A stretch of DNA of 64,000 nucleotides from Pseudomonadota bacterium. Its GTDB lineage: Bacteria; Pseudomonadota; Alphaproteobacteria; Rhodobacterales; Rhodobacteraceae. Location: positions 576,875-640,874 of the forward strand of contig JAIUPD010000001.1 of the NCBI GenBank assembly GCA_020161615.1. The letters run 5' to 3'. Every line of letters starts with the position of its first letter. Within the stretch, counting starts at the first letter, position 1. The notes under the pieces were generated by a model. The model saw nothing but the letters and a program-made list of their open reading frames with translations, had not been told where the DNA came from and did not search any database. This document shows, in pieces, positions 1 through 64,000 of this stretch. A program made the position numbers and the translations under genes.

Positions 1-1
1 C

Positions 2-778
2 CGCGTCTCGCCCGAGGATCCGGGCGGCCGGCAAGCCGCCTATCAGGGCCTCGCCGTCAATACCGTCGCAGCCCAGGGTGGCGCGGCCGGTGCCGCCCAG
101 ACCATCGCGCTGGCACCCGGCGCCCAGCCCCTGACGGATGAGGACCGCGCCACCGCCGCGCTCGCCGCGCGCAGCCAGCAGGCCGCCATCGCGCCCCCCG
201 CGGCGATCGCCGCGCCCACCGAGACCGCCTTCGCCTCCGGCGAAGCGCTGCCCGTGGGCGTGTCCGTGGCCGAGGATACGGCCGATCTGCAGATCCTGCC
301 CGCCAGCACCCCCGGCATTGCCCGCTCGCCCATCCCGCGGCGCCGCGGCGCCACCCGTGTCGCGCAGGCGCCCGCCTCGGCCCCGCCAGCGCCGACGCAG
401 GTGGCGGCCCAGGTCGGCGCCCCGATCCCCGGCGGCGCCGATCCGCAGGCCGAGCAATTGCTGGCCGAACTGGTCACCCGGCTGGGTGCGCCCCGCGTCA
501 CCGACATCGACCCGGCCTCGCTGACCCCCGGCACGCGGCTGGTGCAGCTCGGCGTCTATGACGACGAAAGCGCCGCCCGCAACGCTTGGGAGACGATCAC
601 CGCCCGCTTCCCCTCGTTCCTGGAGAATCGCGGCCGCATCGTCGAACCGGCGACCTCGGGCGGGCGGGTCTTCTACCGGCTGCGCGCGGCGGGCTTTGCC
701 GACGAACCCGAGGCCCGGCGCTTCTGCACCATGCTCCTGGCCGAGAATGTCGACTGCATCCCCACGCTGATCCGTTGA
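2..778 (+). CDS. SPOR domain protein, 5' truncated
   Basis: The reading frame is open from the second base of the window, so the start lies upstream; 258 residues are visible. The first 170 or so are an Ala/Pro-rich low-complexity linker. The last 80, from about visible residue 178, resemble a SPOR domain: VQLGVYDDESAARNAW, then VFYRLRAAGF and a final segment around EARRFCTMLL. SPOR domains bind denuded glycan strands at the septum in bacteria. The stop is 4 bases before nagZ, so the two are probably co-transcribed, which fits a wall-related role. The missing N-terminus would normally carry a membrane anchor or signal peptide; I cannot check this. Confidence 0.8.
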   Translation, partial: RVSPEDPGGRQAAYQGLAVNTVAAQGGAAGAAQTIALAPGAQPLTDEDRATAALAARSQQAAIAPPAAIAAPTETAFASGEALPVGVSVAEDTADLQILPASTPGIARSPIPRRRGATRVAQAPASAPPAPTQVAAQVGAPIPGGADPQAEQLLAELVTRLGAPRVTDIDPASLTPGTRLVQLGVYDDESAARNAWETITARFPSFLENRGRIVEPATSGGRVFYRLRAAGFADEPEARRFCTMLLAENVDCIPTLIR

Positions 779-782
779 ACCG

Positions 783-1760
783 ATGACCGGCGCGACCATC
801 CTCGGATGCTCCGGGCCGGTGCTGACCGAGAGCGAGCGGGCGTTTTTCCGCGACGCCGATCCCTGGGGCTTCATCCTCTTCCGCCGCAACGTGGAAAGCG
901 TGGCGCAACTTCAGACCCTGACCGGCAGCCTGCGCGAAGCGGTGGGCTGGCAGGCCCCCGTCTTCGTCGATCAGGAGGGCGGCACCGTGCAGCGCCTGCG
1001 GCCGCCGCTGGCGCGGGACTGGCCAGACGCCAGCCTGCCGCAGGGCGGGCCGACCGGGGTCTATCTGCGCCACCGGGTGATGGCCGCCGAACTGATGGCC
1101 TGCGGCATCGACGGCAATTGCGCCCCGGTGATCGACGTGGCGGGGCCGGATACCCATCCCTTCCTGCAACGCCGCATCTGGTCGCGTGACCCGTTCGACG
1201 TGGCGACGCTGGCCATGGCCGCGGCCGAGGGGCTGATGAAAGGCGGTGTGCTGCCGGTGATCAAGCACCTGCCGGGCCACGGCGCGGCCAATGCCGACAC
1301 CCACCACGACCTCGCCCGCTGCCGGCTGAGCCTCGCCCAGCTCAACGCCGCCGATTTCCTGCCGGTCCGGGCGCTGGCGCATCTGCCGCTCGGCATGACC
1401 TCGCATGTGGTCTACGAGGCGCTCGACCCCGAGACCCCCGCCACCCTATCCCCCACCGTCATCAGCTATCTGCGGGCCGAGCTGGGCTTCGACGGGCTCC
1501 TGATGACCGACGATCTGAACATGAACGCACTGCCCGGCACGCTGGCCAGCCGTGCCGCGGGGGCGATCAGGGCGGGCTGCGATCTGGTGCTGCATTGCTC
1601 GGGCGAGATGGCCGAGATGGTCGCGGTTGTCGCCGCCTCCGGTCCGCTGACCGCGACCGCGCGGGCCGAGGCGGCGCTGGCCTGCCGCCGCCCGCCCGCG
1701 CCGATTGACATTGACGCCGCCACCGCCGAATTTGAACGCCTCAGTCAAGAAGGGGCGTGA
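783..1760 (+). CDS. nagZ: Beta-N-acetylhexosaminidase (GH3, NagZ)
   Basis: Cytoplasmic glycoside hydrolase family 3 enzyme that removes GlcNAc from GlcNAc-anhydroMurNAc peptides during cell-wall recycling. The 325 residues are a single TIM barrel, the usual compact NagZ length. Visible motifs are FVDQEGG near residue 60, the KHLPGHG loop at residues 161-167 that supplies the mobile His in this family, and MTDDLNMNAL at about 241-250 containing the catalytic Asp. The ATG at 783 follows the SPOR gene by 4 bases, and the stop directly abuts scpA. The order SPOR-nagZ-scpA-scpB is common in Rhodobacterales. Confidence 0.93.
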   Translation: MTGATILGCSGPVLTESERAFFRDADPWGFILFRRNVESVAQLQTLTGSLREAVGWQAPVFVDQEGGTVQRLRPPLARDWPDASLPQGGPTGVYLRHRVMAAELMACGIDGNCAPVIDVAGPDTHPFLQRRIWSRDPFDVATLAMAAAEGLMKGGVLPVIKHLPGHGAANADTHHDLARCRLSLAQLNAADFLPVRALAHLPLGMTSHVVYEALDPETPATLSPTVISYLRAELGFDGLLMTDDLNMNALPGTLASRAAGAIRAGCDLVLHCSGEMAEMVAVVAASGPLTATARAEAALACRRPPAPIDIDAATAEFERLSQEGA

Positions 1761-2546
1761 ATGGAAGCCGGGGCAGAGCAGGGCGATATCGCTGCCCGGC
1801 TCGAGGATGAGGCGCTGATTGTCGATGTCGACGGCTATGAAGGGCCGCTCGACCTGCTGCTGACACTCTCGCGCCGCCAGAAGGTCGATTTGCGCCGCAT
1901 CTCGGTTCTGCAACTGGCCGAACAATATCTGACCTTTGTCGAGGCCGCGCGGGCGCTGCGCATCGAACTGGCGGCGGATTATCTGGTGATGGCCGCTTGG
2001 CTCGCCTTCCTGAAATCCCGCCTGCTGCTGCCCCCCGACCCGACCGAGGAAGGCCCCTCGGCCGAAGACCTCGCCGCCCACCTCGCCTTCCAGCTGGAAC
2101 GGCTGGAGGCGATGCGCGAGGCGGCCGGGCGGCTGATGGGCCGCGACCGGCTGGGGCGCGACTTCTTCGCCCGCGGCGCGCCCGAGACGCAGGCGATCGA
2201 GAAACGCACCCAGCATACGGCGACGCTGCTGGAACTGATCCAGGCCTATGCCAGACTGCGCACCAAGGACGAATTCCGCCCCTATGCCTTTGACCGCACG
2301 GATATCTACCCGCTGGAGACCGCGCTGGAACGGCTACGCGGCATGATCGGCGAGGCGGTGCAATGGTCGGATCTGGCGGGCTTCCTGCCGCCCGGGTGGC
2401 GCGCGGCCGGGACGCGGCGGCGCTCGGCGCTGGCCTCGACCTTCGCTGCCTCGCTGGAACTGGCGAAACAGGGACGGCTGGATATTCAGCAGACGGAAAC
2501 CTTCGCGCCGATCCGCCTGCGCCACCGGCAGGGCGAGGTCCGATGA
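1761..2546 (+). CDS. scpA: Segregation and condensation protein A
   Basis: Kleisin subunit of the SMC-ScpAB condensin that compacts and segregates chromosomes. The 261-residue protein carries the ScpA N-terminal signature YEGPLDLLLTLSRRQKVDLR near residues 27-46. It is followed by a helical region (AADYLVMAAWLAFLKSRLLL), an acidic linker, and a C-terminal winged-helix-like segment. The start codon immediately follows the nagZ stop and the end overlaps scpB by ATGA, so translation is probably coupled. An smc gene is not in the window. Confidence 0.95.
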   Translation: MEAGAEQGDIAARLEDEALIVDVDGYEGPLDLLLTLSRRQKVDLRRISVLQLAEQYLTFVEAARALRIELAADYLVMAAWLAFLKSRLLLPPDPTEEGPSAEDLAAHLAFQLERLEAMREAAGRLMGRDRLGRDFFARGAPETQAIEKRTQHTATLLELIQAYARLRTKDEFRPYAFDRTDIYPLETALERLRGMIGEAVQWSDLAGFLPPGWRAAGTRRRSALASTFAASLELAKQGRLDIQQTETFAPIRLRHRQGEVR

Positions 2547-3187
2547 ACGACGAGACGGACAAGGGACCGGGCCTGTTCCCGGTGCCGCCGATGGGCGAAC
2601 AGGAACGCATGATCGAGGCGGTGCTTTTCGCCTCGGCCGAGCCGGTGACCAGCGCGGAACTGGCCAAGCGCCTGCCCGAGGGCTGCGACGTGGCCGAGGC
2701 GCTGGTGCATCTGCGAAACCGCTACGCCGGGCGCGGCGTGCATCTGGTGCGGGTGGGCGACGGCTGGGCGATGCGGACGGCGGCGGACCTCGGCTGGCTG
2801 ATGCGCACCGAACAGGTGGAAACCCGGCGCCTGAGCCGCGCCGCCATCGAGACGCTGGCGATCATCGCCTATCACCAGCCGGTAACCCGGGCTGAGATCG
2901 AAGAGATCCGCGGCGTGACCCTCTCGCGCGGGACCATCGACCAGTTGATGGAACTGGACTGGATCCGCTTCGGCCGCCGCCGCATGACCCCGGGGCGACC
3001 GCTGACCTTCGTGGTGACGGACGGATTCCTCGACCATTTCGGCCTGGAGACCCCGCGCGATCTGCCGGGGCTGAAGGAATTGCGCGAAGCGGGGCTCCTG
3101 GACAGCCGCGGCATGCCCGGCGCGCAAAGCCTGCCGGGCGAGGACGAGGACGAAGACCCCGGCCAGACCGAGCTCTTCGAGGACTGA
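2543..3187 (+). CDS. scpB: Segregation and condensation protein B
   Basis: Winged-helix partner of ScpA in the SMC condensin. I chose the ATG at 2543 because it overlaps the scpA stop as ATGA and gives a normal 214-residue protein; the frame is open further upstream but only inside scpA. Diagnostic segments are EAVLFASAEPVTSAEL near residue 27, the EQVETRRLSRAAIETLAIIA helix around 93-112, and GVTLSRGTIDQLMELDWI. The C-terminus is acidic. In relatives tatABC often follows; here the gene ends against a composite repeat and convergent mazG. Confidence 0.95.
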   Translation: MNDETDKGPGLFPVPPMGEQERMIEAVLFASAEPVTSAELAKRLPEGCDVAEALVHLRNRYAGRGVHLVRVGDGWAMRTAADLGWLMRTEQVETRRLSRAAIETLAIIAYHQPVTRAEIEEIRGVTLSRGTIDQLMELDWIRFGRRRMTPGRPLTFVVTDGFLDHFGLETPRDLPGLKELREAGLLDSRGMPGAQSLPGEDEDEDPGQTELFED

Positions 3188-3188
3188 A

Positions 3189-3540
3189 CGGGGGAGGGGT
3201 TTCGCCCTCGGTGCCCGCGCCTTCGGCTCGAGCGCCTCGGGCGACCAGCGGCGCGGCGTGCCGCCGCGCCGAAGAAGGGGGGCCTTCTGCCCCCCTCTTG
3301 GCCTGTGGCCAATTCACCCCCCCGAGGATATTTCGGGCGCAAAGAAGGCGGTTTAACGCCCCCTTAATCTTCATCTTCGTTCTGCAAATATCCTCGGGGG
3401 TTTCTCAAGGGGGTGGAAAACCCCCTTGAGCGGGGGTGCGGGGGTGAGCGGCGTTTCGGAAACGCGCCAGTGGCGCGCCTCTCGCCGCGAACGCCGCGCC
3501 CGTGGCGCGGCCGGACCAGGCCCCCCGCCTGCTCCCGCCC
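3189..3540. repeat. Composite intergenic element, copy A (complete, inverted)
   Basis: This fills the whole 353-base gap between the convergent scpB and mazG genes. On the + strand it reads: a triple-hairpin module (about 3195-3323); a GAGGATATTT arm at 3324-3333; a TTAA-CGCCCCC-TTAA dyad at 3353-3367; the inverted arm AAATATCCTC at 3386-3395; a 10-bp hairpin CTCAAGGGGG/CCCCCTTGAG at 3404-3430 with loop TGGAAAA; and a GC-rich module with hairpins at about 3444-3530. It is the reverse complement of the order in copy E (31495-31843). No protein-coding signal is convincing here. Bidirectional termination is a likely minimum role. Confidence 0.8.
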
Positions 3541-4344
3541 TCAGCGGGCTTTCTCGGCCGCTTTCGCCGCATCCCAGAGCGCGTCCATCTCGGCCAGGTC
3601 GCTATCCTCGGGGCGGCGCCCCTGGGCGGCGAGGGCGGCTTCGATGGCGCGGAAGCGGCGGGTGAATTTGTCGTTCGCCGCCCGAAGCGCCGCCTCGGGG
3701 TCGATGTCGAGATGGCGCGCCAGATTGGCCATCACGAAGAGGAGGTCGCCGTACTCCTCGAACCGGTCCTCGGGCGCGGCCTCGGTCAGCTCGCGCGCTT
3801 CCTCGGCGATCTTGTCCACGACCTGCGCCACCTCCGGCCAGTCGAAGCCCACCCGCGCCGCGCGCTTCTGCAGCTTCACCGCCCGCGTCAGTCCCGGATG
3901 GCCCAGCGGCACGTCGTCCAGCACCCCGGTCTGGGCGCGCGCCGCCCGCTCGCGGGCCTTCCGCGCCTCCCAGGCCTCGGTCTGGGCCTCGGCGCTGGCG
4001 ATCACCTCGGCGCCGAAGACATGGGGGTGGCGAGCGACCATCTTGTCGGCGATGCCGCGCAGTACGTCGTCGAGGGTGAAATGCCCCGCCTCCTCGGCCA
4101 TCTGCGCGTGATAGACCGACTGGAACAGCAGATCGCCCAGTTCGCCCTTCAGCCCGTCCCAATCCTGCCGGGCGATGGCATCGGCGACCTCATAGGCCTC
4201 TTCGATCGTATAGGGGGCGATCGAGGCGAAATCCTGCTCCAGGTCCCAGGGGCAGCCGCTCTCGGGCGCGCGCAGACGGGCCATGATGCGGGCCAGGCGG
4301 GGCAGCCCGCCCTCGGGATCGTGGATCAGCGGATCGTCGGCCAT
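3541..4344 (-). CDS. mazG: Nucleoside triphosphate pyrophosphohydrolase MazG
   Basis: Hydrolyses (d)NTPs to monophosphates and pyrophosphate, a house-cleaning function. The 267 residues hold two MazG repeats. The first starts near residue 30 with CPWDLEQDFASIAPYTIEEA and the EGELGDLL-like metal site (KGELGDLLFQSVYHAQMAEE). The second, after residue 150, contains EEARELTEAAPEDRFEEYGD, which supplies the Glu/Asp metal ligands. Length and architecture match the E. coli enzyme. It is convergent with scpB and divergent from the amidohydrolase, with 65 bases between that pair. Confidence 0.93.
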   Translation of the reverse strand: MADDPLIHDPEGGLPRLARIMARLRAPESGCPWDLEQDFASIAPYTIEEAYEVADAIARQDWDGLKGELGDLLFQSVYHAQMAEEAGHFTLDDVLRGIADKMVARHPHVFGAEVIASAEAQTEAWEARKARERAARAQTGVLDDVPLGHPGLTRAVKLQKRAARVGFDWPEVAQVVDKIAEEARELTEAAPEDRFEEYGDLLFVMANLARHLDIDPEAALRAANDKFTRRFRAIEAALAAQGRRPEDSDLAEMDALWDAAKAAEKAR

Positions 4345-4409
4345 TGAAACCCCTCGAAGAAGCGCGGATGCTGGGCCCCTCTATCCCTCAGCCTGCCCCC
4401 GGAGTCCAC

Positions 4410-5564
4410 ATGCCCGTCCTGAACCGCATCGCCGATTATGCGCCCCAGATGACCGAATGGCGCCGCCATCTGCACCAGCACCCCGAAACCCGCTTCGACT
4501 GCCACCAGACCGCCGCCTTCATCGCCGAACGGCTGCGCGATTTCGGCGTCGATGCGCTGCATGAGGGGATCGCGCAATCGGGGATCGTGGCGATCATCGA
4601 GGGGCAGGGGGAGGGGCCGACCATCGGGCTCCGCGCCGATATCGACGCGCTGCCGATCACCGAGGAGACGGGCGCGCCCCATGCCTCGACCGTGCCGGGC
4701 AAGATGCATGCCTGCGGCCATGACGGGCATACGACCATGCTGCTGGGCGCGGCGAAATACCTGGCCGAGACGCGGAATTTCGCCGGCCGGGTGGCGCTGA
4801 TCTTCCAGCCGGCCGAGGAATGGGGCGGGGGCGCCGAGGTCATGGTGCAGGAGGGGATCCTGGAGCGCTTCGGCATCGGCCAGGTCTATGCGCTGCACAA
4901 CGCGCCCGGCGTGGCGCTCGGCCGGTTCGAGGGGCGGGCGGGGCCGCTGATGGCCGCGGTCGACACGATGTATGTCACCGTGACCGGCCGCGGCGGCCAT
5001 GGCGCGCATCCCGAAGAGACCATCGACCCGGTCGCCGCCATCGTGCAGATGGTGAGCGCGCTGCAGACCGTGGTCAGCCGCAACCGCCGGGGGACGGATG
5101 CGCTGATCGTCTCGGTCACCCAGATCCACACCGGCTCGGCCGACAACATCATCCCCGAGAGCGGCTGGTTCTGCGCCACGATCCGCAGCTATGACGCGTC
5201 GGTCCGGGACATGGCCGAGGCGCGTTGCAGGGCCATCGTCGAGGGCGTGGCGGCGGCGATGGGGGTCAGCGCCGAGATCGCCTATGACCGCGGCTATCCC
5301 GCGACCATCAACCCCGAGGCCGAGACCGCCTTCGCCCTTTCCGTCGCGGCTGAAGTGGGGGTCGAGGCGGGCGACTGCGAACCCAGCATGGGGGCCGAGG
5401 ATTTCGCCTATATGCTGGAGAAACGCCCCGGCGCCTATCTGTTCCTGGGGCAGGGCGAGGGGGCCGGGCTGCATCACCCGAAATACGATTTCAACGATGC
5501 GGTGGCCCCGGTCGGCGCCAGCTTCTTTGCCCGGCTGGTCGAGCGGGCGCAGCCCCGGACCTGA
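4410..5564 (+). CDS. M20 family amidohydrolase (hippurate hydrolase-like)
   Basis: Metal-dependent amidohydrolase of the M20/HipO group, which cleaves N-acyl amino acids or related amides. I chose the ATG at 4410 (MPVLNRIADY) because GGAG lies at 4401-4404 and the 22 residues upstream look non-coding; this gives 384 residues. The family motif KMHACGHDGHT is at residues 98-108 (His100, His104, Asp105), followed by QPAEEWGGG with the catalytic Glu pair near 138. GRGGHGAHPEE marks the dimerisation lid. The substrate cannot be told from sequence. A bidirectional terminator separates it from yebC. Confidence 0.88.
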   Translation: MPVLNRIADYAPQMTEWRRHLHQHPETRFDCHQTAAFIAERLRDFGVDALHEGIAQSGIVAIIEGQGEGPTIGLRADIDALPITEETGAPHASTVPGKMHACGHDGHTTMLLGAAKYLAETRNFAGRVALIFQPAEEWGGGAEVMVQEGILERFGIGQVYALHNAPGVALGRFEGRAGPLMAAVDTMYVTVTGRGGHGAHPEETIDPVAAIVQMVSALQTVVSRNRRGTDALIVSVTQIHTGSADNIIPESGWFCATIRSYDASVRDMAEARCRAIVEGVAAAMGVSAEIAYDRGYPATINPEAETAFALSVAAEVGVEAGDCEPSMGAEDFAYMLEKRPGAYLFLGQGEGAGLHHPKYDFNDAVAPVGASFFARLVERAQPRT

Positions 5565-5572
5565 GGGCGCAA

Positions 5573-5600
5573 GAAAAAAGGGGGGCGGCTGCCCCCCTTG
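5573..5600. terminator. Bidirectional terminator between hipO-like gene and yebC
   Basis: A 9-bp stem AAGGGGGGC (5578-5586) / GCCCCCCTT (5591-5599) with loop GGCT. Six A residues precede it on the + strand, so minus-strand yebC transcripts end in a U run. It is weaker for the plus-strand gene. Confidence 0.8.
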
Positions 5601-5622
5601 CCAATCCTTGAAGGCCAGGCGC

Positions 5623-6363
5623 TCAGAGCGCGGCCATCACCTCGTCCGAGGCTTCGAAATTGGCGGTGACGTTCTGCACGTCATCGTCGTCTTCCAGCAT
5701 GTCGATCAGCTTCATCAGCTTCTGCATGCCGTCGAGGTCCAGCTCGGTCGTGGTCTGCGGCTTCCAGACGATCTTGGTCGAGTCCGATTCGCCGAGCGCG
5801 GCTTCCAGCGCCGAGGAGACTTCGCCAATATCCTCGAAGGCGCACCAGATCACATGGCCGTCCTCGCTGCTTTCGACGTCATCGGCGCCGGCCTCGATGG
5901 CCGCTTCCATCACCGCATCGGCGTCGCCGACCGAGGCCGGGTAGATGATCTGCCCCATGCGGTCGAACATGAAGCCGACCGAGCCCGTCTCGCCCAGATT
6001 GCCGCCGTATTTGGTGAAGATCGAGCGCACGTTCGAGGCGGTGCGGTTGCGGTTGTCGGTCATCGTCTCGACGATCACCGCCACGCCGCCCGGGCCATAG
6101 CCTTCGTAACGGATTTCTTCATAGGTGTCTGCATCGCCGCCGATCGCCTTCTTGATCGCGCGTTCGATGTTGTCCTTGGGCATGGACTGCGATTTGGCTT
6201 CCTTGATCGCCAGGCGCAGGCGCGGGTTCTTGTCGGGGTCGGGGTCGCCCATCTTGGCGGCGACGGTGATTTCCTTCGAGAACTTCGAGAACAGCTTCGA
6301 CCGGGCGGCGTCCTGCCGCCCCTTGCGATGCTGGATGTTGGCCCATTTGGAATGGCCTGCCAT
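5623..6363 (-). CDS. YebC/PmpR family protein
   Basis: Conserved DUF28 protein, a DNA-binding regulator in some bacteria and, in recent work on the family, also implicated in translation of difficult motifs. The 246-residue length is typical. The start is fixed by the hallmark N-terminus [18 protein letters not shown]; the open frame continues upstream without a family match. Other conserved parts are [36 protein letters not shown] near residue 90, and an acidic C-terminal third. It stands alone between two terminators. The regulatory target cannot be inferred; RuvC is not adjacent. Confidence 0.92.
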
Positions 6364-6453
6364 GATGCGCTCCGGGTCTTCGTGGTCGGGCAGGCTATAG
6401 TCCAGGCAGGGGCTGGCTGGCAAGGGCGGGCTGCAGGGCAGGGGTCACGGGCA

Positions 6454-6477
6454 ACGCCGGCCACGGGGGGCCGGCGT
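6454..6477. terminator. Hairpin after the DUF2726 gene
   Basis: Perfect 9-bp stem ACGCCGGCC (6454-6462) / GGCCGGCGT (6469-6477), loop ACGGGG, located 27 bases past the minus-strand DUF2726 stop. There is no U run, so this may be a factor-dependent end or an RNA-stabilising hairpin. Confidence 0.45.
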
Positions 6478-6503
6478 GCTGCAAGAAAGGGGGGCGGCGC
6501 GGC

Positions 6504-7175
6504 TCAGGCGTGAAGCGGCATCGCCCGGTGATGATGCGCCAGCGCGGGCGCGCGCGGGGCCGCCTTGCGCGCCGGTTGCGGCACGGGGGCGCCCAGCGGT
6601 TCGACGCTGGGCAGAACGTCCAGCTTCTCGCGCAGGAACTCGCGGTCGTAATGCCAGGGCACCTCGATCAACGGCACGCCGGCCTGACGCAGCGCCTGGC
6701 GCTTGGGCGTCTCGTTACGGGCCTGTTCGGCGCGTTCGTCGGCCATGTGCCCGGCGTCGCGCAGCGGCAGGTATTCCAGCGCGCAGAAGGGTTGGAAACG
6801 GGCGTCGACCAGCAGGAAATCGACGCGCTCCCTCTCCAGCCCGGCGCCGAAGCTGCCGTCCTCGGGGCGGAGGAATTCGGCCATCGACACTTGCGACAGC
6901 AGCCGGGCGCCGGGATAGATCTCCATCGCCACGCGTTCCAGGTCGAAATGCAGGTCGCATTCCGCCGGGTCGTGCAGCGGCCGGGCCAGGTAGCGGGTCG
7001 CGGCCGGTTCTGCGGCCGGGGTCTCGATCAACGCCCTCGCCTTCGCCATGGCGAAAGCGACGAGCGCCAGGCCGGAGCACGCCAGGGCAATGCCTGTTCC
7101 GTCCGGCAGAATGTCGACGAAGGCCAGGGCGGCGTCGGCGACTCGGGGGGTGAGCGTTTGCATAATGGTAAGCAT
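6504..7175 (-). CDS. DUF2726 domain membrane-anchored protein
   Basis: The 223-residue protein has an N-terminal transmembrane stretch at about residues 25-45 (GIALACSGLALVAFAMA). A DUF2726-like, restriction-endonuclease-like fold follows: LHFDLERVAMEIYPGARLL, then VDFLLVDARFQPFCALEYL, then QALRQAGVPLIEVPWHYD near 175-190. DUF2726 proteins are thought to be related to nucleases, but no activity is established here. The start could also be the ATG at 7163; neither has a clear ribosome binding site. The C-terminus is Ala/Pro/His-rich. Confidence 0.72.
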   Translation of the reverse strand: MLTIMQTLTPRVADAALAFVDILPDGTGIALACSGLALVAFAMAKARALIETPAAEPAATRYLARPLHDPAECDLHFDLERVAMEIYPGARLLSQVSMAEFLRPEDGSFGAGLERERVDFLLVDARFQPFCALEYLPLRDAGHMADERAEQARNETPKRQALRQAGVPLIEVPWHYDREFLREKLDVLPSVEPLGAPVPQPARKAAPRAPALAHHHRAMPLHA

Positions 7176-7303
7176 TTTGCAAATCTGCTCGCAAATTGCG
7201 GCAAGATTTTGACAACCTTAACGGGTGTTAGGGAAAATCGCGCATTAATCACGGTTGTCCCCGGGGGCGCGGCCGCCAGGAACGAATCCCGTCAGGGCAA
7301 ACG

Positions 7304-7329
7304 AAAACGCCCCGGCCAAAGCCGGGGCG
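7304..7329 (-). terminator. Intrinsic terminator of carD
   Basis: Stem CGCCCCGGC (7308-7316) / GCCGGGGCG (7321-7329), loop CAAA. On the minus strand it is followed by TTTT. It lies about 30 bases beyond the carD stop and ends the helicase-S4-fdxA-carD region. Confidence 0.85.
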
Positions 7330-7356
7330 CTGCACATTCGTCAGAAAGACGCGGGG

Positions 7357-7866
7357 TCAGGCGGCGCGGGCGACCAGAACCTCGTCGACCTGCTTGGCGG
7401 CGCCCGCCTCGTCCAGGCCCGAAACGGCCGCGACTTCGCGGGTCAGACGTTCCAGTGCAGCCTCGTAGAGCTGACGCTCGGAATAGCTCTGCTCACGCTG
7501 GTCGTCGGTGCGGTGCAGGTCGCGCACCACCTCGGCGATGGCCAGCAGGTCACCCGAATTGATCTTCTGTTCATATTCCTGCGCGCGGCGCGACCACATG
7601 GCGCGCTTGACGCGGGCCTTGCCCTTGAGGGTCGCCAGCGCCTTCGCCACCACATCCGGGGTCGACAGCGAGCGCATGCCCACCGCGGTCGCCTTTTCGG
7701 TCGGAACGCGCAGGGTCATCTTGTCCTTTTCGAACGAGATGACGAAGAGTTCGAGCTGCATCCCGGCGATCTCACGCTCCTCGATGGACACGATCTGGCC
7801 GACGCCATGCGCCGGATAGACCACGAACTCGTTGGGGCGGAATTCGGCCTTGCGGGTTTTGCTCAT
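7357..7866 (-). CDS. carD: CarD family transcriptional regulator
   Basis: RNA polymerase-binding protein that stabilises open complexes at rRNA and other promoters in alphaproteobacteria and mycobacteria. The 169 residues contain the N-terminal RNAP-interacting Tudor-like domain (FRPNEFVVYPAHGVGQIVSI at about residues 8-27, then LFVISFEKDKMTLRVP). The helical C-terminal DNA-binding domain includes the conserved WSRRAQEYEQKINSGD segment near residue 91. It has its own terminator and a long 5' leader with an attenuator-like hairpin. It is downstream of fdxA with a 268-base gap, so it probably has its own promoter. Confidence 0.93.
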   Translation of the reverse strand: MSKTRKAEFRPNEFVVYPAHGVGQIVSIEEREIAGMQLELFVISFEKDKMTLRVPTEKATAVGMRSLSTPDVVAKALATLKGKARVKRAMWSRRAQEYEQKINSGDLLAIAEVVRDLHRTDDQREQSYSERQLYEAALERLTREVAAVSGLDEAGAAKQVDEVLVARAA

Positions 7867-7905
7867 GCTTCAGCTTCCTCGAGTTGAGCCCGGTCTTCCG
7901 GCGAC

Positions 7906-7938
7906 AAAAACCCCACGGGAAACAGCGTTTCCCGGTGG
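7906..7938 (-). terminator. Attenuator-like hairpin in the carD leader
   Basis: On the minus strand the RNA would form a stem of GGGAAAC/GTTTCCC plus an outer CCAC/GTGG pairing with one bulge (7913-7938, loop of three), followed by GG and TTTTT (7910-7906). This has all parts of an intrinsic terminator but sits about 40 bases before the carD start codon. It could attenuate carD or end a short upstream RNA. Confidence 0.6.
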
Positions 7939-8007
7939 ATCAGATTGTGGAGCCGAAAAAAAACATCGCACAGGCGAGCAGCACTGCGGATGCCGGGCAG
8001 ATCATTG

Positions 8008-8029
8008 TTGTAGCAATCTTGTAACACAA
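8008..8029 (-). promoter_or_regulatory. TTGTA direct repeat upstream of carD
   Basis: Two copies of a related 11-base word, TTGTAGCAATC (8008-8018) and TTGTAACACAA (8019-8029), lie in tandem exactly one helical turn apart. The region is much more AT-rich than its surroundings and about 140 bases upstream of carD. It may be the carD promoter with an activator or repressor site; no convincing -35/-10 pair was assigned. Confidence 0.35.
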
Positions 8030-8134
8030 ATTACGGCCGAATCAAAGCCCGGAATCAAGCCGACGCTGCACGGCAGCGTGACCTGATAGCGCCAACGGCG
8101 CAGGCCCTTGCCCCGGGCGCGGGGTGCCGTGGCG

Positions 8135-8473
8135 TCAGCTGCCCTCGCCGGGATTCTCCGAGAAATACTTGGTCAGCTTGTCCGGCTCGCCATCGCGCTC
8201 CGACGCCCCGGGCAGGGGCTCGCGGCGTTGGGTGATGACCGGCCAGAGCTCGGCGTATTTGCGGTTCAGCTCGACCCAGCTTTCCAGACCCGGCTCGGTA
8301 TCGGGGCGGATCGCGTCCGCCGGGCATTCCGGCTCGCAGACGCCGCAATCGATGCATTCGTCGGGGTGGATGACCAGGAAGTTCTCGCCCTCATAGAAGC
8401 AGTCGACCGGGCAGACCTCGACACAATCGGTGTATTTGCAGGCAATGCAGTTGTCGATCACGACATAGGTCAT
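8135..8473 (-). CDS. fdxA: 7Fe ferredoxin FdxA
   Basis: Small electron carrier of the seven-iron type. Cysteines 9, 17 and 50 match the [3Fe-4S] ligands and cysteines 21, 40, 43 and 46 the [4Fe-4S] ligands of Azotobacter ferredoxin I, offset by one. Cys12 and Cys25 are additional. The 112 residues end in the FdxA-type C-terminal extension with [10 protein letters not shown] and a Lys/Glu tail. It lies 111 bases after the S4-protein gene on the same strand; the order helicase-S4-fdxA-carD is conserved in related genera as far as I recall. The redox partner is unknown. Confidence 0.95.
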
Positions 8474-8584
8474 GGCGGGTCTCGCTGTAGCTTCCGCAGG
8501 GTGGTGACGGGTCTTCCGGGGGCGGACTTAACCCCCTTCGCCGGATCAATCAAGCCGACACGAGGCGCTTGGCGCCGCAACGCG

Positions 8585-8994
8585 TCAATGCGCCCCGCCC
8601 CCGCCCCTGAGCGCGTCATAGGCGCGGCGGTCCCGGCCCGTGGGGCGGCCGCCGGCTTCGGGCTGCGGCTGGCCGGCTTCGGGCGCCGGCCGGGCCGGGG
8701 TCAGATCGTCGTAAAGCGCCTGTGCCTCGGTGGCCGGGCCGCGCCGGGTGCCGGGGGCCAGCACCCTGACCACCCGCACCTCGCGCGCCTGCACGAAGGT
8801 CAACACATCCCCGGGCCGGACCGGCTGCGAGGGTTTCGCCACCGGCTGCCCGTTCAGCCGCATCGGACCGGCACAAGCCGCCGCCGCCAGGCTGCGCGAC
8901 TTGAAGAAGCGCGCGTGCCAGAGCCATTTGTCCAGACGGATCGGCCCCCCGCCATGAGGCGAAGGGCCGCTGTCCTGGTCCCGCTCAGGGGCCG

Positions 8995-8998
<4 letters not shown>
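8585..8998 (-). CDS. S4-domain RNA-binding protein (HslR/YrfH-like)
   Basis: The 137-residue basic protein has an S4 RNA-binding domain at about residues 19-80, starting IRLDKWLWHARFFKSRSLAA, with the conserved GQPVAKPSQPVRPGDVLTF turn. E. coli HslR binds stalled 50S subunits carrying peptidyl-tRNA, so a ribosome-rescue role is plausible by family. Its start overlaps the upstream helicase stop by ATGA (8995-8998), so translation is coupled and the two probably act together in RNA metabolism. The C-terminal 50 residues are low-complexity Pro/Ala/Arg. Confidence 0.88.
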
Positions 8999-11949
<2,951 letters not shown>

Positions 11950-11989
11950 CTGCTCGCCTGCCGCGCGATCGTGCGCTTACCGACCGGAC

Positions 11990-12571
11990 CTAAAGCGCCT
12001 GCCCGGCCGAGGCAAGCTCAAGCCGCGCGACCGAGTCGATGACCTGCTGCTGATGCGGATGGATCGCCAGCGACGCGCGATAGGCCGCCAGCGCTTCCTC
12101 GGGTCGGTCGAGTTGTTCCAGGATGATCCCCAGGCCCGCCAAGGCCCCGAAATGGCGCGGGTTCAGCCGCAGGACCTGCTCGATGTCCGACAGCGACTGC
12201 CCCAGCCGGTTGGCCAGGAAATAGGCCGTGGCGCGGCCGTTCCAGGCCTCGGCGAAATCGGGCGCATAATCGAGGACCGCGCTGAACTGGTCTATGGCCT
12301 CGGCCGCCTGCCCGGCCTGAAGCGCCGCCTCGCCGCGCTGGAACAGGTAATCGACCGTGGCCGAGCCCGATTGCCCCCAGGCGTTGAGAATCTGCCGCTC
12401 GATCCGCATCCAGCGGTCCTGCGCCGGGTCGGCCAACTGGTCGAGCAACAGCCCGACATCGGCCTCCTGCGCCTGCGCGGGAAGGGGAAGGACCGCCGGG
12501 CCGAGGCAAAGTGACGCGAACGTCAATGTTGCCGCCACGACAGGATTGAGGAACGCACGGGCCTGCTTCAT
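11990..12571 (-). CDS. Secreted tetratricopeptide-repeat protein
   Basis: The 193-residue protein has an N-terminal signal peptide (hydrophobic stretch VVAATLTFASLCLGPAVLPL, cleavage near AQA-QE). Three or so TPR units follow: AIDQFSAVLDYAPDFAEAWN, then SLSDIEQVLRLNPRHFGALA and EALAAYRASLAIHPHQQQVI. TPRs mediate protein contacts; it is probably a periplasmic scaffold. I preferred the start at 12571 (MKQARAF); in-frame ATGs at 12583 and 12643 add a basic extension that looks less like a signal peptide. It lies upstream of the helicase on the same strand. Confidence 0.82.
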   Translation of the reverse strand: MKQARAFLNPVVAATLTFASLCLGPAVLPLPAQAQEADVGLLLDQLADPAQDRWMRIERQILNAWGQSGSATVDYLFQRGEAALQAGQAAEAIDQFSAVLDYAPDFAEAWNGRATAYFLANRLGQSLSDIEQVLRLNPRHFGALAGLGIILEQLDRPEEALAAYRASLAIHPHQQQVIDSVARLELASAGQAL

Positions 12572-12658
12572 ACTGCCCAGCATAGCGCGTGCCGGGCGAA
12601 AGGCGAGAGGGCCGGATGCAGGGCGCGCGCGTGTCTTCATCACGATCAGGACAATACC

Positions 12659-12943
12659 ATGAGCGACATCATCCAGAAGGCGGTCGACGTGCTGGCCGCC
12701 CGCGTGCCCAGCTTCGACGGCTCGGCGAAATTCGTCATCGAGGGCGAGGGCGCCATCGTCCTCGACAACGCGGGTGTGCGCGCCGGCGACGAGGACACCG
12801 ATGTCACGCTGACCGCCTCGGCCGAGACGTTCCAGGGCCTGATCGAGGGCGATGTGAACCCGACGATGGCCTTCATGCAGGGCAAGCTGAAGATCGACGG
12901 TTCGATGGGGCAGGCGATGAAACTCGCCTCGGTCCTCGGCTAA
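12659..12943 (+). CDS. SCP2 sterol-binding domain protein
   Basis: A 94-residue protein consisting only of an SCP2-like domain: KFVIEGEGAIVLDNAGV, then DVTLTASAETFQGLIEGDVN, then AFMQGKLKIDGSMGQAMKL, the conserved lipid-binding helix. SCP2 folds bind lipids or acyl chains. The ATG at 12659 has AGGA seven bases upstream. It is followed after 4 bases by a lysophospholipase gene, suggesting a shared role in membrane-lipid turnover, though this is inference from context. Divergent from the TPR gene. Confidence 0.88.
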   Translation: MSDIIQKAVDVLAARVPSFDGSAKFVIEGEGAIVLDNAGVRAGDEDTDVTLTASAETFQGLIEGDVNPTMAFMQGKLKIDGSMGQAMKLASVLG

Positions 12944-12947
12944 GGCC

Positions 12948-13868
12948 TTGGCCGGACAGGCCCCCGCCCCGCTGGCCGAGTGCGGCGCGCCCGAGGGCGG
13001 GCGTGCTGTCTGGCTGCGGGCTGCGGATGGCGTGCGGTTCCGGGTCGGTTACTGGCCCGGCGAGCGTCTGGCGCTGGTTCTGCCCGGGCGCACCGAAGTC
13101 ATCGAGAAATACGGGCTGGTCGTGCGCGATCTGGCCGCCGCCGGCTGGGGCGCGCTGGTGGTCGACTGGCGGGGGCAGGGGCTGGCCGACCGGGCGCTGG
13201 CCGATCCCCTGCGCGGCCATGTCGGCGATTTCGCCGAATTTCAGCGCGACCTCGACGCGGTGCTGGATTTCGCACAGGCGCAGGCGCCGGGCCCGATGCC
13301 CTGGCTCGCGCATTCCATGGGCGGCTGCATCGCCCTGCGCGGTCTGACGCGGGGCCTGCCCTGCAAGGCCGTGGCCTTCAGCGCGCCGATGCTGGGCCTG
13401 GCGCAGGAGCCGGGGAAGCTGAGGGCGCTGGGCTGGCTCGCGGCGCTGGCCCGGCCGTTCCGCGCGGACCGGGGCTATGCGCCGACCACCGGCGCGGGTT
13501 TCGGCCTGCCGTCGATGGCGTTCGAGGGCAACAACCTGACCACCGACCCGGCGCAATTCGAGCGGATGAAGGCGCAAATCCTGGGCGATCCCCGGCTCTC
13601 GCTCGGCGGCCCCTCGCTGCGCTGGATGGCGGCCGCGCTGGCCGAGATCGCGGCGCTGGCGGCGCTGCCTTCGCCCGAGGTGCCCGCCCTCTTCGGCCTG
13701 GGCGGGGCCGAGGGGATCGTTTCCCCCGCCGCGGTCCGGGATCGCGCGGCGCGCTGGCCGGGGGCGGAACTGGCGGAATACCCGGGCGCGCGGCACGAGC
13801 TGCTGATGGAACGGCCCGAGGTGCGCGAGGATTTCCTGGCCCGCGTGTCGGCGCTGTTTTCCCGGTGA
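12948..13868 (+). CDS. Alpha/beta hydrolase, lysophospholipase-like
   Basis: The 306-residue protein belongs to the Hydrolase_4/PldB group (monoacylglycerol lipase-like). Motifs are LVVDWRGQGLADR near residue 65, LAHSMGGCIALRG as the nucleophile elbow at about 122-134 (Ser in HSMGG), and the terminal GARHELLMERPE providing the catalytic His. The start is a TTG at 12948, four bases after the SCP2 stop with AAGG just upstream; no better start exists before the conserved region. Probable substrates are lysophospholipids or monoacylglycerols. The gene ends against composite element copy B. Confidence 0.85.
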   Translation: MAGQAPAPLAECGAPEGGRAVWLRAADGVRFRVGYWPGERLALVLPGRTEVIEKYGLVVRDLAAAGWGALVVDWRGQGLADRALADPLRGHVGDFAEFQRDLDAVLDFAQAQAPGPMPWLAHSMGGCIALRGLTRGLPCKAVAFSAPMLGLAQEPGKLRALGWLAALARPFRADRGYAPTTGAGFGLPSMAFEGNNLTTDPAQFERMKAQILGDPRLSLGGPSLRWMAAALAEIAALAALPSPEVPALFGLGGAEGIVSPAAVRDRAARWPGAELAEYPGARHELLMERPEVREDFLARVSALFSR

Positions 13869-14066
13869 CGAGGGAAGCGGGGGGCCAGCCCACACGACTC
13901 CCGGCCGCGCCACGGGCGCGGCGTTCGCGGCTGAAACGCGCCACTGGCGCGTTTCCGAGACGCCGCTCACCCCCCGCCAAAGGGGGTTTTCCACCCCCTT
14001 TGGGAACCCCCGAGGATATTTCCAGAACGAAGATGAACGCGGGTGGGTCGCTGAACGCGAGGTTAA
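13869..14066. repeat. Composite intergenic element, copy B (partial)
   Basis: It begins at the pldB-like stop codon. Modules in order are the GC-rich hairpin module (13900-13970, with CGCGCCA/TGGCGCG), a hairpin CCAAAGGGGG (13977-13986) / CCCCCTTTGG (13994-14003) with loop TTTTCCA, and a single GAGGATATTT arm at 14012-14021. A degenerate dyad TGAA-N7-TTAA follows at 14052-14066. The second inverted arm is missing. The remaining 14067-14204 holds a terminator-like hairpin and the leader of the aldo/keto reductase gene. Confidence 0.7.
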
Positions 14067-14104
14067 TGCGCTTCTCTATCGCGTTGGAATCATTGAACCC
14101 GCGT

Positions 14105-14135
14105 CGCTGTCCCACGCATGGGACAGCGGGTTTTT
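14105..14135 (+). terminator. Strong intrinsic terminator or sRNA 3' end
   Basis: A perfect 10-bp stem CGCTGTCCCA (14105-14114) / TGGGACAGCG (14119-14128) with a four-base loop CGCA is followed by GG and TTTTT. It is 237 bases after the hydrolase stop and 70 bases before the aldo/keto reductase start. It either terminates read-through from upstream or ends a small RNA starting in the AT-richer stretch at about 14040-14100. Confidence 0.75.
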
Positions 14136-14204
14136 CCGGGAGAGCAAGCCTTGACCCCGCGGCCGATTGACCGCACCTAGGGGCGGTCAGCTGCGGAGGG
14201 ATTG

Positions 14205-15203
14205 ATGCAGAAACGTGTCCTGGGGTCCTCAGGGATCGAAGTGTCGGCCATCGGCTACGGCGCCATGTCGTTCTCGGATTTCTACGGGCCGACCAACGAG
14301 GCGGCCTCGCATGCGATCCTCGACCTGATGCGGGACGAGGGGGTGAACCACCTCGACACCTCGAACGTCTACGGCAACGGCCGCTCCGAGCAATGGATCG
14401 GCAGCTATCTGGCAAGGAACCCCGGCGCGCGGGCCGAGTTCGTGATCGCGACCAAGGCGGGGATCAGCCGCGACGCCCAGGGCGCCCGCAAGCTCGACAA
14501 CGACCCGGCCTATCTGGAGGGTGAACTCGACAAGAGCCTCCAGCGGATGGGGGTGGATCACGTCGACCTCTTCTACGTCCACCGGCGCGAGGCGGACCGC
14601 CCGATCGAGGAGGTCGCCGAGACGCTGGAGCGCCTGCGCCGCTCGGGCAAGACCCGCGCGGTGGGGTTTTCCGAGATCGCGCCCTCGTCCCTGCGCCGCG
14701 CCGCCGCGGTCACGCAGATCGACGCCGTGCAGTCGGAATATTCGCTCGCCACCCGCTCGCCGGAACTGGGTCTGGTGCAGGCCTGCGCCGAACTTGGGGC
14801 CTCGCTGGTCGCCTTCTCGCCGGTCGGGCGCTCGATGCTGACCGACAACCCGATCCGGCCCGACCAGATCGGCGAGATCCCGTTCCTCAAGATCAATCCC
14901 CGCTTCGCCCCCGGCAATCACCAGGCGAATCTGGCGCTGACCGATGGCCTCAGGGCGCTGGCGGCCGAGATGGGCGAGCCCACGGCGGCGCTGGCCAATG
15001 CCTGGCTTCTGTCGCGCGGCGATCACATCCTGCCGATCCCCGGCACCCGCTCGGTCCAGCATTTCCGCGAATGCCTGCGCGGGGCGGCGATCACCCTGAC
15101 CGAGGCCGATCTGGCGCGGATCGAGGGGATCCTGCCGGTCGGCTGGGCCCATGGCGACCGCTATGACGTGGTGCAATGGATCGGCCCGGAGCGCTATTGC
15201 TGA
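14205..15203 (+). CDS. Aldo/keto reductase
   Basis: NADPH-dependent oxidoreductase of the AKR superfamily with 332 residues. The catalytic tetrad is visible as Asp51, Tyr56, Lys84 and His126 (HLDTSNVYG, VIATKAG and LFYVHRR). The cofactor loop is LPIPGTRSVQHFRECL near residue 285. I chose the ATG at 14205, preceded by GGAGG at 14195-14199; a TTG one codon earlier is also possible. Sequence features such as YSLATRSPELGLV resemble the AKR13/YajO-type subgroup. Substrate unknown. It is isolated, with a terminator upstream and a composite repeat downstream. Confidence 0.9.
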   Translation: MQKRVLGSSGIEVSAIGYGAMSFSDFYGPTNEAASHAILDLMRDEGVNHLDTSNVYGNGRSEQWIGSYLARNPGARAEFVIATKAGISRDAQGARKLDNDPAYLEGELDKSLQRMGVDHVDLFYVHRREADRPIEEVAETLERLRRSGKTRAVGFSEIAPSSLRRAAAVTQIDAVQSEYSLATRSPELGLVQACAELGASLVAFSPVGRSMLTDNPIRPDQIGEIPFLKINPRFAPGNHQANLALTDGLRALAAEMGEPTAALANAWLLSRGDHILPIPGTRSVQHFRECLRGAAITLTEADLARIEGILPVGWAHGDRYDVVQWIGPERYC

Positions 15204-15212
15204 CGGGCTTGC

Positions 15213-15318
15213 GCGACGTTTAACCCCTTGTTAACCGCGCATCTTTGTTCTGAAAATATCCTCAGGGGGTGAAGTCGCCCCCGGGGCGACGAGGGGGCAG
15301 AATGCCCCCTCTCTTCGT
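15213..15318. repeat. Composite intergenic element, copy C (half copy)
   Basis: This fills the gap between the convergent aldo/keto reductase and acyl-CoA ligase genes. It has a TTAA-CCCCTTG-TTAA dyad at 15220-15234, then 19 bases, then the arm AAATATCCTC at 15254-15263. Two hairpins follow: GTCGCCC (15274-15280) / GGGCGAC (15284-15290), and GAGGGGGCA / TGCCCCCTC at about 15291-15311. The left arm is absent. The hairpins probably terminate transcription from both sides. Confidence 0.7.
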
Positions 15319-16872
15319 TCAGGCAGGCGCCGTCATCCGGTCCCTGAGCACCCGCCGCAGGATCTTGCCCGAGGCCGATTTCGGGATCGCCTCCACCACC
15401 TCCAGCCGGCGGATCTGCTTGTAATGGGCGATCTCGGGCGCGAGATGGGCCTGCACTTCAGCCAGCGAGGGCGGGTCGGCCGCCACGATGAAGGCCATCG
15501 GCGCCTCGCCCGATTCCGCATCCTGCACCCCGATCACCGCCGCGTCGGTGATCTTCGGATGGGTCAGGATCAGCGCCTCCAGCTCGGCGGGCGCGACCTG
15601 GAAGCCCTTGACCTTGATCAGCTCCTTCAGCCGGTCGGTGATATAGAGATAGCCGTCCGCGTCGAAATGGCCGATGTCGCCGGTGCGGAGCCAGCCATCC
15701 TGAACGATGGTCTCGGCCGTCGCCCCGGGATTGTTGAGGTAGCCCTTCATCACCTGCGGTCCCTTCACCCAGATCTCGCCATCGGCGCCGGGCGGAAGAT
15801 CCTGCAGCGTCGCCGGATTGACGATGCGGCATTGCGTGTTGGGGATCGTCATGCCCGAGGCGCCCGCCCGGCCGCGGCCCCGGGGCGAGACATGGCTGCC
15901 GGGGCTGAGTTCGGTCATGCCGTAGCCCTGCGTGGCATGGGCACCCAGCCGCCTGCCCATCGCCTCGGCCAATTCGGCGCCGAGGGGCGCGGCGGCCGAG
16001 TTGATCTGGGTCAGGCAGCCGAGGTCGAACTTGTCGACCAGCGGGTGCTTGGCCAAGGCCAGTGCCACCGGCGGCACGATCCACATGCGCGGCGTGCGGT
16101 AGGTCTCGCACAGCGACAGGAACATCTCCAGATCGAAGCGGGGCATGGTCACCAGCCGACCCCCGGCGGCGATATAGACATTCATCAGTACATGCAGGCC
16201 GTAGATGTGGAAGAAGGGCAGGAAGGCCACGGTCGCCTCGCCCCGCGCCAGATCCGCCACGGCCAGTAGCTGATCCGCGTTCACGGTGAGGTTGCGCTGG
16301 GTCAGCATCACGCCCTTGGGCAGGCCGGTCGTTCCCGAGGAATAGGGCAGGCAGACCACGTGTTCGTCCAGATCCACCGCCACCTGTTCGGCCATGGGCT
16401 GCCCCATGAAATCGGCGAGGCCCGCGGCCCCGTCGGCGGCGGGGCCGATCAAAACAATCTCGCGCACCCGGGTGCCCTTGATCCCCTCGCGCGCCGTGTC
16501 CAGGAAGGGGGCCACCGTCACCAGAAGTTCGGCGCCCGAGTCGATCAGCTGGTGGCGCAATTCATGCGCCGTGTAGGTCGGGTTTACCGTGGTCACACAG
16601 CCGCCTGCCCAGGCGGCGGCGTGAAACACGGTGCAGAACTCGGGGACATTGGGCGCCATCAGCGCCACGCAGCCGCCCGGGGCATAGCCGCGCGCGGTGA
16701 GGCCCCCGGCCAGGGCCTTGACCGACTGCATGAACTGCGCGCCGGTCAGGCTGCGGCCGGTGGGACCGTCGATCAGGATCGTTGCCTCGGGGTCGATACC
16801 CTGGAAAACCCGCTGGGTGATGCTCAGATCGCTGATCGGAATCTCGGGAAAGGGGCTGTTGATGATGGTCAT
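15319..16872 (-). CDS. AMP-dependent acyl-CoA ligase (4-coumarate-CoA ligase-like)
   Basis: Adenylate-forming enzyme of 517 residues that activates a carboxylic acid to its CoA thioester. Diagnostic motifs are LPYSSGTTGLPKGVML (P-loop-like, near residue 168), YGMTELSPGSH near 317, GWLRTGDIGHFDADGYLYIT near 393, the hinge DRLKELIKVKGFQVAPAELE, and PKSASGKILRR at the end with the catalytic Lys. Overall it is closest in style to 4-coumarate-CoA ligases and medium-chain acyl ligases; the natural substrate cannot be called. No pathway partner adjoins it. Confidence 0.88.
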   Translation of the reverse strand: MTIINSPFPEIPISDLSITQRVFQGIDPEATILIDGPTGRSLTGAQFMQSVKALAGGLTARGYAPGGCVALMAPNVPEFCTVFHAAAWAGGCVTTVNPTYTAHELRHQLIDSGAELLVTVAPFLDTAREGIKGTRVREIVLIGPAADGAAGLADFMGQPMAEQVAVDLDEHVVCLPYSSGTTGLPKGVMLTQRNLTVNADQLLAVADLARGEATVAFLPFFHIYGLHVLMNVYIAAGGRLVTMPRFDLEMFLSLCETYRTPRMWIVPPVALALAKHPLVDKFDLGCLTQINSAAAPLGAELAEAMGRRLGAHATQGYGMTELSPGSHVSPRGRGRAGASGMTIPNTQCRIVNPATLQDLPPGADGEIWVKGPQVMKGYLNNPGATAETIVQDGWLRTGDIGHFDADGYLYITDRLKELIKVKGFQVAPAELEALILTHPKITDAAVIGVQDAESGEAPMAFIVAADPPSLAEVQAHLAPEIAHYKQIRRLEVVEAIPKSASGKILRRVLRDRMTAPA

Positions 16873-17015
16873 GGTCGATCCTCCCGAGGGTAGCTTATCA
16901 GCCCGGCGCCCCCTGCCTAGCCCTTGGGGCCCGGGGCGGGATCGCGCGCGGGGACGTGATTTTACCGGTGGGTCCGGTTGGGGCAGCCTTCCGGCAGAGC
17001 GGCGGGAGAGCGACC

Positions 17016-17504
17016 ATGAAGCGGGCGGTGGTGTTGGGCATTTTGCTGGGGGTGCCGGGATGGGCCGGGGCGCAGCAGGGCGCGCCGGATCTGGTGGCCT
17101 ATGGCAGCCGGGCCGGAATGGAGGTCACCATCCTGTCGCGCCAGGGGATCGACAGCGCGGCGGCTGAGGTGCGCGTCGCCCATACGCCCGAGAATGCGCG
17201 GGCCTTCTGCACGCTCTATGTCATGGATCCGTCCGAGGCCTGCGTGACGGCGACTCTGGCCGATGTCGCGGGCTGGGTCGGTGACCGGATCGCGGGCGAT
17301 TGTACGGCGGGCGTCTTCACCGGACTCTGGGGCGGGCGGATGCGGTTCCTGGGCCGCTTGCCCGCGCGCAGCGAGTTCGGTGCCGAATGGGATTTCCGCG
17401 AGGAAGGCAGCGACACGCCGCTCGATGGCACCACGGCCAGCGGCTATGGCGTGGTGCTGGACCAGTTCCGGTCGATCTGTCCGGCGCGTTTGGCCGAGGG
17501 GTAG
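17016..17504 (+). CDS. Secreted protein of unknown function
   Basis: I do not recognise the family. The 162-residue product has a clear signal peptide (MKRAVVLGILLGVPGWAGAQ, cleavage after Ala19 or near). The mature part has four cysteines (CTLYVMDPSEACV, DCTAG and ICPARL) that could form two disulfides, and alternating strands. The start at 17016 is chosen for the signal peptide and the GGGAG just upstream; the open frame continues upstream without such features. It is divergent from the ligase gene and convergent with doxX with only 3 bases between stops. Confidence 0.7.
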   Translation: MKRAVVLGILLGVPGWAGAQQGAPDLVAYGSRAGMEVTILSRQGIDSAAAEVRVAHTPENARAFCTLYVMDPSEACVTATLADVAGWVGDRIAGDCTAGVFTGLWGGRMRFLGRLPARSEFGAEWDFREEGSDTPLDGTTASGYGVVLDQFRSICPARLAEG

Positions 17505-17507
17505 GGC

Positions 17508-17897
17508 TTAGCCCCTGCCGAAGGGAAAGAGCCGCCGCAGGGCGGGGCTGCGCAGCCAGAGCCCGCCCCACATCATCACCCCCAGATAGACGCCGAAGAG
17601 CGTATGCGAGGCCAGCGGCGAGCCGGCGCGGATCTGCGTGGTGATGGCGCCGCCGAGGATCGCCATCATCAGCACCGCGCCCAGCGTGGCGGTCGGCGGG
17701 TAGAGAAACAGCAGCGTGCAGGCCAGTTCCAGAAGGCCGATCAGCAGGATCGGCGCCTCGGTCCAGCCCAGCGCGGTCATGGTTTCCTGCGCCACATCGA
17801 GGCCCAGCAGCTTGGGCGCGACCGAGGCGCCCAGCATGAAAAGCGCGAAAAGGCCCGAGAGGACCCAGCCGAGGCGGGCGAGGGCGGTATCGGACAT
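17508..17897 (-). CDS. DoxX family membrane protein
   Basis: The 129-residue protein has four predicted membrane segments: about residues 8-28 (WVLSGLFALFMLGASVAP), 45-65 (EAPILLIGLLELACTLLFLY), 70-88 and 98-115 (FGVYLGVMMWGGLWL). DoxX-like proteins are small integral membrane proteins, some linked to redox or organic-peroxide responses, others unknown. The start at 17897 (MSDTALARLG) is preferred to the longer frame because the upstream 27 codons overlap the operator region. A TetR-type palindrome lies 36-55 bases before this start, so it is probably repressed by a TetR regulator encoded elsewhere. Confidence 0.82.
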   Translation of the reverse strand: MSDTALARLGWVLSGLFALFMLGASVAPKLLGLDVAQETMTALGWTEAPILLIGLLELACTLLFLYPPTATLGAVLMMAILGGAITTQIRAGSPLASHTLFGVYLGVMMWGGLWLRSPALRRLFPFGRG

Positions 17898-17932
17898 CGG
17901 CGGCTCCTGTGGCTGACCCGGGTTCATTACGC

Positions 17933-17952
17933 GACATACCGGTCGGTATGTC
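17933..17952. promoter_or_regulatory. TetR-type operator upstream of doxX
   Basis: Perfect palindrome GACATACC-N4-GGTATGTC with spacer GGTC. The half-site core ATACC/GGTAT is typical of operators of TetR-family repressors controlling small redox or efflux genes. It sits between doxX (minus) and rpsA (plus), 38 bases upstream of the rpsA -35 box, so doxX is the more likely target. Confidence 0.72.
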
Positions 17953-17989
17953 AAGCCCGGGCGAGCCCAACAAATCAAGGCCGGAACGC

Positions 17990-18018
17990 TTGCCAGCGGG
18001 CGCCAATGCGTCTATAGC
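17990..18018 (+). promoter_or_regulatory. Probable sigma-70 promoter of rpsA
   Basis: TTGCCA at 17990-17995, a 17-base spacer and TATAGC at 18013-18018. It implies a leader of roughly 125 bases before the rpsA start, long enough for the autogenous control known for S1 in E. coli. Confidence 0.55.
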
Positions 18019-18149
18019 GCGCGCATCCCGAGGCGCATTGGCAGCGGGCGCCCCGGCGGCGCCGATTGCCGCTTTGGGGAACGAGCAGCGAAAGACCGGC
18101 GGATCCAACCGTCTGGCCAGTGAAACAGAACCAAAGGAACTGAACTCAT

Positions 18150-19823
18150 ATGACCAATGCTATGGCTGAATTCGAGGCCCTTCTCAACGAGAGTCTCGAG
18201 ATCGACACCCCCCAGGAAGGGACGGTTGTCAAAGGTCGGGTTATCGCCATCGAGGCGGGCCAGGCCATCATCGACGTCGGCTACAAGATGGAAGGCCGCG
18301 TCGATCTGAAAGAATTCGCGAACCCCGGCGAGGCCCCCGAAGTCGCCATCGGCGACGAGGTCGAGGTCTATCTGGAGCGCGTCGAGAACGCCCGCGGCGA
18401 AGCCGTGGTGAGCCGCGAAAAGGCCCGCCGCGAAGCCGCCTGGGACCGCCTCGAGAAAGCCTTCGAGAAAGAACTGCGCGTCGACGGCGCGATCTTCGGC
18501 CGCGTCAAGGGTGGCTTCACCGTTGACCTGGGCGGCGCCGTGGCGTTCCTGCCCGGCTCGCAGGTCGACGTCCGCCCCGTGCGCGATGCCGGCCCGCTGA
18601 TGGGTCTGAAACAGCCGTTCCAGATCCTGAAAATGGACCGTCGCCGCGGCAACATCGTCGTGTCGCGTCGCGCCATCCTGGAAGAAAGCCGCGCCGAACA
18701 GCGCGCCGAAGTCATCGGCAAGCTGGCCGAAGGCCAGGTGCTGGATGGCGTCGTCAAGAACATCACCGAATACGGTGCGTTCGTTGACCTCGGCGGTGTC
18801 GATGGCCTGCTGCACGTCACCGACATGGCCTGGCGCCGCATCAACCACCCGTCCGAAGTCCTGTCGATCGGCCAGAGCCTCAAGGTTCAGGTCATCAAGA
18901 TCAACAAGGAAACCCACCGCATCAGCCTGGGCATCAAGCAGCTGCAAGCCGATCCGTGGGATTCGGTCGAGCGCAGCTACCCGCTGGGTTCGGTGCACAA
19001 GGGCCGCGTGACCAACATCACCGACTACGGCGCGTTCGTCGAGCTGGAGCCGGGGGTCGAGGGTCTTGTCCACGTCTCGGAAATGAGCTGGACCAAGAAG
19101 AACGTGCACCCCGGCAAGATCGTCTCGACCTCGCAGGAAGTCGAAGTCATGGTCCTGGAAATCGACTCGGCCAAGCGCCGCGTCTCGCTCGGCCTCAAGC
19201 AGACCCAGCGCAATCCGTGGGAAGTCTTCGCCGAGAACCATCCCTCGGGCTCGGCCATCGAGGGCGAAGTCAAGAACATCACCGAATTCGGTCTGTTCAT
19301 CGGCCTGGACGGCGACATCGACGGCATGGTTCACCTCAGCGACCTGTCGTGGGATCAGCGCGGCGAGGAAGCCATCCAGTCGTACCGCAAGGGCGACATG
19401 GTGCAGGCCTCGGTTCTGGAAGTCGACGTCGAGCGTGAGCGCATCTCGCTCTCGATCAAGGCTCTGGGCGCCGATACCTTCTCGGAAGCGATCGACGGCG
19501 TGAAGCGCGGTTCGGTCATCACCGTCGAGGTCACCGCCATCGAAGACGGCGGCATCGAGGTCGATTACAACGGCATGAAGTCCTTCATCCGCCGTTCGGA
19601 CCTGGCCCGCGACCGTGCCGACCAGCGCCCCGAGCGCTTCGGCGTCGGCGACAAGGTCGATGTCCGCGTTACCTCGGTCGATTCGAAGACCCGCAAGCTG
19701 GGCCTGTCGATCAAGGCGCGCGAGATCGCCGAAGAGAAGGAAGCCGTCGAGCAATATGGCTCGTCGGATGCCGGCGCTTCGCTGGGCGACATCCTCGGCG
19801 CCGCGCTGCGCGGCAACAACTGA
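18150..19823 (+). CDS. rpsA: 30S ribosomal protein S1
   Basis: The 557-residue protein has six S1 RNA-binding repeats, the full-length form of Gram-negative bacteria; it recruits mRNA to the 30S subunit. Repeats are seen as [21 protein letters not shown] (starting near residue 24, written here only in part), [60 protein letters not shown] and two degenerate units. The start is ATG at 18150 with AAGGAAC upstream. Codons are strongly biased to translationally optimal C-ending ones. cmk, often upstream in other bacteria, is absent. A strong terminator follows. Confidence 0.98.
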
Positions 19824-19851
19824 TCGGCTCAGGCCTGATCGCCAATCCCGG

Positions 19852-19879
19852 AGGGCCCCGCCGACAGGCGGGGCCCTTT
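19852..19879 (+). terminator. Intrinsic terminator of rpsA
   Basis: An 11-bp perfect stem AGGGCCCCGCC (19852-19862) / GGCGGGGCCCT (19867-19877), loop GACA, followed by TT. It is 29 bases after the stop and separates rpsA from ihfB. Confidence 0.88.
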
Positions 19880-19983
19880 GCCATTCGGGCGGTGATTCGC
19901 CGGGCCGACGCCGCGGGGTGGCCCGGCAAGGCGGCAGCATCGGCGATCTTTCGGCGCAAACATGCGGATTCGTGCAGTTTTCA

Positions 19984-20011
19984 TTGTGCCCGCCGGAATC
20001 TGGCCTATAGT
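19984..20011 (+). promoter_or_regulatory. Probable promoter of ihfB-lapA-trpF
   Basis: TTGTGC at 19984-19989, 16-base spacer, TATAGT at 20006-20011, in an AT-richer stretch after the rpsA terminator. It lies about 70 bases before the ihfB start and is the only good -35/-10 pair in this gap. Confidence 0.5.
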
Positions 20012-20080
20012 CAGAACCTCGCCAAGGCGCCCCACAGAAGCGCCCGTTCACACCATCTGTTGCCACCTGGGGGGGAGGCG

Positions 20081-20368
20081 ATGATCCGTTCGGAACTGAT
20101 CCAGAAGCTTGCCGAGGCCAATCCGCATCTCTACCAGCGCGACGTCGAGCGCATCGTGAATACTTTCTTCGACGAGATCATCGAAGCCCTTGCCAGGGGC
20201 GAGCGGGTCGAGTTGCGCGGGTTCGGCGCCTTCTCGGTGAAACAGCGCGATGCGCGCACGGGCCGGAACCCACGCACCGGCGAGACCGTCGATGTCGATG
20301 AAAAATGCGTGCCCTTCTTCAAGACCGGCAAGCTCTTGCGTGACCGGCTCAACGGACTGGCCGAGTAA
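20081..20368 (+). CDS. ihfB: Integration host factor subunit beta
   Basis: DNA-bending histone-like protein; pairs with IhfA. The 95 residues match the family throughout: [20 protein letters not shown] at the start, [20 protein letters not shown], then [20 protein letters not shown] with the conserved arm Pro (NPRTGE) that intercalates into DNA near residue 66. The start ATG at 20081 follows GGGGGAGG. It precedes lapA by 18 bases and is the first gene of a likely ihfB-lapA-trpF transcript, a conserved Rhodobacterales arrangement. Confidence 0.97.
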
Positions 20369-20386
20369 CCCTCGGCCCGAGAGAGT

Positions 20387-20752
20387 ATGAAATACCTACG
20401 CTACGCCCTTCTTGCCGTCGTCCTGGTGCTTTGCGTCACGGTGGCGCTGGCCAATCGTGAGCCGGTGACGCTGGCGCTCTGGCCAGATACCGTCACGGCC
20501 TTCATCGGCTTCGGCTATGCGGTGACGCTGCCGCTCTTTGCCATTGTCGGGCTGGCGGCGGGGCTGGGGCTGCTGCTGGGGCTGGTCTGGGAATGGCTGC
20601 GTGAGCGCGGCCAGCGGGTCGAGGCCAAGAAGAACCGGCGCGAGTTGGACCGGCTCAGGGCCGATAGCAACCCCGCCCCGGCCCCCGCCGCCGCCAATCC
20701 GGCCGCGCCGCGCGACCGGGTGCTGGCGATCCTCGACGACAAGGAGCCCTGA
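20387..20752 (+). CDS. LapA-domain membrane protein (DUF1049)
   Basis: The 121-residue protein has two transmembrane helices, at about residues 4-22 and 40-63 ([20 protein letters not shown]), then a basic coiled-coil segment [20 protein letters not shown] and a Pro/Ala tail. The pattern matches the lipopolysaccharide assembly protein A domain (YciS/LapA); in E. coli LapA helps tune LPS synthesis with LapB. No lapB-like gene adjoins it. It lies between ihfB and trpF, 7 bases before the latter. Confidence 0.85.
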
Positions 20753-20759
20753 CCTCGCC

Positions 20760-21404
20760 ATGGCTGCTGAGGTTCGGGTCAAGATCTGCGGGCTGAAACG
20801 GCCCGAGGATGTCGATGCCGTGGTGACGGCGGGGGCTGCTTACGGCGGCCTCGTCTTCTTCGCGAAATCCCCCCGCGCGGTGACGATCCCCGAGGCGCGC
20901 GATCTGGCGCTGGCCTTTCCGGCCGGGCTGGCCCGGGTGGGGCTGTTCGTCGATCCGACGGATGAGTTCCTCGACGCCGTGCTGGCCGAGGTGCCGCTCG
21001 ACATCCTGCAACTGCATGGCAAGGAAAGTCCCGAGCGGGTGGCCGCGCTGCGCGCCCGCCACGGGCTGCCGGTGATGAAGGCGGTGGGCGTGGCCACGGC
21101 CGAGGATCTGCCGGCGCTGGCGGATTACGGCCGCGTGGCGGACATGCTGCTGGTCGATGCCAAGGCGCCCAAGGATGCGGTGCTGCCGGGAGGCAATGGC
21201 CTGGCCTTTGACTGGCGGCTCATCGCCGGGCGGCGCTGGCCGGTGCCCTGGATGCTGGCGGGGGGGCTGACCCCCGAGAACGTGGCCGAGGCCATCGCCC
21301 TGACCGGGGCGCGGCAGGTCGATGTTTCCTCGGGCGTGGAAAGCGCGCCGGGGGTCAAGGATGCCGAGGCCATCGCCCGCTTCACCCGCGCCGCAACGGT
21401 GTAA
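20760..21404 (+). CDS. trpF: Phosphoribosylanthranilate isomerase
   Basis: Third step of the tryptophan branch: converts PRA to CdRP. The 214-residue TIM barrel starts [20 protein letters not shown], with the catalytic Cys in KICGL at residue 10 and the phosphate loops [14 protein letters not shown] near 163 and [15 protein letters not shown] near 183 with the catalytic Asp. The start at 20760 is preferred over earlier in-frame ATGs inside lapA. The gene ends at a bidirectional terminator; trpB lies 1.5 kb downstream rather than adjacent. Confidence 0.95.
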
Positions 21405-21406
21405 GA

Positions 21407-21434
21407 AAAGGGCGGACCCGAAGGTCCGCCCTTT
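21407..21434. terminator. Bidirectional terminator, trpF / DUF4394 gene
   Basis: A 12-bp perfect stem AAAGGGCGGACC (21407-21418) / GGTCCGCCCTTT (21423-21434), loop CGAA. A and T runs on both sides let it serve both converging genes. Confidence 0.88.
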
Positions 21435-21465
21435 CCGCCCTTTCAGGCTACCCTTGGGGGAGGGA

Positions 21466-22245
21466 TTACATCGGCGGCACGACGGTCATGTCGCGGACCT
21501 CGCCATCGACGCCCTGCAGCTCCCACGAGCCGGTGACGGCGCCGGTTTCCAGATCGACCGAATGCAGCCCGCCATTGGCGATCAGCCAGGCCGCATTGTC
21601 ATCGACCGCCGCGGCGTAGATGTCGAAGGCGATCGGGCCCTCGATCTCGGCGCCCAGCATGCCGACGGCCATGTTGGTCCCGTCATTCGGCGGGTTCTGG
21701 CGCAGGAGCGCGCTCATTGCGGTGTCGATGTTGTACATCGCCGTGGCTTCGGGCCGGCCGACCGAGTTGGTATAGGCCGTGCCGCCCACCATCGGGGTTT
21801 CCGAGGCATGCTCGCCATCGGCGGCGAAATGCAGCGCGCCGTCGACCATCACCGCGCCGGTGCCCAGGTTCACCCGGTGGTTCACGGTGCCCGACATGAA
21901 GCGCAGCGCATCGGCGGCCGGGTTGATGTCGACGATCACCGCCGCGCCATCGGCGATTTCCAGCGGCGTGTCCATGGTCACGATGTCGGTCGTCTCACCC
22001 GAGGTCCAGTCGATGGACACGACGCGCCAATCCTCGGTCACGCCGATCAGTTGCTGGGTGTTGGGGCGCCAGTCGATGCCGAGCAGACGGCCTTCGACAG
22101 CGACGTCGAGCGAGCCGGTGGCGGTGGCATTGGCGGGGTCGATCATGACGAGCGTGTTGTCGCCGGTCAGCGCGACGACGCTCTGGGCCGAAGCGGCACC
22201 GGCGGTCATCAGGGCGGCGGCGGAAACGGACAAAAGCAAACGCAT
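21466..22245 (-). CDS. DUF4394 secreted beta-propeller-like protein
   Basis: The 259-residue protein has a signal peptide (MRLLLSVSAAALMTAGAASA) followed by a DUF4394-type domain. It has repeated short strands with motifs such as VVALTGDNTLVMIDPANATA, LLGIDWRPNTQQLIGVTED, DADG-like turns and TAMYNIDTAMSALLRQNPPN. Function is unknown; the repeats suggest a periplasmic propeller or sensor. It interrupts the trpF-trpB pair and faces trpF. An ECF-type promoter candidate lies 54-81 bases upstream of its start. Confidence 0.85.
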   Translation of the reverse strand: MRLLLSVSAAALMTAGAASAQSVVALTGDNTLVMIDPANATATGSLDVAVEGRLLGIDWRPNTQQLIGVTEDWRVVSIDWTSGETTDIVTMDTPLEIADGAAVIVDINPAADALRFMSGTVNHRVNLGTGAVMVDGALHFAADGEHASETPMVGGTAYTNSVGRPEATAMYNIDTAMSALLRQNPPNDGTNMAVGMLGAEIEGPIAFDIYAAAVDDNAAWLIANGGLHSVDLETGAVTGSWELQGVDGEVRDMTVVPPM

Positions 22246-22298
22246 GAGATACCTCTTGTTGGCGTTGTGACAGGGCGGTTGGTCGCCCTTCGCCTTGA

Positions 22299-22326
22299 GG
22301 TACGTAAGCGTCGGCGGAAAGTTTCA
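22299..22326 (-). promoter_or_regulatory. ECF-type promoter candidate for DUF4394 gene
   Basis: On the minus strand TGAAAC (22326-22321), a 16-base spacer and CGTACC (22304-22299). The geometry and the CGT -10 core are like promoters of extracytoplasmic-function sigma factors. No sigma or anti-sigma gene is in the window. Confidence 0.4.
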
Positions 22327-22362
22327 CGCCGGGGCGGCCTTGCGCGGATCACAGGCGCGTTA

Positions 22363-22398
22363 TCTGGGCGCCCCTCGGTCGCAGCGCCCAGAGGGGCG
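22363..22398. other. Two overlapping, mutually exclusive hairpins
   Basis: TCTGGGCGC (22363-22371) pairs with GCGCCCAGA (22384-22392). CGCCCCTC (22369-22376) pairs with GAGGGGCG (22391-22398). The two stems share bases, so only one can form (or they form a pseudoknot). They lie just past the 3' end of the minus-strand 97-codon gene and may be its terminator. Confidence 0.45.
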
Positions 22399-22411
22399 TT
22401 CGTGCCGCGCT

Positions 22412-22705
22412 TCAGCGGTCCTTGGCCGCGCCCGGCAGGTCGGTCGCGGCGGTGGTGGCGACGCGCAGCAACACGATCCGGCCAAAGGTGCCATGGCCCG
22501 GCGCGGCGCTGTCGTCGGCGGTGACCTTCGAGGCGGGCAGAGGGGACAGCGTGACCTCGCCGCTCACGCCGGTGGCATCGCCGGCCGTGGTGGTCAGGGT
22601 GAGCACCGCGCTGCCGCTGGACTGGCCAGGGCCATGGACGGCGGCCGCCGCGGCGGCCACGGCGATGCCGAGGATGAACGGGGCCAGGATCAGGGGATGC
22701 GGCAT
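22412..22705 (-). CDS. Small membrane-anchored protein of unknown function
   Basis: I do not recognise a family. The 97-residue product has one N-terminal hydrophobic helix (LILAPFILGIAVAAAAAAVH, residues 4-23) that could be a membrane anchor or uncleaved signal. A short Thr/Ala/Val-rich extracytoplasmic part with predicted strands follows (VLTLTTTAGDATGVSGEVTL). It lies upstream of the DUF4394 gene on the same strand with a 166-base gap. Coding support rests on length, the helix and third-position GC; it may be spurious. Confidence 0.5.
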   Translation of the reverse strand: MPHPLILAPFILGIAVAAAAAAVHGPGQSSGSAVLTLTTTAGDATGVSGEVTLSPLPASKVTADDSAAPGHGTFGRIVLLRVATTAATDLPGAAKDR

Positions 22706-22906
22706 CTCGATCTCCGGGTTGGTGGGTCCCCGTCTGGCGCGGGGTCTTGCTACATATACGCGTGAACATCACGAAGGTTTCACGGCGATGTGAAAAAATT
22801 CCGTCGCGCGGAAAAATCGGCGGCGGGCCGCCGAAATCCGCGGTCATTGCCTTGTTGCAGGGCTTCGGCGAAACACGTAGGCAAGGGCCAAAGGATGGGG
22901 GATGGC

Positions 22907-24139
<1,233 letters not shown>

Positions 24140-24204
24140 GACGGGATCCCCGCCGGTCAGCGATGTCGCGCTCGGCGGGTTTCGGGGCAGAGGGCGGAGC
24201 CGGG

Positions 24205-24229
24205 GGAACCGAGGCTTGGGTTCGACGTT
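24205..24229 (+). promoter_or_regulatory. ECF (EcfG-like) promoter upstream of PepSY gene
   Basis: GGAAC at 24205-24209, 16-base spacer, CGTT at 24226-24229. This exactly matches the GGAAC-N16/17-CGTT consensus of general-stress ECF sigma factors in alphaproteobacteria. It is 36 bases before the start codon. Rhodobacterales often lack the classical EcfG/PhyR system, so another ECF factor may use it. Confidence 0.5.
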
Positions 24230-24265
24230 CGGATAGTGACAGTCACGAACCAAGGACAAAGATCC

Positions 24266-24568
24266 ATGAAACGCTTCCTCGCTCCCTTCCTGCTTGCCGC
24301 TGCCCTGACCCTGCCGGCCGTGGCTCAGACCCAGCCCGCCGGGGTCATGGACCCCGAGTCGCTGCGGGGGCAGTTCCAGACCGCAGGCTGGGAATCGGTC
24401 GAGATGCAGAGCAATGACCATTCGATCGAGATCGAGGCGCGCCGCGGCGCCATGGAGATCGAGGTGGTCTATGACCGGGCGACCGGCATGGTGCGCGACC
24501 TCGATATCGAGAATATCGACGGCCGCCCGATCACCATTCCCGGCCTGACGATGACGCCCGCATCCTGA
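24266..24568 (+). CDS. Secreted PepSY domain protein
   Basis: The 100-residue protein has a signal peptide (MKRFLAPFLLAAALTLPAVA-Q) and then a single PepSY-like unit: VMDPESLRGQFQTAGWESVE, then IEIEARRGAMEIEVVYDRAT, and GMVRDLDIENIDGRP. PepSY domains are periplasmic modules that may inhibit proteases or bind metals; no activity is shown here. The start at 24266 was chosen for the signal peptide, ten codons inside the longest frame, with AAGGAC upstream. An ECF-type promoter candidate is just upstream, so it may be a stress-induced envelope protein. Confidence 0.78.
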   Translation: MKRFLAPFLLAAALTLPAVAQTQPAGVMDPESLRGQFQTAGWESVEMQSNDHSIEIEARRGAMEIEVVYDRATGMVRDLDIENIDGRPITIPGLTMTPAS

Positions 24569-24587
24569 CGATGCCGTCGCCTGGGCG

Positions 24588-24983
24588 TCATCTCAGGTTG
24601 GGGATGACGCCCTTGCTGGGCTCCACCAGCCCCGACCTGAGCCCCGCGCCGATGCGACGGGCGAGTGCCGACCAGGCCTCGGCCGTTTCGGGCGGCAGAT
24701 TGCGGCGCAGCACCATGTCAAAGAGACCGAGCCAGGGCGTGAACATGCCCGGCCGGACGTTCCCCGCGTCCCGATGCACCTGCATCGGGTTGCCGTCATA
24801 GACCCGTTCGAAGAGGATCGCGTTGCGCCAAAAGCGGGCCACCTTGGCCTCGTGCGCGGGCCAGTCGGTGACATGGGCGGCAAAGACCGGGCCCAGGCCC
24901 GGATGCTCGCGCACGAAGGCGTAGAAATCGGCGACCACGGTGTCGATCTCTTCGGGCGTGATGGGGAATCGCGGCTGAACCAT
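24588..24983 (-). CDS. Group III truncated hemoglobin
   Basis: The 131-residue 2-on-2 globin has the group III pattern: FPITPEEIDTVVADFYAFVR (helix B region with FY), FWRNAILFERVYDGNPMQVH ending in the proximal His70, and FTPWLGLFDMVLRRNLP near 80-96. Such globins bind O2 or NO; roles in nitrosative stress or microaerobic life have been proposed for the group. It is convergent with the PepSY gene with 19 bases between stops, and it leads no obvious operon. Confidence 0.9.
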   Translation of the reverse strand: MVQPRFPITPEEIDTVVADFYAFVREHPGLGPVFAAHVTDWPAHEAKVARFWRNAILFERVYDGNPMQVHRDAGNVRPGMFTPWLGLFDMVLRRNLPPETAEAWSALARRIGAGLRSGLVEPSKGVIPNLR

Positions 24984-25044
24984 GGCCCGTTCTAGCGCTG
25001 GAGCGGGGCAGAAGGCCAGCGGCAGGTTGTCGCGCGGTCACGGC

Positions 25045-25425
25045 TCACCCGGCCGCCGCATCCTCGGCATAGAGGCGCAGGATGGCCAGCGGTACGGTGT
25101 CGAGCGTGCGCAGATGGGTCGCGGCCAGCCGGATCCGGGGGGCCGCGCCCTCGTCATGGGCCTGCAGGAAACGCGCAGCGCAGAGGCACCAGCGGTCGCC
25201 CGGCTTCAACCCGGCAAAGCCGAACTCGGGCCGCGGCGTGGACAGGTCATTGCCCAGGTATTTGGACAGGGCCAGGAATTCGGCCGTCATCACCGCACAG
25301 ACGGTGTGGCGGCCTTGATCCTCGGGTCCGGTCTCGCAGCAGCCGGTGCGGTAGAAGCCGGTCATCGGATCGCGCGAGCAATCTTCGAGCGGTCCGCCCA
25401 GCACGTTGAAGGAGGCGTCTTTCAT
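25045..25425 (-). CDS. DUF2237 family protein
   Basis: The 126-residue protein matches the DUF2237 pattern: NVLGGPLEDCSRDPMTGFYR with a conserved Cys, TGCCETGPEDQGRHTVCAVM, LALSKYLGNDLSTPRPEFGF, and LKPGDRWCLCAARFLQA. Function is unknown; five or more conserved cysteines suggest metal binding or redox chemistry. I chose the ATG at 25425; the longer frame overlaps the upstream 56-residue secreted protein. The stop of that gene is 7 bases before this start, so they are probably co-transcribed. Confidence 0.88.
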   Translation of the reverse strand: MKDASFNVLGGPLEDCSRDPMTGFYRTGCCETGPEDQGRHTVCAVMTAEFLALSKYLGNDLSTPRPEFGFAGLKPGDRWCLCAARFLQAHDEGAAPRIRLAATHLRTLDTVPLAILRLYAEDAAAG

Positions 25426-25432
25426 CAGCGGG

Positions 25433-25603
25433 TCAACTCGTCGGCGCGGGCGTGCAGGTGCGGGTGGTGCTGTCGTAGCGATGCCCCTCGGGGCAGGAGA
25501 TGGTCTGTGTGCTTTCACAGGCGTGCTGCGCCAGCGCGATTGTGGGGGCCAGCGACACGGCCAGGGCCAGGGCGCTCAGCAGGGTCTTCGACGGCATCGT
25601 CAT
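25433..25603 (-). CDS. Small secreted Cys-containing protein
   Basis: A 56-residue product with signal peptide (LLSALALAVSLAPTIALA-Q) and a 30-residue mature peptide containing ACESTQTISCPEGHRYDSTT and a third Cys near the end. A conserved pattern C-x6-C-x-E-G-x-x-Y/W-D-x(5)-C is recalled from many small Rhodobacteraceae proteins that are sometimes misnamed in databases. The start has GGAGG 8 bases upstream. It is immediately upstream of the DUF2237 gene. Function unknown. Confidence 0.72.
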   Translation of the reverse strand: MTMPSKTLLSALALAVSLAPTIALAQHACESTQTISCPEGHRYDSTTRTCTPAPTS

Positions 25604-25680
25604 GGCGAACCTCCGGGGGAATGCGCCTGCCCAGCCTAGCACGGAATCGCGGGTCGGGGGCAGCCGCAGCGTGCAGCCTG

Positions 25681-25926
25681 TCACAGGGACTTGTGCGAAC
25701 CGTCGCAGAAAGGGCTCCGCGCGCTCTGCTTGCAGCCGCAAAGAAAGGCCTTCCTGTCGGCCTCGGCGGTGAATCTCACCGGGCTGAGGCCGGTCGCCTT
25801 GTGCGAACCGTCGCAGAAAGGCTGGTTCTGCGAGCGCCCGCAGGCGCACCAGAAATAGGTTTTCCCGGCCTCCACCTCGACGGGATAGGGGGCTTTCTGG
25901 GCGATGATCGGGACGGTATCTGACAT
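25681..25926 (-). CDS. CDGSH-type iron-sulfur protein, two-domain
   Basis: The 81-residue protein has two CDGSH motifs, each expected to bind a [2Fe-2S] cluster with three Cys and one His: Cys27, Cys29, Cys38, His42 and Cys63, Cys65, Cys74, His78. The motif CxC-x8-CDGSH is intact in both. Tandem CDGSH proteins of this size are widespread; roles in redox or iron handling are proposed. The DNA encoding the two CDGSHK motifs includes an identical 24-base stretch (25690-25713 and 25798-25821). It is separated from the next gene by 77 bases and follows the serine hydrolase. Confidence 0.92.
   Translation of the reverse strand: MSDTVPIIAQKAPYPVEVEAGKTYFWCACGRSQNQPFCDGSHKATGLSPVRFTAEADRKAFLCGCKQSARSPFCDGSHKSL
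25690..25821 (-). repeat. 24-bp direct repeat inside the CDGSH gene
   Basis: Bases 25690-25713 and 25798-25821 are identical over 24 positions and encode the end of each CDGSH module (PFCDGSHK). The identity extends through synonymous sites, suggesting recent duplication or gene conversion. Confidence 0.85.
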
Positions 25927-25956
25927 GGCTGGCTCCTGCGGCTGGCGTGTCGGGTT

Positions 25957-27123
25957 TCAGTTCGCCGAGAGGCTGTCGGCGATGGCGCGGAACAGGGCGA
26001 TCTTCTCGACCATGACCTGAGGCGCGGTGAAGCCCCGGTCGGCGCTGTTGACGGCGATCACCACGTCATTGCTGCGGTCGATCCAGATCTCCTGGCCATA
26101 GACGCCGCGGGCCCAGACCTCGCCCGGCCGGGCCTCGGGCGGCAGCCACCATTGGTAGCCGTAGCCGGCGCCGGATTCGGCGGTGAAGGGGCCGGGGGCG
26201 GTGCTTTCGGCGATCCAGTCGGCGGGCACGATCTGCCGGCCCTGCCATTCGCCGTTTTGCAGCACCATCTGGCCGATCCGTGCATAGTCGCGCGTGGTCA
26301 GGTTCAGTCCGCCCAGCACGAAGGCCACGCCCTCGCCATCCGTCACGTAATAGGGATCGCGGTCCAGACCCAGCGGCTGGAAGATCCGCTCGGACATCAG
26401 GTCGGGGATCGAGCGGCCGGTGGCGCCACGAATCACCATGCCGATGACATGGGTGTCGATCGAGACGTATTGCCAGTCGCTGCCGGCGGGCCCGCGCCGC
26501 GCGCTCTGCCCGGCGGCGAAGCCGTCCATCGATCCGCCCAGCGCCAGAACACGGCCCATGCGGTTGATATCGGACCAGAAATCCAGGTAATCCTCGTTGA
26601 AGGCGACGCCGGATTCCATGCGCAGCACCTGGCGGATGGTGGCGCCGTCATAGGCCGATTGGCGCAGGGCGGGCGCGTATTGCGTGACCGGCGCGTCGAG
26701 GTCGGGGATCGTGCCATCCGCCACCAGCGTCCCCAGCAGCAGCGACAGCGCGCTTTTCGCCACCGACCACGAGATGCGCGGATCGTCCTGTGCCGTGCCC
26801 AGGCGGTAATCCTCGTAGACGATCTCGCCCCCGTGCAGGACGACGATGCCGGTGACCTGCCGCGCTTCGGCCCAGGCGTCGAAGCCCTCGGGCAGGGTGG
26901 CGCGCGGCCCTTCGGGCAGCGGCGAGGGCGTGCCGCCCGCCATGCCGCGGCTGAGGAACAGCGTGTCCATATGCGAGAAATTGTGGACGATCCGGTCCTC
27001 GGCAAAGAGCGAGTTGACGGCCAGCAGGCGCGTCAGCTCCTCGCGTTTCCAGACGGCCAGAGCGGCCAGCACGATGATCAGGGCGACGAGGCCCCATCCC
27101 AGACGTTTGAAGAATCTGCGCAT
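25957..27123 (-). CDS. Membrane-anchored serine hydrolase (beta-lactamase/DD-peptidase fold)
   Basis: The 388-residue protein starts with one transmembrane helix (GWGLVALIIVLAALAVW, residues 9-25) followed by a class C beta-lactamase-like domain. SVAK at 120-123 gives the catalytic Ser120 and Lys123. The YxN-like and KTG-like elements are less clear, with VSIDTHVIGMVI near 220 and GYGYQWWLPP near 327. Such 6-aminohexanoate-dimer hydrolase or EstB-like proteins have varied substrates, so function is open. The start at 27123 is preferred over a long upstream frame lacking homology. It lies upstream of the CDGSH gene. Confidence 0.82.
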   Translation of the reverse strand: MRRFFKRLGWGLVALIIVLAALAVWKREELTRLLAVNSLFAEDRIVHNFSHMDTLFLSRGMAGGTPSPLPEGPRATLPEGFDAWAEARQVTGIVVLHGGEIVYEDYRLGTAQDDPRISWSVAKSALSLLLGTLVADGTIPDLDAPVTQYAPALRQSAYDGATIRQVLRMESGVAFNEDYLDFWSDINRMGRVLALGGSMDGFAAGQSARRGPAGSDWQYVSIDTHVIGMVIRGATGRSIPDLMSERIFQPLGLDRDPYYVTDGEGVAFVLGGLNLTTRDYARIGQMVLQNGEWQGRQIVPADWIAESTAPGPFTAESGAGYGYQWWLPPEARPGEVWARGVYGQEIWIDRSNDVVIAVNSADRGFTAPQVMVEKIALFRAIADSLSAN

Positions 27124-27311
27124 GGCGGCCCCCCTTGGAAGGGGCAGTCTGGCAGGCGGGCGGGCAAAGACAAGTCCCCCCTTGACGGAATCGCGCCCGG
27201 CCCTTAGCTGCGCGCTGCGGCGCGGGCCCTGGCGAGGGACCGGGCGCCGTGACCGGACCCGTCGTGCGGCGTGGGCGCCAGCGGCCGGTTCCCCATATGA
27301 AAGTTTGAGCG

Positions 27312-28250
27312 ATGGCGGCGTGGGGATTGTCCTCGGGCGACCTGATCGTGGACCGGCGCTTCGATTTCGCGGAAGGGCTCGCTGCGGGTGGCGAGTTGCG
27401 CGCGGCGGTCGAACTGTTGAGCGAGGCGATGGAGCGCGCGCCCGACTGGCCTGCGGGCTGGTTCCGGCTGGGCGAATGGCACGAGGCGCTGGGCGATCCG
27501 GCGGCGGCGGTGGCGGCCTGGGACCGGGCGCTGAGGGCCGATCCCGAGGATCGGCTGGGCGCGGGGCTGAAGCGCGACCTCGCCCGCCGGGTGCCGGTAG
27601 CCGAGGCGATGCCGGCGGCCTTCGTCGAGGCACTCTTCGACCAATACGCGCCGAGCTTCGACACGGCGCTGGTCGACAAGCTGGGCTACCGCGCGCCCTG
27701 GCTTCTGGCCGAGGCGCTGGCGGGGCGGCGCTTTGCGCGGGCCATGGACCTCGGCTGCGGGACCGGGCTTGCGGGCGAGGCTTTCCGGCCTGCGGTCGAC
27801 TGGCTCGAAGGCTGCGATATCTCGGCGGCGATGCTGGGACAGGCGCAGGCCAAGGGGATCTACGACCGGCTGGAAAAGGCGGATCTGGCGGCGCTGCAGG
27901 TCGGCGCGCGCTATGACCTGATCCTCGCGGCCGATGTCTTCGTCTATCTCGGCGCGCTGGAGAGGATCGTCGCCTGGTGCGCGGGCTCGCTTGAGCCGGG
28001 CGGTGTGCTCGCCTTCACCGTCGAGGCGGGGGAGGAACCGCTCATCCTGCGCGACAGCCGCCGCTTCGCCCATTCGGCGGGCTATGTGGAGGGGGTGCTG
28101 CAGGCGGCGGGCTTCACCGCGGTCACGCGGCAGGAGGCGGTTTTGCGCCAGGACCGCGGCGCGGATATCCGCGGGTTCGTGGTCGTGGCGGGTGGCCTCG
28201 CGCGTCAGTCCGACCGGCAGGGCGACGGCGAGGGGATGGCGCTGGCCTGA
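27312..28250 (+). CDS. SAM-dependent methyltransferase with N-terminal TPR
   Basis: The 312-residue protein begins with TPR-like helices (RAAVELLSEAMERAPDWPAG, then DPAAAVAAWDRALRADPEDR) and continues with a class I methyltransferase domain. Motif I is AMDLGCGTGLAGEAFRP near 145-161, then GCDISAAMLGQAQAKGIYD, and DLILAADVFVYLGALERIV near 203 for motif IV. The architecture TPR plus Methyltransf_11/12 is common in alphaproteobacteria; the substrate is unknown. It is divergent from the serine hydrolase gene and followed by a long non-coding gap. Confidence 0.85.
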   Translation: MAAWGLSSGDLIVDRRFDFAEGLAAGGELRAAVELLSEAMERAPDWPAGWFRLGEWHEALGDPAAAVAAWDRALRADPEDRLGAGLKRDLARRVPVAEAMPAAFVEALFDQYAPSFDTALVDKLGYRAPWLLAEALAGRRFARAMDLGCGTGLAGEAFRPAVDWLEGCDISAAMLGQAQAKGIYDRLEKADLAALQVGARYDLILAADVFVYLGALERIVAWCAGSLEPGGVLAFTVEAGEEPLILRDSRRFAHSAGYVEGVLQAAGFTAVTRQEAVLRQDRGADIRGFVVVAGGLARQSDRQGDGEGMALA

Positions 28251-28710
28251 CGGGCGCGAGGCGGCGGAAGGCGCGCTCCCGCCCGCCCACCCCGCGCGCC
28301 TTCCGCCGCGGCAAGGGTGGTGCTTGGGTCGGCCCCGGGGGGCCAGCCCCCCGGACCCCCCGGCGTATTTTTGGCAAAGTGAGGGGAAGGGTGGCTCGCC
28401 TGGTCGGACGCGCTCCTCTTCGTTCCTCGAGTCGTCTGCAGGGTGAGGGCCGCCCTGACGAGGCGTCGCTGGCACCGTGTCAGGCCCGAAGGCTCGGCGC
28501 GCAGGCGCGGGGCCGGAGCAGACCCTTGGGCCAGGGGGGGAAGCGCGGTCAGGCGATCGGCCCGAGGACGATCACCCGTGCCGAAGGTTGCCGCTTCCTT
28601 CGCGGCGCCGCGGGCCGCCCCTGGCGCCCGGGTCGGTGGGGGACGGGGGCGGCACCCCTCTGTCGCTCCTCGGGCGTTGACCTTCCGCCCGGGGCGGGGG
28701 CAAATCGGGC
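28251..28710. other. 460-base intergenic gap with hairpin and degenerate repeat
   Basis: No convincing gene. It contains a 16-bp perfect inverted repeat GCGGCGGAAGGCGCGC (28261-28276) / its complement at 28294-28309 with a 17-base loop, directly after the methyltransferase stop. A degenerate composite element D follows at 28318-28390. From 28400 to 28710 I see GC-rich sequence with no repeat, clear promoter or small ORF with a ribosome binding site. The glnE promoter must lie here. Confidence 0.5.
28318..28390. repeat. Composite intergenic element, copy D (degenerate)
   Basis: GC-rich hairpin GGGGGGCC-A-GCCCCCC (about 28338-28352), then CCCCCCGG and GTATTTTTGGCAAAGTGAGG. It has the layout of the arm region of the other copies, but GAGGATATTT is replaced by GGCGTATTTTT. 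I recall this second form being common in Rhodobacteraceae intergenic DNA. Confidence 0.45.
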
Positions 28711-31494
28711 ATGACGGATTTCATCGCCCGACTCACCCGTTGCCCCCTGCCGCATGATTCCGAGGCGGGCGCCGATATCGCCAGCCGTTTCTCGGGTCTC
28801 GCCCCCGAGCTGCGGGGCCTGCTGGAGGGCACCGCGGGCTGTTCGCCTTTCCTCAAGTCGCTGATGGAGCGCGAGGAAGTCTGGCTGCGCGCGGCGCTGG
28901 AGGGCGCGCCGGAGGCGGCGTTCGAGGGGATCCTTGACGCCCTTGTGCCCGAGGGGCCCGCCGCCACCGGCAGCGCCTTGCGGCAGGCCAAGCGGCGCGT
29001 CGCGCTTCTTGCGGCGCTGGCCGATCTGGGCGGGGTCTGGTCGCTGGAGGCGGTGACCCAGGCGCTGACCCGTTTCGCCGATCGCGCCGTGCAGCGCGCG
29101 CTTGCCACCCATCTGGCCGAGGAGATCCGCCGCGGCAAGATCCCCGGCGCCCAGCCCGGCGACGAAGAGCGGGGCGCGGGCATGGTGGCTTTCGCCATGG
29201 GCAAGATGGGCGCGGGCGAGCTGAATTATTCCTCCGACATCGACCTCATCTGCCTTTTCGACGAAAGCCGCTTCGCCCCGGACGACTGGCACGAGGCCCG
29301 GCAGGCCTTCATCCGCGCCACCCGCAAGATGGCGGCGATGCTGAACGACCATACCGGCGAGGGCTATGTCTTCCGCACCGACCTCAGGCTCAGGCCCGAC
29401 GCCAGCGTGACCCCGGTCTGTATCTCGATGGAGGCGGCCGAGCGCTATTACGAGAGCCTCGGCCGCACCTGGGAACGCGCCGCCTGGATCAAGGCGCGGC
29501 CCGCGGCGGGGGATCTGGAGGCGGGGGCGCGGTTCCAGGAGGCGCTCAGGCCCTTCGTCTGGCGCCGTCACCTCGATTTCGCGGCGATCCAGGACGCGCA
29601 TGACATGATCCGCCGGATCCGCGAGCACAAGGGGCTGGCCGGGGCGCTGGCGCTCGATGGCCACAACCTGAAGCTCGGCCGCGGCGGCATCCGCGAGATC
29701 GAATTCTTCACCCAGACCCGGCAGCTGATCGCCGGGGGGCGCGACCCGGATCTGCGGTCCCGCGACACGGTGGGCGGGCTGGCGGCACTGGCGGCGAAGG
29801 GCTGGGTGCCGGAGCCGGTGACGGCGGCGCTGACCGAGCTTTACCGCGCGCATCGGGAACTCGAGCATCGCCTGCAGATGGTGCAGGACGCCCAGACCCA
29901 GATCCTGCCGAAGACGCCCGAGGATTGGGACCGGCTCGCGCGGTTCTCGGGCGAGGGCGACACCGCCGCCTTCCGCGAGGCGCTGTTTGCCCGGCTCGAC
30001 CGGGTGACGGCGCTGACCGAGGATTTCTTCCAGCCGGGCGGGGGCGAGGCGGCGCCGCGCCCGAGCCTCAGCGAGCAGCAGCGCGAGGTGGTGCGCGGCT
30101 GGCGGGCGCTGCCCGCCCTGCGCTCGGCCCGGGCGCAGGAGATCTTCACCCGGCTGGAGCCCGAAATCCTGGCGCGGCTGTTGAAGGCCTCGCAGCCCGA
30201 CGAGGCGATCCTGGGCTTCGACCGCTTCCTTTCGGGCCTGCCGGCCGGGGTGCAGCTTTTCTCGCTCTTCGAGGCCAATCCGACCTTGATTGACCTTCTG
30301 GCCGATGTGCTGACCACGGCGCCGGTCCTGGGCCAGTATCTGGCGCGCAACGCCGGGGTTCTGGATGCGGTGATCGGCGGCGGCTTCTTCGCGCCCTGGC
30401 CGGGGACGGCGGCGCTGGCCGAGGGGCTGGCGCGGCGGCTCCAGGCCGAGGCGGATTACGAGAAGAAGCTCGATGCGGCGCGGGTCTGGATGAAGGAATG
30501 GCATTTCCGCATTGGCGTGCATCACCTGCGTGGGCTCATTGATGCCTTCGAGGCCGCAGGGCAATACGCCGGGCTCGCCGATGCGGTGCTGGCCGGGCTC
30601 TGGCCGCTGGTCGCGGCCGAATTCGCCCGCAAGCACGGACCGGCGCCCGGGCGGGGTGCGGTGGTGCTGGGAATGGGCTCGCTGGGCGCCGGGCGGCTCA
30701 ACGCGGCCTCGGACCTCGATCTCATCGTGATCTATGACGCGGCGGGGCAGGAGGCCTCGGAAGGGCCGCGCCCCCTCGCCGCGCGGGCCTATTTCGCCCG
30801 GCTGACGCAGGCGCTGGTGACGGCGCTGTCGGCGCCCATGGCGCAGGGGCGGCTTTATGAGGTCGACATGCGGCTCAGGCCCTCGGGGCGGCAGGGGCCG
30901 GTCGCGACCTCGTTCGATGCCTTCCGCAGCTATCAGGAGGGCGAGGCCTGGACCTGGGAGCATCTGGCGCTAACCCGGGCGCGGCCGGTGGCGGGCTCCG
31001 TGGCGCTGGGCGAGGAGGTGGAGCGGTTCCGGCAGGCTCTGCTCGGCCAGAAGGCGGAGGGCGCCGGCGTGGCCCGGGACGTGGCCGAGATGCGGGCCCG
31101 GCTCAGGGCGGCGAAGCCGGGGCAGGGCGGGCTCGAGGCCAAGGACGGGCCGGGGCGGTTGCAGGATATCGAGCTGCTGGCGCAGATGCTGGCGCTGAAG
31201 GCCGCCTCCTCCTCCCGGCGGGTCGAGGCGCAGATCGCTGCCGGCAAGCGCGCGGGCCTGATCGCCCCGGCCGAGAGCGCGCGGCTGCTGGCGGCCTACC
31301 GGCTGCTCTGGCGGGTGCAATGCGGGCTGCGGCTGCTGGCCCACCGGCCGAGCGAGCCGGCGACGCTGGGCGAAGGCGCGCGGGCCTTCCTGCTGCGCGA
31401 AGCGGGGGAGGAGGATCTGGACGCCCTGCTTTCCCGGCTGGAGGGGGCGGTGACCGAGGCTGCGGCAATCATCGACGCCGCCTTGGCGGACTAG
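28711..31494 (+). CDS. glnE: Bifunctional glutamine synthetase adenylyltransferase/adenylyl-removing enzyme
   Basis: Controls glutamine synthetase activity by adding or removing AMP in response to PII and glutamine. The 927-residue length is typical for the family in alphaproteobacteria. Two nucleotidyltransferase domains are intact: the N-terminal adenylyl-removing one with GKMGAGELNYSSDIDL near 166-181, and the C-terminal adenylyltransferase with GMGSLGAGRLNAASDLDL near 653-670. The segment LKLGRGGIREIEFFTQ near 320 is conserved. It stands alone between a long upstream gap and composite element E; glnA and glnB are not in the window. Confidence 0.95.
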   Translation: MTDFIARLTRCPLPHDSEAGADIASRFSGLAPELRGLLEGTAGCSPFLKSLMEREEVWLRAALEGAPEAAFEGILDALVPEGPAATGSALRQAKRRVALLAALADLGGVWSLEAVTQALTRFADRAVQRALATHLAEEIRRGKIPGAQPGDEERGAGMVAFAMGKMGAGELNYSSDIDLICLFDESRFAPDDWHEARQAFIRATRKMAAMLNDHTGEGYVFRTDLRLRPDASVTPVCISMEAAERYYESLGRTWERAAWIKARPAAGDLEAGARFQEALRPFVWRRHLDFAAIQDAHDMIRRIREHKGLAGALALDGHNLKLGRGGIREIEFFTQTRQLIAGGRDPDLRSRDTVGGLAALAAKGWVPEPVTAALTELYRAHRELEHRLQMVQDAQTQILPKTPEDWDRLARFSGEGDTAAFREALFARLDRVTALTEDFFQPGGGEAAPRPSLSEQQREVVRGWRALPALRSARAQEIFTRLEPEILARLLKASQPDEAILGFDRFLSGLPAGVQLFSLFEANPTLIDLLADVLTTAPVLGQYLARNAGVLDAVIGGGFFAPWPGTAALAEGLARRLQAEADYEKKLDAARVWMKEWHFRIGVHHLRGLIDAFEAAGQYAGLADAVLAGLWPLVAAEFARKHGPAPGRGAVVLGMGSLGAGRLNAASDLDLIVIYDAAGQEASEGPRPLAARAYFARLTQALVTALSAPMAQGRLYEVDMRLRPSGRQGPVATSFDAFRSYQEGEAWTWEHLALTRARPVAGSVALGEEVERFRQALLGQKAEGAGVARDVAEMRARLRAAKPGQGGLEAKDGPGRLQDIELLAQMLALKAASSSRRVEAQIAAGKRAGLIAPAESARLLAAYRLLWRVQCGLRLLAHRPSEPATLGEGARAFLLREAGEEDLDALLSRLEGAVTEAAAIIDAALAD

Positions 31495-31843
31495 AGACGA
31501 GGAAGCGGGGGGCCAAGGTCCGGCCGCGCCACGGGCGCGGCGTTCGCGGCGAGAGGCGCGCCACGGGCGCGTTTCCGTGACGCCGCTCACCCCAACGTCC
31601 CCGCCGAAGGGGGTTTTCCACCCCCTTTGGAAACCCCCGAGGATACTTGAGGCGCAAAGAAGGCGCCTTAACGCCCTCTTAACCTCCTTCTTTGCGCTGT
31701 AAATATCCTCGGGGGGTGAATGCCCGCAGGGCAGAGGGGGGCAGACGGCCCCCCTTCCTTCGGCGCGGCGGTACGCCGCGCCGCTGGTCGCCCGAGGCGC
31801 TCGTGCCGAAGGCGCGGGCAACGAGGGCGAAATCCCTCGCCCG
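31495..31843. repeat. Composite intergenic element, copy E (complete)
   Basis: This fills the gap between convergent glnE and the monooxygenase gene, starting at the base after the glnE stop. Order: GC-rich hairpin module (31515-31590); hairpin CCGAAGGGGG (31604-31613) / CCCCCTTTGG (31621-31630) with loop TTTTCCA; arm GAGGATACTT (31639-31648); TTAA-CGCCCTC-TTAA (31668-31682); inverted arm AAATATCCTC (31701-31710). A triple-hairpin module ends it: TGCCC/GGGCA at 31721-31733, GGGGGGC/GCCCCCC at 31736-31754, and GGCGCGGCG/CGCCGCGCC at 31762-31782. It ends at about 31837. Confidence 0.82.
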
Positions 31844-33025
31844 TCAGGCCGTCACGTCGTGCTCGTAGATCCAGTCGTAGCGCCGCAGCGCCAGGCTCGG
31901 GGTCAGGCGGTTGGCGGCGCGGAGCAGGGTGTGGGCCGCCTGGGCCATCGGGCCGCGAAGGTGGTAATTGCGGGCATTGGCATTGGCCGCGGCGACCACT
32001 TTCGCGGTGCGGGGCGCGCGGACGGTGGCGTAGGTCGCCAGGGCGCCTGCGGGGTTCTGCGGGCGACGGGCGAGGCTTCTGGCCAGGCACCAGGCGTCCT
32101 CGAGCGCCAGATTGGCGCCCTGGGCCATGAAGGGCAGCGTCGGATGCGCCGCGTCCCCCAGAAGGGCCGCGCGCCCGGCGCCGTCGTGCCAGTGCTCGGC
32201 CACCGGGTGGCGGAAGAGGCCCCAGAGGAAGACCTCCTCCACCGCGTCAAGCCAGCCCGGCACCGGGCCGCCGAAGCCTGCGAAGGCGGCTTTCAGCGCG
32301 GCCGGGTCATCGGGGTGATTCCAGCCCTCGGCCGCCCAGCTGCGGCGTTCCTGCACGGCGACGATGTTCCTGAGCGTCCCGCCCCGCAGCGGGTAGCTGA
32401 CGAGGTGCCGGCCCGGTCCCATGAAGACCTGCGCCACGCGTGGGCCGCCGTCGCCGGGAATCAGCGCGCGCCAGGCGACCTGGCCGGTGAAGAAGGGCTC
32501 GCGCTTGCCATTGAGCCGGGTCCTGAGGGGCGAGCGCAACCCGTCCGCCCCCAGCACGAGCGGTGCTTCATGCACGGCGCCCACGGCGGTGGTGATGCGG
32601 GCGCCAGATCGGGTCAGCGCGATGTCCTGGACCTGTTGCAGCAGCTGCACCTGTGTGCCCGCCGCGCGGGCGGCCGTCGCCAGCGCCTCGATCAGGTCGG
32701 CGCGGTGGCAAAGGTAGAAGCCCGGCCCCTGCTGCGGCAGGGCGAGGCGGGTGACGAGCCGCCCGGCACTGTCGCGCAGTTCCACGGCCTCGGAGCGGTC
32801 ACCGGCGGTTTCGGGATCGATTCCCAGTGCCCGCAGCACCCGGGCGCCATTCGGGCTGATCTGCAGCCCGGCGCCGACTTCGGTGATCTGGCCGGCCTGT
32901 TCCAGCAGCGCGACCTCGGCGCCTTGGTGGCAGAGCGCGGTGGCGGCCGCGAGGCCGGCGACGCCCGCGCCCAGGACCAGGGCATTCTGTCCGGCGAGGG
33001 GCGCGGCGGGATCCGTTGCGGGCAT
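31844..33025 (-). CDS. FAD-dependent monooxygenase (salicylate hydroxylase-like)
   Basis: Class A flavoprotein hydroxylase of 393 residues. The Rossmann dinucleotide fold is ALVLGAGVAGLAAATAL near 15-31 (GAGVAG). The DG-like motif LVLGADGLRSPLRTRL is near 155, and GDAAHPTLPFMAQGANLALE near 280 closes the FAD site (GD motif). The start at 33025 (MPATDPAAPL) is preferred because the upstream frame is part of the dksA gene on the same strand, read in another frame. Substrates of the family are aromatic acids; nothing adjacent identifies one. Its start is 26 bases after the dksA stop. Confidence 0.87.
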   Translation of the reverse strand: MPATDPAAPLAGQNALVLGAGVAGLAAATALCHQGAEVALLEQAGQITEVGAGLQISPNGARVLRALGIDPETAGDRSEAVELRDSAGRLVTRLALPQQGPGFYLCHRADLIEALATAARAAGTQVQLLQQVQDIALTRSGARITTAVGAVHEAPLVLGADGLRSPLRTRLNGKREPFFTGQVAWRALIPGDGGPRVAQVFMGPGRHLVSYPLRGGTLRNIVAVQERRSWAAEGWNHPDDPAALKAAFAGFGGPVPGWLDAVEEVFLWGLFRHPVAEHWHDGAGRAALLGDAAHPTLPFMAQGANLALEDAWCLARSLARRPQNPAGALATYATVRAPRTAKVVAAANANARNYHLRGPMAQAAHTLLRAANRLTPSLALRRYDWIYEHDVTA

Positions 33026-33051
33026 GGTTTCCGCCTGTGCTGGGCGGGCGC

Positions 33052-33474
33052 TCAGTCGTCGCGGTGAACGCGCTCGCTGCGCTCGTGACGTTCCTGGGCC
33101 TCGAGCGTCATGGTGGCGATCGGGCGGGCGTCGAGGCGCTTGAGCGAGATCGGCTCGCCGGTCATCTCGCAATAGCCGAATTCGCCATTGTCGATGCGGC
33201 GCAGCGCGGCGTCGATCTTGGCGACCAGCTTGCGCTGGCGGTCGCGGGTCCTGAGTTCCAGCGCGCGGTCGGTCTCTTCCGAGGCGCGGTCGGCCATGTC
33301 GGGCAGGTTGCGCGTGGAATTGGCGAGGTCGGCCAGCGTTTCCTTGCTGTCCTCGAGGATCTCTTCCTTCCAGGCAAGCAGCTTGCGGCGGAAGTACTCG
33401 AGCTGCCGTTCGTTCATGAACGGCTCGTCCTCGGCGGGCTTGTAATCGTCAGGCAGAAAGTTTTCCGGCTTCAT
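33052..33474 (-). CDS. dksA: RNA polymerase-binding factor DksA, single-Cys form
   Basis: Secondary-channel factor that modulates RNA polymerase with ppGpp. The 140 residues begin MKPENFLPDDYKPAEDEPFM, with the coiled coil MADRASEETDRALELRTRDR carrying the DxxDxA-like tip (DMADRASEE). The C-terminal globular region has FGYCEMTGEPISLKRLDARP. The usual four zinc cysteines are reduced to one: the pattern is Cys-Thr-Thr-Ala instead of four Cys. Non-zinc DksA variants are known. The start at 33474 is supported by AGGGGAT upstream; an in-frame ATG at 33543 would add 23 residues. Confidence 0.9.
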   Translation of the reverse strand: MKPENFLPDDYKPAEDEPFMNERQLEYFRRKLLAWKEEILEDSKETLADLANSTRNLPDMADRASEETDRALELRTRDRQRKLVAKIDAALRRIDNGEFGYCEMTGEPISLKRLDARPIATMTLEAQERHERSERVHRDD

Positions 33475-33769
33475 CAGCGTATCCCCTGTTTGCCCGGAAC
33501 CGAAGGCAACCGACTCGACGATGGTTTCGTTCTTTGCGGTCATTCCGAGCCCCCTCTGGGGACGCCTTAAACCCATGCAAGGGCGATGTCACGAGGCAAT
33601 CGGTAACATTTGCGGGCGCGTGTCCTGTGGGCCGCAGGGCGCGTGCCCCCATGTGTAGTGTCGGGTGACGCAACGGGGCCGGGGTGTGCTGCCTTGCGGC
33701 AGGACCGCGGCGCGGCTAGTGTCACGCCCGAGCCGCCCCCCGGGGGCGCGATTTCCGGGAAGGACCCAG

Positions 33770-34615
<846 letters not shown>

Positions 34616-34744
34616 GGGGTTTCGCCCTGGGCCTTCGGTCTGCGGGCGACCAAGGCGGGGGGCCAGCCCCCCGCACCCCCCGCTCAAGGGGGTTTTCCAC
34701 CCCCTTGAGAAACCCCCGAGGATATTTTCAGCGCAAAGAAGGGC
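34616..34744. repeat. Composite intergenic element, copy F (partial)
   Basis: This fills the convergent gap between the MoxR gene and xth, starting at the MoxR stop. It has GGGGTTTCGCCCT, then GGGGGGCCAGCCCCCCG, then hairpin CTCAAGGGGG (34683-34692) / CCCCCTTGAG (34700-34709) with loop TTTTCCA. One arm GAGGATATTT (34718-34727) follows, then GCGCAAAGAAG. The dyad and second arm are missing, as if truncated by the xth end. Confidence 0.72.
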
Positions 34745-35521
34745 TCAGGCGGCGAGATCGACCCAGACCGGCGTGTGGTCCGAGGGTTTGTCCCAGTCGC
34801 GGGGTTCGGTCTCGATCCAGCAATCCTGAAGCAGGTCGGCGGCCTGCGGCGAGAGCAGCCAATGGTCGATGCGGATCCCGTCGTTGCGGCCACGGGCGTT
34901 GGCCTGGTAATCCCAGAAGGAATAGAGCCCGGGTTCCGGGCGCCGCAGCCTGAGCGCGTCATAGAGACCCAGCGCTTCGAGACGGCGGAAGGCGGCGCGG
35001 CTGTCGGGCAGAAAGAGCGCGTCCTGGCGCCAGGCATCGGGGCGGGCGGCATCCTGGGGCTGCGGGATGACGTTGTAATCGCCGGCGAAGGCAAGGGGGC
35101 GTTCCTCGGCCAGCAGCGCCATGGCGCGGGCTTTCAGGCGTTCCATCCAGGCCAGCTTGTAGTCGTATTTGGGCCCGGGCGCCGGGTTGCCGTTCGGCAG
35201 GTAGAGGCCGCAGACCCGCAGCCCGGTGTCGCCGATATCGGCCTCGATCCAGCGCGCCTGTTCGTCCGTCTCATCGCCAGGCAGACCCCGGGTGACGTTG
35301 CTCAGCGGCAGCTTCGACAGGATCGCCACGCCGTTGAAGCCCTTTTGGCCATGGGTCTCCAGGTGATAGCCGCGATCCTCGATCAGGGCGCGGGGAAAGG
35401 CCTCGTCGACCGATTTGATCTCCTGCAGGACGGCCACATCGGGCTGGGCCTGGTCCAGCCAGCGGCCGAGCGTCTCGGCTCGCGCCTTGACGCCGTTGAT
35501 GTTGAAGGTGGCGAGTTTCAT
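34745..35521 (-). CDS. xth: Exodeoxyribonuclease III
   Basis: AP endonuclease and 3'-5' exonuclease of base excision repair. The 258 residues carry the ExoIII motifs: MKLATFNINGVKARAETLGR at the start, DVAVLQEIKS with the metal Glu near residue 36, the GLYLPNGNP loop near 108, LAFAGDYNVIP with Asp/Asn near 146, RIDHWLLSPQ near 219 and the terminal PSDHTPVWVD with the catalytic Asp-His. Length matches the bacterial enzyme. It converges with the MoxR gene and sits downstream of trpE on the same strand, separated by element G. Confidence 0.94.
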   Translation of the reverse strand: MKLATFNINGVKARAETLGRWLDQAQPDVAVLQEIKSVDEAFPRALIEDRGYHLETHGQKGFNGVAILSKLPLSNVTRGLPGDETDEQARWIEADIGDTGLRVCGLYLPNGNPAPGPKYDYKLAWMERLKARAMALLAEERPLAFAGDYNVIPQPQDAARPDAWRQDALFLPDSRAAFRRLEALGLYDALRLRRPEPGLYSFWDYQANARGRNDGIRIDHWLLSPQAADLLQDCWIETEPRDWDKPSDHTPVWVDLAA

Positions 35522-35579
35522 GGGCGTCCTCCGCAGCAGCGGGCCAGTGTCGCATGGCCGGGCACCGGAGGCCAGACCC

Positions 35580-35819
35580 GCGCCCCTTCATCTTCGTTCT
35601 TCAACTATCCTCGGGAGGATTTTCAAGGAGGGTGGAAAACCCTCCTTGAAGCAGGGGGTGCGGGGGGCAGCAGCCCCCCGCCCTTTGCGTTTTCTGGGGT
35701 CGGTCTTCCGGCCGCGCCACGGGCGCGGCGTTCGCGGCGAGAGGCGCGCCACTGGCGCGTTTCCGAGACGCCGCTCACCCCCGCGCCTCCGGTCGCCCGA
35801 GGCACGAGGGCGAAACCCC
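35580..35819. repeat. Composite intergenic element, copy G (rearranged)
   Basis: An arm in inverted form AACTATCCTC (35603-35612) and hairpin TTCAAGGAGGG (35622-35632) / CCCTCCTTGAA (35640-35650) with loop TGGAAAA come first. GGGGGGCAGCAGCCCCCC follows, then the GC-rich module (35708-35785) in the opposite relative orientation to copy A, and the GCACGAGGGCGAAACCCCT end that touches the trpE stop codon. The hairpin differs from other copies by paired changes that keep the stem. Confidence 0.72.
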
Positions 35820-37340
35820 TCAGTAATTGCCACGCACGAAGAGGCCCGCGCCCTCGGCCGCCGCGCGCAATGCCTTGGCCTTGTTGACCGATTCCTGCCA
35901 TTCGGCCTCGGGGTCGCTGTCGAAGACCACGCCGCCGCCGGCCTGGGTGTACATCACCCCGTCCTTCAGCACCGCCGTCCTGAGCGCGATGCAGAAATCC
36001 ATCTCGCCATTGGCGGCGAAATAGCCGATGCCGCCGCCGTAGATGCCGCGTTTCTCGGGCTCCAGCTCGTCGATGATCTGCATGGCACGGATTTTCGGCG
36101 CGCCCGAGACGGTGCCGGCGGGTAGACCCGCCAGCAGGGCGGACAAGGCATCCTCATCGTCGCGGATCTCGCCCACCACATTCGAGACGATGTGCATGAC
36201 GTGGGAATAGCGCTCGATGATGAATTTCTCGGTCGGGTGGACGGTGCCGATCTTGGCCACCCGGCCGACGTCGTTGCGGCCAAGGTCCAGCAGCATCAGA
36301 TGCTCGGCCAGTTCCTTCTGGTCGGCCAGCAGATCCAGTTCCAGCGCCTTGTCCTCCTCGGGCGTGGCGCCGCGCTTGCGGGTGCCGGCGATGGGGCGGA
36401 TCGTCACCTCGTTATCGCGCAGCCTGACCAGGATCTCGGGCGAGGCGCCGACGATGTGGAAGGCGCCGAGGTCGAAATAGACCATGAAGGGCGAGGGGTT
36501 GGTGCGCCTGAGCGAACGGTAGAGGGCGAAGGGCGGCAGCGGGAATTCCTGCGCCCAGCGTTGCGACGGCACGACCTGGAAGATGTCGCCCGCGCGGATG
36601 TAATCCTTGGCCTTCTCCACGGCGGCCTTGTAGCCCTCCTTGGTGAAGTTCGAGCGCGCCTCGCCGACGCTCAGCGCCGCGCCCAGCGTGCGGCCGGTCC
36701 CCACCGCCTCGCGTTCGAGATCGCGCAGCGCGTCCATCACCCGCTCGGCCGCCTGGGCATAGGCCGCGCGCGCCGAAAGGCCGGAATTGGCCCAGGCGGG
36801 CGAGACCACGGTCACCTCGCCCTTCACCCCGTCCAGCACCGCCACGATCGACGGGCGCATCAGCACCGCGTCGGGCAGGTCCAGCGGGTCGGGATTGGTC
36901 ATCGGCAGATGCTCGACCAGCCGGATCATGTCATAGCCGAGATAGCCGAAGAGCCCGGCCGAGATGGCGGGCAGGTCGGCCGGCATGATGATGCGGCTTT
37001 CGGCCAGGAGCTTGCGCAATTCCTCCAGCGGGTGCCCGGGCAGGTCGCGAAAGGCGTGGTCGTCGAACCGGGCCTCGCGGTTCACCCGGCTTTGGCCGTC
37101 GCGGCATTGCCAGATCAGATCGGGCTTGGTGCCGACGATGGAATAGCGGCCACGGATCTCGCCGCCGGTCACCGATTCCAGCATGAAGCTGTCCTTGCGG
37201 TTGCCGGCGATCTTCAGCATCAGCGAGACAGGCGTGTCCAGATCCGCGGCGAGGCGGGCATGGACAAGCTGGTTCTCGCCCCGGTTCCACCCGGCCTCGA
37301 ACTCGGCGAATGCGGGGAAGAGAAGGGTCGAGGTGGACAC
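35820..37340 (-). CDS. trpE: Anthranilate synthase component I
   Basis: Converts chorismate with ammonia to anthranilate, the first step of tryptophan synthesis. The 506 residues have the N-terminal regulatory domain with the LLES-type feedback motif region (DSFMLESVTGGEIRGRYSIV near 51-70). The chorismate-binding catalytic domain includes IRPIAGTRKRG near 315, DLGRNDVGRVAKIGTV near 356, SGAPKIRAMQIIDELE near 416 and the end GGGVVFDSDPEAEWQES. It follows ppiD by 19 bases and is likely co-transcribed. trpG and trpD do not follow; xth does, after element G. Confidence 0.96.
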   Translation of the reverse strand: MSTSTLLFPAFAEFEAGWNRGENQLVHARLAADLDTPVSLMLKIAGNRKDSFMLESVTGGEIRGRYSIVGTKPDLIWQCRDGQSRVNREARFDDHAFRDLPGHPLEELRKLLAESRIIMPADLPAISAGLFGYLGYDMIRLVEHLPMTNPDPLDLPDAVLMRPSIVAVLDGVKGEVTVVSPAWANSGLSARAAYAQAAERVMDALRDLEREAVGTGRTLGAALSVGEARSNFTKEGYKAAVEKAKDYIRAGDIFQVVPSQRWAQEFPLPPFALYRSLRRTNPSPFMVYFDLGAFHIVGASPEILVRLRDNEVTIRPIAGTRKRGATPEEDKALELDLLADQKELAEHLMLLDLGRNDVGRVAKIGTVHPTEKFIIERYSHVMHIVSNVVGEIRDDEDALSALLAGLPAGTVSGAPKIRAMQIIDELEPEKRGIYGGGIGYFAANGEMDFCIALRTAVLKDGVMYTQAGGGVVFDSDPEAEWQESVNKAKALRAAAEGAGLFVRGNY

Positions 37341-37359
37341 GGGGGAGGCGCCTTTCGGG

Positions 37360-39219
37360 TCAGCGGAAGTTGGTGTGCACGGCCTCGATGGCCGCCTGGT
37401 TCAGGGTGATCCCGGCCTCGGCCTGCAGGGCGCGGGCGAAATAGGTGAACACGTCCTGTGCCAGCGACTGGCCCATCTGCTGGTCGATGGCCTGGGCCAG
37501 CCGCTGGGTCTGCGCATCCTCGGGATCGGGGGCCTCGGTCGGGCCGATCAGGGCGAGCAGCGCCTGACCGCCCCCGACGTGCAGCACGGTCGTGCCTTCG
37601 TCGCCCGCCATCAGCTCTTCCATCATCGTGGCCGGGATCTGCGGCTGCGGGTCCAGGCGCGTGACATCCGCCAGCGTCTCGGCGGCGATGCCGCGGGCTT
37701 CCGAGAAGGCCTCGACCCCGCCCGAGGCGAGTTCGGCGCTCCATTCCTGGCCCAGCGCCGCCAGCGCCGCGTTCAGCGCCTCTTCGCGGGCCCCGGCGGT
37801 GGCGGCTTCGCGCACGGTGTCGAGGGGTTGCGGCGCGGGCGGCGTCACCCGGTCGAGGCGCAGCGCGAAGAGCCCGCCGTCCGAGAGCGGCGCGAGTTCG
37901 GGGAAATCGTCGGTCTGGACCTGCGCCGCGGCGGCGGCGAATTCGGTATAGGCGGCGATGCCTTCGGTCACGTCCGCGTTCCAGTCGATCTCGCCCAGTT
38001 CCATCGCCGATTCGGCCGCCAGATCCTCGAGCGTGGCGCCCCCCGCCAGCAGGTCGTCCAGGCTTTCCTGCTGGTCCTGGATCGCCCGGCGCGCGGCGTC
38101 GCCCGCCAGTTCCGCGCGCAATTCGTCGCGGGCTTCCTCGAAGGTGGTTTCCTGGGCGTTGAGGATGGCGTTCATGCGGAAGAGGGCCGGCCCGAGGTTC
38201 GAGGCCAGCGGACCGACGACCTGGCCGGGGTCCTCCAGCGCGAAGATCGCCGCCCCGGCGGCGCCAAGCTGCGCTTCGCTCACGTCGCCCATGTCGGCAT
38301 CGTCGAGGGTGAGGCCGCGCTCGGTCACCAGATCCTCGAAGCTGGCCTCGCCCGCGGTCAGGCGGTCCATGGCCGCCTGGGCCTCGGCCTCGGTGCCATA
38401 CACCAGCCGTTCCACCAGCCGCCGCTCGGGCTGGACGTAATCGGCGATGCGCTCGTCATAGAGGGCGCGGATCGTCGCCTCGTCGACTTCGACGCTGTCG
38501 ATCACCATCTCGGGGGTGAGCCAGGCGAAGGTGAGGTGGCGCGTCTCGGGCGTGGTGAACTCGGCCAGATTGGCGTCGTAATAGGCCTGGATCGCGGCCT
38601 CGTCGGGCTCGGTCAGCGGTGCCGGAAGCTGGGCTTCGGTCAGGGTGAAGATGTCGAAGCGGTGCCGCGTGGCGTAATAGGCCATCAGCGGCGCGCGCAG
38701 GTTGTCGGGCGTTTCGATGCCGGCCGCCGTCGCGGCCTGCAACAGGCTCCGGGCAGCGTCACGGCGGACCTGCTCCTCGAATTCGGCGGGGGTCATGCCG
38801 TTGTTCTGCAGCCGGAAGCGGTAGGTTTCCATGTCGAAGGCGCCGGTCGGGCCCTGGAAGGCGCCCATTTGCACGATGCTGCGCTGGACGTTCTGGTCGC
38901 CGACCGAGATGCCGATGCGGTCGGCCTCGTTGTCGAGCGCGGCTTCGGTGATGAGCTGGGCGCGGACCTGCTGGTCGATCTGCGCCGCCTGGGCCATGGC
39001 CAGGGTGACGGGCTGGCCGATCTGGCTCTCGAGGCCGCGCATCTCGGCCTGGAGGCCCCGGGCATAGGTATCGGCCGGGATCTGGCGGTCGCCGACGGCA
39101 CCGATCGAGGTGACGCGGCCGCCGAGGAAACTGTCGATGCCGAAGCCGCCCAGACCGGCGATCAGCATCGCCATCAGGATCCACATCATGATCGATTGCG
39201 CGCCGTTCTTCTTGGCCAT
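37360..39219 (-). CDS. ppiD: Membrane-anchored peptidyl-prolyl isomerase PpiD/SurA-like
   Basis: Periplasmic folding factor of the SurA_N/parvulin type. The 619 residues start MAKKNGAQSIMMWILMAMLI with one transmembrane helix (residues 10-28), then a SurA N-terminal-like domain (residues 40-200) and a divergent parvulin-like region (about 230-370, with RHLTFAWLTPEMVIDSVEVD and EASFEDLVTERGL). Length and topology match PpiD, which sits at the Sec translocon. The start at 39219 has GGAG upstream; the longer frame runs into the repeat. It is the first gene of a ppiD-trpE unit, as in related genera. Confidence 0.88.
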   Translation of the reverse strand: MAKKNGAQSIMMWILMAMLIAGLGGFGIDSFLGGRVTSIGAVGDRQIPADTYARGLQAEMRGLESQIGQPVTLAMAQAAQIDQQVRAQLITEAALDNEADRIGISVGDQNVQRSIVQMGAFQGPTGAFDMETYRFRLQNNGMTPAEFEEQVRRDAARSLLQAATAAGIETPDNLRAPLMAYYATRHRFDIFTLTEAQLPAPLTEPDEAAIQAYYDANLAEFTTPETRHLTFAWLTPEMVIDSVEVDEATIRALYDERIADYVQPERRLVERLVYGTEAEAQAAMDRLTAGEASFEDLVTERGLTLDDADMGDVSEAQLGAAGAAIFALEDPGQVVGPLASNLGPALFRMNAILNAQETTFEEARDELRAELAGDAARRAIQDQQESLDDLLAGGATLEDLAAESAMELGEIDWNADVTEGIAAYTEFAAAAAQVQTDDFPELAPLSDGGLFALRLDRVTPPAPQPLDTVREAATAGAREEALNAALAALGQEWSAELASGGVEAFSEARGIAAETLADVTRLDPQPQIPATMMEELMAGDEGTTVLHVGGGQALLALIGPTEAPDPEDAQTQRLAQAIDQQMGQSLAQDVFTYFARALQAEAGITLNQAAIEAVHTNFR

Positions 39220-39339
39220 GGGGGGCTCCGTCCGTCTTGTCCGCATTTCGGGCTGGCCCTGTGTATGGCCAAGCGGGTCAGGGGGCAAGTCTGCTGCGCG
39301 GGCGCGGGGAGGGGCGCTGTCATGGCCCGAGGCGCGGGT

Positions 39340-39631
39340 GACGAGGTCGGCAGAGGCGGGGGGCCAACCCCCCGCACCCCCCGCCAAAGGGGACCCTCGG
39401 GCCCCCTTTGGAAACCCCCGAGGATATTTAGGGCACAAAGATGAAGGTTAAGGGGGCGTTAAGCCGCCTTCTTTGCGCCTCAAATATCCTCGGGGGGTGA
39501 ATGCCCGCAGGGCAGAGGGGGGCAGACGGCCCCCCTTCTTCGGCGCGGCGGCACGCCGCGCCGCTGGTCGCCCCCAATTTCGTCTCCAGGGACTTGGCGC
39601 CCGCGACAGCGGGCAACGAGGGCGAAACCGC
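39340..39631. repeat. Composite intergenic element, copy H (near complete)
   Basis: This occupies most of the 412-base gap between ppiD (5' end) and the aminotransferase stop. GGGGGGCCAACCCCCC comes first, then hairpin CCAAAGGGG (39384-39392) / CCCCTTTGG (39403-39411) with a different loop; arm GAGGATATTT (39420-39429); TTAA-GGGGGCG-TTAA (39448-39462); inverted arm AAATATCCTC (39482-39491). A triple-hairpin module at 39492-39575 is nearly identical to copy E. The end GGGCAACGAGGGCGAAACCG touches the aminotransferase stop. The remaining 39220-39339 is the ppiD promoter region, with no clear -35/-10. Confidence 0.82.
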
Positions 39632-40807
39632 TCAGGTCACGCGCTTCAGCCGGGCCATCAGATCGCCGATCTGGCTCACATCCGCATTGGCGAAGGCGAT
39701 GCGCATCTCGCGGGCGCCGCCAGGCGCGCCCTCGGGGCGGAACATCGTGCCGGGCAGCATCAGCACGCCCACCTCGGCCAGGAGCCGTTTGGCGATGGCG
39801 GGCGAGGGGGCCTCGAACGGGTGGCGGGCATAGGCGAAATAGGCGCCGCAGCCCAGGAGTTCCCATCCCGGCAGTCCGGCGAAACCCTCGGTCATCGCCT
39901 GGCGTCGGCGCAGGATTTCCTGCCGTTCGCCGTCGAGCCAATCCTCGAGGTTTTCCAGCCCCCAGAGCGCGGCCATCTGCCCGGGCCCCGAGACGCAGAT
40001 CGTCACCGTGTCGAGGAATTTCTCGATCTCCGCCAGGCGGTTCGGGGCGGCGGCGATGGCGCCGACGCGGTGGCCGGTCAGCCGGTAGGCCTTGGAGAAG
40101 CTGTAGAGATGGATGAAGCTCCGCTCCCAGTCGGGGTTCCGGAACAGCCGGTGGGGCGGGCCGTCCTGGGTGTGGAAATCCCGGTAGGTCTCGTCAACGA
40201 TGAGGGCGATGCCCCTTTCCTCGCAAAGCCGTGCGAAGGCGTCCAGCGTTTCGGCGCTGTATTCGACGCCGCCCGGGTTGTTGGGCGTGACGAGGGTGAT
40301 GGCCCGGGTGCGGGGGGTGATGAGGGCGGCGGCTTCCTCGGGGTCGGGTTGCAGGCCGGGGCCGGTCGGCAGGGGGATGGCCGTCACCCCGGTCATGCTG
40401 AGCCACATCACATGGTTGAAATACCAAGGCATGGGCAGGATCACCTCGTCCCCGGGGGCGGCGAGTGTCGCCATCACGGCGCAGAAAGCCTGATTGCAGC
40501 CCGAGGTCAGCGCCATCTGAGTGGCGCGGATCTCGCCCCCGTAGAGCGCGGCGGTGCGGGCGGCGAGGCGTTCGCGGAGGGGCGCGTTGCCCAGCACAGG
40601 GGAATAGAGGTGGATGCCCGGATCCTGCTCGATGGCCCGGGCCATGGCCGCGCGCATCGCGGCGGGCGGCGGGTCGACCGGGGCGGCCTGCGACAGGTTC
40701 AGAAGGGAATAGCCCTCGGGCAGCCGGGTTTCGGCCAGCCAGCGGCGGGCCTCCATCACCGGCGGGGCGAAGGTGGCGGCGAAGGCGGGGTTCAGCAGGA
40801 GGGACAT
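39632..40807 (-). CDS. PLP-dependent aminotransferase (class I/II)
   Basis: The 391-residue fold-type I enzyme is of the aspartate/aromatic aminotransferase group. Features are LTSGCNQAFCAVMATLAAPG (cofactor site, near 105), VTPNNPGGVEYSAETL near 180, LIVDETYRDFH with the Asp/Tyr cofactor ligands near 215, and the Schiff-base Lys in YSFSKAYRLTGHRVG near residue 240. The start at 40807 (MSLLLNPAF) is preferred to the longer frame, which overlaps the upstream membrane gene. Its substrate is not evident. It follows the membrane-protein gene by 61 bases. Confidence 0.9.
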   Translation of the reverse strand: MSLLLNPAFAATFAPPVMEARRWLAETRLPEGYSLLNLSQAAPVDPPPAAMRAAMARAIEQDPGIHLYSPVLGNAPLRERLAARTAALYGGEIRATQMALTSGCNQAFCAVMATLAAPGDEVILPMPWYFNHVMWLSMTGVTAIPLPTGPGLQPDPEEAAALITPRTRAITLVTPNNPGGVEYSAETLDAFARLCEERGIALIVDETYRDFHTQDGPPHRLFRNPDWERSFIHLYSFSKAYRLTGHRVGAIAAAPNRLAEIEKFLDTVTICVSGPGQMAALWGLENLEDWLDGERQEILRRRQAMTEGFAGLPGWELLGCGAYFAYARHPFEAPSPAIAKRLLAEVGVLMLPGTMFRPEGAPGGAREMRIAFANADVSQIGDLMARLKRVT

Positions 40808-40868
40808 GGCAGGCTCGCTTTGGGTGGCGCCAGACTGCCCCAAGGCCTTCCGACCCGCAAGCCGGGCC

Positions 40869-41699
40869 TCAGCGGCGGAGCGCGCGGGCGAAGCCCCAAG
40901 CCGAGGCCAGGCCCAGCGCGGCGAGGTAGAGCCAGGGCAGCGGGCGCCCGGCGAGACCATGCAGCAGAGAGGCCAGCACGACCCAGAAGCCATAGGTGGC
41001 ATAGCCGATGGCGACCGGGCGGCCGAGTTCCTGTCGGCCCCGGGCCATCCAGGCCATCAGCGCCAGCGTGGCCGGCATCACGGCGATGAGTCGGGCGCTG
41101 AGCGGGTCCGCGGCCCAGAGGAAGAGCGGCGCGAACGGCGCCGCGGGCCAGCCGTAAAGCGCCAGCGCCCAGAGGGCGAAGAGGGCGCAAAAGCCGGTCC
41201 AGATCGCCTGTTCGGCGGGGCCGGGCGGGCTGCCGCGGCGCAGGTCAGGGGCGCGGAGCATGGCGAGGGTCGCGCTGCAGGCAAGTCCCCCCGCTACGGC
41301 GAGGAAGGCCCAGGCGATCGGTGTCTGCCAGTCGAGCCGGTCTCGGTGGAGGAGGAGGACGGCGGCCACGACCGGGGCGAGATAGAGCGCGACCATGCCG
41401 AGATAGAGGCGGATGCGGGCCGGCGAGGGGCGCCAGAGCACGGTGAGGCCGGTGGCGGCGAAGGCCAGCGCCGCGGCCCCAAGGAAGCGAAACGCGAGGG
41501 GCGGCAGCAGCCAGGCGAAGCTGGTCGGCACCCCGAACCACCAGAATGGCGCGCCGAGGATGGCGCCCGCCGTGGCGAAGGCGATGCTGCGCTGGGCGCG
41601 GCGCTGGGTCGGGGCGAAACGCGGGGCGGAGCGGTGGAGGAGCAGCGCGGTCAGGGCGAAGAGCGCGAGGAGGATGAGGATTTGCAGGGCGAGGATCAT
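40869..41699 (-). CDS. Polytopic membrane protein of unknown function
   Basis: I do not recognise a family with confidence. The 276 residues form about eight hydrophobic helices, for example ILALQILILLALFALTALLL (1-21), FLGAAALAFAATGLTVLW, LYLGMVALYLAPVVAAVLLL, WAFLAVAGGLACSATLAML, and two near the C-terminus. Loops are short and Arg-rich, giving a positive-inside topology. There is no clear transporter motif. Start at 41699 has GAGG upstream. It precedes the aminotransferase on the same strand and may be co-transcribed with it. Confidence 0.65.
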   Translation of the reverse strand: MILALQILILLALFALTALLLHRSAPRFAPTQRRAQRSIAFATAGAILGAPFWWFGVPTSFAWLLPPLAFRFLGAAALAFAATGLTVLWRPSPARIRLYLGMVALYLAPVVAAVLLLHRDRLDWQTPIAWAFLAVAGGLACSATLAMLRAPDLRRGSPPGPAEQAIWTGFCALFALWALALYGWPAAPFAPLFLWAADPLSARLIAVMPATLALMAWMARGRQELGRPVAIGYATYGFWVVLASLLHGLAGRPLPWLYLAALGLASAWGFARALRR

Positions 41700-41778
41700 C
41701 GGGCGGTCTCCGCTGGCGGCTGTGGGCAGGGTAGGCGTGGCGGTGCCGTGCGGCAAGCGGCGAGACCGAGGGCTGCGG

Positions 41779-41890
41779 GCGACGCAGAGGGCGGGCCGGG
41801 GGGCATCGAGCCCCCCGGCCCGCCTCGGGGGCGCTGCCCCCGCCGGCCTTCGGCCGCCCCCGGGATATTTGCCGCGCAAAGAAGGGGGCG
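41779..41890. repeat. Composite intergenic element, copy I (partial)
   Basis: This lies between two divergent genes. A 15-bp perfect stem (41790-41804 / 41810-41824, loop ATCGA) starting GGCGGGCC comes first, then further GC-rich hairpins, then GGGATATTT at 41862-41870 followed by GCCGCGCAAAGAAGGGGG. It has the arm plus the GCGCAAAGAAG suffix of other copies, but no dyad and no second arm. This is the only copy between divergent starts. Confidence 0.6.
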
Positions 41891-41947
41891 GGCTTGCCAA
41901 GGGGGCGGGGCTGCCGCATCAGGGGCGGGTCAAGACGGGGAATGCCC

Positions 41948-43108
41948 ATGAAACCTGCCGCGCGCGAGGCCGCCGCCATCGAGATTCTGGACCGCTGGCG
42001 CGAGGGCCGGGCGGTCGAGGCGGCCTTGACCGCCTGGGGCAGGGCCAGCCGTTTCGCGGGCTCGGGCGACCGCGAGGCGGTGCGGGATCTGGTCTTTGGC
42101 GCGGTGCGGCGATTCCGCTCGGCCGCGGCGCTGGGGGGGGGCAGCACGGGGCGGGCGCTGCTGCTGGGGCTGGCGCGGGCCGAGGGGCGGTTGCCCGAGG
42201 GCTGGACCGGCGAGGGGCATGCGCCGGTGCCGCTGACCATGGCGGAGGCGGCGCTGATGGAGGCGCCGCTGCCGCGCCTGACGCGGGGCGAGGCGCTGGA
42301 CTGTCCCGACTGGCTGCTGCCCGCTTTCGACGCGGCGCTGGGCCAGGATGCCGACCCGGTCCTGGCCTTGATGCGCGACCGCGCGCCGGTCTTCCTGCGG
42401 GTCAACCGGGGACGGGCCAGCCGCGGGGCGGTGATCGCGGAACTGGCGGAGGCGGGCATCGAGGCGCGGACCCATCCCCTGGCCGAGACGGCGCTGGAGG
42501 TCACGGCGGGCGCCCGCAAGCTGCGCACCAGCGCCGCGCTGGCAGAGGGGCGGGTCGAGCTGCAGGATGCGGCGAGCCAGGCGGTGGCGCTGGATTTCGC
42601 CGCCGTGGCCTCGGGGCCGGTCCTCGATTATTGCGCGGGCGGCGGCGGCAAGGCGCTGGCGCTGGCCGCCGAGGGTTTCGCGGTCACGGCCCATGATGCC
42701 GAGCCGCGGCGCATGGGCGATCTGCCGGTGCGTGCGGGGCGGGCCGGGGCGAGGATCGAGGTGCTGGCGGGCGAGGCCTCGGGGCTCTGGCCGGCGGTTC
42801 TGGCCGATGCGCCCTGTTCCGGCTCGGGCAGCTGGCGGCGCGCGCCCGAGGCGAAATGGGCCTTCACGCCGGAGCGTCTTGTCGCGCTCAACGCGGTGCA
42901 GACGCAGATCCTGGAGGCCTGCGCGGCGCTGACGGCCCCGGGCGGGGTGCTGGGCTATGCCACCTGTTCGATGCTGCGCGCGGAGAACGAGGACAGGATT
43001 GCGGCCTTCCTCGCCGCGCAGCCCGGCTGGCGGCTGATGGCGGAGCGGCGGCTCACCCCCCTCGACGGCGGGGACGGGTTCTATCTGGCGCTGCTGCGGC
43101 GCGAGTGA
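41948..43108 (+). CDS. 16S rRNA m5C methyltransferase (RsmB/NOP family)
   Basis: The 386-residue protein modifies cytosine in rRNA using SAM. After an N-terminal NusB-like helical domain the catalytic fold shows VLDYCAGGGGKALALAAEGF near 221 (SAM motif I), DAPCSGSGSWRRAPEAKW with Cys290, and GYATCSMLRAENED with Cys340, the second and nucleophilic Cys of the family. I chose the ATG at 41948 with GGGGA six bases upstream; an ATG two codons earlier (41942) is too close to that site. It precedes cckA by 87 bases. RsmB itself is likely but the exact target base is not certain. Confidence 0.88.
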   Translation: MKPAAREAAAIEILDRWREGRAVEAALTAWGRASRFAGSGDREAVRDLVFGAVRRFRSAAALGGGSTGRALLLGLARAEGRLPEGWTGEGHAPVPLTMAEAALMEAPLPRLTRGEALDCPDWLLPAFDAALGQDADPVLALMRDRAPVFLRVNRGRASRGAVIAELAEAGIEARTHPLAETALEVTAGARKLRTSAALAEGRVELQDAASQAVALDFAAVASGPVLDYCAGGGGKALALAAEGFAVTAHDAEPRRMGDLPVRAGRAGARIEVLAGEASGLWPAVLADAPCSGSGSWRRAPEAKWAFTPERLVALNAVQTQILEACAALTAPGGVLGYATCSMLRAENEDRIAAFLAAQPGWRLMAERRLTPLDGGDGFYLALLRRE

Positions 43109-43150
43109 CGGCGGTTTCCGCGTTTGACCTGACAACCATGGGTGGTAGGA

Positions 43151-43173
43151 TTAAAGCGTTAATATCGCTTTAA
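43151..43173 (+). promoter_or_regulatory. CtrA-type site and palindrome upstream of cckA
   Basis: TTAA-TATCGCT-TTAA at 43159-43173 matches the TTAA-N7-TTAA consensus of the CtrA response regulator. It sits within a wider perfect inverted repeat TTAAAGCG (43151-43158) / CGCTTTAA (43166-43173). The dyad ends 22 bases before the cckA ATG at 43196. If bound, CtrA-P would act at or downstream of the cckA transcription start, so repression or autoregulation is plausible. Confidence 0.65.
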
Positions 43174-43195
43174 CTCCGGGGGGCGACAAAGGCGC

Positions 43196-45652
43196 ATGCG
43201 ATTGACCAGTTCGCCCTCTGACTCGCCGCAGCTCCCGCCCGACGGGGGGGCGGATCCGCGCGCTTCCGTGCTGGAGCCGTTGATCCGGCTGGCCGCGGGC
43301 GGGCGGGTGCTGGCCTTCGCCAGCATCCTCATTGCCAGTGTGGCGCTGGGCCTGGCAATCGCCGATCTGGACCGGGCGGCGATGGTGGTGGCGACCGCAT
43401 CGGCCACGCTGGCGCTGCTGGCGATTGCGGCGATGCTGGTGCGCACCTATGCCGCGCGGCGCCGCCGTTTCGTCGGTGCGGCGCTGGCCCGTTCGGCGGC
43501 GACCGACCCCGATCCGGTGGTGGTGACCGACCTCAAGGGCCGGCCCTGCGCCGCGAACCCCGCGGCGGGGGGCGTCGCGGATCCGGCAGAGCGGCTGCAC
43601 GGCTGGTGCGTGGATGCCGCGCAGGTGGTCGATTCCCTGCTGGTCGAAGTCCGGCGGCGCGAGGCCACGACCCGCGAATTCTGGCGGCAGGACAGGGGGA
43701 TGCGCGTCTCTCTGCACAGCGTGGAAGGGGCCTTTGGCCTGATTGTCTGGCATTTTTCGACCCTGATGCGGGGCGGCGGCCGGGGGCTGGATGTGCTGGG
43801 CCTGCCCGTCGTTACCCGTGAGGGGGTGCAACTGCGGCTCAACCCCGCCGCCCGCGCCGCCTTCATGGGCGAGGAGGCCGAGGTGCTGGAGGCGCTCGAA
43901 CAGGTCCTCGACGCGGGCACCAGCGGCGTCTTCGCCCTCAGCCTGCCGGGCGGGCGGGGGATCCAGGCGGTCTCGGTTCCGTCGCGCGACGGGCTGGCCG
44001 ATATCGTGCTGTTGCCGCCGCGCGCCCTGCCCGAGGGGGGCGAGGGTAGCCCGGCGCCGCCCGCTTCGGTCTTCGAGGACATACCGGTCGCCCTGATGCA
44101 GATCGACGCCGAGGGGCGGGTCGGCGGGTCCAACCGGCTGGCGCGGCAATTGCTGGGCCTGAGCGGCGAGGAAGCGCCCTTTTTCTCGGAGGTGGTCGAA
44201 GGTCTGGGGCGCCCGGTCCCGGATTGGCTGGACGACGCAAGGGCGGGCCGTGCGCTGGGCCGGCCCGAGGTGCTGCGCGCGACCTTGCCGCAGCAGGAGA
44301 CCTTCGTGCAGATCATCCTGCGCCGCGCCACCGGCCAGAATGCCGAGGGCGCGCTGGTCGCGGTGATCTCGGACGCGACAGAGCTGAAATCGCTGGAGGC
44401 GCGCTTCGTGCAGAGCCAGAAAATGCAGGCGATCGGGCAGCTTGCCGGGGGCATAGCCCATGATTTCAACAATCTACTGACCGCGATTTCGGGGCATTGT
44501 GACCTTCTGCTGCTGAACCGTGACCGCTTCGACCCCGATTACAACGACCTGTTGCAGATCCATCAGAACGCCAACCGCGCCGCCGCCCTGGTCCGGCAGC
44601 TGCTGGCCTTCTCGCGCAAGCAGACGCTGAAACCCGAGGTCGTCTCGCTGGAAAGCCTGCTTGAGGAACTCACGCATCTGCTGACCCGGCTGGTGGGTGA
44701 GCGGATCACCCTGACGCTGACCCATGATCCGGCGCTGGCGGCGATCCGCGCCGACAAGCGGCAGCTCGAACAGGTCATCATGAATCTGGTGGTCAATGCC
44801 CGCGACGCCATGCCGATGGGCGGCACGATCCGGATCGAGACCGAGGCGCTGCATCTGCTCGACGAGCATGAGCATGGCCGTGCCCGGCTGCCGGCGGGGG
44901 ATTACGCGCTGATCCGGGTGATCGACCAGGGGATCGGCATCCCGGCCGACATCATCGACAAGATCTTCGAGCCCTTTTTCACCACCAAGAAGATCGGCGA
45001 GGGGACGGGACTGGGCCTCTCGACCGCTTATGGCATCGTCAAGCAGATGGGCGGCTATATTTTCGCCGAGTCGATCGAGGGGGCGGGGACCACCTTCACC
45101 CTCTATTTCGCCGCCGAACCGGCCGAGGCCCTCGCCGATCCCGCCCCAGTCGCCGCCCGGCCCGAAGAACCGGCCGCTGCGCCCTCGGCCGCCCCCCTGT
45201 CGCGGCGTGTTCCGGCCCGCCCGCGGCCAAGCCCGCCGCCGGTCACCGTGAACAGCGCCGCGATCCTTCTGGTCGAGGATGAGGCCCCGGTCCGCGCCTT
45301 CGCCGCGCGGGCGCTGCGGCTTCAGGGCTACCAGGTCTTCGAGGCGCAGGACGGTGAGCAAGCCCTTGATTTCCTGCGCGATCCAGCGCTCAGGGTCGAT
45401 CTCTTCGTCACCGATGTCATCATGCCCGGGATCGACGGCCCCGGCTGGGTGGCCGAGGCGCTGGAGGATCGGCCGGGCACGCCCGTGGTCTTCGTCTCGG
45501 GCTATACCGAGGATTCGCTCAGCGCCGCCATGGGGCGTATTCCGGGATCGGTCTTCCTGGGCAAACCCTTCTCGCTCAAGGACCTGAGCGAGATGATCGC
45601 CCGCGAACTGGCGAAGCGCGACGCCCTTGCAGGGGTCGCAGGCGAGGGGTGA
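43196..45652 (+). CDS. cckA: Hybrid sensor histidine kinase CckA
   Basis: Head of the CckA-ChpT-CtrA phosphorelay that controls cell cycle and, in Rhodobacteraceae, gene transfer agents and motility. The 818 residues contain two N-terminal transmembrane helices (about 40-58 and 63-82), PAS-like domains (about 95-390), the phosphoacceptor His422 in GGIAHDFNNLL, an HATPase domain with VNARDAMPMGG, GIGIPADIIDKIFEPFFTTK and GTGLGLSTAYGIV, and a C-terminal receiver with Asp740 in FVTDVIMPG. All catalytic residues are intact. A CtrA-type site lies just upstream. It is followed after 78 bases by the cobalamin genes. Confidence 0.95.
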   Translation: MRLTSSPSDSPQLPPDGGADPRASVLEPLIRLAAGGRVLAFASILIASVALGLAIADLDRAAMVVATASATLALLAIAAMLVRTYAARRRRFVGAALARSAATDPDPVVVTDLKGRPCAANPAAGGVADPAERLHGWCVDAAQVVDSLLVEVRRREATTREFWRQDRGMRVSLHSVEGAFGLIVWHFSTLMRGGGRGLDVLGLPVVTREGVQLRLNPAARAAFMGEEAEVLEALEQVLDAGTSGVFALSLPGGRGIQAVSVPSRDGLADIVLLPPRALPEGGEGSPAPPASVFEDIPVALMQIDAEGRVGGSNRLARQLLGLSGEEAPFFSEVVEGLGRPVPDWLDDARAGRALGRPEVLRATLPQQETFVQIILRRATGQNAEGALVAVISDATELKSLEARFVQSQKMQAIGQLAGGIAHDFNNLLTAISGHCDLLLLNRDRFDPDYNDLLQIHQNANRAAALVRQLLAFSRKQTLKPEVVSLESLLEELTHLLTRLVGERITLTLTHDPALAAIRADKRQLEQVIMNLVVNARDAMPMGGTIRIETEALHLLDEHEHGRARLPAGDYALIRVIDQGIGIPADIIDKIFEPFFTTKKIGEGTGLGLSTAYGIVKQMGGYIFAESIEGAGTTFTLYFAAEPAEALADPAPVAARPEEPAAAPSAAPLSRRVPARPRPSPPPVTVNSAAILLVEDEAPVRAFAARALRLQGYQVFEAQDGEQALDFLRDPALRVDLFVTDVIMPGIDGPGWVAEALEDRPGTPVVFVSGYTEDSLSAAMGRIPGSVFLGKPFSLKDLSEMIARELAKRDALAGVAGEG

Positions 45653-45730
45653 GCCGTCGCCCCCGGCCTTGCAACGCGGGGCGGGGCTGCTAGGAAGGGC
45701 GCGACCCCTTTCTCAGACCGGAACCTGCCC

Positions 45731-46732
45731 GTGACCGAAACCCTCGCCGACGCGATCCGCCGCACCATCGACACCAAGACCAAGCCGCTGGGCGCGTTGG
45801 GCCGGATCGAGAGCCTGGCCGAGCAGATCGCCCTCCTGCAGGGGACGATTGCGCCGGTGATGCGGGCCTGCACGCTGACCATCTTCGCCGCCGATCACGG
45901 GATCGCGCTGTCGGGCGTCTCGGCCTTTCCGCAGGTGGTGACCGGACAGATGGTGCTGAACTTCCTCGCCGGCGGCGCGGCGGCCAATGTCTTCGCCCGG
46001 GTCAATGACGTGGCGCTGCAGGTGGTGGATGCGGGCGTCGCGGGCGAGCCGATCGCCCATCCCGCGCTGGTCTCGCGCCGGATCGGCCCGGGCACCGCCA
46101 ATTTCCTCGATGCGCCCGCCATGAGTGCCGCCGAGGCGCAGACCGCACTCGACCACGGCGCCGCGGTGGCCCGGGCGGCGAAGGGCGAGGCGCTGGCCTT
46201 CGGCGAGATGGGCATCGCCAATACCGCCACCGCCGCCGCGCTTGCCCACAAGCTGACCGGCCTGCCGCTGGCCGATCTGGTGGGGCGCGGCACCGGGCTC
46301 GACGACGCCGGGCTTCGCCACAAGCTGTACGTGCTGACCCGCGCCGCCGCGCGGACCGGGGCGCTGACGCCGGCGCAGGCCATGGCCGAATACGGCGGGT
46401 TCGAGATCGTCATGATGGCGGGTGCCATGCTGGAGACGGCGCGGGCCAACCGCGTCGTCATGGTCGATGGATTCATCGCCACCGCGGCGGCGCTGCTGGC
46501 GACCCGGCTGGAGCCCGAGAGCCGCCGCGCCATGGTCTTCTGCCACAAGTCGCACGAAGCCGGGCACCGCGCGCTGCTCGCCGCGCTGGACGCCGATCCG
46601 CTGCTGGAACTCGACATGCGGCTGGGCGAGGGGACAGGGGCGCTGCTGGCCTGGCCGCTGCTGAAGGCGGCGGCGGCGATGATGACCGACATGGCCAGTT
46701 TCGAAGCGGCCGGCGTCTCGAACCGCGACTGA
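45731..46732 (+). CDS. cobT: Nicotinate-nucleotide:dimethylbenzimidazole phosphoribosyltransferase
   Basis: Makes alpha-ribazole phosphate, the lower ligand of cobalamin. The 333-residue protein starts at a GTG (MTETLADAIRRTIDTKTKPL) and shows the family motifs KPLGALGRIESLAEQIALLQ near 17-36, FAADHGIALSGVSAFPQVVT near 56-75, GEMGIANTATAAAL near 157-170 with the catalytic Glu region, and GTGLDDAGLRHK. (In Pseudomonas naming this is CobU.) It is first in a cobT-cobS-cobC-cobU run, one base before cobS. No cobalamin riboswitch fits in the 78 bases upstream. Confidence 0.94.
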   Translation: MTETLADAIRRTIDTKTKPLGALGRIESLAEQIALLQGTIAPVMRACTLTIFAADHGIALSGVSAFPQVVTGQMVLNFLAGGAAANVFARVNDVALQVVDAGVAGEPIAHPALVSRRIGPGTANFLDAPAMSAAEAQTALDHGAAVARAAKGEALAFGEMGIANTATAAALAHKLTGLPLADLVGRGTGLDDAGLRHKLYVLTRAAARTGALTPAQAMAEYGGFEIVMMAGAMLETARANRVVMVDGFIATAAALLATRLEPESRRAMVFCHKSHEAGHRALLAALDADPLLELDMRLGEGTGALLAWPLLKAAAAMMTDMASFEAAGVSNRD

Positions 46733-46733
46733 G

Positions 46734-47456
46734 ATGCGGGGCGCGCGCGCAGCCCTGGCCTTTCTCACCCGCCTGCCCGCGGGGCCGCTCGACAGCGCCG
46801 ATTTCGCGCGCGCGCCGGGCTGGTTCGGGGCTGTCGGGCTGGGGATCGGCGCGCTCTCGGCTGGCGTCTGGTTTCTGGCCTCTTGGCTCTGGGGGCCGGT
46901 GCTGGGGGCACTGGCGGCGGTCACGGCCGGGCTCTTGCTGACGGGCGCGCTGCATGAGGACGGGCTTGCCGACACCTTCGACGGGCTGGGTTCCGGCCGT
47001 CCGGCCGAGCGCGCGCTGGAGATCATGCGCGACAGCCGCATCGGCAGTTTCGGGGCGCTGGCCCTGGGCGTGGTCCTGGCCGCGCGGGTGATGGCACTGG
47101 CGGCGCTGGGGCCTTGGGCCCCGGCCGCGCTGATCGCCGGACAGGGGCTCAGCCGCGGCGGGATGGGGGTGATGCTGCAGAGTGGGCCCTATGTCAGACT
47201 TTCAGGCGCGGGCACCGGGATGACCGGCCAGCAACCCCTGGCGCCGCCGCTGGGCGCCGCTTTGGCCGGCGGCGCGCTGCTGCTCTGGACCGCCGGTTGG
47301 GGGCTGTTGAGTGCGCTCGCGGGTCTTGCTTTGGCACAGCTGGCGATCCGCGCCTGGGCCCGGCGCCGGCTCGGCGGGATCACGGGCGATGTCCTGGGTG
47401 CGGCGCAGGTTCTGGGCGACCTGGGCCTCCTGCTGGGGCTTCTGGCATGGCGCTGA
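46734..47456 (+). CDS. cobS: Adenosylcobinamide-GDP ribazoletransferase
   Basis: Integral membrane enzyme joining AdoCbi-GDP and alpha-ribazole to give adenosylcobalamin (CobV in Pseudomonas naming). The 240 residues begin RGARAALAFLTRLPAGPLDS, with the metal-binding GALHEDGLADTFDGLGSGR near 75-93, followed by RIGSFGALALGVVLAARVMA. There are about six membrane helices. Short spacing to cobT (1 base) and overlap with the downstream phosphatase (10 bases) imply one transcript with coupled translation. Confidence 0.94.
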   Translation: MRGARAALAFLTRLPAGPLDSADFARAPGWFGAVGLGIGALSAGVWFLASWLWGPVLGALAAVTAGLLLTGALHEDGLADTFDGLGSGRPAERALEIMRDSRIGSFGALALGVVLAARVMALAALGPWAPAALIAGQGLSRGGMGVMLQSGPYVRLSGAGTGMTGQQPLAPPLGAALAGGALLLWTAGWGLLSALAGLALAQLAIRAWARRRLGGITGDVLGAAQVLGDLGLLLGLLAWR

Positions 47457-47968
47457 TCCTTCTGCGCCATACGCGCCCGGCGGTGGCCGAGGGCACCTGT
47501 TATGGCCGCACCGATCTTGACCTCGCGCCGGAATTTGCCGGTGATGCGCGGAGGATCGCTTCGGAACTTCCTGATTTCACGCGCATCCTTTCCTCCCCCC
47601 TCTCGCGCTGCCACCGCCTCGCCCAGGCCATCAGCGCGGCCCGCGACCTGCCGGTCACGGTCGACCCGAGGCTGACCGAAATGGATTTCGGCCGCTGGGA
47701 AACCTGCCCCTGGGCCGAGATCCCGCGCGCCGAGATCGACGCCTGGCGCGACGATTTCCTGCACGCTCGTCCGCATGGCGGTGAGAGCGTTCAGGATCTT
47801 TACACCCGCGTCCGCGAGGCGCTGGCCGAGGCGGCGCAGGGCCCGGTCCCCGCGCTGATCGTCACCCATGCCGGGGTGATCAAGGCGGCGCTGGCGGCCC
47901 AGCGCGCGCCCGAGGCCTGGCGGGCGGAAACCACCTTCGGCACCTGGCGGAGGATCGACTGGCGATGA
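47447..47968 (+). CDS. cobC: Histidine phosphatase, probable alpha-ribazole phosphatase
   Basis: The 173-residue phosphoglycerate-mutase-fold protein has the phosphoacceptor His8 in ILLRHTRPA (RHT instead of the common RHG), the SPLSRCHRLAQAI segment near 48-60, Glu in TEMDFGRWE near 78, and the second catalytic His in VTHAGVIKA near 142. Its place between cobS and cobU, with a 10-base overlap with cobS, argues that it dephosphorylates alpha-ribazole phosphate. The start at 47447 is the first ATG with a plausible N-terminal strand; the longer frame lies inside cobS. Confidence 0.87.
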   Translation: MALILLRHTRPAVAEGTCYGRTDLDLAPEFAGDARRIASELPDFTRILSSPLSRCHRLAQAISAARDLPVTVDPRLTEMDFGRWETCPWAEIPRAEIDAWRDDFLHARPHGGESVQDLYTRVREALAEAAQGPVPALIVTHAGVIKAALAAQRAPEAWRAETTFGTWRRIDWR

Positions 47969-48492
47969 GCGTGACCCTGATCCTCGGCGGCGCCCGCTCG
48001 GGCAAAAGCGCGCTGGCTGAACGTCTGGCATTATTGTCAACCAAGGATGCCCCGGTCTATCTCGCCACTGCTCAGGCCTGGGATGACGAGATGCGTGCGC
48101 GCATCGCGCTGCACCGCGTGCAGCGCGACGGGCAAGGCTGGCTGACGCGGGAAGAGCCGCTGAACCTCGCCGCATCATTGTCTGACATTAAAGATCAGAC
48201 TGTTCTGGTTGATTGTCTGACATTGTGGCTGACCAATCACCTGCTGGCCGAGCATGATCTCGCCGCCGAAACCGAAATCCTGCTCGCCGCCCTGGCCGGC
48301 CGCCGCGCGCCGACCCTTCTGGTCAGCAATGAAGTGGGCCTCGGCATCGTTCCCGACAACGCGCTCGCCCGCCGGTTCCGTGACGAAGCCGGGCGCCTCA
48401 ACCAGCGGGTTGCCGCCCTCGCCGATACCGTGGTCTTCACTGCCGCTGGATTGCCGTTGGTCCTGAAAGGGGCGCTGCCGCCCGGCGCTTGA
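47965..48492 (+). CDS. cobU: Adenosylcobinamide kinase / adenosylcobinamide-phosphate guanylyltransferase
   Basis: Phosphorylates and then guanylylates adenosylcobinamide (CobP in Pseudomonas naming). The 175 residues have a P-loop GGARSGKS at 8-15, YLATAQAWDDEMRARI near 31, HRVQRDGQGWLTREEPL with the guanylylated His region near 50, DCLTLWLTN near 83-91, and VSNEVGLGIVPDN near 114. It overlaps cobC by 4 bases (ATGA). A stretch at about 48028-48240 is much lower in GC than the rest of the operon and contains a 13-base direct repeat. Confidence 0.95.
   Translation: MSVTLILGGARSGKSALAERLALLSTKDAPVYLATAQAWDDEMRARIALHRVQRDGQGWLTREEPLNLAASLSDIKDQTVLVDCLTLWLTNHLLAEHDLAAETEILLAALAGRRAPTLLVSNEVGLGIVPDNALARRFRDEAGRLNQRVAALADTVVFTAAGLPLVLKGALPPGA
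48177..48224 (+). repeat. 13-bp direct repeat in a low-GC patch of cobU
   Basis: ATTGTCTGACATT occurs at 48177-48189 and again at 48212-48224 (35-base period). Between them GTCTGA and TCAGAC form an inverted repeat. The sequence encodes SLSDIK and DCLTLW, so the protein is normal, but codon choice there is unlike the neighbouring GC-rich genes. Confidence 0.7.
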
Positions 48493-48537
48493 ACCCGCCC
48501 CCTTGGCGCGCGTCGCGCGCCGGCATAGCCTCGCCCC

Positions 48538-49401
48538 ATGCAGCCCGATCAGATCGACACGTTCCTCGACCTCTGCGAGACGCGCAGCTTCCACCGGTCG
48601 GCCGAGCGGCTTGGGGTCACGCAATCGACCGTCTCGGGGCGGATCGCGGCGCTGGAACGCGCGTTGGGCGTCACGCTGCTCCGGCGGTCCCGGGCCGGGT
48701 GCGAGCTGACCACCGAGGGCCTCAGGTTCGAGCCCCATGCCCGGGCGCTGCGTCACGCCATGGTCGAGGCCCGGGCTGCGGCGCGGGGCGCGGGCGGGCG
48801 GGCCATGACCATCCGGCTGGGGCTGCAGAACGATCTCGCCGCCGAGGATCCGGCGCGCTGGGTGGCCCGGGTGCAGGCCCTGCTGCCCGAGGCCGCGCTC
48901 TATATCGAGGCCGATTATTCGGCGCAGATGTGCCGCGACGTGCTGGGCGGCGGCCTCGATCTGGCGCTGATCTTCACCCCCCACCCCTCGCCCGACATCC
49001 ACTTCGAATCGCTGGGCGAGCTGACCTACCGCATGGTGGCGCCGCCCGGACAGGGGCTGGAGGCGCTGGCGGCAGTCACGCCCGAACGCTACGTGCTGGC
49101 CAATCTCTCGCCCGCCTTCTCACGCACCCATGACGCGCTCTTGCCGGGCCTCGCCTTTCCGGTGCTCGCCGCCGGGCAAGGGGCGACGGTGCGCGGCATG
49201 ATCCTGTCCCTGGGCGTCGCGGGGTATCAGGAGGAGCGTGCCGCCGAGCGGCTGATCCTGGCGGGGCAGGTCGTCGCGGTCGAGGGCGCGCCGCGCTTGA
49301 CGCAGCCGATCTTCGCCGCGATCCATTACCGTAACCGACACCGGCCCGTCTGGCGCAAGCTGATGGCCGCCATGCGTCTTAACCTAGGGAGTCCCGGATG
49401 A
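48538..49401 (+). CDS. LysR family transcriptional regulator
   Basis: The 287-residue protein has the LysR winged helix at residues 1-60 (QIDTFLDLCETRSFHRSAER, then LGVTQSTVSGRIAALERALG) and a periplasmic-binding-like effector domain from about 90. The effector is unknown. It overlaps the downstream esterase gene by 4 bases (ATGA), so regulator and esterase are translated together. That arrangement differs from the usual divergent LysR layout, so the esterase may be an autoregulated part of the same unit. It follows cobU by 45 bases. Confidence 0.92.
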   Translation: MQPDQIDTFLDLCETRSFHRSAERLGVTQSTVSGRIAALERALGVTLLRRSRAGCELTTEGLRFEPHARALRHAMVEARAAARGAGGRAMTIRLGLQNDLAAEDPARWVARVQALLPEAALYIEADYSAQMCRDVLGGGLDLALIFTPHPSPDIHFESLGELTYRMVAPPGQGLEALAAVTPERYVLANLSPAFSRTHDALLPGLAFPVLAAGQGATVRGMILSLGVAGYQEERAAERLILAGQVVAVEGAPRLTQPIFAAIHYRNRHRPVWRKLMAAMRLNLGSPG

Positions 49402-50306
49402 CTGACACGATAACCGATTACAGCTGGCTTCCGGCCGATATCCGCGCCTTCATCGACCGGACGCTTGCGGCCTATCCTGCCGATGCGGTCAACTTCTCCA
49501 TCGCGCAGCAGCGGGCCTTCTATGACCAGCTCTGCCGCGATTTCGACCAGCCGCATCCGCCGGGCCTGAAAGCCACGGACGAGACCATCGCCGGCGTTCC
49601 CTGCCGCTGCTACGTGCCGACCAGGCCGCTGACGGGGATCACTGGGATCTATTTCCACGGCGGCGGTTTCGTGGTGGGAGGCCTGGAAAGCCATGATGCC
49701 ATCGTCGCCGAACTGGCCGAGCAGGCGGGGCTGACCATGATCGCCGTCGATTACCGCCTGGTGCCCGAACATCCCCATCCCGCCGCCTATGACGATTGCG
49801 CGGCGGTGGTCGACGCGGTGCCGGGGCCGAAGGTCGTGGTGGGCGACAGCGCGGGCGGGACGCTCGCGGCCTCGATCAGCGCCACGCGGGGCGATATCGT
49901 CGGGCAGGTGCTGATCTATCCGGGGCTGGGCGGCGGGCCGGACATGCCCAGCTTCACCCGCCATGCCAAGGCGCCGATGCTGACGGCCGAGGAATGCCTT
50001 TACTACGAGAAGATCCGCTATGGCGGGGCCGAGCCGCCCCAGGGCGATGTGACCGCCCGGCCGCTTGATGCCGAAAGCTATGGCGACCTGCCGCCCACCG
50101 CGATCTTCACCGCCGAGGCCGATCCCATCGCCTCGGGCGGGGTCGAATACGCGGCGCGGCTGGCCGAGGAGGGGGTGCCCGTCTCGCTGACCGAGGAGCC
50201 GGGCATGGTCCATGGCTACCTGCGCGCGCGCCACATGGCGAAGGGTGCGCGAGAGTCGTTCGACCGGATCGCCGAGGCGCTGCGGGATCTGGCGCGAAAC
50301 GCCTGA
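49398..50306 (+). CDS. Alpha/beta hydrolase of the hormone-sensitive-lipase family
   Basis: The 302-residue esterase has the oxyanion motif HGGG at 87-90 (YFHGGGFVVGG), the nucleophile elbow GDSAGG with Ser151, and a late Asp and His (AEADPIASGG and PGMVHGYL) completing the triad. HSL-type enzymes hydrolyse short acyl esters or related small substrates. It is coupled to the LysR gene upstream, which probably controls it. A bidirectional terminator follows. Confidence 0.9.
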   Translation: MTDTITDYSWLPADIRAFIDRTLAAYPADAVNFSIAQQRAFYDQLCRDFDQPHPPGLKATDETIAGVPCRCYVPTRPLTGITGIYFHGGGFVVGGLESHDAIVAELAEQAGLTMIAVDYRLVPEHPHPAAYDDCAAVVDAVPGPKVVVGDSAGGTLAASISATRGDIVGQVLIYPGLGGGPDMPSFTRHAKAPMLTAEECLYYEKIRYGGAEPPQGDVTARPLDAESYGDLPPTAIFTAEADPIASGGVEYAARLAEEGVPVSLTEEPGMVHGYLRARHMAKGARESFDRIAEALRDLARNA

Positions 50307-50315
50307 GGAGGCACG

Positions 50316-50342
50316 AAAAAGGGCCCCCGCGGGGGCCCTTTG
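50316..50342. terminator. Bidirectional terminator after the HSL esterase gene
   Basis: AAAGGGCCCCC (50318-50328) pairs with GGGGGCCCTTT (50331-50341); A and T runs lie on each side. It serves the esterase gene and the convergent lipoprotein gene. Confidence 0.87.
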
Positions 50343-50366
50343 ATTGTCCGGTCAGGGGCAGCCCGC

Positions 50367-50933
50367 TCAGTAGCGCACGACCGTCTCGAAGGTCTCGGGC
50401 AGCGTCAGGTCGGGGTCCAGCATGTCCACCAGGTTGAAGCTGAACGAGGCCGAGCGGCCATCTTCGGCGATGGTGCCGTTGCTGGAGACGACTTCGGCGC
50501 CGGCGATGCGGATGGTGAAGGTATGGCCCTCCAGCATCGGGCGCATCATCGCCGCGGCCTGCGGATCGGCGCGCATCTCTTCGGTCTGGGCGCCCATGTC
50601 GCCCAGCGGGAAGGTTACGCGCACGGTGCCGTCGCCCAGATCCTCGGCGGTGGGGGTCGGCTGGCCGGGCTCGCTCTCGAAGACCTCGGCGAAGCTGCCC
50701 TCGGTGCGGACATCGCAGCGCGCTTCGGTTTCGGTGGTGGTCAGCGTGCCGCCTTCCTCGGCCGGGCAGAAGGCCTCGCCCCCGCCCATCATGTCCAGCA
50801 TCTGCCGCTGCACGATCATGTGGCCGGTGACGGTCGCATGGTCGGCGCCGTCGATGGTGGCGGTCATGTCGACGTCGATACAGCCCGACAGGGCCAGGGC
50901 GCCAGCCAGGGCAGCGGCATGAATGAGACGCAT
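50367..50933 (-). CDS. Lipoprotein of unknown function (LppM-like)
   Basis: The 188-residue protein has a lipoprotein signal (LAGALALSGC, lipidated Cys18). The mature domain has DVDMTATIDGADHATVTGHM at its start and RVTFPLGDM and FSFNLVDMLDPD later. The pattern resembles LppM-type lipoproteins, but I am not certain. It contains two further cysteines (residues 56 and 73 or so). The gene is monocistronic, between a terminator and the sulfur operon. Confidence 0.7.
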   Translation of the reverse strand: MRLIHAAALAGALALSGCIDVDMTATIDGADHATVTGHMIVQRQMLDMMGGGEAFCPAEEGGTLTTTETEARCDVRTEGSFAEVFESEPGQPTPTAEDLGDGTVRVTFPLGDMGAQTEEMRADPQAAAMMRPMLEGHTFTIRIAGAEVVSSNGTIAEDGRSASFSFNLVDMLDPDLTLPETFETVVRY

Positions 50934-51046
50934 GGAATTCTCTCCTTGAGAAATGATTTCGCGAAAGAATATCCGGGCGAAAGGCGCAGGGCCAGCCTCT
51001 TTGCTGGCCTTGCGCGGGGGCTTGCCATCACAGCTTGGTCAGGCGC

Positions 51047-51208
51047 TCAATTGGCCGTGCAATGCGCGCCCGACGGGGCCGCGCCCGATCCCAGGGCGAT
51101 GGCCGCGGGGAAGCGGAAGGGTTCGGGCAGGCCGGTGGCGGCCGCGTCCCAGACCACGAGGGTGGCGATGGCGGCGATGGCCAGCAGTGCGACGCGGGGG
51201 CGGGTCAT
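51047..51208 (-). CDS. 53-residue membrane peptide coupled to yeeE
   Basis: A small ORF below usual gene-calling limits. Its ATG (51208-51206) overlaps the stop of the YeeE/YedE gene as ATGA, which strongly suggests translational coupling. The product has one hydrophobic helix near the N-terminus (VALLAIAAIATLVVW, residues 6-20) and a short soluble tail ending GAHCTAN with a single Cys50. I do not recognise a family. Given its position it may be an accessory part of the thiosulfate/sulfur transport system. Confidence 0.62.
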   Translation of the reverse strand: MTRPRVALLAIAAIATLVVWDAAATGLPEPFRFPAAIALGSGAAPSGAHCTAN

Positions 51209-52320
51209 GCGGCCACTCCCTGACGGCGGGCGGGGATCAGCACGAAAGGCCTCAGCTTCAGCCCCAGCGCCGAGCCCGCGAAGGCGGCCGCGAACCAGAC
51301 CCAGCCATGGGCCGAGCCGGTCGAGATGCCGCTGAAGAAAGCGCCGACGTTGCAGCCAAAGGCCATGCGGCTGGAATAGCCCAGCACCAGGCCCGCGATC
51401 AGGACCAGCAGCCAGCCCAGCGGGGCAAGGGGGGCCGGCGGGGCGCCCGGATCGCGCTTGCCGCGCATCACCAGGAACGCGCCGAGGATCAGGCCGATAT
51501 CGGTCAGCGAGGTGACATCGGTCAGGATCGACTGATCGAGCCGCGCGGCATTGACCGGATTGGCCCAGAAGCCCGTCGCGCTGAGATCGGCACCGAACGC
51601 CGTCGCCAGTTTCGCGCCCCAGAGGCCCAGGCCATAGACGATGCCCCAGGGTTGGCCCGCCACCACGAGGTTGAGGACGGCAAGGCTCGCCAGCAGCGCG
51701 GCCGCTACGAAAAGCCGCGCGGGCGGACGGCGCTTGCCGGGGGCGGCGCGCCAGATCAGAAAGCCCGCGACCACCGCAAGGCCTGCCAGCGTCAGCCAGA
51801 GGCCGCCGTTCGGACCGGCCACGGATTGCGCCGAGATCAGCGGCAATTGCCCCAGCGAGGCCCAGAAACCCGCGTTCAGCGTGCCGAGGAAGGCGCCGCC
51901 GACGAAGCCCACCAGCGCCACGGCGCCGATGGTGTTGCCCGATCCCGCGTTGACCAACGTGCCCGAGCCGCAGCCCATGACGACCTGCATCGCCGCGCCG
52001 AAGATGAAGGCGCCCAGGATCATGCCGGTCCCGATCGGCGCCTGTGCGGGAGCCAGTTCCAGCGGGTTCGCGGCCAAGAGCGGGAAGGCTGCGGCGGCGA
52101 CTAGCGCGATCGCGAGGAGCTGCGCCAGCAGCCCCCGTGCGTCACGCTCGACGATCATCAGCCGCCAGGGACCGGCGAAGCCGAAGCGCAGCCCCTCCAG
52201 CACCAGGCCGTAGCCGATGCCGATGGCCACCAGGATCCCGGCCTGCGGCCCCGCCGCCAGCGCGACGGCGAGGACCACGGCCAATCCCAGGGCGCCGAGG
52301 CCCAGACGTCTGAGGATCAT
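51205..52320 (-). CDS. YeeE/YedE family sulfur transporter
   Basis: The 371-residue membrane protein has about ten helices and the conserved Cys-containing loops of the family: MILGAFIFGAAMQVVMGCGS near 98-117 and SSRMAFGCNVGAFFSGISTG near 325-344. In characterised members (TsuA) such Cys residues pass thiosulfate across the membrane. The start overlaps the upstream rhodanese stop as TAATG, and the stop overlaps a 53-residue ORF as ATGA. The three genes form a tight operon for uptake and handling of reduced sulfur. Confidence 0.9.
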   Translation of the reverse strand: MILRRLGLGALGLAVVLAVALAAGPQAGILVAIGIGYGLVLEGLRFGFAGPWRLMIVERDARGLLAQLLAIALVAAAAFPLLAANPLELAPAQAPIGTGMILGAFIFGAAMQVVMGCGSGTLVNAGSGNTIGAVALVGFVGGAFLGTLNAGFWASLGQLPLISAQSVAGPNGGLWLTLAGLAVVAGFLIWRAAPGKRRPPARLFVAAALLASLAVLNLVVAGQPWGIVYGLGLWGAKLATAFGADLSATGFWANPVNAARLDQSILTDVTSLTDIGLILGAFLVMRGKRDPGAPPAPLAPLGWLLVLIAGLVLGYSSRMAFGCNVGAFFSGISTGSAHGWVWFAAAFAGSALGLKLRPFVLIPARRQGVAA

Positions 52321-53264
52321 TAGAAGAGGCTCCCGACCCAGTTGGTGGCCGCGCGCCAGGCGTATTGCAGGCGGTTCGGCGCGTTGTCGAGCGGCTGCGA
52401 GCCGTCGGCGGCGTATTCGGCCATGCTCTCGGCATAGAGGCGCACGTCGTCATAGCCCGCGACCTCGCTCAGCGCGAACCAGTTGATCGCCGCCCAATGG
52501 CCGGTGTTGCAGAAGCTCACCGCCGTGGTGCCGCCGGTATAGCCCGCCTCGGCGGCAGCGGCGCGGATCGCCTCGGCGCCGACCAGGCGGGTGCCGTCGA
52601 AGAACGCGGAATATTCCAGGTTGTCGGCGCCCTGGATCGTCCCGGGCGAGGCCACGGACCAGGTGAGGCCGTCGAAGAAATCGGCCGGGCGGGCGTCAAT
52701 CAGCTCCGCGCTGCCATCGGCGACCATGGCGGTGACCTCGGCGGTGGTAGCGCGCCATTGGTCGGTCCATTCGCCCTGATAGTCGGACGGGAAGAACGAG
52801 GCATCGGCGGTCTCGACCGGCAGGCCGGCTTCGGTCCAGGCGGCGAGGCCGCCGTTCAGCAGGGCCAGATCCTCGATCCCCATCGAGCGCAGGGTCCAGT
52901 AGACGCGGGCGGCCGCGCCCATGTCGGTGGCGTCGCGGCCCGCATGGACCACGACGACCGGCGTGTCGGTGTCGATGCCGAGTTCCTGCACCACGGTGGT
53001 CAGATGCGGCAGGTCGCGCAGCGCGCCGGGATTCGGCATGTCCGAGCGCCAGGACGCATAGGGCGACCAGCCCGAGCCGGGGATATGGCCCTGGGAATAT
53101 TCGCCGGTGATCTGCACGACGCGGATATCCTCGCCGTATTGGTCAAGGAGGGCGCTGAGTTCGGCGGGTTCCAGCAGCGGCGACCAGCCTTCGGGCGTGG
53201 CGGCGGCGGCGAGGGGCGACAGGCTGACCGCGAGGGCGGTCGCGATGGCAAGGGAACGGGTCAT
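52320..53264 (-). CDS. Periplasmic rhodanese (sulfurtransferase)
   Basis: The 314-residue protein has a signal peptide (SLAIATALAVSLSPLAAAA) and two rhodanese modules. The first (about 30-150, with VVVVHAGRDATDMGA) lacks a Cys in the active loop and is probably structural. The second has the active Cys252 in SFCNTGHWAA. Such proteins transfer sulfane sulfur from thiosulfate. Its overlap with the YeeE/YedE gene indicates that it supplies or receives sulfur from that transporter. The start at 53264 is set by the signal peptide. Confidence 0.9.
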   Translation of the reverse strand: MTRSLAIATALAVSLSPLAAAATPEGWSPLLEPAELSALLDQYGEDIRVVQITGEYSQGHIPGSGWSPYASWRSDMPNPGALRDLPHLTTVVQELGIDTDTPVVVVHAGRDATDMGAAARVYWTLRSMGIEDLALLNGGLAAWTEAGLPVETADASFFPSDYQGEWTDQWRATTAEVTAMVADGSAELIDARPADFFDGLTWSVASPGTIQGADNLEYSAFFDGTRLVGAEAIRAAAAEAGYTGGTTAVSFCNTGHWAAINWFALSEVAGYDDVRLYAESMAEYAADGSQPLDNAPNRLQYAWRAATNWVGSLF

Positions 53265-53575
53265 GGCGGGGTCTCCGGCACTGAGGGCGGGGGTCATGAC
53301 CGGCGATCTGGCGGCTTTGGGCCGGGCTGACAAGGCTCGCGCGCCCGGGCGGGTCCGCGCGCGCGAGGCGGGTATTCCGAATGGGGCGGAAGGGGCGGAA
53401 CGCATGTTCGCGAAAAGCGCGTCCAGGGGGAAATCTGTCGCGCTTCGGCCGCATCGGGCGCGGTGTCGGGTCTTATTTCATCCGCGAAGCGCCCCGGGGC
53501 GGGAAATATTTCCCGGTCGGGGCGCGGAGGGTGGGCGGTTCCGAGGCCCGGGGGCTTCGGAACTGCCCACCCTGG
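53265..53575. other. Intergenic region with nested palindromes (sulfur operon / capsule)
   Basis: 311 bases between the rhodanese start and the kpsE-like stop. It holds GCGCCCCG (53489-53496) / CGGGGCGC (53518-53525) enclosing a 14-bp perfect palindrome GGGAAATATTTCCC (53501-53514), and a 20-bp stem with two G-U pairs at 53529-53572. The 53265-53488 part must include the promoter of the minus-strand sulfur operon; I could not assign a -35/-10 pair. No small ORF is supported. Confidence 0.5.
53529..53572. terminator. Hairpin downstream of kpsE-like gene
   Basis: A 20-bp stem (53529-53548 / 53553-53572) begins GGGTGGGC and has loop CGGG. On the + strand both non-Watson-Crick positions are G-U pairs; on the minus strand they are A-C mismatches, so it folds better as plus-strand RNA. 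Its place 3 bases past the kpsE-like stop nevertheless suggests a minus-strand terminator. Confidence 0.55.
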
Positions 53576-55378
53576 TCAGCCGGTGACCTGCTCGCGCAGG
53601 ATCGCCGCGGTCATCGAGATCATCAGATAGAGCCCCGCGAAGATCAGGAAGGCCAGCGCCGTATTCTCGAAGGCGCGAGGATAGGTCGGCTCGTCCGGCG
53701 CGACCGGGCTCACGCCGAGGGACAGATAGCGCACCTGGCGATTGGCCTCGATCCTCGCGGCCTCGAGCTGTTGCATCGCCTGGGTCAGCAGCATCTGCCT
53801 TGTGGCCACATCGGCCTCGGCCATGACCTGCTCGCGCTGAAGCCGGGCGATCGAGGTGCCGTCCTCGCCCCCCGCGGTCAGCGAATTGCGCAATTCGGCG
53901 ATCCGCTCCTCCAGCGAGGCCACCCGCCGCTCGGCCTGTTCCAGCCGCGCGGTGTTCGGTCGCGGATTGGCGCGCAGGTCCGACAACTGCAGGCGTTCGG
54001 TGTTGAGCTGCGCGTCCAGCGTGCTGATCTGCTGGGTCAACAGCGAGACCTCGACCTCGGAGGACAGCATCTGGAAGCGCTCCTGCAGGTCGAGGTAGCG
54101 CGATTGCGCCTCGCTCATCCGGGCCTCGGCGGTCGCGACGGCTTCTTGCGCGTCGCTCATCTGGTTGTCGCGCACCCGTTGGGTCAACTGGTCGACCTGC
54201 GCCTCGGCAAAGCCGATCAGCGCCCGGGCGAAGCGTTCGCTGGTCTCGGGATCGGCCGCAATCACCTCCATCTTGATGATGCCTTCGGTCGGGTCGAAGG
54301 CGACCTGCACCATGTCCTGATAGAGGCGATAGGCCGCCTCGTCGGTCGCATCGGGCGGCAGGCGGCGCAGCGGGTCGATGGATTCCTGCTGGAAATAGGT
54401 CTTGAAGCCCTCCTGCTCGTTCAGCTGCCGCATGGCATCGCGCGATTGCAGGTAGCTCTGCACGGTGATGGAATCGTTGGTCGTGCCCAGGCCCGCGCCG
54501 CCGAACATGCCCGCCAGCGCCCCGGCGCCGCCAAAACCCGCACCGCCGCCGCCGTCCGCCTGCTGGATGACGAATTCGGAATTGGTGGCGTAAAGGGGCG
54601 TCGCGACGAAATAGAAGTACCAGGCCGCCAGCAGCGTCGGCAGGGTCACGAAGACCCCCAGCCGCGCGCCCAGCAGTGCCATGCGCCGCCGCCGCCGCTT
54701 GGCGATGTCCCGCTGGATCTTCGAGATTTCGGCGCGGCGCTGTTTCTCGGTCGTCTGGGGCGCGGGGTCGATCTTGGCGGGCATGCCGGGCTGGCGATAG
54801 GCCTTGGGCAATTGGGGCCGGGCTTCCTCGGTCGTCGTCAGCTCGCGCGATTTCGAGCCTTCCTCCTTGACGATATCGAGCAGCGTCGAGCGTTCGAACG
54901 GGTCGATGCCCTGCTTGCGCAGAAGCCGGACGGCCTCGATCCCCGAACTGGCCTTGATGCCGTTGCGCTGCGCCACCCGCATCGCCATGCGCAGCTGCCG
55001 GCCCGAGAGTTCCTCGCCGCTTTCCGCCTCGCCCTGGACGGCGGGCTGCGCGGCAGGCTGGACGGTGTAAGGGGGCGCCGGGGCGTCGGCCCGGGAGGGG
55101 GACGCGGGCCGGGACGGCGGGGCATCCTCGTCAAAGAGCGCGTCATGGGGCGGCATGGCGGCGGCCGCCGCCGCGGCGGGGCTGCCGGGGCGCGGCGGGG
55201 CCGCCGGGCTTGCGCTGGCCTGCCGGGCCTGGGCCGGGGCAGCCGAGCGGGCCGCGGGCTGCGGCGCAGGGGGCGGCGTGCCGTCGGCCCGTTGGGGCGC
55301 GACGCTGGTGCGCAGCGTTTCCGACGCCTCGTCCCCCAGCCTGAGCCGGAACCGCCTAGCTTTGGGTTTCGTAGTCAT
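53576..55378 (-). CDS. Capsule polysaccharide export inner-membrane protein (KpsE/Wzz-like)
   Basis: The 600-residue protein is longer than KpsE (about 380). An Ala/Pro-rich cytoplasmic extension of about 215 residues precedes the first transmembrane helix (LGARLGVFVTLPTLLAAWYF, about 235-255). A large periplasmic coiled-coil region follows (for example ATAEARMSEAQSRYLDLQER), and the second helix is near the C-terminus (NTALAFLIFAGLYLMISMTA). This is the polysaccharide co-polymerase/export topology. Start at 55378 has GAAGG upstream and overlaps the ATPase gene by 23 bases. The long extension contains KASSGIEAVRLLRKQGIDPF, a possible helical protein-binding segment. Confidence 0.85.
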   Translation of the reverse strand: MTTKPKARRFRLRLGDEASETLRTSVAPQRADGTPPPAPQPAARSAAPAQARQASASPAAPPRPGSPAAAAAAAMPPHDALFDEDAPPSRPASPSRADAPAPPYTVQPAAQPAVQGEAESGEELSGRQLRMAMRVAQRNGIKASSGIEAVRLLRKQGIDPFERSTLLDIVKEEGSKSRELTTTEEARPQLPKAYRQPGMPAKIDPAPQTTEKQRRAEISKIQRDIAKRRRRRMALLGARLGVFVTLPTLLAAWYFYFVATPLYATNSEFVIQQADGGGGAGFGGAGALAGMFGGAGLGTTNDSITVQSYLQSRDAMRQLNEQEGFKTYFQQESIDPLRRLPPDATDEAAYRLYQDMVQVAFDPTEGIIKMEVIAADPETSERFARALIGFAEAQVDQLTQRVRDNQMSDAQEAVATAEARMSEAQSRYLDLQERFQMLSSEVEVSLLTQQISTLDAQLNTERLQLSDLRANPRPNTARLEQAERRVASLEERIAELRNSLTAGGEDGTSIARLQREQVMAEADVATRQMLLTQAMQQLEAARIEANRQVRYLSLGVSPVAPDEPTYPRAFENTALAFLIFAGLYLMISMTAAILREQVTG

Positions 55379-56015
55379 AAAGTGCCTTCGCCTCTTCCAG
55401 AGACTCGTAGAACGTGAGTCTGCCGTCCCTGAGGACCGCTGCGGATTTGCAGTATTTTTCCAAGGTCTCGGCCTGGTGCGAGACGATGAGCACGGTCGCC
55501 TTTTCCAGCCGTTCCTTCAGCATCGCGCCCGCGCGCTTGTTGAATTTCACATCGGTCGTTGCGGGCATGCCTTCGTCCACCAGATAGAGGTCGAACTCGA
55601 TCGCCAGCATCAGCGAAAAGGCGAAACGCGCGCGCATTCCCTGGCTGTAGGTGCCGACCGCCATGTCGAAATAATCGCCGATGTCGCACATCCAGCGGCA
55701 GAAGGCCTCCACCTCGTCGGGGTCGAGCTGATAGAGCCGGGCGATGTAGCGCGCATTCTCGGTCGCGGTATGGCGGTGGTTCAGCCCGCCCATGAAGCCC
55801 AGCGGGAACGAGACGCGGCAGGTGCGGGTGATCGTGCCCTCGTCGGGTTTCTCCAGCCCGGCCATCATGTTGATGATCGTGGTCTTGCCGGTGCCATTGG
55901 CGGCGAGGATGCCGACGGACTGCCCCAGTTCGATGCGGAACGAGGCCTTGTGCAGGATGACCTTGCGGGTCTTCCCGGTCCAGAAGGACTTGCTGACGTT
56001 GTAGAACTCCAGCAT
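55356..56015 (-). CDS. Capsule polysaccharide ABC transporter ATPase (KpsT-like)
   Basis: The 219-residue ATPase powers export of capsular polysaccharide. Walker A is GILAANGTGKTT near 35-46, where the usual first Gly of GxNGxGKS is Ala. The signature is YSQGMRARF near 122, Walker B is DLYLVDEG near 142-149, and the H-loop is VSHQAETLEKYCK. The short length and the YSxGM signature are typical of KpsT/Wzt rather than importers. It overlaps the KpsE-like gene. The permease KpsM is not adjacent; the next upstream gene is divergent. Confidence 0.88.
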   Translation of the reverse strand: MLEFYNVSKSFWTGKTRKVILHKASFRIELGQSVGILAANGTGKTTIINMMAGLEKPDEGTITRTCRVSFPLGFMGGLNHRHTATENARYIARLYQLDPDEVEAFCRWMCDIGDYFDMAVGTYSQGMRARFAFSLMLAIEFDLYLVDEGMPATTDVKFNKRAGAMLKERLEKATVLIVSHQAETLEKYCKSAAVLRDGRLTFYESLEEAKALYDYETQS

Positions 56016-56070
56016 CTGCTACATTGCGCCCCAGGTCGCCCATCCGTCAGCGAAGTGTCGCATGCGGGTG

Positions 56071-56098
56071 TTTACAGGCTGTTTCTTGCGGCTGTCCA
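56071..56098 (-). promoter_or_regulatory. Candidate promoter of the kpsT-like gene
   Basis: On the minus strand TGGACA (56098-56093), 16-base spacer, TGTAAA (56076-56071), about 56 bases before the start codon. It is the best pair in the 246-base divergent region shared with sseB. Confidence 0.4.
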
Positions 56099-56261
56099 CG
56101 GATCGGGCAGGCCGGGATGGGCGGATTATGCCGCAGAAGCCCCGGCGGGGGTAGTGAAAACTGCGTGTTAAGACTGTTGCGCAATCGTGTCCGCCTTTAC
56201 TTTGTGCGGCAAACCGCCGACATCCGCGCCCATGCGACCGACCAGGATTCAGACCAGCCCC

Positions 56262-57086
56262 ATGGACGATACCCCCGAGACCGAGCTCAACGCCGCCATG
56301 CGCCGCCTGGCCCAGGCGCCCGAGGACAGCGCCGATGAGATCGCCGCCCGCCTGGCCTTTCACGCCGAACTGAGCCGGGCCGAGCTGTTCGTGTTGCTCA
56401 CGGCCGAGGTGACGGGCGGCACGATGGCGCCCAAGGTCTTCGACCTGTCGGATGTGCGCGCCGTGCTGGCCTTCGACAGCGAGTTGCGGCTGGCCGGTTT
56501 CGCCGGCGAGGCCGCGGCCTATGCGGCGCTGCCCGGCCGCGTGCTGGTGGCGATGCTGGCCGAGGCGGCCGAGGGGCTCTCGCTGCTGGTCAATCCCGAC
56601 ACCGAACACGCCGCGCTTCTGCCGCCCGAGGCGCTGGGCTGGCTGGCCGACACGCTGGCTGCGCCGGCCCCCGCCGAAGGGCAGGGCGTGCCGCTGGCCT
56701 TCGGCGCGCCGGATCTGCCCGAGGCGGTGCGCGCGCCGCTTGTCGCGGCGCTGGAGCGGCGGCTTTCGGGCACGCCGGGGCTGAGCGGGGCCGTGCTGGC
56801 CGCGGTCCAGTGGCAGGGCGGCGGGCGCGGTCATGTGCTGGCGCTGGCCGGTCTGCCCGAGGCCGCGCAGGCCCCGATCGCCCGGGCAGTGTCCGAGGCG
56901 CTGGCGCTCTCGGGACTGGAGGGCGGCGCGCTCGACGTGATCTTCCCCGAGGGGCGGGCCATGGCGGCCATCGCCGGGGTGGGGCTGGCGCTCTCGCCTG
57001 CGCCCTTTGCGCCCCCCGAAGAACAACGCCTGACACCGGGTGCCAATCCAGGGCTCGACCCCGCGCGCCCGCCGCGCCTCCGGTAG
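56262..57086 (+). CDS. SseB-family protein
   Basis: The 274-residue protein has an SseB N-terminal-type domain: ETELNAAMRRLAQAPEDSAD at the start, FHAELSRAELFVLLTAEVTG near 29, then FDLSDVRAVLAFDSELRLAG, and LLVNPDTEHAALLPPEALGW near 107. An SseB C-terminal-like half follows. The molecular function is unknown. The start at 56262 (MDDTPETELN) is preferred to an ATG ten codons earlier because of better family agreement. The gene ends 4 bases before the NlpC/P60-like hydrolase gene. Confidence 0.8.
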   Translation: MDDTPETELNAAMRRLAQAPEDSADEIAARLAFHAELSRAELFVLLTAEVTGGTMAPKVFDLSDVRAVLAFDSELRLAGFAGEAAAYAALPGRVLVAMLAEAAEGLSLLVNPDTEHAALLPPEALGWLADTLAAPAPAEGQGVPLAFGAPDLPEAVRAPLVAALERRLSGTPGLSGAVLAAVQWQGGGRGHVLALAGLPEAAQAPIARAVSEALALSGLEGGALDVIFPEGRAMAAIAGVGLALSPAPFAPPEEQRLTPGANPGLDPARPPRLR

Positions 57087-57090
57087 CGCC

Positions 57091-57858
57091 ATGTTCGCGG
57101 AACTCGGCCGCTTTCTCGGACGCATCCTCGAGCGGGACAAACCCGAGAACCAGCCCGTCGTGGCCCAGGACCACGCGGCGCTGACTGCCGCGATCCGGGT
57201 GGGCGATGTGCTGCTGGTCGAGGGGCGGGCCAAGGTCTCGACCGCGATCAAGTACCTGACGCAGAGCACCTGGTCCCATGCCGCGCTCTGCGTGCAGGAC
57301 CTGAGCGCGGGCACCGGCGAGGTGTTGCTGGTCGAGGTGACGATCCAGGAGGGGGCGCATCAGGTGCCCCTGGCGAAATACGCGAATTTCAACACCCGAT
57401 TGTGCCGCGCCGCGGGCCTGTCGGTTGACGAACGCGCCGCCGTCGCCCGCTTCATGGTCGAGCGGATCGGCATGACCTACGACCTGCGCAACATCGTCGA
57501 TCTGGCGCGCTATCTGTTCCCGACGCCGCCGATCCCGGTGCGGTGGCGGCGTCGGCTGCTGACGCTGGGGTCGGGCGATCCGACGCGGGCCATCTGCTCC
57601 TCGCTGGTGGCACAGGCCTTTCAGTCGGTCGGCTATCCGATCCTGCCGCAGATCGAGATGCTGCGCGAAAGTTCGGGCCGGCCGCTGGGCACCATCTGGC
57701 GCCAGCGACACGCCACGCTGATCGTGCCGCGCGACTTCGACCTTTCGCCCTATTTCGCCGTGGTCAAGCCGACCATCCAGCGCGGTTTCGATCACCGGCG
57801 GATTCCCTGGGCCTTGGGCGAGGAAGAGGGGCCGACGGGCAAGCGCTTGTTGGGGTAA
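57091..57858 (+). CDS. NlpC/P60-like cysteine hydrolase (YiiX/YebB type)
   Basis: The 255-residue protein has the permuted NlpC/P60 pattern of the YiiX group: a His in TQSTWSHAALCVQD near 66, Glu in VLLVEVTIQEGA near 83, and the catalytic Cys in AICSSLVAQAFQSVGYPI near 170. Such papain-like enzymes cleave amide or acyl bonds in wall peptides or lipids; the specific substrate is unknown. The ATG at 57091 is 4 bases after sseB and gives a typical N-terminus. Downstream is an AT-rich region before rplM. Confidence 0.82.
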   Translation: MFAELGRFLGRILERDKPENQPVVAQDHAALTAAIRVGDVLLVEGRAKVSTAIKYLTQSTWSHAALCVQDLSAGTGEVLLVEVTIQEGAHQVPLAKYANFNTRLCRAAGLSVDERAAVARFMVERIGMTYDLRNIVDLARYLFPTPPIPVRWRRRLLTLGSGDPTRAICSSLVAQAFQSVGYPILPQIEMLRESSGRPLGTIWRQRHATLIVPRDFDLSPYFAVVKPTIQRGFDHRRIPWALGEEEGPTGKRLLG

Positions 57859-57925
57859 TATGATACCTATTTTTCAAGCTATTGAAAACATACCAATATT
57901 TCGCGCGCACCCCGCTTGACCCATC
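57859..57925. promoter_or_regulatory. AT-rich inverted repeat upstream of rplM
   Basis: TTTTCAA (57871-57877) and TTGAAAA (57882-57888) flank GCTA, with ATACC words on both sides (57863-57867 and 57890-57894). It is one of the most AT-rich stretches of the window and lies just upstream of the rplM promoter. It may be an UP-element or a protein-binding site; there is no U run to make it a terminator. Confidence 0.4.
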
Positions 57926-57943
57926 CGCGCATTCCGTTAGAAC
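57916..57943 (+). promoter_or_regulatory. Probable promoter of rplM-rpsI
   Basis: TTGACC at 57916-57921, 16-base spacer, TAGAAC at 57938-57943, giving a leader of about 55-60 bases before the rplM start. Confidence 0.55.
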
Positions 57944-58006
57944 AGCGCCATTCCGTGCCCGGGTTCTGCCCGGCTGCGACTCGCTTCTCACTTTCAGGGC
58001 TGGACC

Positions 58007-58471
58007 ATGAAAACCTACACCGCAAAACCGGCGGAGATCGAGAAGAAGTGGATCCTGATCGACGCCGAGGGCGTTGTTCTGGGCCGCCTCGCCACGATCG
58101 TCGCCAACATCCTGCGTGGCAAGAACAAGCCGACGTTCACGCCGCACATGGACATGGGCGACAATGTCATCATCATCAACGCCGACAAGGTGCAGATGAC
58201 CGGCAACAAGCGCGCCGACAAGCGTTACTACTGGCACACCGGCCACCCGGGCGGGATCAAGTTCCGCACCGCCGGTCAGGTGCTTGACGGCGCCCACCCC
58301 GAGCGCGTCGTGATCAAGGCCGTCGAGCGCATGATCACCCGCAACCGCCTGGGCCGTCAGCAGATGACCAACCTGCGCGTCTATGCCGGTGCCGAGCATC
58401 CGCACGAGGCCCAGCAGCCGACCGTCCTCGACGTCAAGTCGCTGAATCCCAAGAACACCCGGAGCGCCTGA
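58007..58471 (+). CDS. rplM: 50S ribosomal protein L13
   Basis: The 154-residue ribosomal protein shows [20 protein letters not shown] near 15-34, [20 protein letters not shown], and the conserved [20 protein letters not shown] near 105-124. It begins [10 protein letters not shown] with an ATG at 58007. It is followed by rpsI after 2 bases, the universal L13-S9 pair. Confidence 0.98.
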
Positions 58472-58473
58472 TC

Positions 58474-58983
58474 ATGGCCGATGAGATCAAGTCCCTCGAC
58501 GCGCTGAAAGATGCCGTCGCCGGCGCCGCGGCTGCCCGTCCCGCCGCCGAGACCGAGACCGAGGCCGCTGCGCCCCGGACCCCCCAGCGCGACGCCCAGG
58601 GCCGCGCCTATGCCACCGGCAAGCGGAAAGACGCGGTTGCCCGCGTCTGGATCAAGCCGGGTTCGGGCAAGGTCACCGTCAACGGCAAGCCGATGGCCGA
58701 GTATTTCGCCCGTCCCGTGCTGCAGATGATCCTCAAGCAGCCCTTTGAGATCACCAACACCGTCGGCCAGTTCGACGTGGTGGCGACCGTGGTCGGCGGC
58801 GGCCTCTCGGGCCAGTCGGGCGCGGTGAAGCACGGCGTGTCGAAAGCGCTGCAGCTCTACGATCCGACGCTGCGCGGCGTCCTCAAGGCTGCGGGCTTCC
58901 TGACCCGCGACGCGCGGACCGTGGAACGGAAGAAATACGGCAAGCGCAAGGCGCGCCGGAGCTTCCAGTTCTCGAAGCGCTGA
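58474..58983 (+). CDS. rpsI: 30S ribosomal protein S9
   Basis: The 169-residue protein has an N-terminal extension of about 40 residues that is rich in Ala/Glu, as usual in alphaproteobacteria. The S9 core follows: [40 protein letters not shown], and [20 protein letters not shown] near 108-127. The C-terminus ends with the conserved FQFSKR motif reaching the P site. Terminator follows at 59004. Confidence 0.98.
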
Positions 58984-59003
58984 TCGCTTTCGCGATTTTT
59001 TCG

Positions 59004-59035
59004 AAAGGCGCGGCTTCGGCCGCGCCTTTTTCTTT
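59004..59035 (+). terminator. Intrinsic terminator of rplM-rpsI
   Basis: AAAGGCGCGGC (59004-59014), TTCG tetraloop, GCCGCGCCTTT (59019-59029), then TTTCTTT. A strong, classical terminator. Confidence 0.93.
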
Positions 59036-59071
59036 ACTCCTGCCGCGTAGCCTGCCCGCGCAGGAGAAACG

Positions 59072-60184
59072 ATGCCGGCACGGATATTCCAGATCTATGC
59101 GCTGATGGTGATGCTGGCGGGCGTCGGCGTGCTGATGGCGCTGCATGGGGCGCCGGGCGGTTTGAGCCTCGGCGGCGAGGCGTCGCTGCTGCGCCGCGCC
59201 TGGGTCGCGGAGATTGCGCGCGGCGGGGCCGGCCATGCCTCGCCCTCGGCCCTGTCCGCGCTGCGGCTGGCGCTGGGCCTCGGCGATGGGCAGGCGCTGC
59301 TGCTGGCCGTTGCAGGGCAGGGGGTGGCGGTCTGGCTGCTGGCCGGGGCGCTTGGCCCGGCGGTGGCGGGGCGTCCGGCCTCGGCCGTGGTGGGGGCACC
59401 GCTGCTGGTGCAGGCCGTCAACGGCTTCGCCCTGCCGCTGGCGGGCATGGAAGGGGCTTGGCTGGTCGCCGCTTCGGTCGCGGTGCTGGTGGGGCTGTCG
59501 CGCGCGGCCAAGGGACCGGTGCCGGGGTTTCTGCTGCCGGCGATCCTCCTGGTCCTGGCCCTGAGGGTCGAGGGCGCGGCCTTGGCCCTCGCCGCGGTCA
59601 TCGCCTTGTTATCCTTGGGCCATCGCCTGCCCGCGCTCCTGGCGTTGACGGGGCTGGGTCTGCTGACCGCGGCCCTTGCCGTCCTCCCCCCGGCGGTGGG
59701 CTTGCCGCCATGGCCCCCGGTCCCGTCCCAGACCTTGGCTGGGGCGCTGGCGGGGGATGTCGAGGGGGTGCTGGTGGGCGTTGCCGTCAGTGTCATCCTC
59801 GCGCTGCGGGATTTGCCGGGTGTGCTGCTGGCGGTGCTGACGGGTTTGCTGGCGCTTCTGGCCCTCGTCCGGCCGAACCCGCCGCGCAACGCCGTCGTGT
59901 GGACGGCGCTGGCGGGGATCCTTCTGCCGCTGCTGTGCGGCAGCACCGGCTGGTTTCAGGAAACCGCCCCCTTGGCCCTGGCGGTCGCCGCCTATCTGCT
60001 GCAGCTGCGCCGTCCGGCTGTGGCGCCGCTGGCCCTGCTGGCCCTCTTCGGCTGTAGCCATGGGGCAAGTTCCCTCTGGCCTCCGATGCCAGCCCCGCCG
60101 CCGCAGTCCCTCGCACCCGGCTCCGACCCGGGGGGGACCGGCCCCGACCCGCCACGCGCCCCCTCCTCGGACGGCACGCCCTGA
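59072..60184 (+). CDS. Polytopic membrane protein of unknown function
   Basis: I do not recognise the family. The 370 residues include about nine or ten hydrophobic helices, for example YALMVMLAGVGVLMALHGAP (10-29), LLLAVAGQGVAVWLLAGALG, GFLLPAILLVLALRVEGAAL and LLAVLTGLLALLALVRPNPP, and end in a Pro-rich tail of 40 residues. The pattern (DUF2029/glycosyltransferase-87-like or a mannosyltransferase-like fold) is possible, but no catalytic motif is visible. The gene is alone between two terminator-bounded transcripts. Confidence 0.6.
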   Translation: MPARIFQIYALMVMLAGVGVLMALHGAPGGLSLGGEASLLRRAWVAEIARGGAGHASPSALSALRLALGLGDGQALLLAVAGQGVAVWLLAGALGPAVAGRPASAVVGAPLLVQAVNGFALPLAGMEGAWLVAASVAVLVGLSRAAKGPVPGFLLPAILLVLALRVEGAALALAAVIALLSLGHRLPALLALTGLGLLTAALAVLPPAVGLPPWPPVPSQTLAGALAGDVEGVLVGVAVSVILALRDLPGVLLAVLTGLLALLALVRPNPPRNAVVWTALAGILLPLLCGSTGWFQETAPLALAVAAYLLQLRRPAVAPLALLALFGCSHGASSLWPPMPAPPPQSLAPGSDPGGTGPDPPRAPSSDGTP

Positions 60185-60261
60185 CGAGACGGGATGCCTC
60201 CGCGCTTGTCGTCGCCGGGCCGGGGGGCTACCTTCCCGCCGCCCCCAAGACCGGAGCCACC

Positions 60262-60882
60262 ATGTATTCCCCGGCCCATTTCACCGAAACCGACCAGGCC
60301 GAGATCGAGCGCCTGATCGACACGCATCCGCTGGCCGCGCTGGTGGCCATGACCGGGGCCGGGCTCGACGCCAATCACCTGCCGCTCTTGCGCGACGGCG
60401 AGGGCTTCGTCGGTCACGTCGCGCTGGCCAATGCCCTGCACCGCGAGGTGCCGGACGGCGCCCCCGTGCTGGCGATCTTCCACGCGGGCGAGGGCTATGT
60501 CAGCCCGAACTGGTATCCATCCAAGGCCGAAACGCACAAGGCGGTGCCGACCTGGAATTACCAGGTGGTTCATGTCCATGCCCGCATCACCTGGTCCCAC
60601 GCCGACAAGGACAAGCGGCGTGCGGTGGCGCTGCTGACGGCGCGGCACGAAAAGGCGGTGAATGGCGCCTCCGCCTGGAAGATGGGCGATGCGCCCACCG
60701 ATTTCCTGGAGGAGCTGCTGGGCAAGTTCGTCGCCTTCCGCCTGAGCGTCGAACGGATCGAGGCGAAATCGAAGCTCAACCAGAACCGCAGCCCCGCCGA
60801 CATCGCCGGGGTGGCTGACGCGCTTTCGGGGCAGGGCCGCACCGGGATTGCCGCCGCGATGCGCCGCCCGCCCAAGGCGTGA
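60262..60882 (+). CDS. FMN-binding negative transcriptional regulator (PaiB-like)
   Basis: The 206-residue protein matches the PaiB/FMN-binding family throughout: MYSPAHFTETDQAEIERLID at the start, MTGAGLDANHLPLLRDGEGF, VPTWNYQVVHVHARITW near 92-108, and MGDAPTDFLEELLGKFVAFR. PaiB in Bacillus represses protease genes; most homologues are uncharacterised flavoproteins. The start at 60262 follows GGAG. It is divergent or tandem with nothing obvious and lies 122 bases before purF. Confidence 0.9.
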   Translation: MYSPAHFTETDQAEIERLIDTHPLAALVAMTGAGLDANHLPLLRDGEGFVGHVALANALHREVPDGAPVLAIFHAGEGYVSPNWYPSKAETHKAVPTWNYQVVHVHARITWSHADKDKRRAVALLTARHEKAVNGASAWKMGDAPTDFLEELLGKFVAFRLSVERIEAKSKLNQNRSPADIAGVADALSGQGRTGIAAAMRRPPKA

Positions 60883-61004
60883 GCCCTCCGGCCCGCCGCC
60901 GTCACCGCGTCGTCGCAATTCCCGTGCCGCCCGTGCCATGGCCCTTGCCCCGGCGCGGCCAAGCGCCTAAAGGGGGCGCATCGCAGCTATCGGGGGCCCG
61001 AACC

Positions 61005-62483
61005 ATGGAGCCTTGGCTCAGCCATCCCTTCGACGACGACAAGTTGAAGGAGGAATGCGGGATTTTCGGCGCCGTCAACGTCCAGGATGCGGCGAATTTC
61101 GTCGCGCTGGGCCTGCACGCGCTGCAGCACCGCGGCCAGGAAGCAGGCGGCATCATCACCTACGACGAGTCGCGCGGCTTCCAGTCGGCGCATCGCTTCG
61201 GTCTGGTGCGGGACAATTTCACCTCGGCCAAGCTGATGGAAACCCTCCCGGGCTCGATCGGGATCGGCCATGTGCGCTATTCCACCGCCGGCTCGAAGGG
61301 CGCGACCGCGATCCGCGACGTGCAGCCCTTCTTCGGCGAATTCTCGATGGGCGGCGCGGCCATCGCGCATAACGGCAACATCACCAACGCCAATGCGATC
61401 CGCAAGGAACTGATCGAGCGCGGCTCGATCTTCCAGTCGTCGAGCGATTCGGAATGCATCATCCACCTGATGGCGCGGTCGATCCAGCGCACCCATGCCG
61501 AACGGCTGAAGGATGCGCTGCGCCGCTGCGAAGGTGCCTTCTCGGTCATCGCCATGACCCGCACCAAGCTGATCGGCGTGCGCGACAAGCTGGGGGTGCG
61601 GCCGCTGGTGCTGGGCCGGATCGGTGCCGAGAAGGAGGGCGGCTGGGTGCTGGCCTCGGAAACCTGCGCGCTCGACATCATCGGCGCCGACTTCGTGCGC
61701 GAGATCGAGCCGGGCGAAATGGTCGTGATCGACCGGAAGGGTGTTGTCTCGTCGCGGCCCTTCGAGCGCACCTCGCCGCGGTTCTGCATCTTCGAGCAGG
61801 TCTATTTCTCGCGCCCCGATTCGATTCTGGGCGGGCGCTCGGTCTATGAGACGCGCCGCCAGATCGGTGTGGAACTGGCGCGCGAGGCGCCGGTCGAGGC
61901 CGATCTGGTCTGCCCGGTGCCCGACAGCGGTACGCCCGCGGCCATTGGCTACAGCCAGGAATCGGGCATCCCCTTCGCCATGGGGATCGTGCGTAACCAA
62001 TACATGGGCCGCACTTTCATCGAACCCAGCGAGCAGATCCGCAACATGGGCGTCCGGCTGAAGCTGAACGTCAACCGCGCGCTGATCGCTGGCAAACGGG
62101 TGGTGCTGGTGGACGATTCGGTCGTGCGCGGCACGACCAGCCAGAAGATCAAGGAGATGATCCTCGAAGCCGGCGCCAAGGAGGTGCATTTCCGCATCGC
62201 CAGCCCGCCGACGACCTGGCCCTGTTTCTATGGCGTCGACACGCCGGAGCGGTCGAAACTGCTGGCGGCGCGGATGACCGAGGACGAGATGCGCGATTTC
62301 ATCGGCGTCGACAGCCTCAAGTTCGTTTCGCTCGACGGGCTCTATCGCGCCGCGGGCGAGGCCGGGGGCCGCAACCCGGTGCAGCCGCAATTCTGCGATG
62401 CCTGTTTCTCGGGCGAATATCCAGTCGCGCCCTCGGACATGATCGAGGCCGGGTTCGAGCTGAAGGCGACGGCGGCCGAGTAA
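61005..62483 (+). CDS. purF: Amidophosphoribosyltransferase
   Basis: First committed step of purine synthesis: PRPP plus glutamine gives phosphoribosylamine. The 492 residues begin with a 17-residue propeptide (MEPWLSHPFDDDKLKEE) that is removed to expose the catalytic Cys18 (CGIFGAVN). The glutaminase domain shows IGHVRYSTAGSKG near 86 and IAHNGNITNA. The phosphoribosyl domain has VVLVDDSVVRGTTSQKI near 366-382. It has a possible promoter TTGCCC-N17-TAAAGG at 60945-60973. An intrinsic terminator follows. Confidence 0.97.
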   Translation: MEPWLSHPFDDDKLKEECGIFGAVNVQDAANFVALGLHALQHRGQEAGGIITYDESRGFQSAHRFGLVRDNFTSAKLMETLPGSIGIGHVRYSTAGSKGATAIRDVQPFFGEFSMGGAAIAHNGNITNANAIRKELIERGSIFQSSSDSECIIHLMARSIQRTHAERLKDALRRCEGAFSVIAMTRTKLIGVRDKLGVRPLVLGRIGAEKEGGWVLASETCALDIIGADFVREIEPGEMVVIDRKGVVSSRPFERTSPRFCIFEQVYFSRPDSILGGRSVYETRRQIGVELAREAPVEADLVCPVPDSGTPAAIGYSQESGIPFAMGIVRNQYMGRTFIEPSEQIRNMGVRLKLNVNRALIAGKRVVLVDDSVVRGTTSQKIKEMILEAGAKEVHFRIASPPTTWPCFYGVDTPERSKLLAARMTEDEMRDFIGVDSLKFVSLDGLYRAAGEAGGRNPVQPQFCDACFSGEYPVAPSDMIEAGFELKATAAE

Positions 62484-62509
62484 GACGCTGACAAGCAAGG
62501 AATTTCTGA

Positions 62510-62536
62510 GCCCGGCGCCGCGCGCGCCGGGCTTTT
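62510..62536 (+). terminator. Intrinsic terminator of purF
   Basis: GCCCGGCGC (62510-62518) / GCGCCGGGC (62524-62532) with a five-base loop, followed by TTTT. Confidence 0.88.
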
Positions 62537-62608
62537 GCGTTCTGGCGCCCCTTGACGGCGACGGGCGGGCGGGCTGAACCTCCAGGGCCTTTGCATCGCA
62601 GGTCCTTC

Positions 62609-63859
62609 ATGAGTCTCGATACCCCCGGCCTCTGGGCCGTCACCGCCCCCGCCGCCCCGGCGCTGATCCCCCTTGAGGGCGACACCACGGCCGATATCGC
62701 CGTCGTCGGGGCGGGCTACACCGGCCTTTCCGCCGCGCTGACCGCCGCCGAATCCGGCGCGCGCGTCGTCGTGCTGGAGGCGCAGGGCATCGGCGCGGGC
62801 GGTTCGGGGCGCAATGTCGGGCTGGTCAATGCCGGGCTCTGGATCATGCCGGACGAGGTGGAGGCAAAGCTCTCGCCCGGCAATCCCCTGCCCAGCATGC
62901 TGGCCAATGCCCCCGCCGCCGTCTGGGCGACGATCGAGCGTCACCGGATCGCCTGTGAGGCCCGTCCCGTGGGCACGCTGCATTGCGCCCCGGATGCCGC
63001 AGGGCTGGCGGCGCTGGCCGAACGCGAGCGGCAATGGCAGGCGCGGCAGGTGGCCGTCAGGCTGCTGTCGCCCGACGAGACGCGGGCCCGCACCGGCTCG
63101 GCGTGCTTCCACGGCGCGCTTTTCGATCCGCGGGCGGGGACGGTGCAGCCGCTCGCCTATGCCCGGGGGCTGGGTCATGCGGCGATCAGGGCGGGGGCGC
63201 GGCTCCATGCGCCCAGCCCGGTGACATCGGCCGAACGGCGGGGCGGTGAGTGGATACTCACAACGCCCGGTGGCAGGGTGGCGGCGCCCAAGGTGATCTG
63301 GGCGGGCAACGCCTATGGCCATGGACCGGCGGCCAACAAGGCCGTGGCGATCATGCCCTATTTCAACTTCGCCACCGACCCGCTGCCCGAGGATCTGCGC
63401 CGGACCATCCTGCCGGGGGGCGAGGGCGCCTGGGACACGGCGACGGTGCTCAGTTCGTTCCGGCTGGATGCGGCGGGGCGCTTCGTCATCGGCTCGATCG
63501 GGCAATTGGGTGTCGATCTGGCGGTGCACGAGGGCTGGGCGCGGCGGATGATGGGCCGGCTTTATCCGCAACTAAGGGGGCAGGTCTTTGCCCATCGCTG
63601 GTACGGGCGCATCGGCACCACGCCCGACGCGCTGCCGCGGCTGATCGAGGCGGGCGAGGGCGCTTTGGGGATCACCGGCTACAACGGCCGCGGCATCGCG
63701 CCGGGGACGGTGCTGGGAAGGGCATTGGCGCGGGCGGCGCTGGGGGAGGAGAAGCTGCCGCCGCTGGCCCCGGCCAAGCCCGATCCCTTGCGCGGCATTC
63801 GGACCCTGGGCCTCAGGGTCGGGGCCGCGGCGATGCATCTCATCGACCGCCGCGGCTGA
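62609..63859 (+). CDS. FAD-dependent oxidoreductase (DAO family)
   Basis: The 416-residue flavoprotein is of the D-amino-acid-oxidase/glycine-oxidase type, in the PuuB-like subgroup. The dinucleotide fold is ADIAVVGAGYTGLSAALTAA near 28-47, with GIGAGGSGRNVGLVNAGLWI near 61-80 and GYNGRGIAPGTVLGRALARA near 352-371 binding FAD. Substrates in this subgroup include gamma-glutamylputrescine and amino acids, so the reaction is open. The start at 62609 (MSLDTPGLW) is preferred over an upstream ATG with low-complexity sequence. It converges with the gene at the window end, with 6 bases between stops. Confidence 0.87.
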   Translation: MSLDTPGLWAVTAPAAPALIPLEGDTTADIAVVGAGYTGLSAALTAAESGARVVVLEAQGIGAGGSGRNVGLVNAGLWIMPDEVEAKLSPGNPLPSMLANAPAAVWATIERHRIACEARPVGTLHCAPDAAGLAALAERERQWQARQVAVRLLSPDETRARTGSACFHGALFDPRAGTVQPLAYARGLGHAAIRAGARLHAPSPVTSAERRGGEWILTTPGGRVAAPKVIWAGNAYGHGPAANKAVAIMPYFNFATDPLPEDLRRTILPGGEGAWDTATVLSSFRLDAAGRFVIGSIGQLGVDLAVHEGWARRMMGRLYPQLRGQVFAHRWYGRIGTTPDALPRLIEAGEGALGITGYNGRGIAPGTVLGRALARAALGEEKLPPLAPAKPDPLRGIRTLGLRVGAAAMHLIDRRG

Positions 63860-63865
63860 GGGCAT

Positions 63866-64000
63866 TCAACGCTTCGGGCGCGTCGGCCGCTGGTCGGCGC
63901 CACCGCCCCGGGCCGGTTTGCCCGCCGGTTTGCGGGCCGGGCCGCCCAGACGGGCCGAAGGATTGCGCGCCGCATCGGGGTCGATGCGCGGCCGGGCCGG
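63866..64000 (-). CDS. C-terminal tail of a truncated minus-strand gene
   Basis: Only the last 44 codons are visible, ending RPTRPKR and a TGA at 63868-63866. The tail is basic and low-complexity (RKPAGKPARGGGADQ), like the C-termini of RluB-type 23S rRNA pseudouridine synthases in this family, but that assignment is a guess. The gene continues beyond the window. Confidence 0.45.
   Translation of the reverse strand, partial: PARPRIDPDAARNPSARLGGPARKPAGKPARGGGADQRPTRPKR

What the first reader, a model, noticed from the sequence alone, without database searches (positions are those of the whole stretch)
3189..41890. Dispersed composite intergenic element with modular, mosaic structure
Nine intergenic regions (3189-3540, 13869-14066, 15213-15318, 28318-28390, 31495-31843, 34616-34744, 35580-35819, 39340-39631, 41779-41890) share four modules: a GC-rich hairpin module, a short hairpin, GAGGATATTT arms followed by G-x-RCAAAGAWG, and a triple-hairpin module. 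Copies A, E and H are complete or nearly so; others keep subsets in changed order or orientation (copy G is rearranged). This recalls BIME/REP mosaics of enterobacteria but with different sequence. Simple Rhodobacteraceae GAGGATATTT motifs are familiar to me; the composite architecture is, as far as I know, not described.
Basis: seen in the sequence. Interest (0 to 1): 0.85.

Follow-up and report, generated by a model that had tools for sequence, protein, structure and literature searches.

The report
Self-swapping gene-end repeats in Rhodobacteraceae
Many of the spaces after genes in this bacterium hold a modular family of short folded DNA repeats whose core stays almost unchanged while the rest is swapped between copies, which suggests a shared gene-end signal whose job is still to be tested.

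Summary
The repeats are real and genome-wide. The window lies in a genome (G000, 4.87 Mb) of the genus of Pararhodobacter aggregans. GAGGATATTT occurs 138 times there, its reversed control once; a 29-nt half-site scores 31 times in 464 kb, 0 in shuffled sequence, 30 of 31 between genes. The unit is not the palindrome but a half-element: G-tract hairpin, often a second hairpin, C-tract, then CCCCCGAGGATATTT-N2-RG-[AA/CG]-CRAAGAWG. "Complete" copies are two half-elements head to head plus an optional 76-nt cassette (M1). Arms of one palindrome are no more alike than random arms. Against a close relative, over 9 half-site pairs, core blocks changed 2-3% and the 3-nt spacer 41%; selected element-free spacers 9.9%. 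M1 is gained, lost or inverted at orthologous spacers. Copies thus seem to be overwritten by other copies. CCCCGAGGATATTT is in 139 of 295 family genomes, control 0. No Rfam family; my nine paper searches showed no description. Nearest kind: RIME/BIME mosaics, but no GTAG/CGTC tag seen and no Y1 transposase in the two M1-rich genomes. Likeliest job: a gene 3'-end structure, untested.

The parts
3189..3540 (-). Copy A, full composite between convergent genes: M4 side, two facing half-sites, short hairpin, M1
3319..3347 (+). Half-site of copy A, GCGC/AAG class
   Evidence: 44.3 bits
3372..3400 (-). Half-site of copy A, GAAC/ATG class
   Evidence: 50.0 bits
3440..3515 (-). M1 cassette of copy A (two hairpins)
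   Evidence: G000:C1:580314-580389
13898..13974 (+). M1 cassette of copy B
   Evidence: G000:C1:590772-590848
14007..14035 (+). Single half-site of copy B; C-tract side faces the stop of 12948-13868
15240..15268 (-). Single half-site of copy C between convergent genes
28318..28390 (+). Copy D: related tail class, hairpin + GGCGTATTTTTGGCAAAGTGAGG, not the GAGGATATTT class
31495..31843 (+). Copy E, full composite M1 - short hairpin - half-site pair - M4
31519..31593 (+). M1 cassette of copy E
   Evidence: G000:C1:608393-608467
31634..31662 (+). Half-site of copy E
31687..31715 (-). Half-site of copy E
34713..34741 (+). Single half-site of copy F, identical at all 29 positions in the relative G304, where M1 lies outside it
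35589..35617 (-). Single half-site of copy G
35705..35782 (+). M1 cassette of copy G; opposite orientation in the orthologous spacer of G304
39340..39631 (+). Copy H, composite without M1, half-sites at 39415-39443 (+) and 39468-39496 (-)
41856..41884 (+). Half-site variant CCCCCGGGATATTT of copy I, between divergent genes, kept in G304

Best explanation
A family of gene 3'-end modules of Rhodobacteraceae, strongly amplified in two Pararhodobacter genomes. The unit is a half-element that usually lies near a stop codon: a G-tract/C-tract hairpin (often with loop YGTCTG or TTTTCCA), often a second hairpin of free sequence, a second C-tract usually as long as the G-tract, then the half-site CCCCCGAGGATATTT-N2-RG-[AA/CG]-CRAAGAWG. 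Two half-elements can stand head to head and give the 72-nt palindrome, chiefly between convergent genes in G000; a 76-nt double-hairpin cassette (M1) comes and goes on the outer side. Shown: genome-wide repetition, intergenic location with enrichment between convergent genes, conserved half-site blocks, folding of the second hairpin beyond shuffled sequence, module gain, loss and inversion, fast turnover of non-core positions. Inferred: (a) copies spread and are overwritten by recombination or gene conversion between copies; (b) transcribed from the outer gene, hairpins plus half-site form the 3' end of the mRNA (termination or end protection), and the half-site blocks are read by RNA polymerase or by an unknown factor.
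For: Location: half-sites in 11 of 34 convergent, 11 of 169 tandem, 2 of 61 divergent spacers (sites, spacer totals, tallied by hand); by a narrower regular expression 9/34 v 11/230, p = 2e-4. Core selection: 9 orthologous half-site pairs differ at 1/45 positions in the C-tract, 3/90 in GAGGATATTT, 1/54 in CRAAGA, but 11/27 in the spacer and 7/18 in the AA/CG pair; 26 element-free spacers chosen for similar length differ by 9.9%. Arms dealt at random differ by about 52% in the spacer, so an orthologous element is not far from a random draw. Module turnover among 13 orthologous spacers with an element: M1 in one species only at 4, inverted at 1, tail-class swap at 3, half-element in one species only at 1. 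Second hairpin: 81 cases average -9.7 kcal/mol v -3.3 for shuffles; 64 of 67 distinct ones fold, with differing pairs at each of the first 7 stem positions (pairs read from the predicted folds). Breadth: 139 of 295 family genomes, control 0. G-tract = second C-tract in 79 of 90, and 66 of the 75 with a partner. At spacers 69654 and 324102 the element and a hairpin + TATTTTT tail stand in for each other.
Against: No transcript data, so termination is not shown. GAGGATATTT is a poor U-tract. Orientation bias is weak: in tandem spacers single half-sites face the stop with the C-tract side in 15 of 22 in G000, 2 of 3 in fetched Pararhodobacter contigs and 3 of 6 in other Rhodobacteraceae, and 4 of 4 plasmid places, two of them homologous. 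Stop-bearing spacers v divergent ones: 19/203 v 1/61, p = 0.052. 5 of 107 placed half-sites lie between divergent genes. A plain terminator need not conserve a purine block beyond its tail. Gene conversion is inferred from rates, on few pairs: 5 of the 13 spacers were left out for unequal half-site sets and 2 because the half-site reaches into the gene; the element-free yardstick favours well-aligned spacers. Paired half-sites in the fetched contigs are more often in tandem spacers (101) than convergent (68), though those loci were chosen by the palindrome.
Confidence: 0.5

Rival explanations
1. Purely selfish REP/MITE-like elements: the repeats are mobilised in trans by an unidentified transposase, tolerated after stop codons because insertions there do least harm, with no host function.
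For: High copy number; patchy M1 (34 matches in G000, 27 in G304, 1-5 in five other members, none found in 11 of 18 genus genomes, candidates capped at 40); M1 absent/present and inverted at orthologous spacers; identical M1 copies on different contigs.
Against: No Y1 transposase (PF01797) in G000 or G304; no target-site duplication or terminal inverted repeat seen by eye at filled and empty M1 sites; half-site blocks are kept between species and recur across the family, which selfish copies need not do.
Confidence: 0.2
2. The half-site is a binding site for a protein (DNA- or RNA-binding) of Rhodobacteraceae that organises gene ends; the hairpins are secondary.
For: Two nearly invariant blocks at fixed distance with a free 3-nt spacer; arms not selected to pair with each other; the inner block differs between and within genera while the outer block, by which these loci were found, stays.
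Against: No candidate protein; the C-tract and the hairpin that matches it in length are part of the unit.
Confidence: 0.2
3. The 72-nt palindrome is the functional unit (long hairpin or cruciform).
For: 26 exact palindromes in G000; same spacing in 27 of 29 pairs.
Against: Arms of one palindrome are no more alike than arms dealt at random (spacer 0.448 v 0.484, AA/CG 0.603 v 0.603, end block 0.845 v 0.882); 51 of 109 half-sites are single; arms with different inner blocks occur in other genera.
Confidence: 0.04
4. The apex TTAA-N7-TTAA is a CtrA box, so the elements are CtrA binding or decoy sites.
For: 37 such sites in the genome (reversed-pattern control 17), at least 25 of them at an element (positions compared by hand with the capped lists); N7 differs between species. 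The CtrA consensus is recalled.
Against: Broken in one or both species at 3 orthologous palindromes (80190, 85501, 333947); not seen in the Gemmobacter palindromes printed.
Confidence: 0.03

Closest known systems
RIME and A/B/C palindromic elements of Rhizobium/Sinorhizobium
   Same: Alphaproteobacterial intergenic repeats present in dozens of copies, function unknown; named mosaic elements (passages of PMC2573895; Osteras 1995 is cited there and not read)
   Different: Other order; no RIME sequence was at hand to compare, so homology is untested
BIME/REP with RAYT (PMC2817692, PMC3733652)
   Same: Extragenic, hairpin-forming, composite, mostly downstream of genes, fast turnover (passages)
   Different: No GTAG or CGTC tag seen at module ends; no Y1 transposase in the two genomes with most M1 copies; a 29-nt core that is not itself a hairpin; units of about 75-350 nt
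Paired DNA uptake sequences acting as terminators (recalled, no call)
   Same: Short conserved word, often as inverted pairs at gene ends
   Different: 138 exact words rather than the thousand or so recalled; hairpin modules attached
Intrinsic terminators (recalled)
   Same: GC hairpin before an AT-rich tail after stop codons; swapped with a hairpin + TATTTTT tail at orthologous sites
   Different: Weak U-tract and a conserved purine block beyond the tail

Membership tests
REP/BIME | 20-40 bp palindrome tagged GTAG or CGTC at one end | tested here: not met
   Half-site consensus and M1 ends read by eye; M1 has an internal CGTC, not at its end; tags as defined in passages of PMC3733652
REP/BIME | Associated tyrosine (Y1) transposase, PF01797 | tested here: not met
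   0 in G000 and G304; 2 of 18 genus genomes match (G300, G306), neither with an M1 match; assemblies are drafts
REP/BIME | High copy number, extragenic | tested here: met
RIME (Rhizobium) | Intergenic mosaic of palindromic modules | tested here: met
RIME (Rhizobium) | Sequence homology to RIME1/RIME2 | not tested
   RIME sequences were not in the passages read
MITE | Terminal inverted repeats and target-site duplication | tested here: inconclusive
   None seen at M1 filled/empty pairs by eye; no systematic test
Intrinsic terminator | GC hairpin directly followed by a U-tract, transcript end there | not testable with these tools
   No transcript data; U-tract weak; my detector test was uninformative
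Any Rfam family | Score above gathering threshold | tested here: not met
   0 hits in the whole window; in 31400-35900 the only hit up to E = 1 is FinP, 22.2 bits v 45

The most novel reading that the evidence does not exclude
The second C-tract is a third strand: it tracks the purine strand of its own hairpin, and in the nine elements with the clearest difference (score difference of 2 or more) it is the mirror image (parallel, C+.G-C / T.A-T rule), never the direct copy. The half-element would then be an intramolecular triplex beside a conserved half-site at gene ends. Counting every difference weakens this: 24 elements favour mirror, 33 direct (mostly one Gemmobacter-type class, by a single terminal T) and 121 tie.
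Probability: 0.04. Interest if true: 0.85.

Novelty: new variant of a known kind. Interest (0 to 1): 0.55.

Why it matters
If right, many members of a bacterial family mark gene ends with one interchangeable cassette system that evolves by copy exchange. The conserved blocks point to an unidentified reader, and neighbouring species offer ready-made swaps (with or without M1, one tail class or the other) for testing what a gene end needs. It also warns that such repeats may confuse assembly and start-codon calls.

Tried and rejected
Long hairpin as the selected unit: rejected by the arm-shuffling test. CtrA box at the apex: weak. Closing stem CCTCGGG...CCCGAGG suggested by one fold: across 406 half-sites, matches of 7 or more number 77, against 45 with shuffled upstreams but 69 with arms dealt to other upstreams, and 8 of 34 GTGG, CGGG or TGGG variants have any match of 6 or more; rejected as a general feature. 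Mutual exclusion with canonical terminators: my loose detector fires inside the elements (8 of 9 convergent spacers with an element v 10 of 25 without), so it says nothing; its element expression also misses GTGG variants. Direct v mirror relation of the C-tracts: not separable overall (z about 13 both ways, 260 elements). One search showed 8 classes mirror to 0 direct only because it kept differences of 2 or more, run while checking this report, gives 24 mirror, 33 direct, 121 ties of 178, so I lowered the triplex reading from 0.08 to 0.04. Phage records: no match.

Papers: nine searches answered, listings seen; of the 123 papers holding the half-site word the top 20 were listed, none on this subject. 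Passages only of PMC2573895, PMC2817692, PMC2864571, PMC8632094, PMC3733652. Not opened: PMC3281130 and PMC11578231 on Paracoccus mobile elements, listed. Most subscription papers are not held.

Rows dropped: six contig loci (L049, L062, L066, L095, L109, L129), five by title, L129 by its flanks since it had no title in the list. The split of contig loci into Pararhodobacter and other is mine, by title or, for untitled loci and one Rhodobacter sp., by likeness.
Full report
What was checked. The nine regions were read and compared. Gapless repeat families tie them together, and my gene calls (own codon-model script; 64 genes in the window) place all nine between genes: A, C, E, F between convergent genes, B, D, G, H between tandem genes, I between divergent genes. 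The window is part of contig 1 of a 4.87-Mb draft genome, G000. The unnamed relative G304, of the same genus, has contigs of 134,980 and 841,281 bases, the lengths of two Pararhodobacter aggregans D1-19 contigs; so G000 is taken to be a Pararhodobacter or close to it.

More than chance. GAGGATATTT occurs 72 + 66 times in G000; the reversed control 0 + 1. A 29-nt matrix started from the 21 exact sites of a 464-kb sample (contig 1, 1-400,000, plus the window) and refined on its own hits finds 31 sites of at least 25 bits, nothing between 12 and 25 bits, and none above 12 bits in shuffled sequence in the final round. 30 of 31 lie between genes; the 31st overlaps a called gene start, and its own ATG may be the true start. 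Words of the element head the list of enriched spacer words.

Anatomy. From the C-tract side the half-site reads CCCCC-GAGGATATTT-NN-RG-(AA or CG)-C-R-AAGA-WG. The pair AA/CG is nearly exclusive: 70 CG, 35 AA, 4 other among 109 sites. 58 of the 109 form 29 pairs, 27 with the same spacing; 51 are single. The 109 come from the 464-kb sample and from 40 stretches chosen around exact hits on contigs 2-5, 7 and 8, so counts from them lean to the exact word. Outside the half-site lie hairpins. In 90 half-elements from fetched Rhodobacteraceae contigs (P. aggregans among them), genus stretches and plasmids, selected for a YGTCTG loop, G-tract and second C-tract are equal in 79 of 90 (rho 0.80, p 2e-21), while the second C-tract is unrelated to the partner half's G-tract (rho -0.10, p 0.37, 75 with a partner). 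In the comparable, 97 of 229 C-tract-bearing half-sites had such a hairpin under a looser expression. The hairpin between the C-tracts has free sequence but keeps folding. M1 is two strong hairpins (-45.2 kcal/mol, z -2.8 on one strand; -44.2, z -1.0 on the other); the M4 half-element of copy E folds at -62.7, z -4.7.

Where it sits. By the sites and the 264 spacers, 11 of 34 convergent, 11 of 169 tandem and 2 of 61 divergent spacers hold a half-site. Single half-sites between convergent genes have 50-655 nt to the gene on the C-tract side and, in 15 of 24, 2-36 nt to the gene on the other. In 5 of 22 single tandem sites the ATG of CAAAGATG is the start codon my script called for the next gene, with GGAG, GAGG or AGAG before it; at contig-1 44,894 GGAG is kept in G304.

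How it changes. 130 syntenic gene junctions of G000 and the fetched part of G304 were paired; 13 hold an element in at least one species, and in 10 both have a half-site of the GAGG/GTGG/CGGG kind. M1 is present in only one of the two species at F, 80190, 85501 and 333947, and lies in opposite orientation at G. At 69654 and 324102 G000 has the GGCGTATTTTTGGCAAAGTGA class where G304 has GAGGATATTT, and at 49380 one side is so changed. One half-element is present only in G304 (window 48,492). Over the 9 half-site pairs that could be matched one to one, blocks differ by 2-3%, the 3-nt spacer by 41% (11/27), the AA/CG pair by 39% (7/18) and the end dinucleotide by 17% (3/18), against 9.9% in 26 element-free spacers of similar length. 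A spacer changing about four times faster than its surroundings inside a frozen frame is what overwriting by other copies would give, since copies share the frame. The numbers are small.

Who has it. The full 349-nt element is strong in G000 and G304 and fragmentary in the other genus members; 22 of 40 genomes match, G000 included, 18 of them of the genus. M1 is in 7 of 18 genus genomes, abundant in two. CCCCGAGGATATTT is in 139 of 295 family genomes, G000 included, with 108 copies in G000 and 55 in the richest other genus, and no control hit; the exact paired form in 7 of 295. Nine plasmid records match part of the query, from Phaeobacter, Thioclava, Roseobacter and Pelagovum; the four I opened carry it between annotated genes.

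What it is and does. It works like a mosaic intergenic repeat of the RIME/BIME kind, and a gene-3'-end role is the best-supported reading, but it fails two defining tests of REP (tag, RAYT). The half-site blocks are conserved and the second hairpin keeps its fold; the palindrome as a whole shows no sign of selection for pairing. I put termination or mRNA end protection first, a protein-read mark and pure selfishness next. The most unusual detail is the length match of the tracts. The ordinary reading is two C-tracts competing for one G-tract; the clearest nine asymmetric cases are mirror images and would admit a triplex, but the full count does not favour it.

Noticed in passing
G000 contig 1 near 44,894 and 388,771; loci L224, L243, L246: The ATG that ends the half-site is the called start codon of the next gene at 5 single tandem sites (perhaps also at contig-1 318,804), so the repeat may double as a translation start.
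   Followed up: partly
window 28318-28390 and G000 contig 1 spacers starting at 69654, 119555, 130771, 324102, 372088, 391382: A second repeat class, CCCCCCGGCGTATTTTTGGCAAAGTGAGG and variants, with a better U-tract; at 69654 and 324102 it stands where G304 has the GAGGATATTT class.
   Followed up: partly
half-site positions 20-21 of 29: The dinucleotide toggles between AA and CG with few intermediates, also between orthologous copies.
   Followed up: partly
L031-L143: In other Rhodobacteraceae the inner purine block has several classes (CAGATGAAG, CAGAAAATG, CAAGAGGAAG, GAGTATGAAAG), sometimes two in one palindrome.
   Followed up: no
L083, L100, L106, L202, L231: TTTTCCA-loop hairpins whose purine strand ends in A are followed by a tail with T and G before GAGG; hairpin start plus loop itself resembles the half-site word.
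   Followed up: no
palindrome apex, e.g. window 3353, 31668, 39448: TTAA-N7-TTAA sits at the apex of many Pararhodobacter palindromes.
   Followed up: partly
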